From positions 3,038,001-3,102,000 of the forward strand of contig NZ_JAFBBR010000001.1 in the NCBI RefSeq assembly GCF_016907295.1: 64,000 nucleotides of DNA. Reading direction: 5' to 3'. Position 1 is the first letter of the stretch. Every line of letters starts with the position of its first letter. Position numbers and translations under genes: made by a program. The DNA comes from Microbacterium dextranolyticum (lineage in GTDB: Bacteria; Actinomycetota; Actinomycetes; Actinomycetales; Microbacteriaceae). A model generated the notes under the pieces. That model saw only the letters and a list, made by a program, of their open reading frames with translations, did no database searches and was not told the origin of the DNA. Positions 1 to 64,000 of this stretch are shown here, in pieces.

Positions 1-3000
1 CGGATTTGCCCGACCCGCCGGTGCCGAAGATCGCGAGGTGGCCCTCGGTGTCGGGCTCGAAGAAGAAGGGCACCTGATCCTGGCGCTCGGGAACGTCCAC
101 GACCCCCAGCACAAGGCGTGCGTCGGTGCGCTGGTGGAGCTTCGTCTGGTCGAACGTGCGGGCGAGCTCGTCCAGCCACGGGCGCCGCGGCGGAGCGATG
201 CGCGCGAGCTGAGCCGCGTCACCGAACCGGGCGACGAGCAACTGCTGGTCGTTCGGACCGAGGTCCTCGGTCTCAGCGGGGGCATCGCCGGTGGCGGGCT
301 TCTCCCATGCCGGGGCCTCGCCCAGCAGGAACGGACGGATCTCGACGGCCGGCGCGGGGTCGGCGCGCAGACTCCAGCCGCCCGAGTAGGCCGACTGGAA
401 CAGGTTCATCCGACCCGGTCCGGTCTTGGCGATGCCGCGCCCGGGGATGCCCGGGTCGAACAGAGCCGCTTCCTTCGATCCGATCACGTCGTCGGAGTCG
501 GTCTCATCGGCCATCCGGAGCGCGACGCGCAGGTTGGTGTTCGCCCGCAGGTTGTCTTTGATGACACCCGCCGGGCGCTGCGTCGCCATGATGAGGTGGA
601 TGCCGAGGGAACGGCCGCGCTGGGCGATGTCCACGACGCCGTCGACGAACTCGGGCACCTCTTTGGCGAGCGCCGCGAACTCGTCGATGACGAGGACGAG
701 CGCGGGCGGGGCATCCGGGTCGGCGGCCTTCTCGAGCTCGAGCAGGTCCTTCGCCTTCTTGCGGTTGAACAGGTGCTCGCGGTGGTGGAGCTCGGCCCGC
801 AGGCTCGTGAGCGCCCGCCGCACGAGGTGGGGGCTCAGGTCGGTGACGAGCCCCACGCAATGCGGCAGGCTGACGCAGTCGGCGAAGGCCGAGCCGCCCT
901 TGTAGTCGACGAAGAGGAACGTGACCCGCTCGGGGCTGTACTCGGCCGCCATGCCCAGCACCCAGGCCTGCAGGAACTCGCTCTTTCCCGACCCGGTCGT
1001 GCCGCCCACCAGCGCGTGCGGGCCCTGCTGACGCAGGTCGAGGTGCAGCGCGCCCTGGGCGCCCTGCCCGACGAGCGCGCGCAGCTTCGGCTGGTAGCCC
1101 GCTCCCGACCGCGTGGCGCGGATGGAGGCGTTCTGCGTCCAGCGGTCGATGACCGCGTCGGCGCTCGTCGCCATGTCGGAGCCGAGCAGCTGCAGCAGCG
1201 GAATCGTCCGCGGCACATCGCCGGCGTCCTCGGCGACGTCTCCGATGTCGGTGATGCGCGCGAGCGCCCGCGCGACGACGCCGAAGCGTGCGGCATCGAG
1301 CGCTTCGACCCGCAACGGCGAGATCACCGTTCCCAGCCGCACGAAGTTGGCGCTGGCCTCGCCGTCGGCGGGCAGATCGACCCACGTGCGGCAGGCCGCC
1401 GGCAGGTCGGAGACGCGCGAGACGGCCCACACCGGGATGACCCCGCTGCCGGCGGCGCGCTCGCTCAGCTGGATCAGACGCCCTCGATCGACGGGAGCGT
1501 CCGGGGTGATGATGACGATGTATGCCGGAAGCGGCATCTCTTCGTCGCGCCCCCGGGATTCGCCGACCTCGGCACCGGCCGCCGTCGCGGCATCCGTCGC
1601 CTTGAGCGCGCGCAGACGACGCAACTGCTTCGTGCGCGCGTCGACGAGCTCTTCGAGCTGCGCCAGCAGACGCGACGCGGTGGCGGCGTTGTCGGCGATG
1701 GGCGCCGTGCCCAACGCGTCTTCCGCGGCCCACGTGTGCGGCAACCATTTGAGGTCGGCGAGAGCGGCGCGGGTGGCCGAGCCCACGAACGCGACGATGT
1801 GCACGTCCGAGGGGGCGTGCAGGCCCGCCGTCTGGGCGAGCAGAGCGCGGGCGGTGTCGCCGACGCGCGCGGTGGAACCGGCGATGCCGATCGCGCCGGC
1901 CTCGGCGAGCGACTCGAGGACCGGCACGTCGTCGACGTCGCGGAAGGTCTCGACGACCTCGTCGAGGCGATCGACGTACGAGGGGATCGCCGCGTCGCGC
2001 TTGGACGACTCGGCCACCGTGTTGCGGCTCGCCGACGTTCCGTCGCCGAGGCGCACGTGCAGGAACGACCAGTGCTCGGGCCGGCGCGTCCAGATCAGTG
2101 GCCCCGCGACGAGGGCGTCGGCGCAGATCGGATCGAGCTCGGGCACCTCACCCCGGCGGACGCGCCGCTCGGTCTCGCGCTCCTGCTCGAGGCGGGTCTG
2201 CAGGCGGGTCAGCTGCTGCTCGAAGCGATCCTTGTCGCGCTGCAGCTGGGCGCGGGCCTGCAGGCGCGTCGTCAGCCACGTGCCGAGCATGAGCAGTGGG
2301 GATGCCGCGACGAAGACGAGCGCCATCGGATTGTTCATCACGAAGTAGAGCACGACGCCCATGATCACCGGCGCGATCATGGCGAGCCACGGGAACATCT
2401 GGGGCGCGGGCGGCGCGGGAAGGTCGGTGCCCGGCAGCTCCTCGCCGAGGTAACGGGCCTCGACGCGCGGCGAGCGCACGAACGGCACCTGGCGCCAGGT
2501 GGACGCCGCCGCGGCATCCTCCCCCGGCGCTGCGGTGATCCGCAGGCGGGTATCGCCGAGCACCGCCTCGATCTCGCCGTCGGCCGCGGTCAGGTAGGTG
2601 ACCGGCGCGCCGTCGACGAGGATGCCGTTGGCGGAGTTCAGGTCGACGAGCTCGGCGCGCCCCTGCCCCACCTCGAGGCGCGCGTGACGCTTCGACACGA
2701 GCGGATCGTCGAGGACGATGTCGCACTGCGGGTCGCGCCCGATGACGACGACCGTCCGCTCGAGGGGCAGCGTGGTGCCCGCTCCGGGGCCCGAGACGAT
2801 CTGCACCTCGCCGACCCGGCGGGCCGGCTGATATCCCGCCGGAACGACGCGGATCGCCGACCCGGCGCCGAGCTGCACGTGCGAGACGGATGCCGCGGCA
2901 TCCAACACCTCTCCGGGGGCCTGAGCGATCGTGCCGAACGCTTCGATCGTGACCTCGTCGGGGGCCTGGCCGCCGCGAGGATCGACCTCGACGAGCGTGC

Positions 3001-3094
3001 GGGCGAGATCTCCGACGGTGGCATCGGCATCGGCGTTGATGACGAGGTCCTGGGGATCGCCTCCGGGCCGGACGAGCGTCGTGCGCAGCTTCAT
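1..3094 (-). CDS. EssC/EccC-like FtsK/SpoIIIE ATPase with Ubl and FHA N-terminus (3' end cut by window)
   Basis: This is a membrane-bound ATPase of the type VII secretion motor class. The N-terminal 80 or so residues look like a ubiquitin-like YukD/EccD fold. An FHA domain follows (VVVIGRDPQ, SKRHARL, DLNSANGI; about 95-185), then a hydrophobic pair of segments (about 225-270) and a first FtsK/SpoIIIE domain with Walker A GGTTGSGKS near residue 698 and Walker B LVLVIDEF near 800. A second P-loop (GTGGSGKS) is reached exactly at the window edge, so more ATPase domains are expected beyond it. The ATG overlaps the TGA of the preceding FHA gene by 4 bp. The order of the domains resembles Firmicutes EssC more than mycobacterial EccC. 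Its position as last visible gene of a kinase/phosphatase/FHA operon suggests phosphorylation-dependent assembly, which is inference. No WXG100 substrate is visible in the window. Confidence 0.85.
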   Translation of the reverse strand, partial: MKLRTTLVRPGGDPQDLVINADADATVGDLARTLVEVDPRGGQAPDEVTIEAFGTIAQAPGEVLDAAASVSHVQLGAGSAIRVVPAGYQPARRVGEVQIVSGPGAGTTLPLERTVVVIGRDPQCDIVLDDPLVSKRHARLEVGQGRAELVDLNSANGILVDGAPVTYLTAADGEIEAVLGDTRLRITAAPGEDAAAASTWRQVPFVRSPRVEARYLGEELPGTDLPAPPAPQMFPWLAMIAPVIMGVVLYFVMNNPMALVFVAASPLLMLGTWLTTRLQARAQLQRDKDRFEQQLTRLQTRLEQERETERRVRRGEVPELDPICADALVAGPLIWTRRPEHWSFLHVRLGDGTSASRNTVAESSKRDAAIPSYVDRLDEVVETFRDVDDVPVLESLAEAGAIGIAGSTARVGDTARALLAQTAGLHAPSDVHIVAFVGSATRAALADLKWLPHTWAAEDALGTAPIADNAATASRLLAQLEELVDARTKQLRRLRALKATDAATAAGAEVGESRGRDEEMPLPAYIVIITPDAPVDRGRLIQLSERAAGSGVIPVWAVSRVSDLPAACRTWVDLPADGEASANFVRLGTVISPLRVEALDAARFGVVARALARITDIGDVAEDAGDVPRTIPLLQLLGSDMATSADAVIDRWTQNASIRATRSGAGYQPKLRALVGQGAQGALHLDLRQQGPHALVGGTTGSGKSEFLQAWVLGMAAEYSPERVTFLFVDYKGGSAFADCVSLPHCVGLVTDLSPHLVRRALTSLRAELHHREHLFNRKKAKDLLELEKAADPDAPPALVLVIDEFAALAKEVPEFVDGVVDIAQRGRSLGIHLIMATQRPAGVIKDNLRANTNLRVALRMADETDSDDVIGSKEAALFDPGIPGRGIAKTGPGRMNLFQSAYSGGWSLRADPAPAVEIRPFLLGEAPAWEKPATGDAPAETEDLGPNDQQLLVARFGDAAQLARIAPPRRPWLDELARTFDQTKLHQRTDARLVLGVVDVPERQDQVPFFFEPDTEGHLAIFGTGGSGKS

Positions 3095-3888
3095 CCGTCT
3101 TCCTTCCTGCGCGCGGCGTCCGCGGCGTCGTCGTTGTCGTGCGCGGCGGGGTCGTCGAGCATCGCGAGGTCGTCTCGCACGACCAGGCGTGACGCGACGG
3201 CGTGCTCGACCAGGCGCACGCGCCGGTTGGTCGCGGAGCTCGTCACCCCGCCGCGCAGGCCGGGCACGCCCTGACGATCGAGCTTGTCGCACACGTTGTC
3301 GAGCTTGCGGTTGAAGCGGGTGATGCTCCAGCCGAGCCGGGCGGCGGCCGCGGCCGAGCTCGGCAGTTCGCTCATGCCGGTGCCCTCGCGGCGGAGCATG
3401 GGCTCGGCCAGCGCGAGGATCAGCAGCTTCTGGCTGGGGGTGAGCGGCACGGCACCGATCGTCGACTCGCCGTCGCCGAGATGTTCGGGCGCCGTCGCCT
3501 GGAACGCGGGCTGCGCGGTGTGCACCGACAGCTCGTACGTCGTCGGTCCGGCGCTGAAGACGACGGTCGTCACCCCGAACACGATCGGCAGGCGCGCGCC
3601 CGGCGCGAGCTGGGCCTGCACCCGGCCTTCGGTGTCGGTGACGGTCGCCGCCAGGCGCGACCCGATGTTCACGAGCCACCACAGACCGCCGGCCTGCTCG
3701 ATGGAGAGGAAGTGCCGGTGCAGGAACCGGTTGTCGTCGAGGGCGAGGTCGCCCTCGCGCCCGATCGTGAAGCGCGTGCCCGAGGGAACGGTCACGTACT
3801 CGCCGGCGAACTCGACGGTGACGTCGGTGCCGGCGGCCTCGGCGCTCGGCGCTCCGACGGGCGGAACGGTGTCGTGGATGTCGGTCAT
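3091..3888 (-). CDS. FHA domain protein with C-terminal winged-helix-like domain
   Basis: This 265-residue cytoplasmic protein has an N-terminal FHA phosphothreonine-binding domain (FTIGREGDLAL, HRHFLSI, about residues 30-125). The C-terminal half (about 140-230, beginning PLTPSQKLLILALAEP) looks like a winged helix-turn-helix. There is no signal peptide. The start at 3888 was chosen because its ATG overlaps the kinase stop codon in an ATGA and because upstream sequence in this frame is only a shadow of the kinase gene. The stop overlaps the start of the FtsK-like ATPase by 4 bp. A likely role is to read the phosphorylation state set by the neighbouring kinase and phosphatase and pass it to the ATPase or to DNA. 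The fold of the C-terminal part is inferred by eye only. Confidence 0.85.
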   Translation of the reverse strand: MTDIHDTVPPVGAPSAEAAGTDVTVEFAGEYVTVPSGTRFTIGREGDLALDDNRFLHRHFLSIEQAGGLWWLVNIGSRLAATVTDTEGRVQAQLAPGARLPIVFGVTTVVFSAGPTTYELSVHTAQPAFQATAPEHLGDGESTIGAVPLTPSQKLLILALAEPMLRREGTGMSELPSSAAAAARLGWSITRFNRKLDNVCDKLDRQGVPGLRGGVTSSATNRRVRLVEHAVASRLVVRDDLAMLDDPAAHDNDDAADAARRKEDG

Positions 3889-5564
3889 GGGGTGCACTTC
3901 CGCGTCTCGGCCCCGGCGGTGCCGTCGCCGCGCACGAGGGTCACCGCGATGCAGGTGGGGCCCCCGGCATCGGCCGGCATCGTCACCGTCGGCTCGGTCA
4001 CCTTTCGGGTCTCGCCGTTCCCGGAGAGCGTGTACGTGTACCAGAGGTAGCCGTCGCCGCTCTTCGGATCGGGATTCGTCCACGTGAAGACGGCGTTGCC
4101 GCCCTGCACGCTGCCGGCGAGGGCGGTGACGGCGGGCACGTACCCGCCGAGCGGATCCTGAGGCGCCACCGACGCCGACGCACTCGGCTCGGCGGGAGGG
4201 GGCGCCACCGACGGCGCGAGTATGCTCGCCCCCACCGCCACCCCGGCGACGACCACGACGACGGCAGCGACGGAGAGACCGATCCACAGCCCACGGCGCG
4301 AACCGCGAGCCGGGGTGCCCGCCGCCGCGGCGGTCATCGACTCGTCGACGCCCGACCCGGCTGCGGCGTCGGGGCGCGGATCGCGGGTCGGGTCGACCGT
4401 GTGCGCCGGCGCCGCCTGGCCGCGCGCGGGACGGAGGATCGTCGAGGAGGTGTCGAGATCGGCCTGCGCGGGGATCGTGACGGGGCCGCGCAGCATCGTC
4501 GGGTCGGCGGTGTCGGCCGGAACCGGCCACGCCGGCACGTCCGCGGCTGTCGCGGTGTCGGGAGCGGGCGCAGGGCTCTCGCGACGACGCGTCGACCCCG
4601 CCGCAGGGTTCGTCTGGGGCTCGATGCTGACGATGCCGCGGACGCGGGTGAGCTCGCCGTCGGACTCGTCGTCGTCGGCGCTCTCGGGGGCGTCGTCGAG
4701 GATGTCGATGGGCGTGACGGAGTGCGCGAGCTCGATCTGCACGCGCTGCAGCGCACGTGCGAACGCGATCGCCGACTCGTACCGGTCGGAGGGGCGCTTG
4801 GCCATCGCGCGCTCGAGCACGAGCTGCAGCGAGGCGGGGGCATCCGCCCGCTCGAGACGCGGAACGGGCTGCGACTCGATGCGTCCGATGAGATCGGCGC
4901 CGCCGTTGCGGCCGCCCGGCTGCTCGAACGGAGAGCGCCCCGCGAGCAGCGTGTACACCGTCGCGCCGAGGGCGTAGACGTCGGTGGCGACGCCCGATCC
5001 GGGTTGCTCGGAGAATGCTTCCGGCGGCGACCACGGGATCGACATGCCGCCCGCCGACTCCTCGCCGTCGGCGGTCGTCGCGATGCCGAAGTCGGTGAGG
5101 GCGGGACGGTTGTACTCGGTGACGAGGATGTTCGCCGGCTTGATGTCGCGGTGCAGGATGCCGGCGCGGTGCGCGGTCTCGACGGCGGCGGCGACCTGCA
5201 CGCCGACGCGCAGGGCCTCGGCGATCGAGAACGCGGCGGCCCGCGAGCGCACCTGCAGGTTCGGCCGCGAGCAGTACTCCATGACCAGATACGGACGCCC
5301 GTCGTCGGATACGCCGGCCTGATAGATCGTGACGATCGCCGGGTGCGTCGACAGCAGAGCCATCACGTTCGCCTCGGCCGTGAACTGCTCGGCCGAGCCC
5401 GACGCCATGCGATCGGGCAGCATGACCTTCACCGCGACGCGACGGCGCGGCAGGTGCTGCTCGTACAGGTAGACGTCGGCGAACCCACCCGAGCCGAGGA
5501 CGTCGATGTAGGTGAAGCCCGGGAGCGCCGGCGGCGGTGCGGGCGGCCGCTTCGCCGCGCTCAC
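3885..5564 (-). CDS. transmembrane Ser/Thr protein kinase with extracellular FN3-like domain
   Basis: This Hanks-type kinase has 559 residues. It shows the glycine loop LGSGGFADVYL near residue 22, the invariant Lys in VAVKVML, the catalytic loop HRDIKPANIL, the metal-binding LTDFGIA and the activation-segment end PWSPPEAF. A Pro/Ala/acidic juxtamembrane linker is followed by one strong membrane helix (about 415-440, very rich in Val) and about 110 outside residues. Those residues are not PASTA repeats. They resemble a single fibronectin-III-like beta domain (FTWTNPDPKSGDGYLWYTY) with two Cys near the end. The GTG start overlaps the upstream FHA gene stop by 4 bp, and the downstream FHA gene starts inside its stop codon. 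It probably phosphorylates the FHA partners of this operon, with the FN3-like domain sensing the giant FN3/Ig protein encoded first in the operon. That link is inference. Confidence 0.93.
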   Translation of the reverse strand: MSAAKRPPAPPPALPGFTYIDVLGSGGFADVYLYEQHLPRRRVAVKVMLPDRMASGSAEQFTAEANVMALLSTHPAIVTIYQAGVSDDGRPYLVMEYCSRPNLQVRSRAAAFSIAEALRVGVQVAAAVETAHRAGILHRDIKPANILVTEYNRPALTDFGIATTADGEESAGGMSIPWSPPEAFSEQPGSGVATDVYALGATVYTLLAGRSPFEQPGGRNGGADLIGRIESQPVPRLERADAPASLQLVLERAMAKRPSDRYESAIAFARALQRVQIELAHSVTPIDILDDAPESADDDESDGELTRVRGIVSIEPQTNPAAGSTRRRESPAPAPDTATAADVPAWPVPADTADPTMLRGPVTIPAQADLDTSSTILRPARGQAAPAHTVDPTRDPRPDAAAGSGVDESMTAAAAGTPARGSRRGLWIGLSVAAVVVVVAGVAVGASILAPSVAPPPAEPSASASVAPQDPLGGYVPAVTALAGSVQGGNAVFTWTNPDPKSGDGYLWYTYTLSGNGETRKVTEPTVTMPADAGGPTCIAVTLVRGDGTAGAETRKCTP

Positions 5565-7099
5565 GGCAGGTCCTCGAAGGTCACGGTGACGTCGTCGCCG
5601 AGATCCAGCACGTCGCCGGTGACCACCATCGTCGGCTCGCCCGGATGCAGACGCACCGGCTCGTGCCCTCCGCGCAGCAGGATGGTGCCGTTGGTGGTGT
5701 CGAGGTCGATCACGAGCACGTGCTCGCCTTCGGCACGGATCTCCACGTGGCTGCGGGAGATGTCCTGCTCGGGGCTGTCCACGGCCACCAGTGTCGGCAG
5801 CTCCGCGCCCGAGGTGCGCGTCGATTTGGGCCGACGACCGATGACGACCGGGCGTTCCAGTTCGACGACGCGCCCCGTCGACAGCCGGATGCGGCCGCGC
5901 GCGGGGCGACGAGCCGGCACGTTGTCGGTCGACTCGAACGCCTCGCGTTCGGCGCGCTCTGCGCGCATGGCGCGCAGGTCTGCGACGGCGATCGTGGCGC
6001 CGTCGTGGTCACCGAGATCCGCCGAGAACGCCTCGGATCGAGAGGCGGCCCGCGCGGGCTCGGCCGCTGCGGGGGCCTCCGACGCGGCCGCGGGGTCCGC
6101 GTCGGGGTCGGCGCTCGCGATGGCGGCGGCCGAGATGGGCCGCGCCACGGTCTCGCCCCACAGCATGTCGTACTCGTCGGCCGGCGCGGGTTCGACCTCC
6201 GCGGCGGTCGCCTCGGGCAGGAGCGTGTCGGCCGAGGTGTCGGGCACGGCCGGTGGCGCGTCGTCGCGGTCGTCGTCCCGGCCGATCGACGCGGGCTCGA
6301 CCTGGCTGTCGTCCTCCTCCGCCGGAGGGTCGCTGCGCAGTCCCGGTGGCAGGGCATCGATGACGGATGCCTCGGGTGCGGCGTCGGCGACCGCCGCCGG
6401 GATGTCGGCCACGGGCGCGACGGCGCGCGACGGGAGCGGTTCGGGCGCCGGCAGAGAGTCGGCCGCCGCGGGGACGGCGGCTGCGGGCACCGTCGGCACC
6501 GAGACGGCGGGTACTGCGGCGACGGGGTCGGACGTCGCCGGCGCGGTCGCCGGGCGGGAGGCCACCGGCGAGGGGACGGCAGGGGACGCCACAGCCGCCA
6601 CGCGGGCGGGCGCGCCGTCCGCGCGCGGGGCCAGGTCGAGGCTCACGAGGTCGGCGAGCACGACGCCCGAGCGCAGCGGCACGTCGGCTGCGGGGGCGAG
6701 GGCGGATGCCGCGGGGTTCACCGTGGCGCGCGTCGCGCCGGCCACGAAGCGCTCGGTCCAGGTCGCGACGCCCGCTCCGGAGACCGACTCCGGGGCATCC
6801 GATTCGACGATGATCTCGATGTCGCCGCGCACCGCGACGCGCAGGCCGCCCGATTCGACGACGGCCAGCGCGAAGGGCGGGATCGCGGTGAGCGAGGTGC
6901 CGAATGCACCCGTCAGCGCGTCGAGGACCGCGCCGATGCCGCCGGCACCGAGCCCGCGCCACACGGCGGCGGCCGTCACGGCGGACACCGCCGGAGAGAG
7001 CACCGCCAGCGCCCCGTCGTCGGCGGCGACCCACCATGCCGCATCCCCCGACGCCGCTCGATACCCGACCCGCGTTCCCGTCATCGTCTGCCCCGCCAT
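5561..7099 (-). CDS. FHA domain protein with long acidic/proline-alanine linker
   Basis: This cytoplasmic protein has 512 residues. The last 115 form an FHA domain (RPVVIGRRP, ISRSHVEIR, DLDTTNGTI). The first 160 or so form a globular Ala/Val-rich domain I do not recognise (MAGQTMTGTRVGYRA...). They are joined by a low-complexity Ala/Pro/Asp linker that is probably disordered and could carry kinase phosphosites. Start 7099 was chosen because its ATG overlaps the PP2C stop by one base (TGATG) and because the open frame further upstream is a shadow. Its stop overlaps the kinase GTG by 4 bp, so its expression is translationally tied to the kinase. It could be an adaptor between the kinase and the secretion ATPase. 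Confidence 0.85.
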   Translation of the reverse strand: MAGQTMTGTRVGYRAASGDAAWWVAADDGALAVLSPAVSAVTAAAVWRGLGAGGIGAVLDALTGAFGTSLTAIPPFALAVVESGGLRVAVRGDIEIIVESDAPESVSGAGVATWTERFVAGATRATVNPAASALAPAADVPLRSGVVLADLVSLDLAPRADGAPARVAAVASPAVPSPVASRPATAPATSDPVAAVPAVSVPTVPAAAVPAAADSLPAPEPLPSRAVAPVADIPAAVADAAPEASVIDALPPGLRSDPPAEEDDSQVEPASIGRDDDRDDAPPAVPDTSADTLLPEATAAEVEPAPADEYDMLWGETVARPISAAAIASADPDADPAAASEAPAAAEPARAASRSEAFSADLGDHDGATIAVADLRAMRAERAEREAFESTDNVPARRPARGRIRLSTGRVVELERPVVIGRRPKSTRTSGAELPTLVAVDSPEQDISRSHVEIRAEGEHVLVIDLDTTNGTILLRGGHEPVRLHPGEPTMVVTGDVLDLGDDVTVTFEDLP

Positions 7100-7926
7100 C
7101 ACTGCTCGTTCCTCGTCCCCGTACGCGGACGCGTATCGTGATCCGCCGGTCCGCGGGCGCCGCCCGCGGGTGCCGTGTCGTACACGTCGTCGTGACCGGC
7201 CACCGAGACGGCATCGACGACGATCGCGGTCACATTGTCCCGCCCTCCGTGCACGAGCGCCTCGTGGATGAGCCGGGTGGCCGCGGATTCCGGCTCCGGC
7301 TCTTCCGCCAGGATCTGGCACAGCCGCTGCGCGGACAGCTCGCCCGACAGCCCGTCCGAGCACACCAGGATGCGATCGCCCGGCTCTGCGGGCACCATCC
7401 AGTAGTCGGCCTGCCCGTCGCTGCCGGCGCCGATGGCGCGCGTGATCTCGTTGCGACGGCTGTCGGTGGCGGCATCCTCACCCGACAGCGCACCCGCGTC
7501 GATGAGCTCCTGCACGACGGAGTGGTCGACGCTGATCTGTTCGAGGACACCGCCCGAGAACCGGTAGGTGCGCGAGTCGCCGACGTTGACCGCCAACCAG
7601 TACCCGACGCCGCCGACCTCGGCCACCACCACACCGGCGAGCGTCGTACCCGCGGCGCGGCTGTCGCTGGCGATCGCCTCGACACGGGCCCGGGCCCGGC
7701 GCAGCGCCGCCCGCACCTCGTCGATGGCGAGGCTCGCACCGCCCGCGAGCCGGGCGAACTCGGCGACGACCGCCGCGCTCGCACGATCGCCGGCATCGTG
7801 CCCGCCCATGCCGTCGGCGACCAGGAACAGCGGCGCCTCGGCCAGGAACGAGTCCTCGTTCACCCGCCGCCGGAGTCCTGTGTGGGTGGCGGCAGCGGCG
7901 CGGACGACGATCGGAGCCTCGGTCAC
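7099..7926 (-). CDS. PP2C-family protein Ser/Thr phosphatase
   Basis: This 275-residue metal-dependent phosphatase carries the family motifs in order: NEDSFL, VADGMGGHDAGD (metal ligands), NVGDSRTYRFS, a Gly-rich SRAAGTTL segment, CSDGLSGEL and the terminal GGRDNVTAIVV. It has no membrane segment, so it is cytosolic. The GTG start overlaps the stop of the RDD-FHA gene by 4 bp, and its own stop shares one base with the next ATG. It is the counter-enzyme of the kinase two genes downstream. Such kinase/phosphatase/FHA sets are a standard arrangement in actinobacteria. Confidence 0.95.
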   Translation of the reverse strand: MTEAPIVVRAAAATHTGLRRRVNEDSFLAEAPLFLVADGMGGHDAGDRASAAVVAEFARLAGGASLAIDEVRAALRRARARVEAIASDSRAAGTTLAGVVVAEVGGVGYWLAVNVGDSRTYRFSGGVLEQISVDHSVVQELIDAGALSGEDAATDSRRNEITRAIGAGSDGQADYWMVPAEPGDRILVCSDGLSGELSAQRLCQILAEEPEPESAATRLIHEALVHGGRDNVTAIVVDAVSVAGHDDVYDTAPAGGARGPADHDTRPRTGTRNEQ

Positions 7927-9059
7927 GAGGTCACCTCGACCGTCACCTGCCGGTCGCCGAACTCCAGCACGTCGCCCCGGTGCACGCGGGTGCGCTCGCC
8001 GGGCACGAGCTCTTCGACAACGCCGTCGCGGCGCAGGGCGACACCGTTCGTGGAGTGGCGATCGATCACCCATACGGCACCGACCGCGTCGGGCACCAGT
8101 TCGAAATGGGTCTTCGACAGCGACAGGGTCTCGTCCCGCACCGGCGACACCATCGCCCCGGTCTCGGGCGCGGGATTGCGGCCGAACAGCGTGCGTCCGT
8201 ACACCGCCTGGCGCGTGCCGTCGTCCCAGACGAGTCGTGCGCAGGGGCGCTCGCCTGTCGAGAGACGCGTCTCGTCGATGCCCTCCACGAGAGGGAGCGC
8301 GCCCGACACCGGCACCGCACTCGGCGCCGGGCGCGCCGGCGCGTCGACCGTGGGAAGTCCCGCCGGGGGCTCGGGTGCCGGCTCGTCCACCCGCTCGGCA
8401 TCGCTCACTCCCGGCACGAAGGAGATCACGCCGCTGGCGAGCGGGGACGGGCGGGAGGGCGCCGCCGCCGCGGGCGTCCAGTTGTCGAGATCGGGCAGGT
8501 CGCCGGTCGGCAGGTTCGGCGCCGCCGGCAGCACCGACGGTGCCACGGCGGCGACCGGCGGCGACGAGGATGCGACCCGATCGTGGTCGTCGTCCTCGAG
8601 CGGTGCGGGCCGCCCCGCGACATCGGTCATGACCGCGCGTGCGGCGCGGTCGTGCCAGCCGCGATGCCACGGCGCGGCGTCGAACAGCGGCGAGAAGTAG
8701 CCGACGACGATCGCCCCGCCGAGTGCCCACACGACGTTGCGCCCGAGAGCGCGCCCGAAGCCGAGCCGCTCGCCACCCGTGGCATCCTCGCGCGCGAGGC
8801 GCAGGCCGAGCGCCCGCATACCCAGCGAACCGGCGCCGGCCTGCAGGAGGGTGTAGACCACGAACCAGACGATGCCGACGGCGTAGGCCAGCAGCCCGGC
8901 GACCACGAGCGGGAGCGCCCCGTTCGTGGCGTAGGACACGCCCCCGAACACGGCCGCGCCGAGCATCAGCACCACGACGCCGATCACGAGGTCGATCAGG
9001 TAGGCACCGACCCGGCGACCGGTCCGCGCCGGACGCCTGCCGAGGTCGAGATCAGTCAT
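7923..9059 (-). CDS. RDD-family membrane protein with C-terminal FHA domain
   Basis: This protein has 378 residues. The N-terminal RDD domain has the R..AYLID signature and hydrophobic spans (about 15-40, 45-75, 110-130). A Pro/Ala/Asp-rich linker follows, and then a C-terminal FHA domain (VYGRTLFGRNPA, LSKTHFELV, DRHSTNGVAL). It should sit in the membrane with the FHA in the cytosol. The start at 9059 is an ATG lying within the last codons of the transglutaminase-like gene (8-bp overlap ATGACTGA). It is probably the membrane docking point for phosphorylated partners from the same operon. The RDD function is unknown in general. Confidence 0.88.
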   Translation of the reverse strand: MTDLDLGRRPARTGRRVGAYLIDLVIGVVVLMLGAAVFGGVSYATNGALPLVVAGLLAYAVGIVWFVVYTLLQAGAGSLGMRALGLRLAREDATGGERLGFGRALGRNVVWALGGAIVVGYFSPLFDAAPWHRGWHDRAARAVMTDVAGRPAPLEDDDHDRVASSSPPVAAVAPSVLPAAPNLPTGDLPDLDNWTPAAAAPSRPSPLASGVISFVPGVSDAERVDEPAPEPPAGLPTVDAPARPAPSAVPVSGALPLVEGIDETRLSTGERPCARLVWDDGTRQAVYGRTLFGRNPAPETGAMVSPVRDETLSLSKTHFELVPDAVGAVWVIDRHSTNGVALRRDGVVEELVPGERTRVHRGDVLEFGDRQVTVEVTS

Positions 9060-11502
9060 CCGATGACTCCGTCCCACCCGGACGCCGCGGACGGTCGCCG
9101 CGACGCACGATCGTCATGACCGACGCGCCCAGCCCCGAGACGCTGCGCCGCAGCCCCTGCCACGGCGAGCCGCCGCGACGCAGCGACCGCAGGCTCAGAC
9201 GAGCGCGCAGGCGCTGCCACACCGACGTGGAGCCGCGCATCTGCCCCACGATGTCGTCGACCTCGCGCCAGAACGCGTCGACGTCCTCCGGCGCGGGGTC
9301 GCCCGGTCCGAAGACGTCGAGGTCGGCACGGGTGGCGAGGTCGCCGACCCGCGGCTGATCGAACGTCGATCCCACCACCGCCGCACTCTCGGCACGCGTG
9401 GCGCCGACGGACACGGGCGCGCGCAGGTCGACGGCCGAGTCGACCAGCTCATCCCAGCCGCCGGAGATGCGGTCGGCGGTGCGCGCGGCGCCGCGGCGTC
9501 GGGCGCGGCGCGCGCCCTTGATGACGCCCATCACGATGAACGGTGCCGCCAGCAGGGCGAGCACGCCGAGGGTGATGCCGCCGTACAGCAGCACGGGACC
9601 GAGCCAGCTGAGCCCCGGGTCCTGGTCGTCGTCGTGGTCGCGGTTCTCGGCGATCGCAGGCGGAAGGTCGGCCGGCTCCTGCGCGGGCGGCGGCGGCTGC
9701 AGCACCTGCGGCTTCGGGTTGGCCTTCGGCTTCGTGGACTGGTCGTTCGGCTTGTTGTCCTCGTCAGGGGTCGGGTCGAAGGGGATCCAGCCGTAGTCCT
9801 GGAAGGCGATCTCGACCCAGGCATGCAGGTTGCTGCCCGTCGCGGTGAGCGTCGTGCCGTCCTGCGGATGCTTGTCGTCGGCGTGCCACCCCATCACGAC
9901 ACGCGCCGGCATGCCGAGCTGCGTCGCCATGAGCGCCATCGCAACCGCGTACTGCTCGTCGTCGCCGACCATCTGCTCACCGCTGAAGAGCGACATGATG
10001 CGGTTGGCGCCGTGCCCCGACAGCGAGACGACGTCGTCGCCCAGGCCGTGGCTGAAGAAGCCCTGCGTGTGCAGGTAGCTCTCGAGCGCGCGGGCGCGTT
10101 CGATCGGCGTCTCCGCGTTCGCCACGGCCTTCGACGCGAGGTCGGCGATCTTCTCCGGGATGCCGGTCTGCTTCGGCATCTTCAGCGCGGCGAACCGAGC
10201 CCCGGCGAGCACGGCGTCGCTCGGCTGATCCGGCAGCAGCGTGTCGATCGTGTACGAGTCGCCCTTCGCCAGGCCCACCGGGACGGCGGCGGTGCCGGTG
10301 GCGTCGTTGAAGTAGGCGGAGCGGGTCAGCTCGGCAGCGCGGGCACCGTCGAAGGCGAGGTCGCGCACCGCTCCCACGTCGGGCACCCACACACCGGTGA
10401 GGTCACCGATCTCGACCTGCACGGTCTCCGGAGTGCCGGTCGCGGTGGGCGACATGTTCGATCGCAGCGGGGTGAAGGCGCTCGACGAGCCCGCGCCGTC
10501 GTCGGAGACGTTGTAGACGATGCCGTCGTAGGCATCCATCGTCGCGAGCCGGACGCGCGCATCCTTCGGCAGGCCCGACACCGTGAACAGCGTCGTGTCG
10601 GCGTCGTCGCGCACGTAGCCGCGGAACGACTGCAGCGGGCTCGGGTACTGCGTCACGTCGAACGGGGGCACGATGAAGTCGCGCAGGATGTACCGGGGCG
10701 GCGTGGCGACCGCGGCGGTCGCGAGCCCGACACCGGATGCCACGGCGAGGACGAGCCCGCCCGCGACGAGGCGACGCGTACGAGAGCTCCGCACGCTCGC
10801 GGCATCCGATACGCCTGCGGATTCGACACGCACCGCCGCACGGTCGTGATCCCAGGTTCGACGCAGGGCGAGCCACACCGTCGCGACGACGGCGAAGACG
10901 ATGCCCTGCACGAGGGGCGCGGCGGGGCGGGAGACGCCGAGCAGGATAGTGGCGACCAGCACGGCGAGCGCAGGGATCAGCGACCATGCGGCCGCCCGGG
11001 CCCGTAGCGCCAGCGACCCGGTCAGCACCCCGCCCACCAGCATGAGGATGAAGGGCACGACGAGGTGGCCGTCGGCCGCGGCGACCGGCGGCACCGTCGT
11101 CAGCAGCTGCTTCCACGAGATGACGACACCCGCGGCGAGCTGCTGCAGGGTGTCGAGCGTGGGCGCCACGCCGAACAGTGCGGTGTGCGGCAACGCCAGC
11201 GCCCCACCGAACACGACGTACGCGCCGATCGTGGCGGCGGCGAGGCCGAGCACGCCCCAGCGCCAGTGCGCGCCCGCCCAGGCGAGGGCGAGGCCGAGCG
11301 CCAGCCCTCCCACCCCTGCGACGAGGTATTGCGCCGAGTCGAATGTCGGCGCGAAGCCGACGATCGAGACGGCGAGCAGCAGGGCGGCCGCCGCGAGGTC
11401 CAGGGCGACGATGCGCGGGTCGCGATGCCGGCGATCGGTCTCGGGGGCCTCAGGCACCGCGGCACGGCGACGGCGGAACGGGAACCGCGCGCCGCCGCTC
11501 AC
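9052..11502 (-). CDS. TgpA-type membrane protein with transglutaminase fold lacking the catalytic Cys
   Basis: This protein has 816 residues. The N-terminal third has six or so membrane spans, followed by an extracytoplasmic region with a transglutaminase-like core, another membrane span (VLLYGGITLGVLALLAAPF) and a cytoplasmic tail rich in charged residues. In the core, the His and Asp motifs are intact (SNLHAWVEIAF and WIPFDPTPDED). The motif that normally reads G-x-C-E-x-Y/F-A is GDDEQYAVAM, so Asp replaces the catalytic Cys. It is therefore probably a binding or scaffolding module and not an active enzyme. The GTG start at 11502 overlaps the DUF58 stop by 4 bp. Transglutaminase-fold, DUF58 and MoxR genes commonly occur together, which supports the assignment. 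Confidence 0.88.
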   Translation of the reverse strand: MSGGARFPFRRRRAAVPEAPETDRRHRDPRIVALDLAAAALLLAVSIVGFAPTFDSAQYLVAGVGGLALGLALAWAGAHWRWGVLGLAAATIGAYVVFGGALALPHTALFGVAPTLDTLQQLAAGVVISWKQLLTTVPPVAAADGHLVVPFILMLVGGVLTGSLALRARAAAWSLIPALAVLVATILLGVSRPAAPLVQGIVFAVVATVWLALRRTWDHDRAAVRVESAGVSDAASVRSSRTRRLVAGGLVLAVASGVGLATAAVATPPRYILRDFIVPPFDVTQYPSPLQSFRGYVRDDADTTLFTVSGLPKDARVRLATMDAYDGIVYNVSDDGAGSSSAFTPLRSNMSPTATGTPETVQVEIGDLTGVWVPDVGAVRDLAFDGARAAELTRSAYFNDATGTAAVPVGLAKGDSYTIDTLLPDQPSDAVLAGARFAALKMPKQTGIPEKIADLASKAVANAETPIERARALESYLHTQGFFSHGLGDDVVSLSGHGANRIMSLFSGEQMVGDDEQYAVAMALMATQLGMPARVVMGWHADDKHPQDGTTLTATGSNLHAWVEIAFQDYGWIPFDPTPDEDNKPNDQSTKPKANPKPQVLQPPPPAQEPADLPPAIAENRDHDDDQDPGLSWLGPVLLYGGITLGVLALLAAPFIVMGVIKGARRARRRGAARTADRISGGWDELVDSAVDLRAPVSVGATRAESAAVVGSTFDQPRVGDLATRADLDVFGPGDPAPEDVDAFWREVDDIVGQMRGSTSVWQRLRARLSLRSLRRGGSPWQGLRRSVSGLGASVMTIVRRGDRPRRPGGTESSDD

Positions 11503-12887
11503 GAGAGCACCTTCCGGATGGCGCGCGGAAGCTGGTCGAGGGCGCCGATCGTGATGACGTCGGCCTCGGCGATGCGCTGCAGCGCGGGAGCGCCGACCCG
11601 CGTGTCGGCGACGACGGCGAGGGCACGCACACCCTGCGGGAGACGCGAGCAGGCGAGCCGCAGCTCGGCGGCATCCGTGCGCGATCCGGTCACGAGCACG
11701 ACGACGGCCGCGTCGGGGGCCTGCGCGGCGATACCGCCGGCGAGGGCGACGATGCCCCCGAGGCGCCCGCGCGAGTGCCCGAGCATGGAGAGCTCGTCGA
11801 GGAACCGACGGGCGGTGATCGAACGCAGCGGCCCCTGCTGGGTGCGTGCGTCGAGCACCCTCGAGTCCCGCAGCGCCCGCAGTCCCACCGAGCCGGCAAC
11901 GGAGATCGCGAGCTCGAACTCCTCGGCCTCGCGGTACTCGTCGGGCAGCGACGAGAGCCCCACGACGAAGTGCGATCGGCGGGTCTCCTCGTACTGGCGG
12001 ACCATGAGCTCGCCGATGCGCGCCGTCGACTTCCAGTGCACGTGGCGCAGGTCGTCGCCGGGCTGGTACTCGCGCAGCGCGTGGAACGACACGTCGTCGC
12101 GCGCGAGATGCTGCGCAGGCAGGCCCTCGAGGTCGCGCAAGTGGCCGAGCGAGAGGCCGTCGAGCGCGGTCGTGCGCGGGTGGACGTACAGGTCCACCGC
12201 CTGACGGCGGTCGTTCGCCCGCTCGAAGAGGCCGAGGGGGTCTCCGCGGCGCACGCTCACCGGACCGACCGAGAGGACGCCCCGCGAGGTCGTCGGGATC
12301 GCGAAGACCTCTTCGTGCTCCTGATCGGGCGCGAGCCGCGGCACCTGGAACACGCCGCGACCGGCACCCACCGGCAGGATCACCTCCGAGGGCAGCAGCG
12401 TGCGCGAGGTGCGGTTGGCGAGCGTCAGACCACCCACGGCGCGTTCGCCGACGACGACGTGCGTGCGGGTGAGGTCGAGTCCGACCTCGTAGGTCGTGCG
12501 GCCGAACAGGAACCCGAGGCTCACCAGGATCGTCGCGGTGAGCACCCCCGCCACCACGAGGAACTCGCGCCAGCCGTACGCGAATGCGAGCCACCAGACG
12601 AGGATCGCCACCGCGATGAGCACCCAGCCGAGCGGTTGGACGACCTCGGCGACGGTGCGGAGCACCCGCGTGACGCGGCGGCGGGCGGCCTCGAGCCGCT
12701 CCCGTCGACGTTCGGCCGAGGTCGCGTCGCGCGGGGCGACCAGCGCGGCGTCGTCGGCCCCGTCGTCCTCGGCGAGCGCGTCGATCGGCTCCGCCGGCCC
12801 CCGGGTCGCGCTCGCGGGGACGCCGGAGACACCATCGCGCCGACGCACGCGGCGCGACGGATTCAGAGTGTCCGGCGCCTGCGACAT
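11499..12887 (-). CDS. DUF58 domain protein (VWA-like, MoxR partner)
   Basis: This 462-residue protein has a charged N-terminal 80 residues and two adjacent membrane helices (about 90-130, GWVLIAVAILVWWLAFAY and FLVVAGVLTATILVSL). A beta-rich region and the DUF58 core follow, with the diagnostic REYQPGDDLRHVHWKSTAR. The remainder is a VWA-like alpha/beta fold (AAVVVLVTGSRTD). The start at 12887 shares one base with the MoxR stop (TGATG), and upstream sequence in this frame is a shadow. In MoxR/DUF58 pairs the AAA+ ATPase is thought to remodel or mature a partner that the DUF58 protein presents at the membrane. Confidence 0.92.
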   Translation of the reverse strand: MSQAPDTLNPSRRVRRRDGVSGVPASATRGPAEPIDALAEDDGADDAALVAPRDATSAERRRERLEAARRRVTRVLRTVAEVVQPLGWVLIAVAILVWWLAFAYGWREFLVVAGVLTATILVSLGFLFGRTTYEVGLDLTRTHVVVGERAVGGLTLANRTSRTLLPSEVILPVGAGRGVFQVPRLAPDQEHEEVFAIPTTSRGVLSVGPVSVRRGDPLGLFERANDRRQAVDLYVHPRTTALDGLSLGHLRDLEGLPAQHLARDDVSFHALREYQPGDDLRHVHWKSTARIGELMVRQYEETRRSHFVVGLSSLPDEYREAEEFELAISVAGSVGLRALRDSRVLDARTQQGPLRSITARRFLDELSMLGHSRGRLGGIVALAGGIAAQAPDAAVVVLVTGSRTDAAELRLACSRLPQGVRALAVVADTRVGAPALQRIAEADVITIGALDQLPRAIRKVLS

Positions 12888-13858
12888 CAGCCGGCGGCCC
12901 GCGCGAGGGGCGCGTCGACGGCTGCGAGCGCGCGCTGGATCACGCTCTCGGCGGTGGTGCCCGAGAACTCCGCCTCGGGGTCGAGCACGAGACGGTGCGC
13001 CCACACGGGCACCGCGAGCGTCTTGATGTCGTCGGGCACCACGAAGTGGCGACCCTGCGCGGCGGCGTACACCTTCGCGACGCGCATCATCGAGATCGCA
13101 CCGCGCACCGACACACCCAGGCGGGTCGCCTCGGCGGCGCGCGTGTGCTCGACGAGCTGGGCGGCGTAGCGGGCCACGACCGGGTCGACGTGCACGGTCG
13201 CGGCCAGATCGGCCATGTCCGCGACGGCGCCGGTCGTGATGACGGCGCTCAGCGAGGCCGACGGGTTGCGGTCGACGGCGCCGACGAGGATGCGCTCGGT
13301 GACGGCGAGGGTCGGGTAGCCGATCGAGATCTTCAGCATGAAGCGGTCGAGCTGCGCCTCGGGCAGCTTATAGGTACCCGACTGCTCGATCGGGTTCTGC
13401 GTCGCGATGACGAGGAACGGGCGACCGACCTCGTGGGCGACGCCGTCGACGGTGACCCGCGACTCTTCCATGACCTCCAGCAGTGCCGACTGCGTCTTCG
13501 GCGAGGCGCGGTTGATCTCGTCGGCGAGCACGATCGAGGCGAACACCGGGCCGCGGTGGAACTCGAAGCGGTGATTCTGCTGGTCGTAGATCGTGACGCC
13601 GGTGACATCGGAGGGCAGCAGGTCGGGCGTGAACTGGATGCGCGTGCTCGTCCCCTGCACCGACGCGGCGATCGCCTTGGCGAGGCTGGTCTTGCCGGTT
13701 CCGGGGGCGTCCTCGAGCAGGACGTGGCCTTCGGCGAGCATCGCCGACAGCACGAGGCCGACGACCTCGCGCTTGCCGAGGAGCGCCTGGTCGACGTTGT
13801 CGACGAGCCGCGTGAAGGTGTCGCGGAACCACGCCGCCTGTTCCGGAGTCATGCTCAT
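12887..13858 (-). CDS. MoxR-family AAA+ ATPase
   Basis: This is a cytosolic chaperone-like ATPase of 323 residues. Walker A is EDAPGTGKTSLAKA, Walker B is VLADEINRASPKTQ, and a sensor segment follows (PFLVIATQNPIEQSG). The C-terminal lid carries GVSVRGAISMMRVAK. The ATG at 13858 has an AAGGA ribosome site 9 nt upstream. It lies 38 bp after the stop of the giant Ig-like gene, which is the only real gap within the operon. Its stop shares a base with the DUF58 ATG. It probably acts on the DUF58/transglutaminase-fold membrane complex. Confidence 0.96.
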   Translation of the reverse strand: MSMTPEQAAWFRDTFTRLVDNVDQALLGKREVVGLVLSAMLAEGHVLLEDAPGTGKTSLAKAIAASVQGTSTRIQFTPDLLPSDVTGVTIYDQQNHRFEFHRGPVFASIVLADEINRASPKTQSALLEVMEESRVTVDGVAHEVGRPFLVIATQNPIEQSGTYKLPEAQLDRFMLKISIGYPTLAVTERILVGAVDRNPSASLSAVITTGAVADMADLAATVHVDPVVARYAAQLVEHTRAAEATRLGVSVRGAISMMRVAKVYAAAQGRHFVVPDDIKTLAVPVWAHRLVLDPEAEFSGTTAESVIQRALAAVDAPLARAAG

Positions 13859-13896
13859 TCGTTCGTTCCTTGTCCTCGATGATCGGTGCGGCCGGG

Positions 13897-16800
13897 TCAG
13901 CCCCGTGGCCACCATTGCTTCTCGGTGTCGACGTCTCCGCCCCAGCCGACGATGTCGACCCAGGCGTTGTTGCCGTCGGCGCCCTTCCAGCAGTACAGCT
14001 GCACCGAGCCGTTCGCGGGAAGGTCGAACGCCGCCCGCGTGCCGAAGCGCGTCGGGCCGCCCGTGTCGTGCCAGCAGTCGATGGAGTACCGCCCCGCGGG
14101 GAAGTTCTGCGTGTTCACGACGTACTTGTAGCAGCCGTTGACGCAGCCGCCTCCGGAGACATAGTCGCCGCGCGACACCCACACCCGCGGCTGCGGGGGC
14201 GGCGGTGCGTCGACCGTCCGCGCCGACGCGGACGCCGCCGTGGTCTGCGCGGCAGCGCTCGTGCGCACCTCGATGGTGTGCGTCTCGCTGTACCCGTGGC
14301 CCCTGGTGATCGAACCACTGGCGTCATGACTGACAAGCCCGCCATCGATGTACACGTCGGTCGAGATGTCGCGCCCGTTGCGCGACGGCGACGACCACGA
14401 GTACGTGATGTTCGTGCCGGATGTCGAGGCGCTCGCCGACGGGTTGCCGATCTGGCCATAGGGGGCGACCGCGTTGGACTCGTTCGAGGCGCCGCTGGCG
14501 TAGGTGCTGCCGTCGACGGTGGAGACGGCCCGCACGCGGATCGTGTAGGTGCCGTTGTTGTTCACCTGGCCGTTGCCGATCGTGCCCGCGCCGTTGCCTC
14601 CGCCCGAGATCCAGTCTCCGCGCCAGTTGCCACCGCTGACGGAGTACTGGTACACGATCTCGCCGCTGGCCGCGCCGTTGCCCGCGCCTGCGGCCCAGGT
14701 CACGCCGACGGTGTTGTCGCCCTCGGAGGCCGCGACGTTCGTGGGTGCCGCCGGCGCGGTCACACCGCGGCGCGGCGCCGACTGCGGACTGCGCTCGCCC
14801 CAGCCCGCCTTGTTCTGCGCGCGCACGTCGAACGTGTAGTTGGTCGTCGAGGTGTCGACCACGACGGCCTGACTGGTCTGGCTGCCCGAGACGGGAACGG
14901 TCTTGACGACCGAACCGCCCTGCAGCACCCGCAGCTCGTAGCCCGAGATCGTGTCGCCGTTCTTGTTCGGCGCGTTCCAGTCGACCCGGATCTGCGCCTG
15001 CGACCCCACGGGGTCGAGCAGCGTCGTGGTCGGAGCGCCCGGGGCGGACGGCGGGGCCGCCGGCACCATCGACGCCGACCACGGGCTGAACTCACTCGGG
15101 TCCGGTGCCTTGTTGTGGGCGCGGACGCGCACCTGGTACGACGAGCCGTTCTCGAGGCCGTCCCAGACGATCGAGGTTCCGGTGACGCCCGACTTCTGCA
15201 CGATGCCCGACGGCGGCGCCGGCGAGATCTCCAGCGTGTACGAGGTGACCGGCGATCCCTCGGTGCGCGGCGGCACCCACGAGACCGTGAGGCTGCGGTC
15301 GCCGAAGACGAGCGTCGGCGGCGCGGGGGTGTCGGGTCGCACGTCCGGACGCGCCGTTTCGGACGGCATCGACGGGTCGGAGGTGCCCACCTTGTTCGTC
15401 GCGGTGACGACGAAGTTGTACTCGACGTTGTTGGTCAGCCCGTCGAGGGTGCACGTCGTCGAGGCGCACTGCTTCGTGTAGTTGTTCGCCGTCGAGGTCA
15501 CGGTGTAGCCGGTGATCGGCGCCCCGTTGTCGGTCGGGGGCGTCCACGACAGCACGACGGTGCGGCTCTGGATGCTCGAGACGACCGGGCGACCGGGCGC
15601 ATCGGGCTTGCCCTGGACGGTGATCCGGATGCGGCCTTCGGCCGCGCGGTCGGGGTCGCCTGTGGCATCCAGCACGCGATAGCGCGCCACGACGACGCCG
15701 ACGAACGCCGGGTCGCTGGTGACGTTGACGCGATCTCCGTTGACGACGACCTGCGCCTTGCCGGTCTCGAGCGACGCGCTCTCGATCTTCAGCGGCGTGC
15801 CCGGGAAGGGGTTCACATCGTTCTCGAGCACGGCGACCGACTCGGTGGCGCCCTGGTTCGACTGGGCGATCACGTCGTCGTTCGCGGTCGCGAGCGGCCG
15901 GGTCGACGCGGTGACCGTGATCGAGATGGTCGCCTCGGCCGGAGTCGTGGTGCCGTCGTCGGCCGTCACGGTGAGGTCGGCACGCGTGCCCTTGGCGGTG
16001 GAGGTCGCCGCCGAGACCTTCAGCTGGGTGCCCTCGACCGACGAGGTGAGCCCGTTGGGCGTCGACCCCTTGATGCGGAAGGTGAGCTTGCCCTGGTCGC
16101 CCGGGTCGGGATCGGTGGCGAGGGCCGCGAGGTCGAGGACCGTCGCGTCCTCGCCCGGTGCGACGTTCATCGAGGCGCCGAGCATCGTCGGCGGCTGGTT
16201 GTCGGGCGGCAGGACCGTGATCGGGATCGTCAGCGTCGCCTTGCGCCCCGCGGGGTCGTCGGGTCCGGTGCCGTCGGTGACCTCGAAGGTGAGGGCGTCG
16301 GAGCCGAAGTAGCGGTCCGCGGACGTGTAGACGAGCGTGTGCTGGTCCTTGATGAGGCCGGCGCCGTTCGAGTGCACGGCCGAGACCTTCGCCGCCTCGG
16401 TGATGCTGACGTCCTTGCCTCCGGCGGCGCGCACGTACTGCGACAGCGGCAGGTCGATGGACTGACCGCTCTTGACCTCGACCGGCTTGGTGGAAATGAG
16501 GCTCGGCGGCAGCTCCGACAGGGCCGGGACCCGGATGAAGGCCGAGTCCGTCAGCCCGTCGGGGTCGGTGATCGTGTACGTGATGAGCTGGCGCTGATCG
16601 GTGACCTGCACGTGCACCGTGCCGTCCGCGTTCACCCGGGCGTTCTCGCTGCCGGCACCGAGACTGACGGCGAGATCGCTCTTGGTGCCGTCGGGGTCGT
16701 CGTCGTTCTCGAGCACGGCGACATCCGCGGTCGTGCCGTCCTTGAGGTCTTCGGCGCGCACCCGGTCGTCACGGGCGATGGGACGCTCCAGCGGCACCTC

Positions 16801-19800
16801 GGGGTCGACCGTGATCTGCACGCTCGTCGAGGCACGCGCGCCGCGCGAGTCGGTGATCGCGTACTGCAGCGACGTGTTCATCTGCTCGTTCGGGGCGGTG
16901 ATCAGCAGGTACTTGCCGCTCACGCGCGCCTTCAGGCCCGGAACGTCAGGCACGGTGACGGGATCCTCTTCGGCGAAACCGAACTCGTCGCCGTCGGGGT
17001 CGGAGTCGTTCGCGAGCACCGGCACGGCCACCTCGCGCCCAGGCCGGATCACGACCGAGTCGCGCACCGCGTACGGGGCCTGGTTCACGGATGCCGCCGG
17101 CGCGATCCCCACCTGGATATTGGCGGTGGCATCCTTGCCCAGGGCGTCCCGGACGCGATACGAGAAGGTGTCGACGCCGGTCGCGTCCTGGAACGCCTCG
17201 TACGTGAACGCATTGGCGCCCGTGTCGACGATGCGCCCCTTCTTCGGCGCATCGGCGATGCCGACGAGCTCGACGGAGTCGCCGTCCTGGTCGATACCGT
17301 CGAGCGGAACGGGGATCGTGACCTTCGAGCCGCTGAGCGTGCGCGCCGTGAGGTCGTGCGGCTTGGGGGCGGAGTTGGCCTCGTCGTTGCGCGGCAGGAT
17401 CTGGATCGTGACGTAGCCGGCGTCGCGCTGACCGGTCGAGTCGACAGCCTCGTACGTGACGTACACGGTCTTCGGGGTGTCGCCCGCCCGGAAGCGGACC
17501 TTGTCCTCCGAGACGAACGCCTCGCCGTCGGCGGGGTTCACCAGCGGGGGCACGAGGTCGGGGGCGACGTGCATCGTGTCGCCGTTCGGGTGGTAGTCGT
17601 TGGCGAGCACCGGGATCGACACGGTGTCGCCGACGCGCACGACCGCCTGGTCGTCGTTCGCGACCGGCGGGCGCAGCTTCGCGGGCGGCGGCACGGGGAT
17701 CACGACGATCTCGCCTGTCGCCGAGTGAGATCCGTTGGAGATCGTGTAGCCCACACGCACCTGACGGCTGAGCGATCCCACGTCGCTGATGCGCACGGTC
17801 TCGTGGCCGAGGACGGCCGCGGCGACGCCCGAACCGGGCTCGGACGAGACGGACTGCACGACGAGGATGCCACCGTTCGGGTCGGTGTCGTTGGAGAGCA
17901 CGTTGACGAGCACGTCGCCGCCGACGGGGAGGAGGGCGATGTCGCGCACCGCGACCGGCGGCAGGTCGTCGTCGGATGCCGGGAGCACGTCCACGCGGAC
18001 GAGACCCGGAACGGAGTTGGGCCCCGCCGAGACGAGGTACTGCGCGTAGTAGGTGCCGGGGCCCGCCGCGGTGAACGTGAAGGTCTTGTTCGCGAAGTCG
18101 GGCACGATCGTCGCGCCGGGCACGTCGTCGACGCGGGTGAGGCGGAGCGGCTCGCTGCCCGAGCTGGTGTCGTTCGTCAGAGGCGACACGGTCACCGTCA
18201 CCCCCGCACGGGTGACGACGTGGTCGGCGTTCGTGACGGGCACGGTCGTACCGAGCGGTCGGATGTCGTAGCGCGCGACGCCGGGGCCGTCGGCCGTGCC
18301 GTCGGACACGACGATGGGCACGTCCTTGCGCCCCTGGACGCCGCCGATCGCCCGATAGGTGATCTGCCCGTCGGGGGTGAAGTCGGCCTCGTCGCCGCCG
18401 TCGGGGGCGACGTCCTTCAAGAAGATGTCGTCGCCGTCGGGGTCGATCCAGTCCGAGAGCACGTTGTACGACGCGGTGCCGCCGGACTCGACCGTGATCG
18501 GGGTGGTGCGCTTCTGCACCGGCGCCGAGTTGACGTCGAACGGATGCACCGTGAGCGTGACGGTCGCCGACGCCTCTCCGCCGCGCCCGTCGTCGACGGA
18601 GTACCGGAAGCTCGTGGTCCCGGTCGCTCCCTCGGGCGTCGTGAACTGCAGCGCGGCTCCGTTGTTGATCGACGTGACGGTGCCGAACGAGGGGGTCGAT
18701 GTCGGGGATGCCACGAGCACGTCGCCGTCGGCGTCGGTGTCGTTGTCGAGCACCGGCAGCACCGTGGTGCGGCCCGGGCGCACGCCGTACTGGTCGTCCT
18801 GGGCGATCGGGGGCGTGTTCTGATCGGTGCGCTCGGGGAGGGTCGTCTGCACCGTCTCTTCGGTGGTCTTGTCCTCGTCGTCGCCCTGACCCTCGGGCGG
18901 CGTGATGTCCTGCCAGTTGTCGACGCGCTGCATCGAGTCCGACGCCATCCAGGCCGCACCCCCGAACACGTCGTTGAGCACGACCACGTCGCGGTTCACG
19001 CGGAAGCGCAGCTTGCTCGTGGGTTCGACCCCCGGCACGTCGCGCACCGTGTCATCGGCGTCGCCGGGGCAGTCGCGGACGAAGCGCCCGGTGCCCGACC
19101 ACGCGCCGTAGGCGCAGCCGGCCACGTAGACCGGCTCCGACGGCGTGCCCTCGCCGCCCCCGGCATCCACCGTCTGGATCGCTCCGCCGTCGACGGCGAC
19201 CCGGACGAGAGCGCTCGGCGTGGCGAGGGTGACGGCGTCGGCGGTGCCCGAGGGCTGCTGCAGCACGGCACCGTGCGGCACCTGCACGCGCGAGCCGTCG
19301 CCGCCGTAGAGGGTGTCGGTGTCGTGGTCGAGCACGTACGGAGTGGTTCCGACGACCGTGATCGAGAGCTTGTGCCCGGGAGCGACCCCGTCGAGGGAGC
19401 GCGACGACTTCTGCGTCGTCGATCCGTCGTCGCCGGGCCCGTAGGAGCGCACCTGGGCCTCGGCCGCCGAGGCGGCGTACACGGTGCCGTCGACGCCGAC
19501 GGCGATCTTGGCGTTCTCGCCCTCGTCGGCGACCGGCTTGGTGTCCTGCGCGCCGATGCCGCTGATCGCGGTGAAGGGGCTCGTCCAGAGCGCGCCGGTG
19601 GGCTCGATCACGGCGACCGTGTCGGAGCCCATCGCCACCGACGATCCGGGCTTGAGCTCGGCCGAGTCGGACATGATCACGCGGGAGGGATCGATCGCGG
19701 CGATCGACGAGGCCGTCGAGTCGACGACGAGCACGCGCGTTCCGCTCTGCAGCAGGTCGTAGTCGGCGGTGCCGGTGCGCAGCCCGCCGTCGAGGACGCG

Positions 19801-19998
19801 CGACTGGTGGTTGAAGTGCCCCACGAGCAGGCTCGACTGCTTCGTGACCCACACCCCGCCGTCATGCAGATCGACCTCGGTCGTCGGCTTTCCCTCGTAG
19901 GCGACGGCGAAGAAGCCGACGGCCAGGGCGGCGACGGTGACGACGCTCGCCGACATCAGCGTTTTCGGGCGCGCTCGCAGCCACGCAAATGAGGTCAT
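13897..19998 (-). CDS. giant membrane-anchored tandem Ig-like/FN3 surface protein
   Basis: This 2033-residue protein has one N-terminal membrane helix (about 15-33, SASVVTVAALAVGFF) and otherwise lies outside the cell. Residues 40-350 look like a beta-propeller or beta-rich head. About eleven Ig/cadherin-like modules follow, many with the loop type NDTDPDGD, and then at least three FN3 modules with SW.PP and NGSSYQVRVRA features. The C-terminal 100 residues are Cys- and Trp-rich (YVSGGGCVNGCYKY, IDCWHDTGG). There is no sortase motif. The ATG has a GGAGGGGAG ribosome site about 10 nt upstream. It is the first gene of the operon and the likely client or adhesin that the MoxR/DUF58 and kinase modules serve. 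Ligand and export route are unknown. Confidence 0.9.
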   Translation of the reverse strand: MTSFAWLRARPKTLMSASVVTVAALAVGFFAVAYEGKPTTEVDLHDGGVWVTKQSSLLVGHFNHQSRVLDGGLRTGTADYDLLQSGTRVLVVDSTASSIAAIDPSRVIMSDSAELKPGSSVAMGSDTVAVIEPTGALWTSPFTAISGIGAQDTKPVADEGENAKIAVGVDGTVYAASAAEAQVRSYGPGDDGSTTQKSSRSLDGVAPGHKLSITVVGTTPYVLDHDTDTLYGGDGSRVQVPHGAVLQQPSGTADAVTLATPSALVRVAVDGGAIQTVDAGGGEGTPSEPVYVAGCAYGAWSGTGRFVRDCPGDADDTVRDVPGVEPTSKLRFRVNRDVVVLNDVFGGAAWMASDSMQRVDNWQDITPPEGQGDDEDKTTEETVQTTLPERTDQNTPPIAQDDQYGVRPGRTTVLPVLDNDTDADGDVLVASPTSTPSFGTVTSINNGAALQFTTPEGATGTTSFRYSVDDGRGGEASATVTLTVHPFDVNSAPVQKRTTPITVESGGTASYNVLSDWIDPDGDDIFLKDVAPDGGDEADFTPDGQITYRAIGGVQGRKDVPIVVSDGTADGPGVARYDIRPLGTTVPVTNADHVVTRAGVTVTVSPLTNDTSSGSEPLRLTRVDDVPGATIVPDFANKTFTFTAAGPGTYYAQYLVSAGPNSVPGLVRVDVLPASDDDLPPVAVRDIALLPVGGDVLVNVLSNDTDPNGGILVVQSVSSEPGSGVAAAVLGHETVRISDVGSLSRQVRVGYTISNGSHSATGEIVVIPVPPPAKLRPPVANDDQAVVRVGDTVSIPVLANDYHPNGDTMHVAPDLVPPLVNPADGEAFVSEDKVRFRAGDTPKTVYVTYEAVDSTGQRDAGYVTIQILPRNDEANSAPKPHDLTARTLSGSKVTIPVPLDGIDQDGDSVELVGIADAPKKGRIVDTGANAFTYEAFQDATGVDTFSYRVRDALGKDATANIQVGIAPAASVNQAPYAVRDSVVIRPGREVAVPVLANDSDPDGDEFGFAEEDPVTVPDVPGLKARVSGKYLLITAPNEQMNTSLQYAITDSRGARASTSVQITVDPEVPLERPIARDDRVRAEDLKDGTTADVAVLENDDDPDGTKSDLAVSLGAGSENARVNADGTVHVQVTDQRQLITYTITDPDGLTDSAFIRVPALSELPPSLISTKPVEVKSGQSIDLPLSQYVRAAGGKDVSITEAAKVSAVHSNGAGLIKDQHTLVYTSADRYFGSDALTFEVTDGTGPDDPAGRKATLTIPITVLPPDNQPPTMLGASMNVAPGEDATVLDLAALATDPDPGDQGKLTFRIKGSTPNGLTSSVEGTQLKVSAATSTAKGTRADLTVTADDGTTTPAEATISITVTASTRPLATANDDVIAQSNQGATESVAVLENDVNPFPGTPLKIESASLETGKAQVVVNGDRVNVTSDPAFVGVVVARYRVLDATGDPDRAAEGRIRITVQGKPDAPGRPVVSSIQSRTVVLSWTPPTDNGAPITGYTVTSTANNYTKQCASTTCTLDGLTNNVEYNFVVTATNKVGTSDPSMPSETARPDVRPDTPAPPTLVFGDRSLTVSWVPPRTEGSPVTSYTLEISPAPPSGIVQKSGVTGTSIVWDGLENGSSYQVRVRAHNKAPDPSEFSPWSASMVPAAPPSAPGAPTTTLLDPVGSQAQIRVDWNAPNKNGDTISGYELRVLQGGSVVKTVPVSGSQTSQAVVVDTSTTNYTFDVRAQNKAGWGERSPQSAPRRGVTAPAAPTNVAASEGDNTVGVTWAAGAGNGAASGEIVYQYSVSGGNWRGDWISGGGNGAGTIGNGQVNNNGTYTIRVRAVSTVDGSTYASGASNESNAVAPYGQIGNPSASASTSGTNITYSWSSPSRNGRDISTDVYIDGGLVSHDASGSITRGHGYSETHTIEVRTSAAAQTTAASASARTVDAPPPPQPRVWVSRGDYVSGGGCVNGCYKYVVNTQNFPAGRYSIDCWHDTGGPTRFGTRAAFDLPANGSVQLYCWKGADGNNAWVDIVGWGGDVDTEKQWWPRG

Positions 19999-20170
19999 TG
20001 CGGCTCGGCTCCCCTCCGGGCTCGGTTGTGTGCGTGGCGTCGGGACCTGGTGCTGAAGCAGGCGCTCACGTCGTGCAGACCTCGACAGCCTACGTCACGG
20101 AAGAGCCTGATCGGCACCTCTTCCCATGGGCAGAACTACCCATGTATAGGGCGTCGCCGAGGAGCGCGCG
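19999..20170 (-). promoter_or_regulatory. presumed promoter region of the ten-gene operon
   Basis: This 172-bp gap separates the UvrA-like gene stop from the start of the giant Ig-like gene, both on the minus strand. The minus strand carries a TATACA hexamer (20148-20143). Next to it is an inverted repeat ATGGG/CCCAT at about 20126-20142 around the sequence CAGAACTA. The gene start is marked by a strong GGAGGGGAG ribosome site. The promoter call is inference from position and the TATACA match, and no good -35 box was found. Confidence 0.35.
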
Positions 20171-22531
20171 TCATGCGGCCGTGTATGCCGCGAGGTGGCG
20201 CGCGGTGAGGGTCGAACCGTCGGCCACGAGTTGCTCGGGAGTGCCCTCGAAGACGATGGCGCCGCCGTCCCTGCCCGCGCCCGGTCCCACGTCGATGATC
20301 CAGTCCGCGTGCGCCATCACCGCCTGATGGTGCTCGATCACGATGACCGAGTTGCCGGCATCCACCAGTCTGTCCAGCAGCGCCAGCAGGCCCTCGACGT
20401 CGGCGAGGTGCAGGCCCGTGGTCGGTTCGTCGAGGACGTACACCGCGCCCTTCTTCGCCATCGAGATCGCGAGCTTCAGCCGCTGTCGCTCACCGCCGGA
20501 CAGGGTGTTCAGCGCCTGCCCGAGCGTGAGGTAGCCGAGACCCGCATCGATCATGCGGGCGAGCACCGTATGCGCGGGGCCCGAGGAGAAGAAGGCGGCG
20601 GCCTCGCCCGCCGACATCGCCAGCACATCGGCGATCGTACGTCCCTCGAGCGTGTACTCGAGCACCTCGTCGCTGAACCCCGAGCCTTCGCAGAGGTCGC
20701 AGCGCGTCTCGACGCTCTGCGTGAACCCGAGGTTCGTGATGATGACGCCGAGTCCTTTGCAGGCCGGGCAGGCGCCCTCGGAGTTCGCGCTGAACAGCGA
20801 CGGCGTGACGCCGTTCGCCTTGGCGAACGCCTTGCGGATGTCGTCGAGGATGCCGGTGTAGGTTGCGGGACTCGAACGGCGCGACCCCTTGATCGGCGTC
20901 TGGTCGACGACGATCACCTCGTCCGACGGGGGCAGGCTGCCGTGGATCAGCGACGACTTGCCCGATCCGGCGACCCCGGTGACGACCGTGAGGATGCCGA
21001 GGGGCACGTCGACGTCGACGCCGCGCAGGTTGTGCAGGCTCGCCCCACGGATCTCGATCGCGCCGCGCGCCTGGCGGGTCGCCGGCTTGAGCCGGGCGCG
21101 GTGGTCGAGATGACGCCCGGTCACCGTGTTCGAGGCGCGGAGGCCCGCCACGCCGCCCTCGAAGGTGATCGTGCCGCCCGCCGCGCCCGCGCCGGGACCG
21201 AGGTCGACGATGTGATCGGCGATGGCGATGACTTCGGGCTTGTGCTCGACGACGAGAACGGTGTTCCCCTTGTCGCGCAGCTGCAGCAGCAGCGCGTTCA
21301 TGCGCTGGATGTCATGGGGGTGCAGCCCCGCGGTCGGCTCGTCGAACACGTAGGTCATGTCGGTCAGGGCGGAGCCGAGGTGCCGGATCATCTTGGCCCG
21401 CTGCGCCTCGCCGCCCGACAGGCTGCCGCTCGAACGATCGAGCGACAGGTAGCCCAGCCCGATGTCGACGAACGAGTCGAGCGTGGCGCGCAGTCCCGCC
21501 ACGAGCGGCGCGACGGCGGGATCGTCGATGGATGCCACCCAGACCGCGAGGTCGGTGATCTGCATCGCCGCGGCATCCGCGATGTTCACGCCCCCGATCC
21601 GCGACGACCGCGCCCCGTCGTTGAGTCTCGTACCCTCGCATGCCGGGCACGGCATGAACCGGACGGCGCGATCGACGAACGCACGGATGTGCGGCTGCAG
21701 GCTGTCGCGGTCTTTCTGCAGCATCGACTTGGTGATCTTGGGGACGAGGCCCTCGTAGGTCATGTTGGTCGAGGCGATCCGCACCTTCGTCTGCTCGTGG
21801 TGCAGCAGGTCGTGCAGCTCGGTCTCGGTGTAGTCGCGGAGGGGCTTGTCGGGATCGAGAAATCCCGACTCGGCATAGATGCGCACGAGCCACCCGTCGG
21901 GCGTGTAGCCCGGCACCCGGATCGCCCCCGCCGACAGCGACAGCGAGCGGTCGAGCAGCTCGTCGACATCCACGTCGCTCACCTGACCGAGCCCTTCGCA
22001 CTCGGGGCACATGCCGCCGGTGACCTCGAACGAGCGCCGCTGCTTCGTGCCCTTGTTCTTGCCCACGGCGATCGTGACCGCTCCGGCGCCCGAGACCGAG
22101 GGCACGTTGAACGAGAACGCCTGGGGCGATCCCACGTGCGGCTGGCCGAGCCTGCTGAACAGCAGCCGCAGCATGGCGTGCACATCGGTCGCCGTGCCGA
22201 CCGTGGAACGGGCGTTGGCACCCATCCGCTCCTGGTCGACGACGATCGCGGGGCTGATGTTCTCGAGCGCGTCGACGTCGGGGCGGCTCAGCTGCCCCAT
22301 GAACTGCTGCACGAACGTGGGGTAGGTCTCGTTGATGAGTCGCTGCGACTCGTTGGCGATCGTGCCGAAGACGAGGCTGGACTTGCCCGAGCCGCTCACC
22401 CCGGTGAAGACCGTGAGACGGCGCTTGGGGATCTCGACGTCGACGCCGCGGAGGTTGTTCTCGCGGGCGCCCACGACCCGGATCACCTCGTGCGCGTCGG
22501 CGATGGCGTTGTCGGAGCGTGGGGATGTCAT
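20171..22531 (-). CDS. short UvrA-like ABC ATPase (UvrA2/DrrC type)
   Basis: This tandem ABC ATPase has 786 residues, about 150 shorter than UvrA of excision repair. The first half has Walker A FTGVSGSGKSSLV, the zinc-binding CPECEGLGQV and CPACEGTRLND, and the signature SGSLSGGEAQRAKM. The second half has VTGVAGSGKSSL, CPACKGLGV with a later CDLCEGSGF, and NTLSGGERQRLKL. UvrA2 and DrrC relatives of this size are linked to drug and damage tolerance and not to core repair. It is read 64 bp downstream of a TetR gene on the same strand and so is probably derepressed with it. The start ATG is preceded by a moderate purine-rich tract. Specific substrate or drug cannot be read from sequence. Confidence 0.93.
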   Translation of the reverse strand: MTSPRSDNAIADAHEVIRVVGARENNLRGVDVEIPKRRLTVFTGVSGSGKSSLVFGTIANESQRLINETYPTFVQQFMGQLSRPDVDALENISPAIVVDQERMGANARSTVGTATDVHAMLRLLFSRLGQPHVGSPQAFSFNVPSVSGAGAVTIAVGKNKGTKQRRSFEVTGGMCPECEGLGQVSDVDVDELLDRSLSLSAGAIRVPGYTPDGWLVRIYAESGFLDPDKPLRDYTETELHDLLHHEQTKVRIASTNMTYEGLVPKITKSMLQKDRDSLQPHIRAFVDRAVRFMPCPACEGTRLNDGARSSRIGGVNIADAAAMQITDLAVWVASIDDPAVAPLVAGLRATLDSFVDIGLGYLSLDRSSGSLSGGEAQRAKMIRHLGSALTDMTYVFDEPTAGLHPHDIQRMNALLLQLRDKGNTVLVVEHKPEVIAIADHIVDLGPGAGAAGGTITFEGGVAGLRASNTVTGRHLDHRARLKPATRQARGAIEIRGASLHNLRGVDVDVPLGILTVVTGVAGSGKSSLIHGSLPPSDEVIVVDQTPIKGSRRSSPATYTGILDDIRKAFAKANGVTPSLFSANSEGACPACKGLGVIITNLGFTQSVETRCDLCEGSGFSDEVLEYTLEGRTIADVLAMSAGEAAAFFSSGPAHTVLARMIDAGLGYLTLGQALNTLSGGERQRLKLAISMAKKGAVYVLDEPTTGLHLADVEGLLALLDRLVDAGNSVIVIEHHQAVMAHADWIIDVGPGAGRDGGAIVFEGTPEQLVADGSTLTARHLAAYTAA

Positions 22532-22595
22532 GGGGTCAGTCTGCCGCCCCGCTCGCAGACCCGCGACCGGGGGGCGATCCGGTGCGCGAGGTCGC

Positions 22596-23234
22596 TCACA
22601 CGCCGAATCGCGCGGCGAGCCCGGCGATCACGATGCCGAGCTGGCGCGAGAACCGCGCGTCGGCGTCGCCTCCCACGTGCCCTGCGGCGGCGACCAGAGG
22701 AGCGTCGGGCCCGATGGCCGCGTCGCGGGCGTCGACGGAGTAGCGCTCGGGGTCGGATGCCGCGGACTGCGCGCGCTCCTGCTCTTCGATCACGAAGCCG
22801 ACGACGTAGGCCGTGACGATCTCGGCGGCGTCCACGGCATCCGCCAGGTCGAGCCCCTGCGCCACCCAGCGTTCGAACCAGGGCTCCTGCGCGCGCAGGG
22901 TCTGCGCGTCGGTGAGTCGGGTGCCGCTGAAGGTGCGGGCGCCGTCGCGGTGCGCCAGGTACTCCCGACGAAGAGCGTGCGCGTAGGCGTCGAGCACGAC
23001 GGTCCACGCCGCGTCGGATGGGACCGCGTGGAGCGAGAGCTGCACACGTCGCTGGATCTCGGTGCCCATGTCGTCGAGAAGCTGCTGTTTGCTGCCGACG
23101 TGCCAATAGAGCGCGGGTGCGCGCACGTCGAGGCGAGCCGCGACCGCACGCAGCGTCACCGCCTCGATCCCGCCGTCATCCAGCACCGCGAGGGCGGCGT
23201 CGACGATGCGCTCCTTCGTGATCCCCTTCGCCAT
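22596..23234 (-). CDS. TetR-family repressor (TetR_C type)
   Basis: This 212-residue regulator has an N-terminal TetR helix-turn-helix (ITKERIVDAALAVL ... VTLRAVAARLDVRAPALYWH). The C-terminal ligand domain is of the tetracycline-repressor kind. It starts divergently from the oxidoreductase gene, with only 65 bp between the two start codons. That gap holds two copies of the palindrome YTTAACnnnGTTAAG. It lies upstream of the UvrA-like gene on the same strand, so it probably controls itself, that ATPase and the oxidoreductase. No clear ribosome site precedes the ATG, so leaderless or weak translation is possible. Confidence 0.93.
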   Translation of the reverse strand: MAKGITKERIVDAALAVLDDGGIEAVTLRAVAARLDVRAPALYWHVGSKQQLLDDMGTEIQRRVQLSLHAVPSDAAWTVVLDAYAHALRREYLAHRDGARTFSGTRLTDAQTLRAQEPWFERWVAQGLDLADAVDAAEIVTAYVVGFVIEEQERAQSAASDPERYSVDARDAAIGPDAPLVAAAGHVGGDADARFSRQLGIVIAGLAARFGV

Positions 23235-23243
23235 GCTTGACAG

Positions 23244-23258
23244 CTTAACAACGTTAAG
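23244..23258. promoter_or_regulatory. TetR operator 1 (CTTAACAACGTTAAG)
   Basis: This 15-bp inverted repeat has arms CTTAAC and GTTAAG around AAC, and lies 10 bp upstream of the TetR start codon. A TTGACA hexamer (23237-23242, plus strand) abuts it and could be the -35 box of the oxidoreductase promoter. The match to operator 2, with 33 bp between equivalent bases, makes a chance occurrence unlikely. Confidence 0.75.
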
Positions 23259-23276
23259 GGACGATGGATGACATCA

Positions 23277-23291
23277 TTTAACTTAGTTAAG
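23277..23291. promoter_or_regulatory. TetR operator 2 (TTTAACTTAGTTAAG)
   Basis: This is the second copy of TTAAC-nnn-GTTAAG. It overlaps the AGGAG ribosome site (23290-23294) of the oxidoreductase gene that starts at 23300. A bound repressor here would block transcription into the gene. The centre-to-centre spacing to operator 1 is 33 bp, about three helical turns, which puts both dimers on one face of the DNA. Confidence 0.75.
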
Positions 23292-23299
23292 GAGTCATC

Positions 23300-24256
23300 A
23301 TGCGCGCCGCCCTCATCACCTCGTTCGACACCCCGCCGCAGGTCGCCGACATCCCCGACCCCGATCCGCAGGACGGCGGCGAGATCGTCACCGTCCTGGC
23401 ATCCGCCGTGCACCCGCGCGTGCGCTCGCAGGCCGACGGGTCGCACTACACCACCACCGGCGTCCTGCCGCTCGTCCCCGGAATCGACGGCGTGGGCCGA
23501 GACGCCCGCGGCAACCTGCGCTACTTCGTGTGCGAGAGCGGAGCGATGGCCGAACGTGCCGTCGTCGACCCGCGCCGCAGCGTGGTGCTGCCGCCCGACG
23601 TCGACCCGGTCGTGATCGCCGCGGCGATGAATCCCGCGATGTCGTCGTGGATCGCGCTGCGTCGACGCATCGAGTTCACCCCCGGTTCGCGCGTGCTCAT
23701 CATGGGTGCGACCGGAAACGCGGGGCGGATGGCGATCCAGATCGCCCGTCGCCTCGGCGCCGGGCACGTCGCCGCCGCCGGCCGGGATCCGCAGAAACTC
23801 GCCGCCCTGCCGGGCCTCGGCGCCGACACCGTCATCGACCTCGCCCGTGATCCGCAGCAGGTCGCCCTCGACCTGGCCGCCGCGGGGCGCGAGGTCGACG
23901 TGGTGCTCGACTATCTCTGGGGGCCGTGGGCGGCCAACGCGCTGCGGGCGATCGTCCCCGCACGCGAGGACGACACTCAGGCCCTGACCTGGGTGCAGAT
24001 CGGGTCGATCACCGGTCCGGAATCGCCCCTCCCGTCCGCGGCGCTGCGCGCCTGCAACCTCCGCATCGTCGGCAGCGGACAGGGCTCCGTCTCGCCGCGG
24101 GACATTCTCGCCGAGCTTCCGGGCCTGGCGGCAGAGGTGATGAGCGGCGGGTACGAGATCGACGCGGTGCCCGTGCCGCTCTCGGACGTCACCGCGGCGT
24201 GGGAGCACCCGGCATCCGACGGCGCACGCACGGTGATCGTGCCGACCGCGAGCTGA
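23300..24256 (+). CDS. zinc-free MDR/quinone-oxidoreductase-like enzyme
   Basis: This 318-residue protein belongs to the medium-chain dehydrogenase family, zeta-crystallin/quinone reductase branch. It has an N-terminal GroES-like part (PGIDGVGRDARG) and a Rossmann part with the dinucleotide loop GATGNAGRMAIQIA near residue 135. No zinc-ligand Cys cluster is present. It probably reduces quinones or enones with NADPH. The ATG has a good AGGAG ribosome site that overlaps TetR operator 2. It is divergent from the TetR gene and is most likely its main regulated target, giving a detoxification role together with the UvrA-like ATPase. Confidence 0.9.
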   Translation: MRAALITSFDTPPQVADIPDPDPQDGGEIVTVLASAVHPRVRSQADGSHYTTTGVLPLVPGIDGVGRDARGNLRYFVCESGAMAERAVVDPRRSVVLPPDVDPVVIAAAMNPAMSSWIALRRRIEFTPGSRVLIMGATGNAGRMAIQIARRLGAGHVAAAGRDPQKLAALPGLGADTVIDLARDPQQVALDLAAAGREVDVVLDYLWGPWAANALRAIVPAREDDTQALTWVQIGSITGPESPLPSAALRACNLRIVGSGQGSVSPRDILAELPGLAAEVMSGGYEIDAVPVPLSDVTAAWEHPASDGARTVIVPTAS

Positions 24257-24283
24257 GAACCGCGGCGGCTCGCCACCGGGTCG

Positions 24284-24862
24284 TCAGACCGCCCGGTGGC
24301 AGCCGACGAGATGGTCGTCGACCATGCCCGCCGACTGCATCAGCGCGTACATCGTGGTCGATCCGACGAACCGGAATCCCGTCTTCCGGAGCGCCGTCGA
24401 CAGGGCGTCGGATGCCGCGGTCACCGCCGGGACGTCCGCGAAGCTGCGGGGGCGCTGCGCCCCGGCGCGCGGGGCGGGGGCGAACGACCACATGAGGGCG
24501 TCGAACTCTCCCTGCTGCATCGCCGCCACGAGGCGGGCGTTGCCGATCGTCGCCAGGATCTTGGCGCGATTGCGCACGATCCCCGCATCGGCCATCAGCC
24601 GCTCGACGTCATCGTCGGCCAACGCGGCGACGACGTCGGGGTCGAAGCCGGCGAACACCTCGCGGAACCGCGGTCGCTTGCGCAGGATCGTGATCCACGA
24701 CAGTCCCGCCTGGAAGCCTTCGAGGCTGGTCTTCTCGAACAGCGCGCGGTCGCCGTGCAACGGCCGCCCCCACTCCTCGTCGTGGTAGCGGCGGTACTCG
24801 GCGTCATCCCCGACCCAGCCGCAGCGCACGATTCCGTCGGGCCCCGTGCGCAGATCGTCCAT
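24284..24862 (-). CDS. tag: DNA-3-methyladenine glycosylase I
   Basis: This base-excision repair enzyme has 192 residues, the usual Tag length, and removes 3-methyladenine from DNA. The N-terminal RCGWVGDDAEYRRYHDEEWG and the C-terminal DHLVGCHR supply the family's Cys/His zinc ligands. The segment EKTSLEGFQAGLSW holds the catalytic Glu. It is convergent with the oxidoreductase gene (27-bp gap). An 82-bp palindromic element lies 120 bp upstream of its start. Confidence 0.96.
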   Translation of the reverse strand: MDDLRTGPDGIVRCGWVGDDAEYRRYHDEEWGRPLHGDRALFEKTSLEGFQAGLSWITILRKRPRFREVFAGFDPDVVAALADDDVERLMADAGIVRNRAKILATIGNARLVAAMQQGEFDALMWSFAPAPRAGAQRPRSFADVPAVTAASDALSTALRKTGFRFVGSTTMYALMQSAGMVDDHLVGCHRAV

Positions 24863-24981
24863 GCGCCCAGGCTAGCGACGGCCTCCGACCTCGCCGCCGA
24901 GCGCGTCAGGCCCCGGGCGCGGAGCGCGGCGGGGCCCGGCGACGGAGCCCCGGGCATCCCGCCCTCGCACCCTCATCCCGC

Positions 24982-25063
24982 CACGAACTCCGCAGAAAGT
25001 CACGAACTCCGCAGCCGATCGCCGCTTTGCCTGCGGAGTTCGTGCTCGCGTGCGGAGTTCGTG
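24982..25063. repeat. 82-bp four-arm palindromic element, copy 1 (GAACTCCGCA type)
   Basis: Four 14-bp arms are present: CACGAACTCCGCAG at 24982 and 25001, then inverted CTGCGGAGTTCGTG at 25031 and GTGCGGAGTTCGTG at 25050. Arm starts are 19 bp apart within each pair, and the central spacer is 16 bp. It lies in the gap between tag and the SDR gene and ends 2 bp from the SDR stop codon. Folded, it gives two 14-bp helices separated by a 5x5 internal loop. Confidence 0.9.
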
Positions 25064-25065
25064 CG

Positions 25066-26061
25066 TCACCGCCCGGGGCGCGACGCGCCGGCGCCGAGCG
25101 CGTCGCGCAGCGCGTCCTCGAGGTCGGGATGCCGGAACACGAAGCCCTGGTCTGCGAGAACCCCCGGCAGCACCCACCGGCTCTTCAGCACGAGTTCCGG
25201 CTCGGTGCGCAGCGCCCACATCGCGCTCTCCAGCATCCAGCGCCGCGCCGGCAGCCCGATCGGCACGCCGACGATGCGGCGCAGCGTCGCCATCAGCGTG
25301 GCGTCGTCGCTCGGGTGCGGGCTCGCGAGGTTCACGACGCCCGAGATGTCGTCGTGATCGCGGATGAAGCGCACGGCCGAGACGACGTCGTCGATGTGGA
25401 TCCAACTGAACCGCTGGCGTCCGCGCGTGTCGTGGTGCGGCGGGCAGCCGTCGCCGGTCGGCGCCTCGCCGATGCCCCGGTAGCGCGCGTGCGTCGGCCC
25501 CCAGCCGTCGAGGTGCGGCCCGCCGAGTCCGGTGCGCGCGAGCGTCGCCAGCAGCCGGGTGGCGGGACCCTCGCCGAGCACGATCGCCATCCGGAGGGCG
25601 ACGCGCCGGGTGCCGGGCATCTCGCCCGCGAAGAACGCTCCCTCCCACGCGCGGGCGACGTCGACCGAGAACCCGGTGCCGAGCTCTCCCGTCGCCTCGG
25701 TGTTCGCGCGGTCCATCGCGTGCCGGTAGATGGTGGCGGTCGAGGCGTTCATCCACACCCGCGGCGGGTGGCGGGCGCGCAGGACCGCATCATGCAGCGC
25801 GCGGGTGGTCTCGACCCGGGATCGCAGGATCTCATTCCGATTGCGATCGGTGTAGCGGCAGTTCACCGACCGGCCGGCGAGGTTGACGAGCACATCGGCG
25901 CCGTCCACCGCCTCGGCGATCTTCTCGGGGTGCCCCCACGAGACGGGGCCACCCCTCCCGATCGTGACGACCTCGTACCCGTCGGTGCGGAAGGCCCGGA
26001 CGAGTGCCGACCCCACGAATCCGCTCGCTCCGGCGATGACGACCCGACCTGCGGCATCCAT
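25066..26061 (-). CDS. TIGR01777-type NAD-dependent epimerase (SDR with DUF1731)
   Basis: This 331-residue extended short-chain dehydrogenase has an N-terminal Rossmann motif VIAGASGFVGSALV, an active-site-like region RVWMNASTATIYRH in place of a classical YxxxK, and a C-terminal DUF1731 (VGVPIGLPARRWML ... RWVLPGVLADQGF). Relatives (YfcH/SulA type) have no firmly known substrate. It starts divergently from the DUF4166 gene, 59 bp away. The two families frequently occur together or fused, so they probably act in one pathway. A perfect 14-bp palindrome lies between the two start codons. Confidence 0.9.
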   Translation of the reverse strand: MDAAGRVVIAGASGFVGSALVRAFRTDGYEVVTIGRGGPVSWGHPEKIAEAVDGADVLVNLAGRSVNCRYTDRNRNEILRSRVETTRALHDAVLRARHPPRVWMNASTATIYRHAMDRANTEATGELGTGFSVDVARAWEGAFFAGEMPGTRRVALRMAIVLGEGPATRLLATLARTGLGGPHLDGWGPTHARYRGIGEAPTGDGCPPHHDTRGRQRFSWIHIDDVVSAVRFIRDHDDISGVVNLASPHPSDDATLMATLRRIVGVPIGLPARRWMLESAMWALRTEPELVLKSRWVLPGVLADQGFVFRHPDLEDALRDALGAGASRPGR

Positions 26062-26086
26062 TTAGACCTCTCTTCGTTCAGCATTT

Positions 26087-26100
26087 CTGAACATGTTCAG
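26087..26100. promoter_or_regulatory. palindromic operator candidate CTGAACATGTTCAG
   Basis: This perfect 14-bp palindrome lies between the divergent SDR and DUF4166 genes. A further half-site GTTCAG sits at 26076-26081, giving a second inverted pair with CTGAAC at 26087. The arrangement suggests an operator for a dimeric repressor controlling both genes. No regulator gene is adjacent, so its owner is unknown. Confidence 0.55.
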
Positions 26101-26120
26101 ATTAATGTACCGTGAGAGAT

Positions 26121-26726
26121 ATGAACACCGTTCCGGCGACCTCGGTGTACGAGCGCACCCTCGGCGCGCGGCTCGACGAACTCGACGCCCGCCTGCGCTC
26201 TTACTTCAGGGCCCTGCCCCCGGGCGCCGTCGGCGTCGGGCGCGGCACGTTCGAGGCGGTCGGCCCGACGAGCCGCCTGCTGCGCCCGGTCTTCGCGGCG
26301 CTGGTCCGCCCGCGCATCCTCTTCGCCGAATCGGGTCGCGATGTGCCCTTCACCGTGCGCAACGCCCCGCAGCCGGACGGATCGCTGACCGCGTGGCGCG
26401 ATGTCCACTTTCCCGGCGGCACTCGGACGATGCAGGACCGCATGCGAGCCGAGGGCGCGGCGCTCATCGACCGGATCGGCCGCCGCGGCGAACTGGAAGT
26501 CACCCTTGACGTCGCGATCATCGACGGCGGGCTGCGCCTGGCATCCCGCCGTCTCGCCTGGTGGATCGGCGGCGTGCGCATCCCGTTGCCACCCCTTGCC
26601 CGCGTCACCGTCGACGAGCGGATGCGCGGCCCGCGCCAACACGTCGACGCCCGCGTCCACGTCGCACTCCTGGGCGAGGTCTTCCGCTACTCGGGCTCGT
26701 TCACCTACGAGGTCGCCGCGCGCTGA
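26121..26726 (+). CDS. DUF4166 domain protein
   Basis: This 201-residue soluble protein of the DUF4166 family has the conserved opening SVYERTLGARLDELDARLRSYF, a central beta-rich region and the C-terminal RVTVDERMRGPRQH. There is no signal peptide or membrane segment. The ATG at 26121 was preferred over the in-frame GTG at 26112 because the GTGAGAG just upstream can serve as its ribosome site. It is divergent from the SDR epimerase, with which the family is commonly associated. Function is unknown. Confidence 0.82.
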   Translation: MNTVPATSVYERTLGARLDELDARLRSYFRALPPGAVGVGRGTFEAVGPTSRLLRPVFAALVRPRILFAESGRDVPFTVRNAPQPDGSLTAWRDVHFPGGTRTMQDRMRAEGAALIDRIGRRGELEVTLDVAIIDGGLRLASRRLAWWIGGVRIPLPPLARVTVDERMRGPRQHVDARVHVALLGEVFRYSGSFTYEVAAR

Positions 26727-26772
26727 CGGCGCGCCGGGCCGCCGACGCGTCCGTCCGCCGCCCGGCTGTCCT

Positions 26773-26854
26773 CACGAACTCCGCAGAATGTGACGAACTC
26801 CGCAGCCGATCCGCCCCTTCCGTGCGGAGTTCACGCCCATCTGCGGAGTTCGTG
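26773..26854. repeat. 82-bp four-arm palindromic element, copy 2 (GAACTCCGCA type)
   Basis: Arms CACGAACTCCGCAG (26773) and GACGAACTCCGCAG (26792) are followed by inverted GTGCGGAGTTCACG (26822) and CTGCGGAGTTCGTG (26841). Spacing is identical to copy 1 (19, 30, 19). It lies between the convergent 3' ends of the DUF4166 and acyl-CoA oxidase genes, where it could also work as a bidirectional terminator. Confidence 0.9.
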
Positions 26855-26858
26855 CGCC

Positions 26859-26888
26859 GAAGGATGCCACGGCGAAGGATGCCACGGC
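26859..26888. repeat. two tandem copies of a 15-bp unit (GAAGGATGCCACGGC)
   Basis: The unit GAAGGATGCCACGGC is repeated exactly at 26859 and 26874, directly after palindromic element copy 2 and 20 bp before the acyl-CoA oxidase stop. Each unit contains the over-represented heptamer GGATGCC. It looks like a small replication-slippage duplication. Confidence 0.8.
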
Positions 26889-26908
26889 GCGGCACGCCGC
26901 CGCGCGGG

Positions 26909-29026
26909 TCACTTCTTCTTGAGCGACTTCTCCGAGGCGGGGGCCTCGCCCGACGCGGCGAGGTCGGCGTAGTACGCGCGAGCCTCGGCCTGACGCTCGT
27001 GCTCGGCGCCGGAGGCGATCGGAGCGCGCACGTGCTCGGGCGCGAAGCCGTAGGCGTCCACGAGGTCCTGCGCGTGGGGGCGCAGGCGCAGGCACAACCG
27101 GTCGATGTACTTCGAGACCGCGGCCGCGCGCTGCGACGACAGACGTCCGTTGATGAGGTACCAGGCCAGGTGCTTCTCGATGAGGTGCAGCCCGAACAGG
27201 TCGCGCAGCCACGTGAGCACCTGGGCGGTGCCCTCGTCGTCGACCCCGGCGATGCCGTCGCTGAACGCCTCCCACTGCAGCAGCTCGCCGTGGGCGCGCG
27301 CGGCCTCGATGAGCTCGGCCTGGTTCGCGTTGAAGAGCTCCGCCGCCTCGGCGGGCGACGCCTTGGCGGCGGGACGCAGACGCCCGGCGATGTCCGAGAT
27401 CATCTGCTCCACCCGGCCCGCGAGCAGCTCGTGCTGCTGCTCGGCTCGCAGTCCGAGCTCGACCGAGCGTGCCGTCGACCCGAGGTCGGCGACCGACTGT
27501 CCGAACTGGCGCAGCCCCGCACCGTGGAAGACCTTGCCGACCGTCTGCCGCGCGGCGAACGAGGCGAGCTTCGCGGCATCCGCCCCCCGGAACTGCTTCG
27601 CGAAGTCGGCGAGCAGGCGCTTGCCGACCAGCTGCAGCAGGATGTTGTTGTCGCCCTCGAACGTGACGTAGACGTCGAGGTCCTGATGCAGGCCGACGAG
27701 TCGATTCTCGGCCAGGAACCCGGATCCGCCGCACGCCTCGCGGGCCTCTTGGATGGTCTCGAGGGCGTTCCAGGTCGACAGCGGCTTGAGCGCCGCAGCG
27801 AGCGTCTCGAGGTTCTCGCGCTCGGCGGGCGTGTCCTGACGCCCCGAGAAGACGCCGTCGAAAGTGCGCAGCAGTTCGTCGTTGGAGAAGAACTGCGCGT
27901 AGTTCTGAGCCAGGCGCGGCAGCAGGCGCCGCTGATGCTTGCCGTAGTCGAGCAGCACGACCTCGTCGCTTCCGGCGCCCGAGTCGAACTGTCGGCGCTG
28001 GTTCGCGTACGTGACGGCGATGTGCAGGGCGAGGGCCGTCCCGGTGGTGGCGGCGCCGTCGAGCGAGACGCGTCCCTGGACCAGCGCCCCGAGCATCGTG
28101 AAGAAGCGACGGCCGGGGCTCGGGATCTCGGAGCTGTAGGTGCCGTCGGATGCCACGTCGCCGTACCGGTTCAGCAGGTTGAACCGCGGGATACGCACGT
28201 GGTCGAAGTGCAGCCGCCCGTTGTCGATGCCGTTGAGACCGCCCTTGACGCCGTCGTCCTCGCCGCCGACTCCCGGCAGGAAGGCGCCGTCGTCATCCCG
28301 CAGGGGCACGAAGAAGCAGTGCACGCCGTAGTTCACGCCGTTCGTGATGAGCTGGGCGAACACCGTCGCCGCGCGCCCGTGCAGCGCCGCATTGCCGAGA
28401 TAGTCCTTCCATGCGCCGCGGAACGGCGTGTGGATGACGAATTCCTCGGTCTCGGGATCGTAGGTCGCGGTCGTGCCGATCGCCGCGACGTCCGAGCCGT
28501 GCCCGGTCTCGGTCATCGCGAACGCGCCCGGCAGGTCGAGCTCGATGACGTCGCGCAGCCACGCGTCGTGGTGCTTCTTCGTGCCGAGCTGGTAGATGGC
28601 CGAGCCGAACAGCCCCCACTGGACGCCGGACTTGATCTGCAGGCTCGGGTCGGCCAGGACGAGCTCCATGAACCCGGCGAGGTTGGCGCCGTTGTCGTCG
28701 AGCCCGCCGTACTCGGTCGGGAACGCCCGGCGCGAGCCATTGTTCTCGACGAGCAGACGCAGCTGGCCCAGGACGCGCTCGCGATGCTCGGGCATCGGCT
28801 GGCCCTCGATGCGCCAGAATGCGGGGTCCTTGATCATCTCGCGCGCCTCGCGCCGCGTCTCGCGCCACGTGCCGAGCAGCAGATCGGTGACGGCGTCGAC
28901 GTCGATGCGCGCCTCGTGCGCCTCGACCGCGCTGTGCGGCGAGGTCGGCGCACCTCCGACCGGGGTGCGCGTGTTCGTCGCGGGCTTGCGAGGGTGGGCG
29001 TTCTGGCGGACGGCGGCGTCGGACAT
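26909..29026 (-). CDS. acyl-CoA oxidase/dehydrogenase family protein (ACOX type)
   Basis: This 705-residue flavoenzyme oxidises acyl-CoA to enoyl-CoA. Its length fits the long acyl-CoA oxidase branch. It shows an N-terminal helical domain, the mid-beta FAD loop (FAMTETGHGSDVAAIGT) and the C-terminal signature YVTFEGDNNILLQLVGKRLL with REACGGSGFLAENR. The start at 29026 (MSDAAVRQ) was chosen because upstream in-frame sequence looks non-coding and a purine tract precedes it. It is divergent from the APC permease gene. An inverted repeat containing GGGTTTCA lies about 130-160 bp upstream. Confidence 0.92.
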   Translation of the reverse strand: MSDAAVRQNAHPRKPATNTRTPVGGAPTSPHSAVEAHEARIDVDAVTDLLLGTWRETRREAREMIKDPAFWRIEGQPMPEHRERVLGQLRLLVENNGSRRAFPTEYGGLDDNGANLAGFMELVLADPSLQIKSGVQWGLFGSAIYQLGTKKHHDAWLRDVIELDLPGAFAMTETGHGSDVAAIGTTATYDPETEEFVIHTPFRGAWKDYLGNAALHGRAATVFAQLITNGVNYGVHCFFVPLRDDDGAFLPGVGGEDDGVKGGLNGIDNGRLHFDHVRIPRFNLLNRYGDVASDGTYSSEIPSPGRRFFTMLGALVQGRVSLDGAATTGTALALHIAVTYANQRRQFDSGAGSDEVVLLDYGKHQRRLLPRLAQNYAQFFSNDELLRTFDGVFSGRQDTPAERENLETLAAALKPLSTWNALETIQEAREACGGSGFLAENRLVGLHQDLDVYVTFEGDNNILLQLVGKRLLADFAKQFRGADAAKLASFAARQTVGKVFHGAGLRQFGQSVADLGSTARSVELGLRAEQQHELLAGRVEQMISDIAGRLRPAAKASPAEAAELFNANQAELIEAARAHGELLQWEAFSDGIAGVDDEGTAQVLTWLRDLFGLHLIEKHLAWYLINGRLSSQRAAAVSKYIDRLCLRLRPHAQDLVDAYGFAPEHVRAPIASGAEHERQAEARAYYADLAASGEAPASEKSLKKK

Positions 29027-29346
29027 CGGCGTGCCTCTCGATCGAAGCGGGCAGAAGTAATCACTGTCGACGCTAGGTCGCGCGGACGGCATGGAGAAAC
29101 CGATTGGATGCCCCGGACAACGCCGGTCGGCACCGTGCGGCGTCCGCGTTGTATGAAACCGAAACCCACACTTCATGAGACTGGGTTTCACTCGCCGCGC
29201 CGTCATGAACCCCGCAACGGCGCGCCGCGCGACACGACACTCCGACCCGCGCGGGCGCAATGCGCTCCCACGGACGCGGCGCCCACGATACTGAGCCGAT
29301 CCGGAGCCGCGCACGGTTCCCCTTCTGCCCGCATTCGGAGGCGGCC
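29027..29346. promoter_or_regulatory. divergent intergenic region with GAAACCC/GGGTTTC inverted repeat
   Basis: This 320-bp gap separates the acyl-CoA oxidase (minus) and APC permease (plus) genes. It is less GC-rich than its surroundings. It holds TGAAACC (29154), GAAACCC (29161-29167) and the inverted GGGTTTC (29183-29189), a likely operator core. The 12-mer ACTGGGTTTCAC (29180-29191) recurs at 61334-61345, upstream of the acyl-CoA dehydrogenase gene. A GGAGG ribosome site for the permease lies at 29338-29342. No gene is visible here. Confidence 0.45.
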
Positions 29347-30834
29347 ATGATCTCAGTGGGCACTCAGCTCGCCCGGCGCCAGCCCCTGGCCGCTCCCCTC
29401 GCCCCCCGGACCGGCAGCACCACGCTGGTGCGCAACCTCAGCACCTTCCAGCTGATGATGTTCGGCGTCGGGGCGACCGTCGGCACCGGCGTCTTCTTCG
29501 TGCTGAGCGAGTCGATCCCCGTCGCCGGGCCCGCCGTCATCCTCTCGTTCCTGCTCGCCGCGATCGCGGCCGGCCTCTCCGCCCTCTGCTACGCGGAACT
29601 CGCCTCGTCGATCCCCGTGAGCGGGTCGAGCTACTCGTACACGTACCACGCGCTCGGCGAAGGCGCCGCCGTCATCGTCGGCGGGTGCGTGCTGCTCGAG
29701 TACGGCGTCGCCGTCTCGGCTGTGGCGGTCGGATGGAGCGGATACTTCAACGATCTGCTGCACCATCTGTTCGGCTGGCAGCTGCCCGACACGCTCTCGC
29801 TCTCGTTCGTCCCCGGTGACGACGGCGCCGCCACCGGCGGCTTCGTGAACCTCCCCGCCGTCGTGCTGGTCCTGCTGTGCATGATCCTGCTCATCCGGGG
29901 TGCATCCGAGTCGGCGACCGTCAACGCCGTCATGGTGTGCATCAAGCTCGGCGTGCTGCTGCTGTTCATCGTCATCGGGTTCTCGGCGTTCAACGCCGAC
30001 CACTTCTCGAACTTCTTCGCCCAGGCATCCGGCATCGGCGGCGCCGCGGGCACGATCTTCTTCTCGTTCATCGGGTTGGATGCCGTGGCGACCGCGAGCG
30101 AAGAGGTGAAGAACCCGCAGAAGGCGATCCCGCGCGCGATCATCGGGGCGCTGCTCATCGTCACGGCCTTCTACGTGTTGGTGTGCCTCGCCGGTCTCGC
30201 CGCGCAGCCGGTCGAGTGGTTCGGCACGAAAGAGGCGGGCGAGGCCGGCCTCGCGAAGATCATGGAGCTCGCGACGGGCACCCCGATCTGGGCGACAGTG
30301 CTGTCGGCCGGCGCGGTGATCTCGGTTTTCTCGGTGACGCTCGTCACGCTGTACGGGCAGACCCGCATCCTCTTCTCGATCTCGCGGGACGGCATGGTGT
30401 CGAAGAGGTTCCTGCGCGTCAATCCCCGGTTCGGCACCCCCGTGTTCAACACCGTCGTCGTCTCGATCGTCGTCGCGCTCGTCGCGGGGTTCGTGCCGGC
30501 CGACTACCTGTGGGACAGCGTGTCGTTCGGCACGCTCGTCGCCTTCAGCGCGGTGGCGATCTCGCTGATCGTGCTGCGGCGGCGCAGCCCCGACCTGCCG
30601 CGCCCGTTCCGCGTGCCGCTGTTCCCCGTGATCCCGATCCTCACGGTGATCGTGTGCGTGTACGTGCTGACGAGCCTGCGCCCGATCACGTGGATCATCT
30701 GCGTGAGCTGGCTCGTGATCGTCTTCGCGTTCTACCTGGTCTACGGGCGGCGCCACGCGACGCTCGGCTCCGCCGACGCGAACGGAGCGGATACACCAGA
30801 CGCCGCGGCGATCCCGGTGGAGGACGAGCGATGA
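29347..30834 (+). CDS. APC-family amino acid permease
   Basis: This 495-residue integral membrane transporter has about twelve spans. It belongs to the cationic amino acid/YfnA-like branch of the APC superfamily. The first span carries the substrate-loop signature FGVGATVGTGVFFV, and later come FFSFIGLDAVATASEEVKNP and YGQTRILFSISRDGM. The ATG has a GGAGG site 5 nt upstream. It overlaps the next gene by 4 bp (ATGA), so permease and universal stress protein are translated together. Substrate specificity cannot be set from sequence. Confidence 0.94.
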   Translation: MISVGTQLARRQPLAAPLAPRTGSTTLVRNLSTFQLMMFGVGATVGTGVFFVLSESIPVAGPAVILSFLLAAIAAGLSALCYAELASSIPVSGSSYSYTYHALGEGAAVIVGGCVLLEYGVAVSAVAVGWSGYFNDLLHHLFGWQLPDTLSLSFVPGDDGAATGGFVNLPAVVLVLLCMILLIRGASESATVNAVMVCIKLGVLLLFIVIGFSAFNADHFSNFFAQASGIGGAAGTIFFSFIGLDAVATASEEVKNPQKAIPRAIIGALLIVTAFYVLVCLAGLAAQPVEWFGTKEAGEAGLAKIMELATGTPIWATVLSAGAVISVFSVTLVTLYGQTRILFSISRDGMVSKRFLRVNPRFGTPVFNTVVVSIVVALVAGFVPADYLWDSVSFGTLVAFSAVAISLIVLRRRSPDLPRPFRVPLFPVIPILTVIVCVYVLTSLRPITWIICVSWLVIVFAFYLVYGRRHATLGSADANGADTPDAAAIPVEDER

Positions 30835-31751
30835 GCTACCTCGTCGGCTACGGCCCCCGGAACGACGACCGCAGCGCGATCGAGCTCGCGCTGCAGCTCG
30901 CGCGATCCCGGCCCGAACCCGTCATCGCCCTGTCGGTCGTGCCGCGCGGCTGGGGCACACCCGCGGCCGGCGGCACCGACCGCGAGTACGAGCTGCGGGC
31001 CGCCGAGGAGGGGCGCCGCAGCACCGAGCTGGCCCGCGCCGACTTCGCCCGTCACCACGACACGGATGCCGTCATCGCCGCCGATGCGGCGATCCCCACC
31101 GAGGCGGCCTGGATCGCGGGGCGCTCCGTGCCCGCGACCCTCATGGAGCAGGCGGACGAGCACGGCGCGTGGGTCATCGTCGTCGGCTCGGCCGAAGAGG
31201 CCGAGCCCGGTCGCGTGCGCCTCAGTTCGAAGACCGACCGCCTCATGCACTCGTCGACGCTGCCGGTCGCGATCGCTCCCCGCTCGTACCGCACCTCGAG
31301 CGCCGTCACCCGCATCACCGTCGCCTTCCGCGACGACGACGCCGGATGGTCGCTGCTCGACCGCGTCGCCGACCTCAGCCGGACCGAGGGCGCGAGGCTC
31401 AGGATCGTGACGTTCGTGGTCGCACCGGCGCGCACCCCCGTGATCAACGACGTGCCCCACGCCGAGGCCCAGGTCACCGACGCCTGGACCCAGCAGGCGC
31501 GCCTCGCCCTCGCCGAGGCGCGGACGCACCTGGCCGCCCACGGCCCGGTCGACGACGTCGAGTTCCTCGTGACCATCGGCGCCGACTGGCCGTCCGCCGT
31601 GGCCTCGGTCGCCTGGAAGGACGGCGACATCCTCGTCGTCGGATCGTCGTCGACGCACCGACTGGCGCAGGTGTTCCTGGGCTCGAGCGCCGCGAAGATC
31701 GTCCGGAACGCCCCCGTCCCCGTCGTCGTGATCCCCGGCACGGCGAGCTGA
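30831..31751 (+). CDS. tandem-domain universal stress protein (UspA)
   Basis: This 306-residue protein has two Usp domains (about 1-150 and 155-304). The first ends with VVGSAEEAEPGRVRLSSKTDRLMHSS. The second has the ATP-binding-type ending VVGSSSTHRLAQVFLGSSAAKI followed by VPVVVIPG. It is translationally coupled to the APC permease, as is common for permease/Usp pairs, and may regulate transport. It is cytosolic. The gene runs convergently towards recQ with an 87-bp gap in which I see no strong terminator. Confidence 0.92.
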   Translation: MSYLVGYGPRNDDRSAIELALQLARSRPEPVIALSVVPRGWGTPAAGGTDREYELRAAEEGRRSTELARADFARHHDTDAVIAADAAIPTEAAWIAGRSVPATLMEQADEHGAWVIVVGSAEEAEPGRVRLSSKTDRLMHSSTLPVAIAPRSYRTSSAVTRITVAFRDDDAGWSLLDRVADLSRTEGARLRIVTFVVAPARTPVINDVPHAEAQVTDAWTQQARLALAEARTHLAAHGPVDDVEFLVTIGADWPSAVASVAWKDGDILVVGSSSTHRLAQVFLGSSAAKIVRNAPVPVVVIPGTAS

Positions 31752-31838
31752 GGGCCGCCCCGCTCGCGCGGCCGCATCACGGCGACCGATCACAGCGCCC
31801 AGTCACCGCGACCGAGCCGCCGCACGGAGAGACCGGGG

Positions 31839-33908
31839 TCAGTCCGCCTCGGCGATGACGGCGATCACCGCGTCGCCGTAGGCCTCGCGCTTCTTCGCAC
31901 CGATGCCGGTGATGCCCTCGAGGTCGGCGACCGTCGCCGGGCGCCGATCGGCGAGCGCGCGCAGCGTCGCATCGCCGAACACGATGTAGGCGGGCACGCC
32001 CTGCTCCTTCGCGACGCCGGCCCGCCAGGCCCGCAGCGACTCGAACAGGTCGCGATCGCCTTCGGCCACGGCATCCGTCGCCGCCTGCTTGCGGACCCGC
32101 GCGCCCCCGCCGCTGCGCCCCAGCACGTCGCGGCGCAGCGGGACGGAAGCCTCGCCGCGCAGCACCGCCGCGCCCTCGTCGCCCACCGCGAGCACGCCGT
32201 ACTCGCCCTGCGCGGCGATGACGCCGCGCGCGAGCAGCTGGCGCACGACGCTGCGCCAGTCCTGCTCGCTGAGGTCGGCGCCCAGCCCGTAGGTGGTGAG
32301 CGTGTCGTGCTTCTGCTGGCGGATGCGGTCGGTCGACGCTCCCCGCAGGATGTCGATGAGGTGCCCCGCGCCGAACGCCTGGTTGCGCTCGCGCTTCAGA
32401 CGCACGATCGTCGACAGCAGCTTCTGCGCCGGAACGAGGCCGTCCCACGTGTCGGCCGGCTGCAGACACGTGTCGCAGTTGCCGCAGGGGTCGGATGCCT
32501 GTCCGAAATAGGCGAGCAGGTTCTGCCGACGGCACGACACCGTCTCGCAGAGGGCGAGCATCGCGTCGAGGTGCTGACCCATGCGCTGCTTGTAGGCACG
32601 GTCGCCGGGTGACTGGTCGATGAGCCTGCGCTGCTGCACGACGTCGCCGAGCCCGTAGGCCATCCAGGCGAGGGCGGGTTCGCCGTCGCGGCCCGCGCGC
32701 CCGGTCTCCTGGTAGTAGCCCTCGATGGACTTCGGCAGATCGATGTGGGCGACGAAGCGCACGTCGGGCTTGTCGATCCCCATGCCGAAGGCGATGGTGG
32801 CGACCATGACGACGCCCTCTTCGCGCAGGAACCGCTCCTGATGGCGAGCGCGCATCGCGGCATCCAGCCCTGCGTGGTACGCCAGGGCGTCGACACCCTG
32901 CCCACGCAGGTACTCCGCCGTCTGCTCGACCGATTTGCGGCTGAGTGCGTAGACGATCCCCGCGGGAGACGTCGTCGCTCCGCCGCCGGTGGTCGCCGGG
33001 ACGCTGCGGATGAACTGCAGCAGCTGGCGCCGCGGATCGACCTTCGCCTCGATGCGGTACTGGATGTTCGGGCGGTCGAAGCTCGCGACGAAGTGCTGCG
33101 CGTCGTCGAGGTGCAGGCGCTCGGTGATCTCCTCGTGCGTCGCCCGGGTCGCCGTCGCGGTGAGCGCCATGCGGGGAACCCCGGGGAAGCGCTCGGCGAG
33201 ATCTCCCAGCGCGAGGTAGTCGGGGCGGAAGTCGTGCCCCCACTGGCTGACGCAGTGCGCCTCGTCGATCGCGATCACGCTGAGGCGTCCGCGCTGCAGG
33301 AGCGCCGTCGTGGCGGCGCCGCTGAGCCGCTCGGGCGCGACGTAGAGCAGGTCGAGCTCGCCGGCGAGGTACGCCTGCTCGACGACGGCACGTTCGGCGG
33401 CGCTCTGCGTGGAGTTGAGGAACGCCGCGTTCACGCCGTTGGCGACGAGCGCGTCGACCTGGTCGTGCATGAGGGCGATCAGCGGGCTCACCACGAGGCC
33501 CGTCCCCGGTCGGACGAGCGCGGGCACCTGGTAGGTGATCGACTTGCCGCCGCCGGTCGGCATGAGCACGACGGCGTCGCCGCCCGCGACGACCTGCGCG
33601 ACGATGTCGGCCTGGTCGCCGCGGAACGCGTCGTAGCCGAACACCTCTTTCAGGACGACCAGCGGGTCCTGGCCGGTGCGGTCCGGTCCGGTGCGCGGAC
33701 GGGCGACGAGCGCGGTGGCAGGTGCGGCCGCGGCCGCACCTCGGGTCTGACGAGGCATCCCTTCGTCGCGGGTCGCCCGCGCGAGGGCGCCGGCGTACCC
33801 GTCGTACTCCGGCGGGGGCGGCGCGTCGAGGTCGTCGGGCGGCGTCAGATCATCGACATCCCACGGGACATCCGCATACGGGTCGTCGCGGTCGATGGAT
33901 GCACTCAC
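31839..33908 (-). CDS. recQ: ATP-dependent DNA helicase RecQ
   Basis: This 689-residue superfamily 2 3'-5' helicase acts in recombination and repair. Visible are motif [14 protein letters not shown], the DEAH box ([18 protein letters not shown]), TATATRATH, the RecQ-type motif [12 protein letters not shown], the zinc-binding Cys set ([19 protein letters not shown]), a winged helix, and a C-terminal HRDC domain ending [15 protein letters not shown]. About 80 unusual acidic and proline-rich residues precede the helicase core. The ATG at 33908 is preceded by a long low-GC-skew gap. The gene is followed by the convergent Usp gene. Confidence 0.96.
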
Positions 33909-33996
33909 CCGTCCAGGCTAACCGCGGCATCCGACAGGTGCGCCCGCGTTGCCCTCCCCGCGGCCTGCGGCCGGAGGCGGAACGGCGGAAAGACAG

Positions 33997-34026
33997 AGGG
34001 GGCGGATGCCGCAGCATCCGCCCCCT
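33997..34026 (-). terminator. intrinsic terminator hairpin after the LRR/LAXTG gene
   Basis: This is a perfect 13-bp stem (AGGGGGCGGATGC pairing with GCATCCGCCCCCT) with loop CGCA. It starts 20 bp beyond the stop codon at 34046. On the minus strand it is followed by CTGTCTTTCC, a modest T-rich stretch. It therefore ends the surface-protein transcript. Confidence 0.8.
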
Positions 34027-34045
34027 CACGAGGTCAGGCGACGGG

Positions 34046-35818
34046 TCAGGCGAGCGGCCGTCGCCGGCGCGCGGCCAGCAGCACCGTGGCACCGGCACTC
34101 AGAGCCGCGAACGCGAGGAGCGCAGCACCCCAGGCCGCGGACGGCGACCCGCCGGTCCCGGCGAGCGGCTGCCCGGGGGTACCCGCCGCGTCACCGATCG
34201 AACCCCCCGAACCCGAGCCCGCATCGGTACCCGAGCCGGCACCGGCGTCGCCGCCCGATCCGTCGCCGGGCCCGTGACCCGCGCCTCCCTCCGATCCGCC
34301 CGTGCCGCCGCCCTGGGCGAGCACCGGGATCCACCCCAGCAGGGTGCCATCGCGCAGCTGGAACGAGAGGCGATGCCCCTCGCCCGTGCCGGCGGGCGGC
34401 GTCACCCGGACGACACCGTTCGCGTCCGCCTGCATCCAGCCGAGGAACGTCGGGTCGGAGTGCAGCGTCACGCCGACCCATGCCCCTGCCGCGCGCTCCC
34501 CGAGGACCACCCGGTACGTGCCGCCGTCGAGCGTCCACTGCAGGTCGCCGCGGTTGCCGTCGTCGAGCTGCGCCGCCGGCGGAGCCGGCCACGTCGACGG
34601 GTCGGAGCCCGGGTCCGTGCCCGGATCGGTCCCGGGATCGGTCCCCGATGCGGTCACCGTCAGCGTCGCCGCCGCCGAGGTCGCGTGCCCCGCGGCGTTC
34701 GAGAACACCGCCCGGTACTGGGTGCCGGACGCCGACAGGGCGACCGCGGGCAGCGCGAGCGTCGCATCCGTCGCGCCGGCGACATCCCGCCACTGCCCCC
34801 CGCCGTCTCGGGACTGCCACTGCACCGTCATTGGATCGGCTCCCGCCGCCGCGGCCGTGAAGCGGGCATCGGAGCCCGCCACGATCGACAGGTCGGTCGG
34901 GTCGGTGACGACGACGGGCGCCGCCGCGTCGGTCCAGGATGCCCCGGCGCTCAGACGCGTCGCATCGCGCACCTCCGCCGTGAGGACGGCGCCGGGTGCG
35001 AGCACGACATCGGTCGTCGCTTCGGCATCCCAGTCTCGAAGGATCGTCCGCGCACCGTCCGCCGCCACCTGCGTGAAGCGGTACTCGTACGGCTGCGTCT
35101 CGCCCGACACCTCGAGCACGCCTCCCGCGCCCGCCGCGGTCGCCCGAAGGGTCCCCGCATCCCCCTGCGTCGCGGTGAGCGTCGCGGACAGCGGCGTGTA
35201 CGGACGCACGTGCGCATCGGCATCCAGCCCCGAGTCCGCGACAGCGTGGCGCGCGACGTCGGCTCCGGCCGACCCCTCGGGCGCGTAGACGACGAGGTCG
35301 CTCGGTCGCGCCCAGCCGGTGAACGACAGTTCGCGCAGATCACCCGGGACGACGACGACGGACGGGATCGCGATCGTGTAGTCGATCGAGGTCATGCCCG
35401 GGCCGAAGTACGCCGTGCGCGGGGCGCCGTCGACGACGAACCCGTCGCTGAACGATCCGTCCACGCCGCCGCGCACGACGAGGTGCTCGAGCGTCGTGCC
35501 CATCGACCACATCGGCTCGAACCTGCGGATCTGCGTGCCGAACTCGAGGGTGCGCAGCGTCGTGTCGAAGTAGAACCCGTCGACCGTCTGCACACTGTCG
35601 GGGACGACGACCTCGCGTAGCCGCGGCATGCTGTTGAACGCCCCCGTGCGGATATCGCGGAGCCCCTCGGGCAGCACGACCCGCTCGAGACTGCCGTTGC
35701 CGCGGAACACCTGCGCATCCAGCACCACCGTGCCCGGCGCCACCGCGTACGACGTGTCGGTCTTGGTGGGCAGGTAGAGCTTCAGATGGACGCCGTCGGA
35801 CTCGCGCCCGTACAGCAC
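34046..35818 (-). CDS. C-terminal fragment: LRR, Ig-like, LAXTG sorting signal
   Basis: This open frame continues the upstream surface protein in another frame and has no ribosome site of its own. Its first GTG is simply a Val codon. It starts with BspA-type leucine-rich repeats (LERVVLPEGLRDI, LREVVVPDSVQTVDGF) and continues with an Ig-like domain (WQSRDGGGQWRDV). A (DPGT)n linker and a Gly/Ser-rich spacer follow. It ends with a sorting signal PLAGTG, a hydrophobic span and a RRRR tail. LAXTG is the motif used by actinobacterial class E sortases. Cut off from its signal peptide, this piece could not be exported. Confidence 0.8.
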   Translation of the reverse strand: MLYGRESDGVHLKLYLPTKTDTSYAVAPGTVVLDAQVFRGNGSLERVVLPEGLRDIRTGAFNSMPRLREVVVPDSVQTVDGFYFDTTLRTLEFGTQIRRFEPMWSMGTTLEHLVVRGGVDGSFSDGFVVDGAPRTAYFGPGMTSIDYTIAIPSVVVVPGDLRELSFTGWARPSDLVVYAPEGSAGADVARHAVADSGLDADAHVRPYTPLSATLTATQGDAGTLRATAAGAGGVLEVSGETQPYEYRFTQVAADGARTILRDWDAEATTDVVLAPGAVLTAEVRDATRLSAGASWTDAAAPVVVTDPTDLSIVAGSDARFTAAAAGADPMTVQWQSRDGGGQWRDVAGATDATLALPAVALSASGTQYRAVFSNAAGHATSAAATLTVTASGTDPGTDPGTDPGSDPSTWPAPPAAQLDDGNRGDLQWTLDGGTYRVVLGERAAGAWVGVTLHSDPTFLGWMQADANGVVRVTPPAGTGEGHRLSFQLRDGTLLGWIPVLAQGGGTGGSEGGAGHGPGDGSGGDAGAGSGTDAGSGSGGSIGDAAGTPGQPLAGTGGSPSAAWGAALLAFAALSAGATVLLAARRRRPLA

Positions 35819-38800
35819 GTTCTCATCAGTGAAGTAGGTGGCGTTGTGCCGGATGCCACGGTGAGCTCGCGCAGCCGGGGCAGCCCCGTCAGCGCGTTCT
35901 CGCCGATCGACGCGACGCCGGCGCCGAAATGCACCCGCAGGAGCGCCGTGCTGTTGAGCAGCGCCGACTCGCCCACCGTCCTCACCGAGTCCGGCGTCAC
36001 GAACGAGGCCAGCGACGTGTTGGCTTGGAACGCGTACGCGCCGATCTCCACGAGGGCGTCGCCGAGGTCGACATCGGTCAGGCGCTCGGCGTCGGCGAAG
36101 GCGAAGTCGCCGATGCTCTGCACGTGGCCGAGGGCGAGCCGCGTCAGCGCGGCCGATCCCGAGAACGCGCCGCGCTCGATCTCCCGCAGCGAGTCGGGGG
36201 CCACGAACTCGGCGATCCGGGTCTGCTGCAGCGCGTTGGCGCCGATCGTGACCAGGCCGTCCGGCAGACGCAGGCTCGTCGCCGGAACACCGTAGCCGGC
36301 GAAGGCCGCGATGCGCCGAGTCCCCTCGGGCACCACGATCGCGCCGTCGACGAGGTGGACAGCGGGGTACGCCACGAGGGTCTCACCGGACTTGTCGTAG
36401 AGCAATCCGCCCCGCGCGCTGTACGACACGGCGTCGTCGGGCACGATGAACTCGCGCAGTGACGGGTTGGCCGCGCCGTCGGCGTTCGCCGCGAAGACGC
36501 CCACGAGAGCGCCGGCCTCGATGTTCCGCCCGACCGTGACCGACTGCAGGTCTCGGTTGTGCGCGAACGCCGCCCGCCCCACGACACGGAGGGTGTCGGG
36601 CAGCACGAGCGAGGTCAGCGCCGTCTGAGTGAAGGCCTGCGTCCCGACCTCGCGCACCGCACCCAGGTCGAGCGTGCGCAGCGGGGCCCCCGAGAAGGCG
36701 CCCGCACCGACGGTTTCGGTGGCCGCCGGGAGGGTCAGCTCCCGCAGACGGGTCGAGATGAAGGCGCCTTCGCCGATCGTGCGCAGGGCGGTCGGCAACG
36801 ACACGTGCGTCAGCACGAGCGCCTGCCCGAAGGCGTAGGGGCCGATCTCGGTGACGGCGTCGCCGAACCCGACGCGCTCGAGACGGGTCGTTCCGTTGAA
36901 CGCCCGCTCGGGCACCACGGTGAGGGATGCCGGGAGGTCGACCTCGCGCAGCGATGTGGTGGAGAACACCCCGACGCCCAGGTGCGCGATCGTGTCGGGC
37001 AGATCGACGTACGTGAGCCGCATGCTGCGGTTGAAGGCGTTGTCGCCGATCCAGGCCAACCGGCTCGCGCGGCCCGCGGCGGCGTCATCCTCGATCTCGA
37101 CCCGCTCCAGCAGCGGCATCTCGCGGAACGCGTCGTCGCCGATGCGCTCGACCGAGGCGGGCAGGCGGATCTGCGTGAATCCGGCCTGGGCGAAGGCGCC
37201 CGCACCGATCTCGCGCACGCCGTCGGGGACGGAGATCACCGAGCGGGTGCCGGTGTAGCCCTGCAGCACGCCGTCGCGGACGACGAAGTCGGCGGCATCC
37301 TGCTGACGCACCTCGACGTCGGCGCTCGCCGAGACCTCGGTGCCGTCCGTGCGGGAGGTTGCAGCCGTCACCCGCGTGCGCCCGACGGCCGCGCCCGTGA
37401 CGGTGCCGTCGGCATCCACGCTCGCGATCGTCTCGTCGTCGCTTCGCCACGTGACGGGCCGGTCGCGCAGCGAGGGCGCGAGCAGGGCCTGCAGCGAGCC
37501 GTGGGCCTTCTCGGTGATCACGAGCGTCTCGGGTCGGACGACGATGCCGTTCTCTTCGGAGACGTCGGCGACCGTGACGTCGACCGTCGCCGAGACCGCG
37601 TCTCCTCCGGCGGTCGGGGTCGCCGTCACCGTGATCGTCGTCGTGCCCGCCGCGACGCCGTGCGCGGTGCCGTCGGCGTCGACCGTGGCAATGCGGTCGT
37701 CGGCGGAGGACCACGAGAGATCCGCGGGGACCGCGTTGGACGGCTGCACCTCGGCATCCAGTCTCATCGTCTGGCCGGGCGCGAGCGACACGTCGGAGGT
37801 CGTGACGCGGATGCCGGTGAGGGGGCTCTCCTGCAGGGTGATCGGCAGCGGGCGCGCCGCGTTGAGCCCGTAGTCCCAGACGTAGAGCACGGCCGAGTCG
37901 GGAAGGGCGCGGTGGGTGCCGAGTTGGCTCTCCGAGTAGTCCCATCCGGAGCGGATGGTGCGCAGCGGAATGGTCGCCTCGAAGGTGTTGCGCCCGTTCG
38001 CCGTCCGCACCGGCTCAGCGCCCAGCGTGCGGGAGAAGTATCCGGCACCCGGGTACTCCTGCAGGTCGAAGGCGGCGATCCAGGTGTCATCGCTCACGAC
38101 GATCGACAGCGCCTGGTCGTCGCCCGTGCCGACGAGTTCGGCCTTCTCGATGACGGCGGGGGTGTTGTCGTAGGTGAACGACGCCTCGTGGTGGTGCTCC
38201 GCCGGAGTCGGACCGGCGGTGGTGGCCGTCTGCTCGATCGTGTAGCGCCCGGGCTGCAGCTCGGTGCCGTCCGCACCGAACGCGCCGAACACCGGGGCGG
38301 GGTTCAGGAACGCCTCACCGTAGAGCACGTCGCCGACGCGGGAGTTGTAGCTGGACTTACGGGTCTGGGCGTCGTCGTACGACCGGATGACGTTGTGGTC
38401 GGCATCTCGCACCAGCCGGTAGTTCAGCTGGTCGGCGCTGCGCAGCATTCCCGTGAGCGTCTGCACGCGCACGTTGCTCACGTCGTACCGTGTCGGCGAG
38501 ACGACCGCGCGCGACGGATCGACCGCTGTCGGGTCGATCAGAGCGAGCGCCGCCCGGTCGGAATCGAGCGGGTTGACGCCGAGAGGCGCGCCGGTGGCGG
38601 CGTTGACGAGCGCGTTGCCGTAGAGGTGCGGGGTACCGCCCGTGCGGTCGGCGTCGAACACCGGCGCCGCGCTCCAGTCGCCGTATAACCCGAGGTAGGG
38701 GATCGTGAGGGTCGGCACGTCGGTGCCCCGCAGGGTCACGAAGCCCTCGACGAAGGCACCGTTGACGGCCGCAGCCACCGCCTGCGCGAAGGCCGGTCCG

Positions 38801-41199
38801 ACCCGCAGCGACACCTCGACCGTGGTCGACCCGCCGGCGGGCACCGTGACGACATCGCCCGCGACCGCGTCGCCGCCGAGGGTCACCTCGATGCCACGGC
38901 CCGCGTAGTCGGTGGCGTGGCTCTGGAAGAGCCCGTCGGCGATGCGCTCGGACAGCGCCGACACGTCGACGGTGTACGCGCGCGGGGCGGCCGAGCCGTT
39001 GTGCGCCGTGAAACGGAACGAGAACCGCCCGTCGCCGCTCTCGCCGAGGGATGCCGAGGGGCGCGCCTGCTCGGCGGCTCCGTCGACCGTGAGCCACACC
39101 GGCGTGGTGATCGCGGCCGGCACGTTCGCGATGCCGGCGCCCTGCTTGCGGGGCAGGTACGGCACGCCGGGGGCATCCGCGTCGATCACCGGCACCGCGG
39201 TGTTCATGATCAGCTGCATGGCGCGCGTCGCAGCATCCTGCGCGCCGAGACGCTGCCCACCGATGCCCTCGGTCATCAGGTGCTGCTTGACGACGGCGAG
39301 CAACCCCGTCGTCTGCGGCGTCGCCATCGAGGTTCCCGAGAGCCAGTCGTACCCGCCGCCGAGCACGGCGGAGTAGATGTTGCCGCCGGGCGCGGCGACG
39401 TCGCGCTTCAGCTGCAGATCAGGGGTGACGCCGAGGCTCGAGAACCACGACGCGCGATAGGCCGTGCTGGGGGCGTCGATCTGGTCGGCCGCGACGACGA
39501 GCGTCCGGTCGGACGAGGCGAGGAGCGCGTCGCCGTCGGCGCGCGAGACGAGCGCGACGGGGAAGCGCGAACCCGTCAGCGCGGGCGTGGTCAGCCGCGA
39601 GGCGTCGACGTTATCGAGGATCAGGAGGGCCTGGGGCAGCGCGCCGTCGAAGGCGTACGTGGCGGCATCCACGGCGTCCTGGAACGTGATCGGCGAGCCG
39701 TACTGCGTGCCTCCGCGACGGATGACGACGATCAGCTGCGAGACGTCCTGGCCGGTGCGTCGGAGCTCGGCGGCGAGCGCACCGAGGTCGTCGTGGCTGC
39801 CCACCCCCGCCGCGACGTAGCGGTGCGTTCCGGCCGACAGGTCGGAGAAGGGGGCGATCCCGCCCGCACCCTCGGTCGCGGGCTTCGCGGGGGCGAAGTA
39901 GACGTGGCGGCCGTCGGAGGCCCGCAGGTACGGGCGCACCTCGGCGTTGTCGATACTGGCGACGGAGAGGTTCGGGACGTAGCTCGACGGGTCGGAGACG
40001 ATGCCCCGGTCGGGGTCGCTCGCAAAGGCGAGGCCCTTGCCGCTCTTGTTGGCGACGGCCGAGTCGACCGAGTTGCCGGCGGCGGCGTTGACGATCACGC
40101 CGTTGTCGCGGAGGGTCTGGTAGATCCGCCCGTACACTCCCGTGCGGTCGACGCTGTAGCCCGCGTCGGCGCCGAGGGAGAGGTTCACGACGTCGGGGCG
40201 GACGACGGCCGCGTCGTCGAGGGCGGCGAGGATGGCGCTGTCCTTCGCGCCGCCGTTGAGGTCGTCGAAGACCTTCTGCACCATGATCTGGGCGTGCGGG
40301 GCGGTGCCGCGGATGCGGCCCGCGTCAGCGGCGGCGATGCCCGCGACGTGCGTGCCGTGCGTCATGTCGCCGCCCGTGGACGGAACCACGTTGTCGTCGC
40401 CGTCGGCGTAGTCGTACGCGAAGGGGATCTTCGTGTCGACGAAGCGCGCGCCCGCGCCCTGGCCGAGTTCGCCGCGCAGCGCGTCGAGACCGGACGCGCT
40501 CAGCCGCGCAGTCGAGGCATCGAGCGTGCCCGAGAACGCCTCGTGATCGACCTGGAGGCCCGTGTCGATGATGCTGACGAGCATGCCGTCGCCGAGGGCT
40601 CCCACCTGGTCGGCGCCCGTCATCGCGAGAGAGGTCCAGTTCGCCACCTCGTCGCTCTCCGTCGCGAGCGAGGTCACCTCGGGGGGCGCCGGGATGCGGT
40701 AGGTCGTCTCTTCGAAGGCGGCACCGACGTTCGCTGCGGTACGGATCGTGTCGAGCGCCCAGCGCGGCGCGCGCACCGCGAGGCCCGAGAAGGCGTGCCG
40801 GTACTCGTGCACGAACGACACCTCGGCGTTCGTGTGCCCGTCACTCGATGCCGCGTCGCGCACGTCGCGCTCGATCGCCTGCTTGGCACGATCGACCCCC
40901 CACCAGGCGGTGTCGGCGATCTGGACGATCGTCGTCACGGTCTCTTCGGGGTCGGGCTGCGCGATGCGCGGCAGGCCGCCCGGCGCGGGCGTGGTGGCCT
41001 GGCCGACGGGCGCGGTGGCGGCATCCGTCGACTCGGCGGGGGCGGTCGCATCGGCCGTCGCGGCCGTCGGTGCCTGCACCTCGCCGGCCGGCTTGAGCAG
41101 GTCGTCCTGCGCCGGGGCTGCGTCGGGAGCGGCGGCCGCCGACGAGGCGGAGGGTGCGATGAGCAGTCCCACGCCCAGCGTCCCCGAGACGAGAGCCAT
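35782..41199 (-). CDS. N-terminal fragment: subtilisin-like S8 protease with Big2 and BspA-LRR repeats
   Basis: From the first ATG of the frame this piece has 1805 residues, but that ATG lies within the signal peptide (MALVSGTLGVGLLIAPSASS), so the true start is probably further upstream. The S8 triad is complete: Asp in SIIDTGLQVDHE (about 212), His in GDMTHGTHVAG (about 281) and Ser in LSGTSMATPQ (about 623). A PA-like insert lies between His and Ser. An FN3-like region, two Big2 Ig-like domains (from about 1128 and 1213) and then BspA-type LRR repeats (about 1308-1790) follow. The last 20 residues are out-of-frame junk after the frameshift. The protease domain itself looks intact. An iron box precedes the gene. 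Confidence 0.85.
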   Translation of the reverse strand: MALVSGTLGVGLLIAPSASSAAAAPDAAPAQDDLLKPAGEVQAPTAATADATAPAESTDAATAPVGQATTPAPGGLPRIAQPDPEETVTTIVQIADTAWWGVDRAKQAIERDVRDAASSDGHTNAEVSFVHEYRHAFSGLAVRAPRWALDTIRTAANVGAAFEETTYRIPAPPEVTSLATESDEVANWTSLAMTGADQVGALGDGMLVSIIDTGLQVDHEAFSGTLDASTARLSASGLDALRGELGQGAGARFVDTKIPFAYDYADGDDNVVPSTGGDMTHGTHVAGIAAADAGRIRGTAPHAQIMVQKVFDDLNGGAKDSAILAALDDAAVVRPDVVNLSLGADAGYSVDRTGVYGRIYQTLRDNGVIVNAAAGNSVDSAVANKSGKGLAFASDPDRGIVSDPSSYVPNLSVASIDNAEVRPYLRASDGRHVYFAPAKPATEGAGGIAPFSDLSAGTHRYVAAGVGSHDDLGALAAELRRTGQDVSQLIVVIRRGGTQYGSPITFQDAVDAATYAFDGALPQALLILDNVDASRLTTPALTGSRFPVALVSRADGDALLASSDRTLVVAADQIDAPSTAYRASWFSSLGVTPDLQLKRDVAAPGGNIYSAVLGGGYDWLSGTSMATPQTTGLLAVVKQHLMTEGIGGQRLGAQDAATRAMQLIMNTAVPVIDADAPGVPYLPRKQGAGIANVPAAITTPVWLTVDGAAEQARPSASLGESGDGRFSFRFTAHNGSAAPRAYTVDVSALSERIADGLFQSHATDYAGRGIEVTLGGDAVAGDVVTVPAGGSTTVEVSLRVGPAFAQAVAAAVNGAFVEGFVTLRGTDVPTLTIPYLGLYGDWSAAPVFDADRTGGTPHLYGNALVNAATGAPLGVNPLDSDRAALALIDPTAVDPSRAVVSPTRYDVSNVRVQTLTGMLRSADQLNYRLVRDADHNVIRSYDDAQTRKSSYNSRVGDVLYGEAFLNPAPVFGAFGADGTELQPGRYTIEQTATTAGPTPAEHHHEASFTYDNTPAVIEKAELVGTGDDQALSIVVSDDTWIAAFDLQEYPGAGYFSRTLGAEPVRTANGRNTFEATIPLRTIRSGWDYSESQLGTHRALPDSAVLYVWDYGLNAARPLPITLQESPLTGIRVTTSDVSLAPGQTMRLDAEVQPSNAVPADLSWSSADDRIATVDADGTAHGVAAGTTTITVTATPTAGGDAVSATVDVTVADVSEENGIVVRPETLVITEKAHGSLQALLAPSLRDRPVTWRSDDETIASVDADGTVTGAAVGRTRVTAATSRTDGTEVSASADVEVRQQDAADFVVRDGVLQGYTGTRSVISVPDGVREIGAGAFAQAGFTQIRLPASVERIGDDAFREMPLLERVEIEDDAAAGRASRLAWIGDNAFNRSMRLTYVDLPDTIAHLGVGVFSTTSLREVDLPASLTVVPERAFNGTTRLERVGFGDAVTEIGPYAFGQALVLTHVSLPTALRTIGEGAFISTRLRELTLPAATETVGAGAFSGAPLRTLDLGAVREVGTQAFTQTALTSLVLPDTLRVVGRAAFAHNRDLQSVTVGRNIEAGALVGVFAANADGAANPSLREFIVPDDAVSYSARGGLLYDKSGETLVAYPAVHLVDGAIVVPEGTRRIAAFAGYGVPATSLRLPDGLVTIGANALQQTRIAEFVAPDSLREIERGAFSGSAALTRLALGHVQSIGDFAFADAERLTDVDLGDALVEIGAYAFQANTSLASFVTPDSVRTVGESALLNSTALLRVHFGAGVASIGENALTGLPRLRELTVASGTTPPTSLMRTCCTGASPTASI

Positions 41200-41276
41200 G
41201 ACCGTCGTCGTGGCGATCGCGGCGCGTCCGCGCCGGCCTCGGTGCGTCGATCTGTGGGGTGGGCGGAATCTGATGC

Positions 41277-41282
41277 GGGGGG
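41277..41282 (-). other. C6 homopolymer at the suspected 5' frameshift
   Basis: Six C (minus strand) follow codon four of the GTG-initiated frame. With seven C the frame runs into the protease signal peptide. With six it enters a different frame. This is the only homopolymer of that length near the gene start and is a classic slippage or sequencing-error site. Confidence 0.6.
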
Positions 41283-41313
41283 AACGTGTGGCACGTTCAG
41301 GAATCCTACAGAG

Positions 41314-41332
41314 TAAGGTCAGCCTTACCTAA
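41314..41332. promoter_or_regulatory. DtxR/IdeR-type iron box upstream of the surface protease
   Basis: TAAGGTCAGCCTTACCTAA matches the actinobacterial iron-box consensus TTAGGTTAGCCTAACCTAA at 16 of 19 positions and is itself nearly palindromic. It lies 20 bp upstream of the GTG at 41294, over the expected promoter. Iron-loaded DtxR-family repressors bind this sequence, so the protease gene should be expressed under iron limitation. Confidence 0.8.
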
Positions 41333-41408
41333 CCACTTTCGGAGGGGTTTCATAGCCGTCTCCCCTCGGTGTTTCCGCCGACCGCGGAGCGCGATGGGCG
41401 ACGCGGCG

Positions 41409-44087
41409 TCAGAGGCGGAGGACCTCGAGGACGCGCACCACGGCGGTGCCCTCGTCGACGGATGCCGCGAGATCCACCTCGGCGCGGATACGCCAATCGT
41501 GGTCGCCGGCCGGGTCGTCGATCACCTGCTCGACACGCCAGATTCCCGCCGCGCCGGCATCCGAACGGTCGATCAGGCACAGTCGCGGCGAGCGCGCCGG
41601 ACCGCCCGTGAGGATCTCATCGTGCTCGTCGTAGTACCGATCGAGGATGCCCGGCCAGTCGATCCCGGGGTCGAGGGCGACGAGCGCGTCGTCGTCCTGC
41701 CGCGCCGCCAGCTGCACCCGGCGGAACAACTCGTTGCGCACCAGCACGGTGAAGGCGCGCTCGTTCGTCAGGATCGACGGCGGCGCCGGGGGCACGACCG
41801 GGGCGCCGTCTTCGGGCAGGTGCGCGTTCGGGTCGATGAGGGCGGCCCACTCGTCCACGAGGCTCGAATCGACCTGCCGGACGAGTTCGCCCAGCCACTC
41901 GATGACGTCCAGGAGGTCGTCGGTACGGGCATCCGCCGGCACCGTCTGCCGGATCGCCCGATAGGCGTCGGACAGGTAGCGCAGCACGAGGCCCTCGCTG
42001 CGCTGCAGCTGATAAAACGAGACGTACTCGGCGAACGACATGGCGCGTTCGAACATGTCGCGCACGACCGATTTCGGACTCAGCTCGAAATCGCGTACCC
42101 ACGGCTGGCTCGAGGCGAACACCTCGAACGACTGGGCGAGGAGCTCTGCCAGCGGCTTCGGATGGGTGATCGCCTCGAGCAGCGCCATCCGCTCCTCGTA
42201 CTCGATGCCGTCGCGCTTCATCGCCGCGACCGCCTCGCCGCGGGCCTTGAACTCCTGCTGGGACAGGATCGCCCGCGGGTCGTCGAGCGTCGACTCGATG
42301 ACGCTCACCACGTCGAGAGCGTAGTGGCCGGTGCCGGTGCCGGTGGTCGCGGCGGCGCCCTGTTCATAACTCCGGAACGACGGCTCGGATCGCCCGGAAT
42401 CGGCGTCAGCAGAAGGATCCGCACCGACTTCTCCGGAGTTGTGAACGCCCAGCCCCCGACCCGCGACCGCTCCGCCGCCCGGCGGCACGTCGTCATCGGG
42501 CGAGAGCAGCTCGATCGCGGCGAGCGCGAAGGGCGACAACGGCTGGTTGAGCGCGAAATTCGGCTGCAGATCCACCGTGAGGGCGATGCGGGGGCCGGAT
42601 GCCCCGCCGCGGTCGATCTCGACGATGCCGGCATCGACGAGTGTGCGGAAGATCGCGATCGCCCGCCGCGCGAGCCCGTACCGGCGGGCGCGCGGCTCGT
42701 GGTTGTCGAACACGAGCGACTGGACGTTCCCGAAGACGTCGCCGCCGCGCGCGATCACATTGATGAGCATCGCCGCGGTCAGCTTCAGCTGCGGCACGAG
42801 CGGCTCGGGAGGCGCCGCGATCAGCCGCTCGTACGAGCCCTCGCCCCAGTTCACGACCCCGGTCGGCGCCTTCTTGCGCACGATCTTCTTGCGCTTCGCG
42901 GCGTCGTCGCCCGCCTTCGCGAGCGCGACGGCGTTCTCGATCTCCCACTCGGGCGCCATGACGACGACGTTGCCGTGGGTGTCGTACCCGGCGCGGCCCG
43001 CACGCCCCGCGACCTGGTGGAACTCGCGCGCCGAGAGCTGGCGCATCTTCGTGCCGTCGTACTTGCTCAGGGCCGTGATCATCACGGTGCGGATCGGCAC
43101 GTTGATGCCGACGCCGAGGGTGTCGGTGCCGCAGATGACGCGCAGCAGGCCCCGCTGGGCGAGCGTCTCGACGAGGCGGCGGTAGCGCGGCAGCATGCCG
43201 GCGTGATGCACGCCGATGCCCGCGCGCACGAGGCGAGACAGCGTCTTGCCGAACCCGGTCGTGAATCGGAATCCGCCGATCGCCTCGGCGATCTCGTCGC
43301 GCTGCGCGCGCGTGGTGAGCGTGACGGATGCCAGGGCCTGCGCCCGTTCGAGGGCCGCGGCCTGCGCGAAATGGACGATGTAGACGGGAACCTCGCGCTC
43401 GTCGACGAGCATCGTCAGCACCTCGTGCACGGGGCGGCGCTCGTACGAGAAGTGCAGCGGCACGGGCCGTTCGACCCCGGTCACGAGCGCGACGGGGCGC
43501 CCGGTGCGCCGCTCCAGGTCGCGGGCGATGTCGGTCACGTCGCCGAGGGTCGCCGACATCAGCAGGAACTGCGCGCGCGGAAGCAACAGCAGCGGCACCT
43601 GCCACGCCCACCCGCGGTCGGGGTCGCCGTAGTAGTGGAACTCGTCCATGACGACCTGGTCCACCGCGGCATCCGCCCCTTGCCGCAGCGCGATGTTGGC
43701 CAGGATCTCGGCGGTGCAGCAGACGATCGGGGCATCGGGGTTGACCGAGGAGTCGCCCGTCACCATGCCGACGTTCTGCGCTCCGAAGACCTCCACCAGT
43801 GCGAAGAACTTCTCGCTGACGAGGGCTTTGATCGGGGCGGTGTAGTAGGAGCGGCCTCCGGCGGCGAGGCAGACCGCGTGCGCGGCGATCGCGACGAGCG
43901 ACTTGCCGGTGCCGGTCGGGGTGGAGAGGATGACGTTCGCCCCCGAGACCAGCTCGATGACCGCTTCGTCCTGCGCAGGGTACAGCGTGAGCCCGCGCCC
44001 GGTCGCCCACGCGACGAAGCCGTCGTACGCGGCATCCGCCGTCGCCCCCGCGGGCAGGAGTTCGGTCAGCGCCGCGGTGGAGGTCAT
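41409..44087 (-). CDS. DEAD/DEAH-box helicase with DUF3516 domain
   Basis: This 892-residue superfamily 2 helicase is of the Ski2/Lhr-like actinobacterial group. The motifs are LSTPTGTGKSLVAI (I), VVMDEFHYYGDP (II, DEFH), LMSATLGDVT (III) and FHQVAGRAGRAGYD (VI). The C-terminal half is the DUF3516 region, ending with a domain that reads DHDWRIRAEVDLAASVDEGTA. Residues 548-575 or so (VHNSGEVGADPS ... RSEPSFRSYEQ) are encoded by a palindromic insertion (42362-42446) and sit in a Gly/Pro-rich loop just before GTGHYALDVVSVIE. It is probably an RNA helicase in RNA turnover or ribosome work, although the exact role is not established. Confidence 0.93.
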   Translation of the reverse strand: MTSTAALTELLPAGATADAAYDGFVAWATGRGLTLYPAQDEAVIELVSGANVILSTPTGTGKSLVAIAAHAVCLAAGGRSYYTAPIKALVSEKFFALVEVFGAQNVGMVTGDSSVNPDAPIVCCTAEILANIALRQGADAAVDQVVMDEFHYYGDPDRGWAWQVPLLLLPRAQFLLMSATLGDVTDIARDLERRTGRPVALVTGVERPVPLHFSYERRPVHEVLTMLVDEREVPVYIVHFAQAAALERAQALASVTLTTRAQRDEIAEAIGGFRFTTGFGKTLSRLVRAGIGVHHAGMLPRYRRLVETLAQRGLLRVICGTDTLGVGINVPIRTVMITALSKYDGTKMRQLSAREFHQVAGRAGRAGYDTHGNVVVMAPEWEIENAVALAKAGDDAAKRKKIVRKKAPTGVVNWGEGSYERLIAAPPEPLVPQLKLTAAMLINVIARGGDVFGNVQSLVFDNHEPRARRYGLARRAIAIFRTLVDAGIVEIDRGGASGPRIALTVDLQPNFALNQPLSPFALAAIELLSPDDDVPPGGGAVAGRGLGVHNSGEVGADPSADADSGRSEPSFRSYEQGAAATTGTGTGHYALDVVSVIESTLDDPRAILSQQEFKARGEAVAAMKRDGIEYEERMALLEAITHPKPLAELLAQSFEVFASSQPWVRDFELSPKSVVRDMFERAMSFAEYVSFYQLQRSEGLVLRYLSDAYRAIRQTVPADARTDDLLDVIEWLGELVRQVDSSLVDEWAALIDPNAHLPEDGAPVVPPAPPSILTNERAFTVLVRNELFRRVQLAARQDDDALVALDPGIDWPGILDRYYDEHDEILTGGPARSPRLCLIDRSDAGAAGIWRVEQVIDDPAGDHDWRIRAEVDLAASVDEGTAVVRVLEVLRL
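42362..42446. repeat. in-frame palindromic insertion inside the helicase gene
   Basis: The outer arms are GTTCATAACTCCGGA (42362-42376) and TCCGGAGTTGTGAAC (42432-42446), 14 of 15 bases complementary. Inner arms ending in CGGATC/GATCCG pair at about 10 of 13 positions, starting 18-19 bp in from each end. The layout and the AACTCCG core resemble the 82-bp elements. It adds about 28 residues without breaking the frame. Confidence 0.7.
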
Positions 44088-44125
44088 GCCTCGAGTCTGT
44101 CAGGCCGGCGATGCGGGCGCGGTCG

Positions 44126-45403
44126 TCAGAGGCGCGCCGCCTTCGCCGCCACCACTCGCCGGGCGGCATCGTCGACCCGCTGCGCGAACGCGGGATCGCT
44201 CTGGGCCTTGGCGAGCACGGCGTCGTACATCGGGGCGAACACGCTCGGGTCGGCCGAGACGAGCACGAGGTCGACGCCGGCCGAGAGCGCTCCGACGGCA
44301 CGGTCCGCCGGCGACCGGTCCTGCACCGCGACGGCCGCCGACACGTCGTCGGTCATGATGACGCCGCCGAAGCCCACGGTGCTGCGCAGCAGCCCGACGA
44401 CATCGGGCGAGAACACCGCCGGGCCGGACGGATCGATGTTCTGATAGATCGCCGACGACACCATGACGACAGCCGGACCGCTGCGGGTCAGCGGGCCGTA
44501 CTCCGTCACGTCGGGGCCGCCGGAGGTGACGGTCGTGTCGACCACGTCGGCCGTGACGTCGGTGTTGCCCGTGACGTGACCGAGACCGGGAAAGTGCTTG
44601 AACGTCGGCATGACGCCCGCGGCCCGCATGCCGGCGGCGAACGCCCCCGCCTTGGCCTCGACCGTCGCGGCGTCGTAGCCGTACTGCCGCCCCATGGCAC
44701 CGATGGGTGCGTTGTCGAAGCGCGTGTCGGCGCTCGTGACGATGTCGGCGACCGGGGCGAGGTTCATGGTGACGCCGGCCGCGGCGAGCTGGCGCCCCCA
44801 GGTCGTCGCGGATGTCTGCAGCTGCGCGGCGGACTGGTCGGCCTGCCGGATCGCGTAGGGCATGTCGTCGAAGCCCGGCCCCTGAAGCACCTGGACCTCG
44901 CCGCCTTCCTGGTCGGTCGCGACCCACAGCGGGATGCCGCCGGTCGGTCCTGTCCCGGCGGGGGTGTCGGCGAGGGTCGTGAACTGCGCGACCACCGCCG
45001 CCACGTCGCTCGTCGCGCCGTCCGTGCGTCCGTGCAGGAAGATGCTGCCGGCGTGGCGGTCGGCGACGGCCGAGAGCGTCTCGGGACTCGCGGATGCCAC
45101 CTGGGTACCGACCATGAACAGCTGGCCGACCCGCTGTTCGAGGCTCAGGCCGGCGATCGGATCGACGGTCGGCGACGGCGTGGGGGTGGGCGTCGGTGTC
45201 GGCGACGCGGTGGGAGCACTCGTCGACGGGCCCGGCACGGGGCCCGAGGCGGCACACCCGGCGAGGCCGGCGATCAGCGCGAGGCCGGCGACGGCCGCGA
45301 ACGCCGGCGAACGGCGCCGCCCGGAGCGCGGCGCCGTGAGGGAGCGCGGCTGCGCGTCGAGGCGGCGGCGGGCACGCGAGCGGAAAGGCACGGCATCCAT
45401 CAT
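44126..45403 (-). CDS. glycoside hydrolase family 3 lipoprotein (NagZ-like)
   Basis: This is a secreted GH3 enzyme, probably a beta-N-acetylhexosaminidase acting on cell-wall sugars. A lipoprotein signal ends in LIAGLAGC, followed by a Thr/Pro-rich spacer. The catalytic barrel shows GIPLWVATDQEGG, the family motif KHFPGLGHV (His/Asp-type acid loop) and GFGGVIMTDDVSAA with the nucleophile Asp. It has about 425 residues from the ATG at 45403. A GTG at 45457 with a GGGGGG tract upstream is an alternative start that gives an unusually long n-region. It lies downstream of the symporter gene on the same strand and may be cotranscribed. Confidence 0.9.
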   Translation of the reverse strand: MMDAVPFRSRARRRLDAQPRSLTAPRSGRRRSPAFAAVAGLALIAGLAGCAASGPVPGPSTSAPTASPTPTPTPTPSPTVDPIAGLSLEQRVGQLFMVGTQVASASPETLSAVADRHAGSIFLHGRTDGATSDVAAVVAQFTTLADTPAGTGPTGGIPLWVATDQEGGEVQVLQGPGFDDMPYAIRQADQSAAQLQTSATTWGRQLAAAGVTMNLAPVADIVTSADTRFDNAPIGAMGRQYGYDAATVEAKAGAFAAGMRAAGVMPTFKHFPGLGHVTGNTDVTADVVDTTVTSGGPDVTEYGPLTRSGPAVVMVSSAIYQNIDPSGPAVFSPDVVGLLRSTVGFGGVIMTDDVSAAVAVQDRSPADRAVGALSAGVDLVLVSADPSVFAPMYDAVLAKAQSDPAFAQRVDDAARRVVAAKAARL

Positions 45404-45499
45404 CGACCGCGCGCTCGGCGAGCGGAACCCCCGTGACGGACGACGGGCCGCGCGCACCGCCCATCCCCCCGGTGCGCGGGCCTGGTGGCGACTGCCGCG

Positions 45500-46957
45500 T
45501 CAGCCCGGCTCGGGCGCGTGCAGCCGGGCCAGGTAGCGATCGGCGCTCAGCGGTGCGCCGCGCCGGTCCGAGAGCGACACCACGATGGTCACGGCGGCGG
45601 CCAGCGGGATCGTCCACGCGGCCGGCTGGGCGAGCAGCGGGGCCGCCGCCCCCACACCGCCGACCGCGGCATGGACGAGCAGCGAGAGCCCGCACGCGAG
45701 GCCGCCGACGAGCATTCCGGCGATGGCGCCGCGCGCCGTGAGGCCCCGCCACCACACCCCGAGCAGCACGACCGGAGAGAGACAGGATGCCGCGAACACG
45801 AACACCATGCCGACGCTCGATCCGATGCCGGCGGGAGCCGTGAACAGGGCGATCGCGAGCGGCACGGCGGCGCACAGCAGCGCCGACGCCCGGAACGAGC
45901 GCACGGACCCGCCGAACACGTCCTGGCTGACGACCCCGGCGAGCGAGACGATGAGACCCGCCGAGGTCGCGAGAAAGGCGGCGAACGCCCCCGCCACGAC
46001 GAGGGCGGTGAGCAGGTCGCCGGCGAGCCCCGGGAAGACGCGCGACGGCAACGCGAAGACGGCGGTGTCGGCGGCACCGGGCGTGGCGAGGTCGGGGGCC
46101 ACGATCCGCGCGACGAGACCCATCGCGCTCGAGACGGCGTAGAACGCGCTCACCATGACGACGACGAGCACCGTGGTGCGGCGGGCCGAGCCGCCGTCGG
46201 GGCTCGTGTAGAACCGCACGAGCACGTGCGGAAGTCCCATCGTGCCGAGCAGGAGCGCGATCAGGAGCGACCCGGTGGCATATGCGTCGATGCCGCCGGG
46301 ACCGGCGTCGGCGGGGAAAACGGCGGAGGAGTCGATCTCGGTCGGCGCGCCCCGCAGGGCGAAGACGATCGCGACGAGCGGCACGAGCAGCGCCGTCAGC
46401 TTCAGCCAGTACTGGAAGCCCTGCACGAACGTGATCGCCCGCATGCCGCCGGCTGCGACGAGGGCCCCCACGAGCACCGCGACGAGGGCCGCCCCGACCC
46501 AGAGCGGCAGGCCCGCCACGACCTCGAGGGTCAGTCCCGCGCCGTGCAGCTGAGGCACGATGTAGAGCCACCCGATGATCAGCACCGCGGCGCTCGTGAC
46601 CCGACGGGCGACCGGCGACTCGAGCCGCGCCTCGAAGAAGTCGGGGATCGTGTACGCGCCGCTGCGCCGAAGCGGCGCGGCGACGAACACCAGCACCAGC
46701 AGGTAGCCGGCGGCGTATCCGATGGGGAACCAGAACCCGCGCGCGCCGTCGAGCAGCACGAGCCCCGAGAGCCCGAGGAACGTCCCGGCGGAGATGTACT
46801 CGCCGCTGATCGCGGAGGCGTTCCACACCGGCCGGACGGTGCGGGATGCCACGAAGAAGTCGCTCGTCGTCCGCGACAGCCGCAGGCCGTACGCGCCGAT
46901 GAGCACCGTCGCGATGATGACGGCCGCGACGGCGAGAAGATCGAGCACGCCGTTCAC
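45500..46957 (-). CDS. sodium:solute symporter (MctC/ActP-like monocarboxylate carrier)
   Basis: This integral membrane protein has 485 residues and about thirteen spans, of the sodium:solute symporter family. Features are FFVASRTVRPVWNASAISGEYISAGTF-type opening segments, the signature region GMRAITFVQGFQYWLK, and LGTMGLPHVLVRFYTSPDGG. The branch that pairs with DUF485 proteins moves acetate, pyruvate and propionate (ActP, MctC). The GTG start at 46957 was chosen because it follows the DUF485 gene by 7 bp and begins the first membrane span. Its place behind a LytTR two-component pair and CstA supports a pyruvate/acetate role. Confidence 0.92.
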   Translation of the reverse strand: MNGVLDLLAVAAVIIATVLIGAYGLRLSRTTSDFFVASRTVRPVWNASAISGEYISAGTFLGLSGLVLLDGARGFWFPIGYAAGYLLVLVFVAAPLRRSGAYTIPDFFEARLESPVARRVTSAAVLIIGWLYIVPQLHGAGLTLEVVAGLPLWVGAALVAVLVGALVAAGGMRAITFVQGFQYWLKLTALLVPLVAIVFALRGAPTEIDSSAVFPADAGPGGIDAYATGSLLIALLLGTMGLPHVLVRFYTSPDGGSARRTTVLVVVMVSAFYAVSSAMGLVARIVAPDLATPGAADTAVFALPSRVFPGLAGDLLTALVVAGAFAAFLATSAGLIVSLAGVVSQDVFGGSVRSFRASALLCAAVPLAIALFTAPAGIGSSVGMVFVFAASCLSPVVLLGVWWRGLTARGAIAGMLVGGLACGLSLLVHAAVGGVGAAAPLLAQPAAWTIPLAAAVTIVVSLSDRRGAPLSADRYLARLHAPEPG

Positions 46958-46964
46958 GCGCGCC

Positions 46965-47369
46965 TCAGTCGCGCTCGCGCAGCGCGCGGTAGCGCCGCTC
47001 GTTGCGCGCGGCGGCGCGCGTGTAGAGCAGGGCGAACACGATGACCACGGGGTAGAAGGCGAAGGCGTGCAGCAACCACGACAGCGGCACGCCGCCAGGC
47101 GCGACGGCATCCAGCTCGGGGATGAGCGCGACGGCGACGGTCAGCGCCACGACCACGACGACGAACCCCGCGATCGTGCCGAGCGCGAGCCGCAGCTGCG
47201 CGCGGCGGAGTGCGCGGTCGTAGACGGCGTCGGCTCCGCCGGACGCGCCTGCGGCCGCCCCGGCACCCGGCAGGGCGATGCCGCGGGTCACCGGTGCCCG
47301 GCGCGGAGCACCCACGGGGCGCCCCGGAGGATCGGCCGTGACCCGCACGCGACGTGGCGGCTCGGTCAT
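46965..47369 (-). CDS. DUF485-like small membrane protein
   Basis: This 134-residue protein has a Pro/Arg-rich cytoplasmic N-terminus and two membrane spans (about 65-88 and 98-120) of the DUF485/YjcH type (RLALGTIAGFVVVVVALTVA, LLHAFAFYPVVIVFALLYT). Such proteins accompany ActP/MctC symporters as accessory subunits. The ATG overlaps the response-regulator stop by 4 bp, and the symporter starts 7 bp after its stop. The coupling argues that the three are made together. Confidence 0.85.
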   Translation of the reverse strand: MTEPPRRVRVTADPPGRPVGAPRRAPVTRGIALPGAGAAAGASGGADAVYDRALRRAQLRLALGTIAGFVVVVVALTVAVALIPELDAVAPGGVPLSWLLHAFAFYPVVIVFALLYTRAAARNERRYRALRERD

Positions 47370-48160
47370 CGGCCGCGTCCCGGCGTCGGAACGAGCGCCT
47401 CGCGGACGCCCGGCAGCATCCGTCTGCTCACCGGCAGCACGACGGGGAGCACTCCCCGGGAGTCTCCCCCCTGGGCATCCGCCCCCGCCCCGCCGACGAC
47501 GATCGCCGGGTCGGCACCGGTCAGCCGGGCCTCGACGACCGCCGCCACGGCGGCGAGGTACGAGCGGTGCACGCGCACGAAGCCGTGGGGCGCCCATCTC
47601 TCTTCGAGCTCCGAGATCGGCACGCGCACGAGATGGCCCGGCCCGTCGTCGACGTGCAGCCGCGAGTAGTCGCCCTGCGCGTGCACCCAGCGCACCTCGC
47701 TGCGGCGCACGAAGCGCACCGCCGACCCGACGGTCACCGGCAGCACCTCGTCGCCGGTCTCCGCCGTGCCGGGCTCGGTCGCCGTGCCGGCGGCGTCGCG
47801 GACGAGCTCGACCGCGCGGTCGACCGCGCGCCGCACCCGCTCGATCCGCACGGGCTTGAGCAGATAGTCGGCGGCCCGGACATCGAAGGCATCCACCGCG
47901 CGGGCATCGTCCGCCGTCACGAAGACGACGACGGGCGGGGATGCCAGGCCCTGCAGCGCCGCGGCGAGCGCGAGCCCGTCGAGCCCCGGCATGTGGATGT
48001 CGAGGAACGCCACGGCGACCGCGCGCGTGCTCAGCACCGCGACGGCCTCGCTGCCGGAGGCGGCGGTGAGGATCTCGCCGATCCGCGCATCGCCGCGGAG
48101 CAGGTGCGCGAGCTCGGCGCGGGCGGGTGCCTCGTCGTCGGCGATGAGCACATCGATCAT
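47366..48160 (-). CDS. LytTR-family response regulator
   Basis: This 264-residue regulator has an N-terminal receiver domain (acidic pair in LIADDEAPAR, phospho-acceptor Asp54 in FLDIHMPGLDG, Lys in YLLKPVRIERV). The C-terminal LytTR DNA-binding domain (about 145-245) shows VRFVRRSEVRWVHAQGDYSR and HGFVRVHRSYLAAV. It overlaps both the kinase and the DUF485 genes by 4 bp. A direct repeat fitting the LytTR site consensus lies upstream of cstA at 52255-52284, making cstA and the downstream genes the likely targets. Confidence 0.95.
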   Translation of the reverse strand: MIDVLIADDEAPARAELAHLLRGDARIGEILTAASGSEAVAVLSTRAVAVAFLDIHMPGLDGLALAAALQGLASPPVVVFVTADDARAVDAFDVRAADYLLKPVRIERVRRAVDRAVELVRDAAGTATEPGTAETGDEVLPVTVGSAVRFVRRSEVRWVHAQGDYSRLHVDDGPGHLVRVPISELEERWAPHGFVRVHRSYLAAVAAVVEARLTGADPAIVVGGAGADAQGGDSRGVLPVVLPVSRRMLPGVREALVPTPGRGR

Positions 48161-49374
48161 GCGGGCGCGCCCTCTCTCTCGCGCGCGGTGTCGTGCGCCG
48201 GCTGCGACTTGGGCACGCGCATGCGCACGAGGGTGCCGGCGCCCGTGTTCGTCTCGACGACGAGACCTCCGCCCGGCCCGTAGAGCTGTCGCAGGCGCGT
48301 GTCGACGTTCCGCACGCCGACGTGACTGCCGTCGCTCTCGGCACCGAGGAGCGCCCGGAGGGCCTCGGGATCCATGCCGACGCCGTCGTCCTCGACGACG
48401 ATCTCGGTGTGGGTCGCGTCGTCGCGCGCCTCGATGCGGATGGTGCCGCCGCCTTCGCCGGGCTCCAGCCCGTGGCGCACGGCGTTCTCGACGATGGGCT
48501 GCACGGTGAGGAACGGGATGACCGTCGCGAGGGTTTCGGGAGCGATCCGCAGGATCACCGTCAACCGGTCTCCGAATCGGGCGCGTTCGAGCTCGAGGTA
48601 GGAGTGGATGCTGCGCAGCTCCTCCGCGAGCGTCGTGAACTCGCCCTGGCGGCGGAACGAGTAGCGCGTGAAGTCGGCGAACTCGAGCACCAGCTCGCGC
48701 GCGCGGGCCGGGTCGGTCGTGATGAACGAGGCGATCGCGGTCAGCGCGTTGTAGATGAAGTGCGGCGAGATCTGCGCACGCAGCGCCCGCAGCTCGGCTT
48801 CGGCGAGGGCCGTGCGGGATGCCTCGAGGTCGCCGAGCGCGACCTGCGCCGCGCACCAGTCGGCGACCTCCGCGACCGCACGCACGAGCGCCGCGCGCAC
48901 GGGGGCGTGGAAGGCGACCAGGACGCCGGCGACCGCACCGTCGACGACGATCGGAGCCGCCACCGCCTCGAGTCCCGGCCCGCCGTCGTCGGCCTCGACG
49001 CCGCGCACCTCGCGCCGGCCCGAGGCGGCGACCGCGCCGGCGAGGGCGACCGCGGCATCCGCGTGGCCGGCACGATCGGCGGCGGCACCGTCGCGGGCGA
49101 CCACCCGCCCGTCGTGCACGATCGCGACGCCCGACGAGCCGAGCAGGGCCCGCAGCGGGCGGGCGGCCCGGTCGACGTCGGGCGCGGCGAGTCCGCCCCG
49201 CAGGTGCACGGCGGCGGAGCTCGCCTGGTGGAGAGCCTGGTGCGCGGCACGGTCGGCGTCGCTGCCGAGGTCGGTGGTGCCCTTCGCCAGACGCCGCGCG
49301 AGGACCAGCAGCACGGTGAGCACGACGCCGCCGAGCACGCCGCAGGCAGCGGCGAGGACGACGTCGTGGCTCAT
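48157..49374 (-). CDS. LytS-type sensor histidine kinase with GAF-like domain
   Basis: This 405-residue kinase has one N-terminal membrane helix (about 5-27) and a GAF-like sensor region (about 45-165). The His_kinase domain carries the phospho-acceptor motif QISPHFIYNAL near residue 204 and an HATPase domain (PIVENAVRHGLEPG, VEDDGVGMDPE, GVRNVDTRLRQLYG). Unlike BtsS or LytS it lacks the multi-span sensor domain, so the signal is probably sensed in the cytosol. It overlaps its response regulator by 4 bp. It is likely the sensor for pyruvate or a related carboxylate, judging from the flanking transporters. Confidence 0.93.
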   Translation of the reverse strand: MSHDVVLAAACGVLGGVVLTVLLVLARRLAKGTTDLGSDADRAAHQALHQASSAAVHLRGGLAAPDVDRAARPLRALLGSSGVAIVHDGRVVARDGAAADRAGHADAAVALAGAVAASGRREVRGVEADDGGPGLEAVAAPIVVDGAVAGVLVAFHAPVRAALVRAVAEVADWCAAQVALGDLEASRTALAEAELRALRAQISPHFIYNALTAIASFITTDPARARELVLEFADFTRYSFRRQGEFTTLAEELRSIHSYLELERARFGDRLTVILRIAPETLATVIPFLTVQPIVENAVRHGLEPGEGGGTIRIEARDDATHTEIVVEDDGVGMDPEALRALLGAESDGSHVGVRNVDTRLRQLYGPGGGLVVETNTGAGTLVRMRVPKSQPAHDTAREREGAPA

Positions 49375-49395
49375 GCCGCCAGCCTACGCATCGGG

Positions 49396-49417
49396 CCACT
49401 CGGGACCGGTCGAGTGG
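49396..49417. promoter_or_regulatory. small inverted repeat upstream of the histidine kinase
   Basis: CCACTCG and CGAGTGG (7 bp each, 8-bp loop) lie 22 bp upstream of the kinase start in the 130-bp gap after the YbdD-like gene. It may be an operator or a weak transcript hairpin. No LytTR-like repeat was found in this gap. Confidence 0.3.
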
Positions 49418-49504
49418 GGCACCAGCGCCGGCACCCGGCCCCGGCCCGGGCCCGGGAGCGCACGGTCAGGGCGTCGGGCGCCGTCTCGCAGCCGGGCGCA
49501 GGCC

Positions 49505-49876
49505 TCAGCAGCACCGGGCGCCGGGGTTGCGGTCCTGATCGTCCATCCGCTGCCGCCAGAACTGCCGCTCGGTGAGGGCGGGCTCGTCGGGGTGATGGCG
49601 ACGGTGATGCGCGACATACGTCGCGTAGGCGGTGTCGCCCATCAGGTTCGTCACGTACCAGCGCACGGCGCGCCCCGCCCGGGCCGCCCCGGCCAGCGCC
49701 CGCCGCGTCGGCCCGGCGGCCGACCCCGACCGCGCCTGCTCTGGCGGGCGCGGCCCGCCCGGCCGAGCGGACGCCGGGCGCGGCCCGAACTCCTCCACAT
49801 CGGCGCCGCACGCGCCCGCAGAGGGCGCGCCGCCGGAATCCCGGAGCGACATGGAGGAGTTCGGCACGGCGGTCAC
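49505..49876 (-). CDS. YbdD-like protein with palindrome-encoded N-terminal extension
   Basis: This 123-residue protein ends in a YbdD/DUF466-type domain of about 65 residues (VRWYVTNLMGDTAYATYV, LTERQFWRQRMDDQ, ending in two Cys). YbdD proteins pair with CstA-type pyruvate carriers. The first 50 residues are not typical: residues 5-31 are encoded by an inverted repeat with 13-bp arms (49785-49864). The GTG start lies 4 bp from the cstA stop. A later start giving a normal-length protein is possible, because in-frame GTG codons occur further in, just before the conserved domain. Confidence 0.8.
   Translation of the reverse strand: MTAVPNSSMSLRDSGGAPSAGACGADVEEFGPRPASARPGGPRPPEQARSGSAAGPTRRALAGAARAGRAVRWYVTNLMGDTAYATYVAHHRRHHPDEPALTERQFWRQRMDDQDRNPGARCC
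49785..49864. repeat. palindromic insertion in the YbdD-like gene
   Basis: Arms CCGAACTCCTCCA (49785-49797) and TGGAGGAGTTCGG (49852-49864) are perfectly complementary. Inside is a second perfect hairpin CGCGCCC-GCAGA-GGGCGCG (49811-49829). The GAACTCC core is shared with the 82-bp elements. The frame stays open through it. Confidence 0.7.
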
Positions 49877-49879
49877 GGC

Positions 49880-52168
49880 TCAGTGCCCCCGGTGGGCGAG
49901 CTCGGCGCGCTCGTCGGCGAGGATCGGCTCCCACTGCTTCTCGAGCTCGCGCTCGGGCTTCGTGCCCAGGAACCCGGCCGGCGCGTAGCGACGCGAGGCG
50001 ACGGGTGCATCCTCGGTGTTCTCCCCGCCGCCGTTGCGGATCGCGCGGATGGTCACCGCGACCGCCGAGATCATCACGACGATGGCGAGCGCGACGAACA
50101 CGATCGACAGCGTGCCCTGCACGGCGGTGTTGCGGATGACCGCGTCGACCACCTCGGGCTTGCCCAGCTTTCCGTCGCCCGCGGCCTGCGCCGCCCGGTA
50201 CTTGGCGTTGTTGGCCCAGTAGCCGATCGAGGGGACGGGCGAGAAGATCTTGTACATCGACGCCGTGATCGTGACGACCGCCGTGAAGGCGAGCGGCACG
50301 GCGACGATCCAGAGCCACCGCAGGTAGTTGCGTCCGCGCTTGGCGACGATCGCCAGCACGACGGCGAGCGCGATCGCGGCGAGCAGCTGGTTCGCGATGC
50401 CGAACAGCGGGAAGAACGTGTTGATGCCGCCGAGCGGGTCGGTGACGCCGAGGATCAGGATGTACCCCCAGCCGGCGACCATGATCGCCGTGCAGATCCA
50501 GACGCCCGGGCGCCAGGTCACGTCGCGGAAGCGCGGGAACCAGTGCCCGAGCGAGTCCTGCAGCATGAAGCGGGCGACGCGCGTGCCGGCATCCACCGCC
50601 GTCAGGATGAACAGCGCCTCGAACATGATCGCGAAGTGGTACCAGAACGCCATCATGGCCTGACCGCCCAGTGCCTGGTGCATGATGTGCGCGAGGCCGA
50701 GCGCGAGGGTCGGCGCGCCACCCGTGCGCGAGACGATCGTCCCCTCCCCGACGTTCGCCGCGGTCTCGGTGAGGATGTCGGGGGTCAGTGGCGCCCCGGT
50801 GAGCCCCAGCGAATTGACGAACGCGACGGCCCCCTCGACCGTGCCCCCGGTAAGGGCCGCGGGCGAGTTCATCGCGAAGTAGATGCCCTGGTCGATCGAG
50901 ATCGCGGCGACGAGCGCCATGATCGCGACGAACGACTCCATGAGCATGCCGCCGTAGCCGATGAAGCGGGTCTGCCGCTCCTTCTCGACGAGCTTCGGGG
51001 TCGTGCCCGAGGCGATCAGCGCGTGGAAGCCGGAGAGTGCGCCGCAGGCGATCGTGACGAACAGGAACGGGAAGAGCGGCCCCGAGAACACCGGGCCGAG
51101 GCCGTTCTGACCGAACACCGTGATCGCCGGAACCGAGATCTCCGGGCGCACGACGATGATCGCGCCGGCGAGCATGACGATGACGCCGATCTTCATGAAG
51201 GTCGACAGGTAGTCGCGCGGGGCCAGCAGCAGCCAGACCGGCAGGATCGCGGCGACGAAGCCGTAGATGATGATGCCCCACGCGATCGTCGTCTTGTCGA
51301 GGTGGAAGAGCGCGTAGCCCCACTCGGTCGAGGCGACCCAGCCGCCGCCGATGATGGCGGCCATGAGCAGCACGAAGCCGATGATCGAGACCTCGGTGAC
51401 CTTGCCGGGGCGCAGGTACCGCAGGTACACGCCCATGAACAGCGCGATCGGGATCGTCATCGACACGCTGAAGACGCCCCACGGGCTCTCGCCGAGGGCG
51501 TTGACCACGACGAGCGCGAGGATCGCGACGATGATGAGCATGATGAGCAGGGATGCCACGATCGCCGCGGTCCCGCCGATGCGGCCGAGCTCCTGGCGGG
51601 CCATCTGGCCGATCGTGCGACCGCCGCGGCGCATCGAGAAGAAGAGCACCGTGTAGTCCTGCACGGCGCCGGCGAGGACGACGCCGACGATGATCCAGAT
51701 GGTGCCGGGAAGGAAGCCCATCTGGGCGGCGAGCACGGGCCCGACGAGGGGGCCTGCGCCCGCGATGGCGGCGAAGTGGTGCCCGTAGAGTACGCGGCGG
51801 TCGGTGGGGACGTAGTCCTTGCCGTCGGACTTGACCTCGGCCGGGGTCGCCCGGCGGTCGTCGGGGCGCAGCAGGTGCTTCTCGATCACCTTGGAGTAGA
51901 AGCGATAGCCGATGAGATACGTGCAGACCGCGGCGAAGACGAACCAGATGGCGTTGACGGTCTCGCCGCGGACGACGGCCAGCATGACCCACGCGAGCCC
52001 GCCGAGGAGGGCGATGGCGATCCACAGGACGACCTTGGGCCACGTCCAGCGCGAGGTCGCGGCCTCTTGAGTGGGGGTGATGGCCGTCGGCGGAAGGCTC
52101 GGATCGGGGACGATCACGGGATCGTCGTCGACCACGGCTGCTCTGCGGCGGGATGACGGTGTGGACAT
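49880..52168 (-). CDS. cstA: CstA-family pyruvate/carbon starvation transporter
   Basis: This integral membrane carrier has 762 residues and around sixteen spans. The family-typical segments are HHFAAIAGAGPLVGPVLAAQMG near the N-terminus, FFPLFGIANQLLAA and LGHWFPRF. CstA/BtsT proteins import pyruvate with protons, and older literature linked them to peptides. It is first of a minus-strand run that continues with the YbdD-like protein, kinase, regulator, DUF485 protein and symporter. The ATG has a GAGGAG ribosome site about 6 nt upstream. Its leader contains a 13-bp-arm palindrome and a LytTR-type direct repeat. Confidence 0.95.
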   Translation of the reverse strand: MSTPSSRRRAAVVDDDPVIVPDPSLPPTAITPTQEAATSRWTWPKVVLWIAIALLGGLAWVMLAVVRGETVNAIWFVFAAVCTYLIGYRFYSKVIEKHLLRPDDRRATPAEVKSDGKDYVPTDRRVLYGHHFAAIAGAGPLVGPVLAAQMGFLPGTIWIIVGVVLAGAVQDYTVLFFSMRRGGRTIGQMARQELGRIGGTAAIVASLLIMLIIVAILALVVVNALGESPWGVFSVSMTIPIALFMGVYLRYLRPGKVTEVSIIGFVLLMAAIIGGGWVASTEWGYALFHLDKTTIAWGIIIYGFVAAILPVWLLLAPRDYLSTFMKIGVIVMLAGAIIVVRPEISVPAITVFGQNGLGPVFSGPLFPFLFVTIACGALSGFHALIASGTTPKLVEKERQTRFIGYGGMLMESFVAIMALVAAISIDQGIYFAMNSPAALTGGTVEGAVAFVNSLGLTGAPLTPDILTETAANVGEGTIVSRTGGAPTLALGLAHIMHQALGGQAMMAFWYHFAIMFEALFILTAVDAGTRVARFMLQDSLGHWFPRFRDVTWRPGVWICTAIMVAGWGYILILGVTDPLGGINTFFPLFGIANQLLAAIALAVVLAIVAKRGRNYLRWLWIVAVPLAFTAVVTITASMYKIFSPVPSIGYWANNAKYRAAQAAGDGKLGKPEVVDAVIRNTAVQGTLSIVFVALAIVVMISAVAVTIRAIRNGGGENTEDAPVASRRYAPAGFLGTKPERELEKQWEPILADERAELAHRGH

Positions 52169-52201
52169 GGTGGCTCCTCACGAGACGCGGCGTTGCGCGC
52201 C

Positions 52202-52242
52202 CCCAGGTTAGGGAGCGCGCGGTGCGCGGTCCCTAACCTGGG
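52202..52242. repeat. 13-bp-arm palindrome in the cstA leader
   Basis: CCCAGGTTAGGGA (52202-52214) and TCCCTAACCTGGG (52230-52242) form perfect arms around a GC-rich 15-bp spacer, 34-74 bp upstream of the cstA ATG. As RNA it would make a stable hairpin in the 5' leader. Each arm also resembles half of an iron box, but the halves are too far apart for one DtxR site. Confidence 0.7.
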
Positions 52243-52254
52243 CATCCGCACGCG

Positions 52255-52284
52255 ACGAACGGCACCGATCGCGCGACGAACGGC
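52255..52284 (-). promoter_or_regulatory. LytTR-type direct-repeat binding site upstream of cstA
   Basis: On the minus strand GCCGTTCGT occurs twice (52284-52276 and 52263-52255) with exactly 12 bp between. The surrounding 13 bp (CGCGACGAACGGC on plus) are identical. The known LytTR consensus is two direct copies of [TA][AC][CA]GTTN[AG][TG] 12-13 bp apart, and each copy here fits 8 of 9 positions. It lies 87-116 bp upstream of the cstA start and near the genes for a LytTR regulator. Confidence 0.75.
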
Positions 52285-52419
52285 GCCGCGCGGGACGGAG
52301 CGCAGCGCGGCGCCGGAGGCCGTGGCGCGTCACGCGGGATGCCTGATCGCGCGTGATGCCTGGCGGAGCACCGGCGGCCGCGCCTACGGTGGAACACGTC
52401 CCCATCGGAAGGAGAGGCC

Positions 52420-52788
52420 ATGTCCGAGAGCATCGAGGTCGCGCGCAACGAGGCCGCCGGCCGTTACGAGATCAGCGTCGACGGCGCGGTGGCCGGATTC
52501 ACGGCGTTCTTGCCCGATGCCGAGGGCCGGCTCGTGTTCCCCCACACCGTGATCGACCCCGCCTACGGCGGACGGGGCCTCGGCACGAGACTCATCGCCG
52601 ACGCGATGGCGGATGTCGCCGGCCGCGGCGAGACGGTCGTGCCGGAGTGCTCGTTCGTCGTGCGGTATCTGCAGGGGCACGACGTGCCGGGCCTCTCGGT
52701 GCACTGGCGCGAGCGCGACGTCGAGACCGCGCAGCACGCCCCGGCCGACGAGCCGGGCCCCGGCGATGAGGGCGTCGGGCGCGGATGA
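52420..52788 (+). CDS. small GNAT-family N-acetyltransferase (NATD1/YjdJ type)
   Basis: This 122-residue acyltransferase of the short NATD1-like group has the acetyl-CoA loop IDPAYGGRGLGTRLI and the C-terminal CSFVVRYLQGH. The ATG has a strong AAGGAGAGG site 6 nt upstream. Its stop overlaps the pirin start by 4 bp. The substrate is unknown for this group. The last 25 residues are acidic and probably unstructured. Confidence 0.9.
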   Translation: MSESIEVARNEAAGRYEISVDGAVAGFTAFLPDAEGRLVFPHTVIDPAYGGRGLGTRLIADAMADVAGRGETVVPECSFVVRYLQGHDVPGLSVHWRERDVETAQHAPADEPGPGDEGVGRG

Positions 52789-53804
52789 CACGACTCGACA
52801 CCGGCCCGGAGGAGACCGAGGCGCCGCCGCGGTGCGACGGGCCGCGTGCGCTGGTGCTCGAGGCTCGCGAGGTGCCCCTCGGCGGCGTGCGGGCAATGTC
52901 GGTGCACCGGAGCCTGCCGCAGCGCGCGCTGCCGATGGTGGGTGCGTGGTGCTTCCTCGACCGGTTCGGGCCGCAGACCGCACGGATGCGGGTCGAGCCG
53001 CATCCTCACATCGGCCTGCAGACGGTGACGTGGCCCCTCGTCGGCGAGGTGCGCCACCGCGACGTGCTCGGCAGCGACGTCGTCGTGCGCCGCGGCGTGC
53101 TGAACCTCATGACGAGCGGCGCGGGCATCGCGCACTCCGAGTACTCCGTCGGCGACGACGCCGTGCCGCTCGATGCCCTGCAGCTGTGGGTCGCCCTTCC
53201 CGAATCGCGCCGCCACGGCGGTCCCGGTTTCGAACGGCACGAGGATCTGCCCGTCGTGACGCTCGGCGGGGGCGCGACGGCGACCGTCGTCGTCGGGGAC
53301 TTCGCCGGGGCATCCTCACCCGCGACGATGCACACCCCCATCACCGGCGTCGAGATCGCACTGCCCGCCGGGTGCCGGGTGACCCTTCCACTGCACCCGA
53401 CGTGGGAGTACGCGCTCGTCGGCGTGTTCGGCGCCGCGACGGTGATGACCGGGTCGACTGGCGACGGGGGCGGGGCGGATGCCGCGGCATCCGTCGATCT
53501 CGCCCCGCAGCGCCTGCTCTACCTCGGCATCGAGCGCACGGAGATCGCGCTGCACGCGACCGAGGAGGCGACCGTGTTCCTCCTCGGCGGGGAGCCCTTC
53601 GAGGCCGACATCGTCATGTGGTGGAACTTCGTCGCCCGCTCGCACGATGAGATCGCGGCGGCACGGGATGCCTGGGAGGCCGAGGGTCGCGGCGAGGCAT
53701 CCGGCCCGCCCCGCTTCGGGCACGTCACGGGCCATGGCGACGAGCGGATCCCCGCGCCCCCGCTGCCGTCGGTGCGCCTGACGCCGCGCCGTCGGCGGGA
53801 CTGA
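52785..53804 (+). CDS. pirin-family bicupin protein
   Basis: This 339-residue protein has two cupin domains. The N-terminal pirin domain shows PHPHIGLQTVTW, VLNLMTSGAGIAHSE and the metal ligands of the family (two His, one His, one Glu). Pirins bind iron and act as quercetinase-like enzymes or redox sensors. It is translated in coupling with the upstream GNAT gene (ATGA). Its 3' end is part of a 23-bp tandem repeat. Confidence 0.92.
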   Translation: MTRLDTGPEETEAPPRCDGPRALVLEAREVPLGGVRAMSVHRSLPQRALPMVGAWCFLDRFGPQTARMRVEPHPHIGLQTVTWPLVGEVRHRDVLGSDVVVRRGVLNLMTSGAGIAHSEYSVGDDAVPLDALQLWVALPESRRHGGPGFERHEDLPVVTLGGGATATVVVGDFAGASSPATMHTPITGVEIALPAGCRVTLPLHPTWEYALVGVFGAATVMTGSTGDGGGADAAASVDLAPQRLLYLGIERTEIALHATEEATVFLLGGEPFEADIVMWWNFVARSHDEIAAARDAWEAEGRGEASGPPRFGHVTGHGDERIPAPPLPSVRLTPRRRRD

Positions 53805-53860
53805 GCCGGGCCGGGTCTGGCGGGAATGAGCAGGGCCGTCGGCGGGAATGAGCCGGGCCA
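53791..53860 (+). repeat. three tandem 23-24-bp units at the pirin 3' end
   Basis: Three units of the form G-T-C-G/T-G-GCGGGA-A/C-TGAGC-GGGCC begin at 53791, 53815 and 53838. The first unit contains the pirin stop codon, and each later unit carries a copy of the same TGA. This looks like recent slippage duplication of the gene end. Confidence 0.75.
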
Positions 53861-53876
53861 GGCAAGTCCGGACGGG

Positions 53877-53896
53877 GCGGGCCGCCGCCGGCCCGC
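53877..53896. terminator. GC hairpin downstream of the pirin gene
   Basis: GCGGGCCG and CGGCCCGC form an 8-bp stem with loop CCGC, 73 bp after the pirin stop. There is no T-run, so terminator activity is uncertain. Confidence 0.4.
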
Positions 53897-53974
53897 GGTC
53901 ACCGGGTCGCGGGCCACGGCGCCGCATCCCGGGCATCCGGATCGAGGGCCTGCGCGCGCCGGTACGCTGGAGGG

Positions 53975-54529
53975 GTGCCCCGCAATCCGATCCTGACGAC
54001 CAGGACGCTGCTCGTCTGCGCCGCGATCGGCGTCGCGACCGGCATCGTCGGAGGGATCGCCGGCGTCGCCACGCCGGTCGTCCTGGCCACCGCGCCGTTC
54101 CTCTACGGCCTCGTGCTCGGGGCGCACGTGCTGCCCGGCATCATCGCGCAGGAAGTGCTGCGGCTGCCGCTGGTCGCGATCCTGACGCACGTGCTCGCCG
54201 CGCTCGTCTCGAGCGCCTTCAACCCGGCGTGGACGATGCGCTTCATCGGCACCGCCCTGCTGTTCGGCGCCATTCAAGAGGGCGTCGCGGCGCTCACCCG
54301 CTACCGCGCCTGGGGCGCGTGGCGGTTCTTCATCTCCGCCGTCGCCATCGGCGCCCTCGTGGCGGTCGTCGTCTTCTTCGTCGCGCACCTCGGCACCCTC
54401 GCCCCGTGGGCCCAGATCGCCTACCTCGCCCTCTCGGTCGCGGGCCCCGTCGCCTGGACCGCCCTCGGCCTCGGCGTGGGAACCTCGCTCCGACGGGCCG
54501 GCGTCGCCCGCCACGCCACCCGCCGCTGA
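53975..54529 (+). CDS. ECF transporter S component, YkoE-like (copy 1)
   Basis: This 184-residue membrane protein has five or six spans and resembles the YkoE-type substrate-binding component of ECF importers. It opens with LLVCAAIGVATGIVGG and ends TALGLGVGTSLRRAGVARHA. A paralogue with the same opening (LLTCAAIGVAGGIV) and ending (TALGILVCDRLRAAGVARLA) lies at 59459-59989, bracketing the ATPase, EcfT and SIP genes. The GTG at 53975 is the only sensible start. A TACGCT hexamer 6 nt ahead suggests a leaderless mRNA. YkoE of Bacillus serves thiamine precursors. Here no thiamine riboswitch is seen and the locus context points to iron. Confidence 0.85.
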   Translation: MPRNPILTTRTLLVCAAIGVATGIVGGIAGVATPVVLATAPFLYGLVLGAHVLPGIIAQEVLRLPLVAILTHVLAALVSSAFNPAWTMRFIGTALLFGAIQEGVAALTRYRAWGAWRFFISAVAIGALVAVVVFFVAHLGTLAPWAQIAYLALSVAGPVAWTALGLGVGTSLRRAGVARHATRR

Positions 54530-54619
54530 CCCGCGGCGGCGCTCCGAGCGCGGTCTGCGCGTGGCATCCGCCCCTCGGCGTGGGCGTGGGCGTGGGCGTC
54601 GCCGCGGCATCCGGCGCCA

Positions 54620-54703
54620 CACGTACTCCGCAGATCCACGCGTACTCCGCACCCGCACGGGCGAATGGGTGCGGAGCACGTGACATTCTGCGGAGTACGT
54701 GGA
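54620..54703. repeat. palindromic element A (GTACTCCGCAG type)
   Basis: Arms ACGTACTCCGCAG (54621) and GCGTACTCCGCAC (54640) face GTGCGGAGCACG (54669) and CTGCGGAGTACGT (54688). The 19-bp steps and the 16-bp central spacer equal those of the GAACTCCGCA type. The loop reads CCGCACGGGCGAATGG. Confidence 0.9.
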
Positions 54704-54816
54704 TGCCCCCGCACCCGCCGTAAGCAGCACGCGGCCTCGCGGGACCCGTACGTCGGCGCCCCGCCGTCACCTCGCCCTGCACGCTGACGCCCCGCCGTCA
54801 CCTCACCCTCGCCCCA

Positions 54817-54880
54817 CAGGTACTCCGCAGATCCACGCGTACTCCGCACCTGCACGGGCGAATGAGTGCGGAGTACGTGG
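54817..54880. repeat. palindromic element B (three arms)
   Basis: CAGGTACTCCGCAG (54817) and CGCGTACTCCGCAC (54836) are followed by one inverted arm GTGCGGAGTACGTGG (54866). The fourth arm is missing. The loop CTGCACGGGCGAATGA is nearly the same as in element A. Confidence 0.85.
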
Positions 54881-54990
54881 ATGCCCGGGGCACACCCCCG
54901 AGGCCGCGCGGGCCTTCAGGTACCCCTATTCCACGCGCCCGGCACCCGGTGATCGCCGACGCCACCGCCGTCGCCGCGGCATCCACCCCC

Positions 54991-55074
54991 GCACGCACTC
55001 CGCAGATCCATGCGTGCTCCGCACCCGAGCGGGCGAATGGATGCGGAGTACGTGACATCCTGCGGAGTACGTGG
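54991..55074. repeat. palindromic element C (four arms)
   Basis: Arms GCACGCACTCCGCAG (about 54990) and TGCGTGCTCCGCAC face ATGCGGAGTACGTG and CTGCGGAGTACGTG. The loop CCGAGCGGGCGAATGG resembles A and B. A compensating-looking change pairs GCACT with altered outer arms only imperfectly. Flank sequence downstream duplicates that of element A. Confidence 0.85.
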
Positions 55075-55214
55075 ATGCCCCCCGCACCCGCCGTAAGCAG
55101 CACGCGGCCTCGCGGCGCCCAGAACGCCCTCGTCGCATTCGCACGCCGCGCGCCGCCCCGTCGCGCTCTCGCCCGCACGCCATCGCGTCACCCTCGGAGC
55201 CTCCCTCGCCGCGC

Positions 55215-55296
55215 CCGTACTCCGCAGATCCACGCGTACTCCGCACTCCAAACCCCGATCCGATGCGGAGTACGCGACATCCTGCGGAGTACGTGG
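55215..55296. repeat. palindromic element D (four arms)
   Basis: CCGTACTCCGCAG and CGCGTACTCCGCAC face GATGCGGAGTACGCG and CTGCGGAGTACGTGG, with the same 19-bp steps. The loop (TCCAAACCCCGATCCG) differs from A-C. It ends 79 bp before the iron box of the ECF operon. Confidence 0.88.
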
Positions 55297-55374
55297 ATGC
55301 CCGAGCCCCGGCCCCAGGCAGCACCCGCGACCTCCCCGCGCCCCAGCGCAGCACCACCGAGGTTGGTCGAGAAG

Positions 55375-55393
55375 TAAGGGCAGGCTAACCTAG
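55375..55393. promoter_or_regulatory. DtxR/IdeR-type iron box before the ECF ATPase
   Basis: TAAGGGCAGGCTAACCTAG matches the iron-box consensus TTAGGTTAGGCTAACCTAA at 15 of 19 positions, with a complete right half (GGCTAACCTA). It ends 34 bp before the GTG start. Iron repression of the ATPase, EcfT, SIP and second S component is therefore likely. Confidence 0.75.
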
Positions 55394-55427
55394 AGAGGTC
55401 CGCCCTCTTCGACCGCTGGGATGCCCC

Positions 55428-57626
55428 GTGACCTCTGCCGTCTCCGACACGGCGTCCGCGGCCCCCGTGGGAGCGCCGTCGACGCCCCTCCTGCGCGTGC
55501 GCGGGCTGGGCGTGCGGTACGAGGGCAGTGAGGTGGCGACACCGGCATCCGTCGATCTCGTCGTCGCGCCGGGGGAAGTCGTCCTCGTGCTCGGACCGAG
55601 CGGGGCCGGCAAGTCGACGCTCGCGCTCGCGCTGAACGGGCTGATCCCGCATGCCGTCCCCGCGACGCTCACCGGCGGCGTCGAGGTTGCGGGGCTGTCC
55701 ACCGCGACGACCCCGGTCTCGGTGCTGAGCACGCAGGTCGGCATGGTGTTCCAGGATCCCGACGCGCAGCTCGTGACGGGCACCTTGCTCGACGAGGTCG
55801 CCTTCGGGCCCGAGAATCTGCGCCTGCCCGTCGACGAGGTGCTCGCCCGCGCCGAGGATGCCCTGCGACGGGTCGGCCTGTGGGAGCGACGGCACGAAAA
55901 CCCCGATCGGCTGAGCGGCGGCGGCCGGCAGCGACTCGCGATCGCCTGCGCCCTCGCGATGGGATCGCCGCTGCTCGTCCTGGACGAGCCGACCGCGAAC
56001 CTCGATCCGCAGGGCATCGAGGAGGTCTACGACGCACTCGGCGATCTCGTCGCCGCCGGCGATCGCGCGATCGTCCTCGTCGAGCACAATCTCGATGCCG
56101 CGACGCGCATCACCGACCGCGTCGTCGTACTCGACCGCACCGGACGCACGGTCGCGGACGGTCCGATCGACGAGGTGCTGCGCGGCCGCGCCGAAGAGCT
56201 GCACGAGCTCGGCGTGTGGCTGCCGACCTCGACGATGGCTGCCCTGCGCCTACGCGCGGCCGGCTGGTCGCTCGACCCGCTGCCGCTCGACCCGGACGAA
56301 CTGCGGACCGCGCTCGAGGCGGCTGCGGACCCGCGGCTCGCCCGCGACGTGGGCCAAGCGGCCGGCGCCGGAGGCATCGGGGCGGCGGATGCTCCGGCCC
56401 CACCCGCGCGTGACGACCAGACCGCACGGGATGCCGCGGCAGCGCCGGCCTCGCAGGGCGCGACCGCACGATCCGCGGATGCCCCCGCGTCGGCTACCGC
56501 ACTCACCGATTCGAAGGCGCGAGCTGCCGCCGCCGCACCCGGGCCGGCCGCCCCCTTCTCCGCCCCCGGACTGGCCGCAGGATCAGCGACTCACCCGACG
56601 CTCGGGCAGGATGCCACGCCCGCACCGCTCATCCGAGTCCGCGATCTGCGCACGCGGCGCGGCCGCACCGAGATCCTGCACGGCATCGACCTCGACGTCG
56701 CGGCGGGCGAGTTCGTCGCCATCGTCGGCGCCAACGGGGCGGGAAAGACGACCCTGCTGCAGTCGATCGCCGGCGTCGTGCGCGTCCCGCGCCGGCAGGT
56801 CCGACTCGGTGACGTCGACGTCGCGACGGCCGACCGCCGCACGCTGTCGCGGCGGATCGGCTTCGTGTTCCAGAACCCGGAGCATCAGTTCATCGCCCCC
56901 ACGGTCTTCGACGAGCTCGCCCACGGGCTGCGCCAGCAGCGCCTGTCGGAGCCCGAGGTCCGAGACCGCGTCGACGACGTCCTACGCCGGTTCGGACTCG
57001 AGGACAAGGCGCAGACGCATCCGTTCCTGCTCTCGGGCGGGCAGAAACGCCGGCTCTCGGTCGGGACGGCGCTCGTCGCGGGCGCCCCTGTGCTCGCACT
57101 CGACGAGCCGACGTTCGGTCAGGATCGCGCCCGCGCGGACGAGCTGATGAGCCTGCTGCGCGAGCTCGGCGACAGCGGCACCACGATCCTCGTCGTGACC
57201 CACGACATGCAGCTGGTCACCGAGCACGCCGATCGCACGATCATCGTCGGCGAGGGACGCGTGCTCGCCGACGGTGCGACCCCGGACGTCTTCGCCGACG
57301 ACGAGCTGCTGCGCGCGTCGGGGCTGCGCCAGCCGCCGCTGCGACGGGCGCTGGCGGGCCTGCAGCGGCATCCGGCACTCTCGCGCGTCACGCGCCTCGC
57401 GGACCTCGACGAACTCCGCACCCGTGACGCACTCACCGACCGCGTCGAACTCCGCAGGATTCCACGAACTCCGCACGATTCCGGCGATTCCCTGCGGAGT
57501 ACCCGCGATGCTGCGGAGTTCGTGGCGGATGCCGGAGCGAACGCCGCGCAGGATGCCCAGGCGCACGACGCGCAGGATGCCGGGGCGCAGACCACGGCGC
57601 ACACCCGCGCGGAGGGCGCCCCGTGA
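55428..57626 (+). CDS. fused EcfA-EcfA' energy-coupling ATPase
   Basis: This 732-residue fusion has two ABC ATPase halves. The first has Walker A GPSGAGKST (56-64), Q-loop FQDPDAQL, signature LSGGGRQR (162-169, a variant of LSGGQ) and Walker B LLVLDEPTANLD. An Ala/Pro linker (about 290-400) follows. The second has GANGAGKTT (about 435), QNPEHQFI, signature LSGGQKRR and LALDEPTFGQD. Residues 661-699 in the C-terminal tail are encoded by a five-arm palindromic repeat. The GTG start is weakly supported by upstream GGGA, and an ATG at 55421 is out of frame. EcfT starts in its stop codon. It powers substrate import with EcfT and the S components. Confidence 0.93.
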   Translation: MTSAVSDTASAAPVGAPSTPLLRVRGLGVRYEGSEVATPASVDLVVAPGEVVLVLGPSGAGKSTLALALNGLIPHAVPATLTGGVEVAGLSTATTPVSVLSTQVGMVFQDPDAQLVTGTLLDEVAFGPENLRLPVDEVLARAEDALRRVGLWERRHENPDRLSGGGRQRLAIACALAMGSPLLVLDEPTANLDPQGIEEVYDALGDLVAAGDRAIVLVEHNLDAATRITDRVVVLDRTGRTVADGPIDEVLRGRAEELHELGVWLPTSTMAALRLRAAGWSLDPLPLDPDELRTALEAAADPRLARDVGQAAGAGGIGAADAPAPPARDDQTARDAAAAPASQGATARSADAPASATALTDSKARAAAAAPGPAAPFSAPGLAAGSATHPTLGQDATPAPLIRVRDLRTRRGRTEILHGIDLDVAAGEFVAIVGANGAGKTTLLQSIAGVVRVPRRQVRLGDVDVATADRRTLSRRIGFVFQNPEHQFIAPTVFDELAHGLRQQRLSEPEVRDRVDDVLRRFGLEDKAQTHPFLLSGGQKRRLSVGTALVAGAPVLALDEPTFGQDRARADELMSLLRELGDSGTTILVVTHDMQLVTEHADRTIIVGEGRVLADGATPDVFADDELLRASGLRQPPLRRALAGLQRHPALSRVTRLADLDELRTRDALTDRVELRRIPRTPHDSGDSLRSTRDAAEFVADAGANAAQDAQAHDAQDAGAQTTAHTRAEGAP
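57408..57524. repeat. palindromic element inside the ECF ATPase gene (five arms)
   Basis: Forward arms GACGAACTCCGCAC (57408), GTCGAACTCCGCAG (57444) and CACGAACTCCGCAC (57463) are followed by inverted CTGCGGAGTACCCG (57492) and CTGCGGAGTTCGTG (57511). The last four keep the 19-bp steps, with a 15-bp centre. The frame stays open and yields an Arg/Asp-rich tail. Confidence 0.88.
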
Positions 57627-58432
57627 CCACGACCACCGTCGACCCGTACACGCGGGCCGTGCCCGAGGGGCGGTTCCTCTTCGGGCTCAACCCCCTCGCG
57701 AAGCTCGCCGCACCGCTGCCTGCGATGGCACTGCTCGTCTTCGCCCGCGACCTCGCGACGCCGCTCGCGTTCATCGCGCTCGCCTACGTCGTGCTGCTCG
57801 CCGGAGCCCGGCTGACCGGCCGACTCGCCCTGCTGATGCTCGTCGCGCTGCCCGTCGGGGCGCTGGTCCTCGGGCTCGGCATGGCCGTCTGGACGGATGC
57901 CTCGCGCGTCGACACCTCGGTGACCGTCGTGCAGCTCGGCGGCTGGACGCTGTACGGCGGGGCCGTGCTCATCGGACTGGCCACGGGGGTGCGGCTCGCC
58001 GCGATCATCGCCCTCGCCCTCATCGCCGGTCTCACGACGAACGGGCCCGACCTCGTACGGGCGAGCGTGCAGCAGCTGCGCGTGCCGTATCGCATCGGGT
58101 ACACCGCGCTCGCGGCGTTCCGCTTCGTGCCCCGGTTCGGGCACGAGCTGGAGATCATCCGGCAGGCGCACCGGGTGCGCGGGGCGCACGGCGGGCGCGG
58201 ACCGTTCGCCGCGGTCGCGCGATGGTGGGGCTACGTCGTGCCGCTCTTGGCCGGTGCGATCCGACACGCCGAACGCGTCGCGCTGGCGATGGATGCCCGC
58301 GCCTTCGGCGCCCACCCCGACCGCACCGAGCGGCATCTCGTGCCCTGGCGTGCGCGTGACACCGTGTTCGTCGCCCTGTTCTGGGCGGCGAGCGCCGGCA
58401 TCCTCATCGCCCTCTTCCCCTGGGCCCTCTGA
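57623..58432 (+). CDS. ecfT: EcfT transmembrane coupling protein
   Basis: This 269-residue membrane protein has about five spans. The two cytoplasmic coupling-helix motifs of EcfT are present as AHRVRGAHG and MDARAFGAH (A-R-G-type), with FRFVPRFGHELEII before the first. The GTG start overlaps the ATPase stop in GTGA. It transmits ATP hydrolysis to the S components. Confidence 0.93.
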   Translation: MTTTTVDPYTRAVPEGRFLFGLNPLAKLAAPLPAMALLVFARDLATPLAFIALAYVVLLAGARLTGRLALLMLVALPVGALVLGLGMAVWTDASRVDTSVTVVQLGGWTLYGGAVLIGLATGVRLAAIIALALIAGLTTNGPDLVRASVQQLRVPYRIGYTALAAFRFVPRFGHELEIIRQAHRVRGAHGGRGPFAAVARWWGYVVPLLAGAIRHAERVALAMDARAFGAHPDRTERHLVPWRARDTVFVALFWAASAGILIALFPWAL

Positions 58433-58494
58433 CCTCGCCCCCGTCCGTACCGATCACGCCCGCACCACCCACACACCGCCGACTTGCCCCGAGA

Positions 58495-58561
58495 CCCCGC
58501 GAAACCTCCCGTATGTCACGTTTCGAGCCCCGAAACCGTACATACGGGAGGTCTCGCGGGG
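58495..58561. terminator. long nested hairpin between ecfT and the SIP gene
   Basis: Outer arms CCCCGCGAAACCTCCCGTAT... (58495-58516) and its complement (58540-58561) match at 21 of 22 positions. The loop contains a second inverted repeat GTTTCG/CGAAAC. It ends 25 bp before the SIP start. It could attenuate read-through from ecfT or stabilise the processed SIP mRNA. A repeat-element origin is also possible. No T-run follows. Confidence 0.6.
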
Positions 58562-58586
58562 ACTCAGGGCCACTGAAAGGACTCGC

Positions 58587-59459
58587 ATGGCCCGGTTCTC
58601 GTCCCTGGTGAAGCCCGCCGCGCAGGAGCTCCTGCGCCTCGAGGTGCTGCGCACGGAGCGCCTCAGCCCGCACTGGATGCGGATCACCCTCGGCGGCGGC
58701 GAGATCGCCCGCTTCACGCCGATGGGCTACGACCAGTGGTTCCGCCTCTTCCTGCCGCACAGCGGGGCGGGCGGCGATGAGGGGCTCGAACGCATCCCCG
58801 CGAAGGCGAACAGAATCTTCGGCTACCTGAAGTACCTGCGCATCCCCGACGGGGTGCGCCCGGTCATGCGCAACTACACGGTGCGCGCCTACCGTGCCGA
58901 AGGGCCGAGCGGCGGTCCCGAGATCGACGTCGACTTCGTGCTGCACGGGTCGGGCCCGTCGGCGGGCCCCGCGTCACGATGGGCGGATGCCGCCGCATCC
59001 GGCGAGTCCGTCGTCATCATCGACGAGGGGTTGGGCTTCAACCCGCAGCGCGGCATCGACCGGGTCGTGCTCGTCGGCGACGAGACCGGGGCTCCCGCGA
59101 TCGCCGGCGTCTGCGCGTCGCTCCCCGCCGACGCGACGGGCACCGTGCTGCTGGAGGCGCCGTCCGAGGCGGACGCCCTGCCGTTCGACGCGCCCGCAGG
59201 AGTCGACGTGCGCTGGCTGGTCCGCGGCGCCGACGCCGCCCCGGGCTCGGTCGCGCTCGCCGCTCTCGATGCCCTCGAGACACCGGCATCCGATGCGCAC
59301 GTGTTCGTCGTCGGCGAGCAGTCCCTGCCGACGACGGCGCGGCGGATGCTCGTCGCGCGCGGCGTCGAGAAAGACCGGATCAGCTTCGTCGGCTACTGGC
59401 GGATCGGGTCCGCCTCGCCCGCGCCGAAGTCGGAGCGCGCACGAACAGAGGAGAACTGA
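58587..59459 (+). CDS. siderophore-interacting FAD-binding protein (SIP)
   Basis: This 290-residue flavin reductase of the ViuB/SIP family reduces ferric-siderophore complexes in the cytosol to free iron. The FAD-binding domain contains the RxYT-type motif MRNYTVRAYR. The NAD(P)H domain opens with VVLVGDETGAPAIAGV and ends with HVFVVGEQSL ... ISFVGYWRIG. The ATG has an AAGG site 9 nt upstream. Its stop shares a base with the next start (TGATG), tying it to the second S component. It is the strongest clue that the ECF importer handles an iron carrier. Confidence 0.94.
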   Translation: MARFSSLVKPAAQELLRLEVLRTERLSPHWMRITLGGGEIARFTPMGYDQWFRLFLPHSGAGGDEGLERIPAKANRIFGYLKYLRIPDGVRPVMRNYTVRAYRAEGPSGGPEIDVDFVLHGSGPSAGPASRWADAAASGESVVIIDEGLGFNPQRGIDRVVLVGDETGAPAIAGVCASLPADATGTVLLEAPSEADALPFDAPAGVDVRWLVRGADAAPGSVALAALDALETPASDAHVFVVGEQSLPTTARRMLVARGVEKDRISFVGYWRIGSASPAPKSERARTEEN

Positions 59460-59989
59460 TGGGCAAGGTCACGACCGCGTACCTCCTGACGTGTGCCGCC
59501 ATCGGCGTCGCCGGCGGCATCGTCCTGTGGGGCGCCGGATGGCTGTCGACGGTGCTCACACCGGTCGCGCCGATCGCGGCGATGGTGTTCGCCGGCCTCT
59601 GGCTCATGCCCGCGACGATCGCCCTCCGCCTGCTGCAGCGCCCTCTCGCGGGCATCCTCGTCGGGGTGCTCTCGGGGCTCGTGGTGTTCCCCTTCCTCGG
59701 CGCCGCGGTGTGGTGGGCGTTCTTCGCCGAGGTCGGGTTCCTCGTGGTGCTGTATCGGTGGTGGACGCTCTGGCAGCACTACGCGGGCGCGCTCGTCGTC
59801 GGCCTCGTCTACCCCGTGCTCGCCGCGGCGGCGTTCGACCTGTGGGCGATGCCCGCGTGGGCGCGCATCGCGTTCTGGGCGGTCACCGTGGCATCCTGCC
59901 TCGGCGGCACCGCCCTGGGCATCCTCGTCTGCGACCGGCTCCGCGCCGCCGGGGTCGCCCGACTGGCGCGCCGCCGCATCCCGGCCTGA
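59459..59989 (+). CDS. ECF transporter S component, YkoE-like (copy 2)
   Basis: This 176-residue membrane protein has five or six spans and is paralogous to the product of 53975-54529. The ATG at 59459 shares one base with the SIP stop and has a GAGGAG site 7 nt upstream. The two S components share opening and closing motifs but differ in the middle loops. They may recognise different ligands or form one composite unit with EcfT. It is the last gene of the presumed iron-regulated operon. Confidence 0.85.
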   Translation: MGKVTTAYLLTCAAIGVAGGIVLWGAGWLSTVLTPVAPIAAMVFAGLWLMPATIALRLLQRPLAGILVGVLSGLVVFPFLGAAVWWAFFAEVGFLVVLYRWWTLWQHYAGALVVGLVYPVLAAAAFDLWAMPAWARIAFWAVTVASCLGGTALGILVCDRLRAAGVARLARRRIPA

Positions 59990-60091
59990 CCGGCACATCC
60001 CGCTGTCTCGACACGACCCCTGCCCCGGCACGGGTCGAGGGCCGGCAGCCACCCGCGGCCCGGATGCCCCGCGGGAGACGCTGGCGCGCCC

Positions 60092-61255
60092 TCAGCGCTT
60101 GCCGACGATCTGGCGCGACACGATGTCGCGCATGATCTCGTTCGTACCGCCGTAGATGCGGTGCACGCGCGCGTCGAGGTAGGCGCGGGCGATCGGGTAC
60201 TCGGTGATGTAGCCGTAGCCGCCGTGCAGCTGCACGCCCACGTCGAGCAGTTCGGCCTCGCGGTCGGTCGCCCAGAACTTGACCTTGGCGGCCTCTTCGG
60301 CGGTGAGCTTCTTCTCGGCGTAGAGCTCCATCGCGCGGTCGATGTAGGCCCACATCACGTCGACCGTCGTCGCCATGTCGGCGAGGCGGAAGCGGGTGTT
60401 CTGGAAGTCGGCGATGCGCTCACCGAAGGCCTCGCGGCTGATGACGTAGTCGCGCGTCCAGTCGAATGCGGCCTCGCCGGCCGCCGCTGCGGCGACACCG
60501 ATCGACAGGCGCTCGAGGGGCAGGTTCATCATGAGCTGGATGAAGCCGAGGCCTTCTTTGCCGCCGATGAGGTTCTCTTCGGGAACGAAGACGTCGGTGA
60601 ACGAGAGCTCGGCGGTGTCCCAGCCGTGGAAGCCCATCTTCTCGAGCTTCTTGCCGTGCTCGAAGCCCTCCATGCCGTCTTCGAGGATCAGCAGGCTGAA
60701 GGCATCCGGTCGGTTGCCCTCGCCCGTCTTGACGAAGGTGACCACCATGTCGGCGGTCTTTCCCGACGAGATGAACGTCTTCGCACCGTTGACGAGGTAG
60801 CCGCCGTCGACCTTCTTCGCCGTGGTGGTGATACCGCGGAGGTCCGAACCGGCGCCGGGTTCGGTCATCGCCAGGGCACCGAGGATCTCGCCGGTCGCCA
60901 TGCCCGGCAGCCACTTCTCTTTCTGCTCCTGCGTGCCCATGTGCACGATGTAGGGAACGGCGAGGTCGTCCTGAATGCCGAAGGCGCCGGCGAGCGAGCC
61001 CTGGCCGGCCTTGATGACCTCTTCGAGCACGATCGCGCGGAAGCGGTAGTCCTGCAGCATTCCGGCGCCGCCGAACTCTTCGGGAACGCTCAGGCCGATG
61101 ATCCCGGCATCGCCCGCCGCGCGCATGGTGGCGCGGTCGATCTCGCCGGCGGCTTCCCACGCCTTGCGCTTCTCTTCGGTGGCGTAGCGCTTCAGGAACT
61201 CCTTGACGACGTCGCGGAACGCCTCGTGGTCTTCGTCGTAGATGTCGCGCTCCAT
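60092..61255 (-). CDS. acyl-CoA dehydrogenase
   Basis: This 387-residue FAD enzyme of beta-oxidation has the usual length. The signatures are MTEPGAGSDLRGI, FISSGKTADMVVTF and the C-terminal QLHGGYGYITEYPIARAYLD with RIYGGTNEIMRDI. The ATG at 61255 (MERDIYDED) was preferred over an upstream in-frame codon because homologues start there and the intervening sequence holds regulatory-looking palindromes. It ends convergently with the second S-component gene, 102 bp away. Confidence 0.95.
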   Translation of the reverse strand: MERDIYDEDHEAFRDVVKEFLKRYATEEKRKAWEAAGEIDRATMRAAGDAGIIGLSVPEEFGGAGMLQDYRFRAIVLEEVIKAGQGSLAGAFGIQDDLAVPYIVHMGTQEQKEKWLPGMATGEILGALAMTEPGAGSDLRGITTTAKKVDGGYLVNGAKTFISSGKTADMVVTFVKTGEGNRPDAFSLLILEDGMEGFEHGKKLEKMGFHGWDTAELSFTDVFVPEENLIGGKEGLGFIQLMMNLPLERLSIGVAAAAAGEAAFDWTRDYVISREAFGERIADFQNTRFRLADMATTVDVMWAYIDRAMELYAEKKLTAEEAAKVKFWATDREAELLDVGVQLHGGYGYITEYPIARAYLDARVHRIYGGTNEIMRDIVSRQIVGKR

Positions 61256-61293
61256 CGTGCGCCCGTCCTCTCGTCGTCGAGTGTCGAAGGGAT

Positions 61294-61345
61294 GAGATGG
61301 AATGCCGTGGCATCCCATCTCAGGATCAATGGTACTGGGTTTCAC
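61294..61345. promoter_or_regulatory. palindrome and GGGTTTCAC motif upstream of the acyl-CoA dehydrogenase
   Basis: Arms 61294-61306 (GAGATGGAATGCC) and 61309-61321 (GGCATCCCATCTC) pair at 12 of 13 positions around GT, 39-66 bp upstream of the start codon. ACTGGGTTTCAC follows at 61334-61345 and is also found upstream of the acyl-CoA oxidase at 29180. Both look like regulator sites for fatty-acid genes. The regulator is not in the window. Confidence 0.5.
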
Positions 61346-61414
61346 GGCGTCATGAGAGGGATCTCTCAGGTGCGCCCCCGACGCGCGACGCCACGACCGC
61401 GCCCGACGGAGCGC

Positions 61415-62431
61415 TCAGTATCCGGGCGCCGCGGGCAGCCCGAAGAACTCTTCGAGCGTGTGGTAGCCACCGTCGTGGTAAGCCTTGGCCAGATCCGGAC
61501 CGATGTAGCGCAGGTGCCAGGCCTCGGCCTCGTAGCCCGTGATCGCGGTCTGGCCCGGCTCGTAGCGCACGATGAAGCCGAAGCGCCACGCGTTGGCGGC
61601 GGTCCACGCGCCTTGCGCGGTGCCCCCGAACGACTCGATCGCGCCGCACCCGTTGTCGCACGCGGCGACATCGGTCGCGAGCCCCGTCTGATGCTCGCTG
61701 TAGCCGGGGCGCGCGCTCTGCTGGTCGGCCTGGTCGCGACCCATCGAGTCGACGTAGCCGTTGTAGGTGCGGGTCTGCGACGCGAACGACCGATACGCGC
61801 TGTTGAGGCCGATGGCGCCGGCGCCCTCCTTCGCCGCCGCCGCGACGAGCGCGGTGAGGGCGTTCGCGGCATCCGGCACGAGGCGCCCGTCGACGGTGCG
61901 CTGCATGTCGGCGGGGGCGACCACCGTGGCGGGTTCGAAATCGACCGGATCGAGCGGGCGCTTCTTGTCGACCACGACCCACAGATGCCGCGCGTCCGAC
62001 AGGCTGACGCACGGCGCCGCACCGCTCACGACAGCGGCGCGGAAGGCTTCGCCCCCTCCGAACGCCGCGATCACATCGGCGTCGCCGCCGCTCGCGAGGG
62101 CGGTGACGACGGCGGGCGCGTCGCAGGATGCCCGGGCGACCGAGGTCTGCGCCGGGGCGGGGATGCTGTCGGCAGCGGCGGCACTCGCCCCCGCCGGGAG
62201 CGCCACCGCATCGGCGGACGCGGACACCGCCGACTCCGACATGTCGCCCACCGCATCGGGCTGCCCGCCGGAGGCCAGCGCCGTGGCGACGGTCGCCGTC
62301 ACGCCGACGACGAGCAGTGCGGCAACCGCGAGGATCCCCCACCGGGCGCCACCGGGTGGACGCCGGCGCCCTCCGGCCGCGTGCGTGGTGTCGCGCGTCG
62401 CGGGATCGCGGCGCGCATCACGTCGGGTCAT
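61415..62431 (-). CDS. M15-family D-Ala-D-Ala carboxypeptidase (VanY-like), membrane-anchored
   Basis: This 338-residue peptidoglycan peptidase has a basic, Pro-rich cytoplasmic start, one membrane helix (GILAVAALLVVGVTATVATA), a spacer and the M15B catalytic domain. The zinc ligands are in YSEHQTGLATDV (His, Asp) and EAWHLRYIG (catalytic Glu and His), and SAYRSFASQ is the substrate-loop motif. The start at 62431 was chosen as the first ATG. A GTG at 62452 is equally possible, and neither has a good ribosome site. It is divergent from the radical SAM gene. Confidence 0.92.
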   Translation of the reverse strand: MTRRDARRDPATRDTTHAAGGRRRPPGGARWGILAVAALLVVGVTATVATALASGGQPDAVGDMSESAVSASADAVALPAGASAAAADSIPAPAQTSVARASCDAPAVVTALASGGDADVIAAFGGGEAFRAAVVSGAAPCVSLSDARHLWVVVDKKRPLDPVDFEPATVVAPADMQRTVDGRLVPDAANALTALVAAAAKEGAGAIGLNSAYRSFASQTRTYNGYVDSMGRDQADQQSARPGYSEHQTGLATDVAACDNGCGAIESFGGTAQGAWTAANAWRFGFIVRYEPGQTAITGYEAEAWHLRYIGPDLAKAYHDGGYHTLEEFFGLPAAPGY

Positions 62432-62527
62432 CGGCTGCTCGGGCTGCGGCACCGGTCCATTGTGACGCCCCTTCCCGTGGAATCCGTGTGCATTGCGCGA
62501 CTTTCGTATCTATGTTCTACTCTCCGT

Positions 62528-63589
62528 ATGCGGTGGAACGGACAACGGGTCGATGAGTCGGATGCCGCCGCGCTCCCCGGTCTCGAGACGATGAGCGGTC
62601 TGGTGCGCAGCGTCACGACCCCGGACTTCGCCGGTATGACGTTCCACGAGGTCGCCGCGAAGTCGGCGCTGAACCACGTGCCGTCGGGGTCGGCGATGCC
62701 GTTCGACTGGACGGTGAACCCGTACCGCGGCTGCAGTCACGCATGTTCGTACTGCTTTGCGCGGAACACCCACACCTACCTCGATCTCGACGCGGGGCGC
62801 GATTTCGACGAGCAGATCGTCGTCAAGGTCAACGTCGCCGAGGTGCTGCGCCGCGAGCTCGCCGCGCCGGGATGGAGTCGTGAACCGGTCGCGCTCGGCA
62901 CGAACACCGACCCGTATCAGCGCGCCGAGGGCCGGTACCGCCTCATGCCCGAGATCATCGACGCCTTGGCGTCGAGCGGCACACCGTTCTCCGTGCTCAC
63001 CAAAGGCACCCTGCTGCGCCGCGACCTGCCGCTTCTCGCCGAGGCGAAGCGCGTCGTGCCGGTCCACCTCGCGATGTCGATCGCGATGCCCGACGAGCGG
63101 GTGCGGCAGACCCTCGAGGCGGGAGCGCCGACGTTCTCCGCGCGGCTCGAGACGGTCCGCGCGGCACGGGCGGTGGGATTCGCCGTGACGGTGTTCCTCA
63201 TGCCGATCGTGCCGCACCTGACCGACGGGGTCGACGTGCTCGACGACGCACTGGCCCGCATCGCCGCGGCGGGGGCGACGCGGGTCGTCTACGGCGCTCT
63301 GCACCTGCGACCCGGCGCGCGGGAGTGGTTCTGGGGATGGCTGGAGCGAGAGCACCCGGAACTCGTGCCCGCCTACCGCGGGCTCTACCCGGGGGCATCC
63401 GTCTACGCGCCCGCCGGCTACCGGGCGATGCTGGCCGACCGGGTGCGCCCGCTGCTGCGCCGGCACCGGCTCGCCGGCGGCGCGGAAGAGGATGTCGAGA
63501 ACCGGCCCCCGCGCGGTGCCCGACCGGGCCCGGTGCGCGCGACCCGGCGCGCGGCGGCGACGGCAACGGCGCCCGCCATGCTGTTCTGA
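62528..63589 (+). CDS. Rv2578c-type radical SAM protein (SPL-like)
   Basis: This 353-residue radical SAM enzyme has its [4Fe-4S] motif in GCSHACSYCFAR (CxxxCxxC). VNPYRGC stands ahead of it, and GTNTDPYQ, SVLTKGTLLRRD and VFLMPIVPHLTDG follow. It belongs to the actinobacterial Rv2578c group related to spore photoproduct lyase-like proteins, with no defined reaction. The ATG at 62528 lies in a relatively AT-rich divergent promoter gap shared with the peptidase gene. No strong ribosome site is seen. The last 40 residues are Arg/Ala-rich and probably disordered. Confidence 0.93.
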   Translation: MRWNGQRVDESDAAALPGLETMSGLVRSVTTPDFAGMTFHEVAAKSALNHVPSGSAMPFDWTVNPYRGCSHACSYCFARNTHTYLDLDAGRDFDEQIVVKVNVAEVLRRELAAPGWSREPVALGTNTDPYQRAEGRYRLMPEIIDALASSGTPFSVLTKGTLLRRDLPLLAEAKRVVPVHLAMSIAMPDERVRQTLEAGAPTFSARLETVRAARAVGFAVTVFLMPIVPHLTDGVDVLDDALARIAAAGATRVVYGALHLRPGAREWFWGWLEREHPELVPAYRGLYPGASVYAPAGYRAMLADRVRPLLRRHRLAGGAEEDVENRPPRGARPGPVRATRRAAATATAPAMLF

Positions 63590-63634
63590 CGCCCGGAGCG
63601 GCCGGAAGACCGCCGACAGGCGGGCCAGCGAGTC

Positions 63635-63654
63635 GGGCCCGGACCACCGGGCCC
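63635..63654. terminator. bidirectional terminator-like hairpin
   Basis: GGGCCCGG and CCGGGCCC form a perfect 8-bp stem with loop ACCA between the convergent radical SAM and permease genes. No T-run is present on either side. Confidence 0.55.
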
Positions 63655-63661
63655 TCGCCGA

Positions 63662-64000
63662 TCAACGGTAGCGGCGACCCTCGTCCCGGCGCGCCAACCA
63701 CACCGCGGCGACGGCGAGCACGACGGTCCAGCCGACGATCCCGCCGATCGCCCACAGCGGGATCTGCTCGCCGGTCGCGGCGGCGATGACGATCTCGCGC
63801 GCCTGACGGACCGGAAGGGCGCGCGAGGCGGCGTCGAGCCAGTCGGGAAACATGAGCGGGGGCAGGAACAGCCCCCCGCCGAACGCCAGCAGGAACATCA
63901 TCACCTGGGTGACGGCGATGGCCGCCTTGGGGCCGAACGCGGTGCCGATGATCACGCCGATCAGCATCGAGGGGATGGCGGTGAGCACGACGAGCACGAT
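63662..64000 (-). CDS. ABC-2 type transporter permease (C-terminal part, 5' end beyond window)
   Basis: About 112 residues are visible. Hydrophobic spans (SMLIGVIIGTAFG, VMMFLLAFGGGLFLPPL, LWAIGGIVGWTVVLAVAAVWL) and the loop MFPDWLDAASRALPVRQARE are typical of the C-terminal half of DrrB/ABC-2 permeases. It is most likely partnered with an ATPase gene outside the window. The frame is open to the right edge. Confidence 0.82.
   Translation of the reverse strand: MVLVVLTAIPSMLIGVIIGTAFGPKAAIAVTQVMMFLLAFGGGLFLPPLMFPDWLDAASRALPVRQAREIVIAAATGEQIPLWAIGGIVGWTVVLAVAAVWLARRDEGRRYR

Follow-up and report, generated by a model that had tools for sequence, protein, structure and literature searches.

What are the short four-arm palindromes that recur in a 64,000-nt stretch of the genome of the soil bacterium Microbacterium dextranolyticum (the window; the genome is G000 here), and which enzyme, if any, belongs with them? 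A first-pass annotation of the window had claimed seven copies, and reading the sequence and matching the arms showed that all seven exist. The full element is 82 bp long, with arms starting at 0, 19, 50 and 69, 6-nt linkers and an 18-nt centre; its conserved arm is 13 bp, CACG[A/T]ACTCCGCA. The annotated 19-bp step between arm starts held in all window copies, and within arm pairs it is preserved in 24/24 genome copies, but the arms and centre were found to be 13 bp and 18 nt rather than the 14 bp and 15-16 bp first described. Two of the 24 genome copies (window position 57444 and chromosome position 2034916) have a centre shorter by one base, and three or four are degraded.

The window copies, to which no strand is assigned, lie as follows. 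By sequence, arms and gene family, the first (24982..25063) is 3' of a TIGR01777-family oxidoreductase gene (25066-26061, minus strand). The second (26773..26854) lies between convergent DUF4166 (26121-26726, plus strand) and acyl-CoA dehydrogenase-like (26909-29026, minus strand) genes, as assigned with Pfam and with NCBIfam below its cut-offs. Four copies cluster at 54620-55295: one with T-class arms (54620..54701), a truncated, three-arm copy (54817..54879), and two four-arm copies at 54992..55073 and 55214..55295, whose starts we correct from 54991 and 55215. The last of these is 132 nt ahead of a double-ABC ATPase gene. The copy annotated at 57408 also exists, but its full element, with a 17-nt centre, spans 57444..57524, inside the C-terminal tail of the double-ABC protein's predicted reading frame (55428-57626, plus strand); what begins at 57408 is an extra leading arm, GACGAACTCCGCA (57408..57420, plus strand), 36 bp ahead of that element.

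Allowing up to 3 mismatches, we counted 90 arm-like matches in the window versus 48 +/- 7.6 in shuffles, and 0/100 shuffles reach 90. Genome-wide, the 11-mer CGNACTCCGCA occurs 76 times, versus 11 for the pattern read backwards. A covariance model search of the G000 genome returned 24 positions, bearing out the expectation of further copies elsewhere, although the search is not independent because 23 of the 24 were used to build the model. Within the genus the element is patchy, being present in 81/295 genomes. An Rfam scan of the window gave no family at the gathering threshold.

A candidate partner lies outside the window. Downstream of guaB, between element copies, the gene at G000:C1:673186-674028 encodes a 281-aa protein, P0001 (DUF559, REase_MTES_1575), which is, as modelled, an AbiEi-like half joined to a Vsr/I-Bth0305I-like nuclease. 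Homologues occur in 284/295 genomes of the genus. G000 itself has two arm families and two such nucleases. Among its six P0001 homologues, L157 and L158 lack a palindrome, and at the paralogues L155 and L156 the hairpins are long, differ in motif (spacing 18 at L155) and were not counted as 19-bp matches. One G000 paralogue of P0001 lies at 2539674-2540480.

We analysed 74 homologue loci from the genus, excluding L158: 42/74 carry a four-arm palindrome no more than 450 nt from the nuclease, and 17/74 carry one on both sides (16 without a tandem array). All 62 of the 62 19-bp-spaced matches, one of them a tandem array, lie within 450 nt of the nuclease, and none of 20 control loci had a four-arm palindrome. 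The guaB loci are an unclean control, as two of their three matches are the nuclease flanks of G018; in G010, G011, G013 and G019 a nuclease adjoins guaB with no palindrome match there. At the thresholds used, 32/74 nuclease loci had no palindrome, and a family-wide set of 29 loci (28 from other genera, one from the same genus) gave one four-arm match, not beside the gene. The upstream palindrome usually ends ~84-122 nt ahead of the nuclease start codon, and the downstream palindrome usually begins within ~40 nt of the stop. Arm similarity tracks nuclease relatedness (rho 0.45; 0/2000 permutations), a correlation that is partly common descent because nucleases at shared loci descend with the species. 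Arm families read beside nucleases were found again in 13/13 genomes searched.

Because the element design brackets the nuclease gene, and matching versions accompany its relatives in other species, these results suggest a REP-like pairing of element and enzyme in which the enzyme is of another type. We lean towards the reading that element and AbiEi-like/Vsr-like nuclease make up one two-part system, the 82-bp elements being its dispersed half. The first-pass annotation had proposed a REP/BIME-like reading and expected a Y1 (RAYT) partner. The architecture and logic of that reading stand (a dispersed extragenic hairpin, a bracketed partner gene, and arms that follow partner relatedness), but the expected partner does not: the bracketed gene encodes the predicted AbiEi-like/Vsr-like DUF559 nuclease. 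As in the RAYT (TnpAREP)/REP systems, or REPtrons, described from the RAYT side in parts of PMC2817692 and PMC8266576, the elements are extragenic and imperfectly palindromic, the middle being unpaired, the partner gene is flanked by copies, and repeat and enzyme sequences co-vary. Here, however, a putative Vsr-like nuclease with an AbiEi-like half stands in place of a Y1 HUH (IS200/IS605-type) transposase; the element, 82 bp long, has four arms spaced by 19 bp and no GTAG tag; and copies number in the tens (24 in G000) rather than the hundreds, REP repeats exceeding 100 copies per genome (part of PMC2817692).

The AbiEi antitoxin operators of type IV toxin-antitoxin systems are alike in the AbiEi-like N-terminal fold and in the four-site inverted-repeat operator at Rv2827c, which consists of four 23-bp repeats (part of PMC7319586). 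In contrast, the AbiEi-like half here appears fused to a nuclease, no AbiEii (DUF1814) toxin gene is adjacent at the G000 locus, and the sites flank the gene up- and downstream and recur at the ends of many other genes. The EDxHD homing endonuclease I-Bth0305I shares the Vsr-like catalytic fold, as modelled, whereas the gene here is free-standing, chromosomal and bracketed by palindromes, and the phage collection searched gave no match to P0001. MITEs and Rickettsia palindromic elements are also short, dispersed and palindromic; here, however, we saw no target-site duplication, a nuclease gene is bracketed and reading frames are rarely entered. The likeness to Rickettsia elements drawn at first is a poor fit, as only 1/24 G000 copies lies within a predicted reading frame.

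To our knowledge, known REP-like repeat pairings all rest on HUH transposases. Such pairings are described in parts of PMC2817692 and PMC8266576, and the limited part of the literature searched held no earlier description of a nuclease paired with a REP-like palindrome. If the proposed pairing is true, a non-homologous enzyme is joined to the same kind of repeat, and such partnerships arose more than once. It would also hint at what a common but uncharacterised protein family does, and specificity could be examined on the many enzyme-site pairs that nature provides.

Matching changes in facing arms had been reported at first. In 69 distinct copies from nine genomes (a set excluding duplicates and any copy whose centre is not 18 nt), the inner arms bore this out, pairing above reshuffled halves (0.867 vs 0.833, 0/1000), but the outer arms did not (0.817 vs 0.813, 269/1000). 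In the same set, pairing at six loop-stem positions was not above reshuffles (690/1000), and the linkers paired below expectation (0.432 vs 0.526); all of these reshuffles ignore the relatedness of copies. In the CTCCGCA family, 0/2000 shuffles were as low as the observed linker pairing, an effect that was absent when flanking elements of all arm families were pooled. Covariation was weak in 23 G000 copies alone (24/500 shuffles reach the score), with none for linker and loop pairs. Although the inner arms pair above expectation, the outer arms, linkers and loop do not, and we rejected RNA structure as the main constraint. The hairpin has a mean MFE of -49.5 kcal/mol (z -7.3). We also rejected an ordinary intrinsic terminator: either side of the 24 copies, 12 nt hold at most 4 T, with no T run.

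Across 10 genomes, 76/78 copies lie between predicted genes, mostly at gene 3' ends; this location set includes a G013 copy (L093) that falls below the score cut of the 69- and 75-copy sets. Divergent promoters are avoided, holding 1/76 intergenic copies versus 86/567 gene pairs.

Computation shows how the element is built and dispersed, its placement at gene 3' ends, the bracketed nuclease gene, the arms that track nuclease relatedness and, in the CTCCGCA family, the mismatched linkers; from these patterns we infer binding, cutting, copying and any effect on transcription. The nuclease gene occupies a small number of fixed chromosomal positions and in many species is bracketed by cognate palindromes. 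In the proposed mechanism, the AbiEi-like half would bind each 13-bp arm as a single site. With two direct and two inverted arms, several nuclease domains could then be positioned on the extruded hairpin or cruciform, in which the linkers would be held mismatched. A nick or cut at the hairpin, followed by repair from another copy, would copy the element to new sites and keep the arms alike within one genome. RAYTs are thought to copy and homogenise REPs in a like manner. The copies that survive would be mostly those at gene 3' ends, which may serve as insulating hairpins. In its full form, which we believe about as much as we doubt, the proposal is of a second, unrelated REP-type system: an AbiEi-Vsr nuclease would recognise the four-arm palindrome with each DNA-binding domain on one arm, and cut the extruded mismatched hairpin, and repair would both place copies at new gene ends and rewrite all genome copies towards the recognised arm, enzyme and element having co-diverged across Microbacterium with several independent pairs per genome. 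We are not aware of a Vsr-like nuclease that mobilises DNA by such a route. Also weighing against the proposal are the 32/74 nuclease loci with no palindrome, the single match among the 29 loci of the family-wide set, and the 13/32 element-rich genomes with no close nuclease relative.

The palindromes might instead be binding sites of the AbiEi-like half, serving autoregulation and a regulon, together with transcript-end hairpins, their likeness arising from selection on the motif with no nuclease-driven spread. AbiEi-family antitoxins do autoregulate via paired inverted repeats (part of PMC7319586), some 100 nt usually separate the end of the upstream palindrome from the start codon, and arm primary sequence is more conserved than pairing. 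We nevertheless consider this account unlikely, as divergent promoters are avoided and the downstream palindrome is left unexplained. In addition, the flanking copies at L187 have their loop in common (0.94, same orientation), which suggests copying, although this is not so in most of the 17 pairs compared.

An unseen transposase elsewhere could also move a REP/MITE-like element, the nuclease being a passenger or an often-targeted defence gene. Dispersal and patchy distribution agree with this, as does the lack of a P0001 relative at E <= 1e-85 in 13/32 element-rich genomes (those with 5 or more model matches): G165 has none even at 1e-10, and G188, G048 and G170 have many copies and no close relative of the guaB-linked nuclease. 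We think it very unlikely, however, given that the arms change along with the nuclease, different clades having different arms, and that no transposase domain turned up in the window proteins scanned, 16 of 41 predicted. Moreover, GTAG or CTAC occurs within 20 bp either side of 0/75 copies, and direct flank matches in the 75 are at chance level; CGTC or GACG stands beside 7/75 copies per side. We give as little credence to the palindromes being sites that the nuclease cuts or marks in a defence or addiction system, with chromosomal copies tolerated or protected. The modelled AbiEi-like fold, a weak PADLOC homing-endonuclease match (E 1e-3) and the tie to DNA damage of a DUF559-containing Vsr-like protein in Caulobacter (part of PMC12907096) are in its favour, but P0001 had no match in the plasmid and phage collections searched, in G000 it lies beside guaB and an MFS transporter gene, and its homologues sit at a few shared chromosomal loci.

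Several element sites are common to different species. When 79 of 80 acyl-CoA dehydrogenase loci (L290 absent) were read along with the G000 copy, a CTCCGCA-type element followed the gene or its ortholog in six: G000, L248, L250, L253, L259 and L301, of which at least L248, L253 and L259 belong to genomes already read. In twelve other acyl-CoA dehydrogenase 3' regions inspected the element is missing, other intergenic sequence or another hairpin being there, and none has a base-exact empty site. Because we saw neither a target-site duplication beyond chance nor a clean empty site, we call the elements putatively mobile. Most of the refuting outcomes named in the first-pass annotation did not occur: sites common to several species, further copies and inner-arm covariation were found, but clean empty-site alignments were not. 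At the acyl-CoA dehydrogenase loci L263, L265, L292, L295 and L312, we found four-arm matches with other arm types.

All seven copies of a four-arm palindrome reported in the first-pass annotation are present in the window, with small corrections to their coordinates. A full copy spans 82 bp and comprises a 13-bp arm, a 6-nt linker, a second arm, an 18-nt centre, an inverted arm, a linker and a final inverted arm; the arms start at 0, 19, 50 and 69. The copy at window position 54817 has three arms. In that at 57444, the centre is 17 nt long, and an extra arm precedes the copy by 36 bp. Four copies cluster at 54620-55295, where the 42 bp after two of them are 95% identical, which suggests local duplication. 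A predicted reading frame for a double-ABC (ECF-type) ATPase runs uninterrupted across 57408-57524; the element and extra arm there fall within the frame's C-terminal tail. On the complete 3,181,200-bp chromosome holding the window, the 11-base arm core of this CTCCGCA family occurs 76 times, versus 11 for the reversed pattern. Our covariance model search placed copies at 24 chromosome positions, 23 of which had built the model; a few copies beyond the window have a single degraded arm (chromosome positions 674087, 678332 and 2556494).

Copies bracket the gene for P0001, a 281-aa DUF559 protein modelled as an AbiEi-like half plus a Vsr/I-Bth0305I-like nuclease half. Among the 30 best homologue loci of this nuclease, we found palindromes that keep this geometry and carry other arms (CTCCGCA, TTCGCA, CTTCGGT and others). 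We then ran a palindrome finder, blind to arm sequence and open to any spacing from 14 to 24, on 40 further test loci, taken from the homologue listing before being read, and on 20 control loci from the same genomes. The test loci yielded 31 matches at 22 loci, every one with spacing 19, and the controls yielded two, with spacings 15 and 16 (spacing-19 palindromes at 22/40 versus 0/20 loci, p = 9e-6). In 259 kb of first-order Markov sequence, the finder returned zero matches. Across 74 nuclease loci (the 30 best, three more paralogues from the window's genome, G000, locus L157 and the 40 test loci), 42 have a 19-bp-spaced palindrome within 450 nt of the gene and the finder detected none at 32; all 62 matches of this spacing, among them one tandem array, lie within that distance. 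That array, at L178 (G237:C1:1624011-1624096), is not a palindrome: at least five self-complementary arms follow one another in direct tandem, at intervals of 19 bp. Most upstream palindromes (24/30) have their end 84-122 nt ahead of the start codon as we chose it, and most downstream ones (27/32) begin between -26 and +42 nt relative to the stop. At 28 homologue loci of other genera, no four-arm palindrome adjoined the gene. At the G000 paralogue loci L155 and L156, long hairpins flank the nuclease genes. Their motifs differ from those above, the spacing is 18 bp in one case, and they are possibly further element families.

The nuclease-flank patterns recur genome-wide. Half-element matches, counted with up to two mismatches, a single pattern serving two families, and copies beside the nuclease included, numbered 35 in G179, 59 in G227, 29 in G237, 8 in G281, 28 in G005, 19 in G042, 29 in G107, 16 in G187 and 17 in G069, versus 0-5 for reversed patterns. 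A second set, likewise including nuclease-adjacent copies, gave 12 in G000, 24 in G188, 31 in G081 and 10 in G190, versus 0 reversed. Since flank-derived arms recur in G000, this genome contains two element families, and two of its nucleases are bracketed. The arms at its second nuclease locus, CAGAATCGGA, have a similarity of 0.72 to G188 arms and 0.00 to those of its first locus. Across the loci, arm similarity tracks nuclease identity (rho 0.45; 0/2000 permutations as high), and common descent at shared loci contributes to this correlation: guaB lies upstream at 28 nuclease loci and a second shared gene at 26. The within-genome comparison is the cleaner evidence. At least five model matches occur in 19/29 genomes with a close P0001 relative (E <= 1e-85, a cut-off set afterwards) versus 13/266 others, a contrast that phylogeny confounds and that covers one arm family only; by the same cut-off, 13/32 element-rich genomes lack a close relative. 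G188 and G048 have a single element where their relative G293 has element-nuclease-element, which fits recombination between flanking copies as a candidate explanation.

Pairing within the element was assessed in 69 copies from 9 genomes. Inner arms pair beyond motif expectation (0/1000 reshuffles), and outer arms showed no pairing above reshuffled halves. Linker consensuses are complementary, yet pairing is lower within copies than between them (0/2000 shuffles as low). Either perfect long palindromes get lost, or the middle has to stay unpaired, as in E. coli REPs, whose activity was abolished or severely reduced once a regular stem was restored (PMC8266576). In the inter-arm region of the 62 nuclease-flanking matches, all families pooled, pairing was 0.45 versus 0.28 predicted from composition; the mismatch result is therefore shown for the CTCCGCA family only.

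Paired inverted repeats are the binding sites of AbiEi antitoxins, and at Rv2827c there are four such repeats (PMC7319586). As the most likely working, we propose that each arm would be bound by one AbiEi-like domain, that the nuclease would act on the element hairpin, and that repair would then copy the element. Such a working would parallel that of RAYTs, whose genes are flanked by two REPs with which they apparently coevolve (PMC2817692). The enzyme class of the nuclease is unrelated to RAYTs; by its proposed working principle, the system is REP-like.

Covariance-model matches (E <= 1e-3; both strands, at most 15 scored candidates per genome) occur in 81/295 genomes of the genus. Placement was assessed in 40 regions from nine match-rich genomes, 15 G000 regions and the window, all selected for holding matches, with gene calls from our own simple caller. 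The 78 copies, from 10 genomes, lie between convergent genes (32), between co-directional genes (43), between divergent genes (1) or in predicted genes (2), versus 89 convergent, 392 co-directional and 86 divergent background pairs in the same sequence; divergent pairs are avoided (p = 2e-4). Some element sites are common to several species. Of the 10 genomes read, 8 have a copy 3' of guaB, and G018, whose guaB lies outside the regions of that count, has copies there too; in several genomes without the family, an ordinary GC-rich hairpin takes the element's place there. Downstream of guaB at L097 (G008, position 3084), and of an acyl-CoA dehydrogenase gene at L250 (M. paulum), we observed a different type of hairpin with GAGATCTGC-like arms at the gene 3' end. 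After guaB at L105 (G031), a direct repeat of roughly 20 bp with GAGTGAG-like cores occurs four times.
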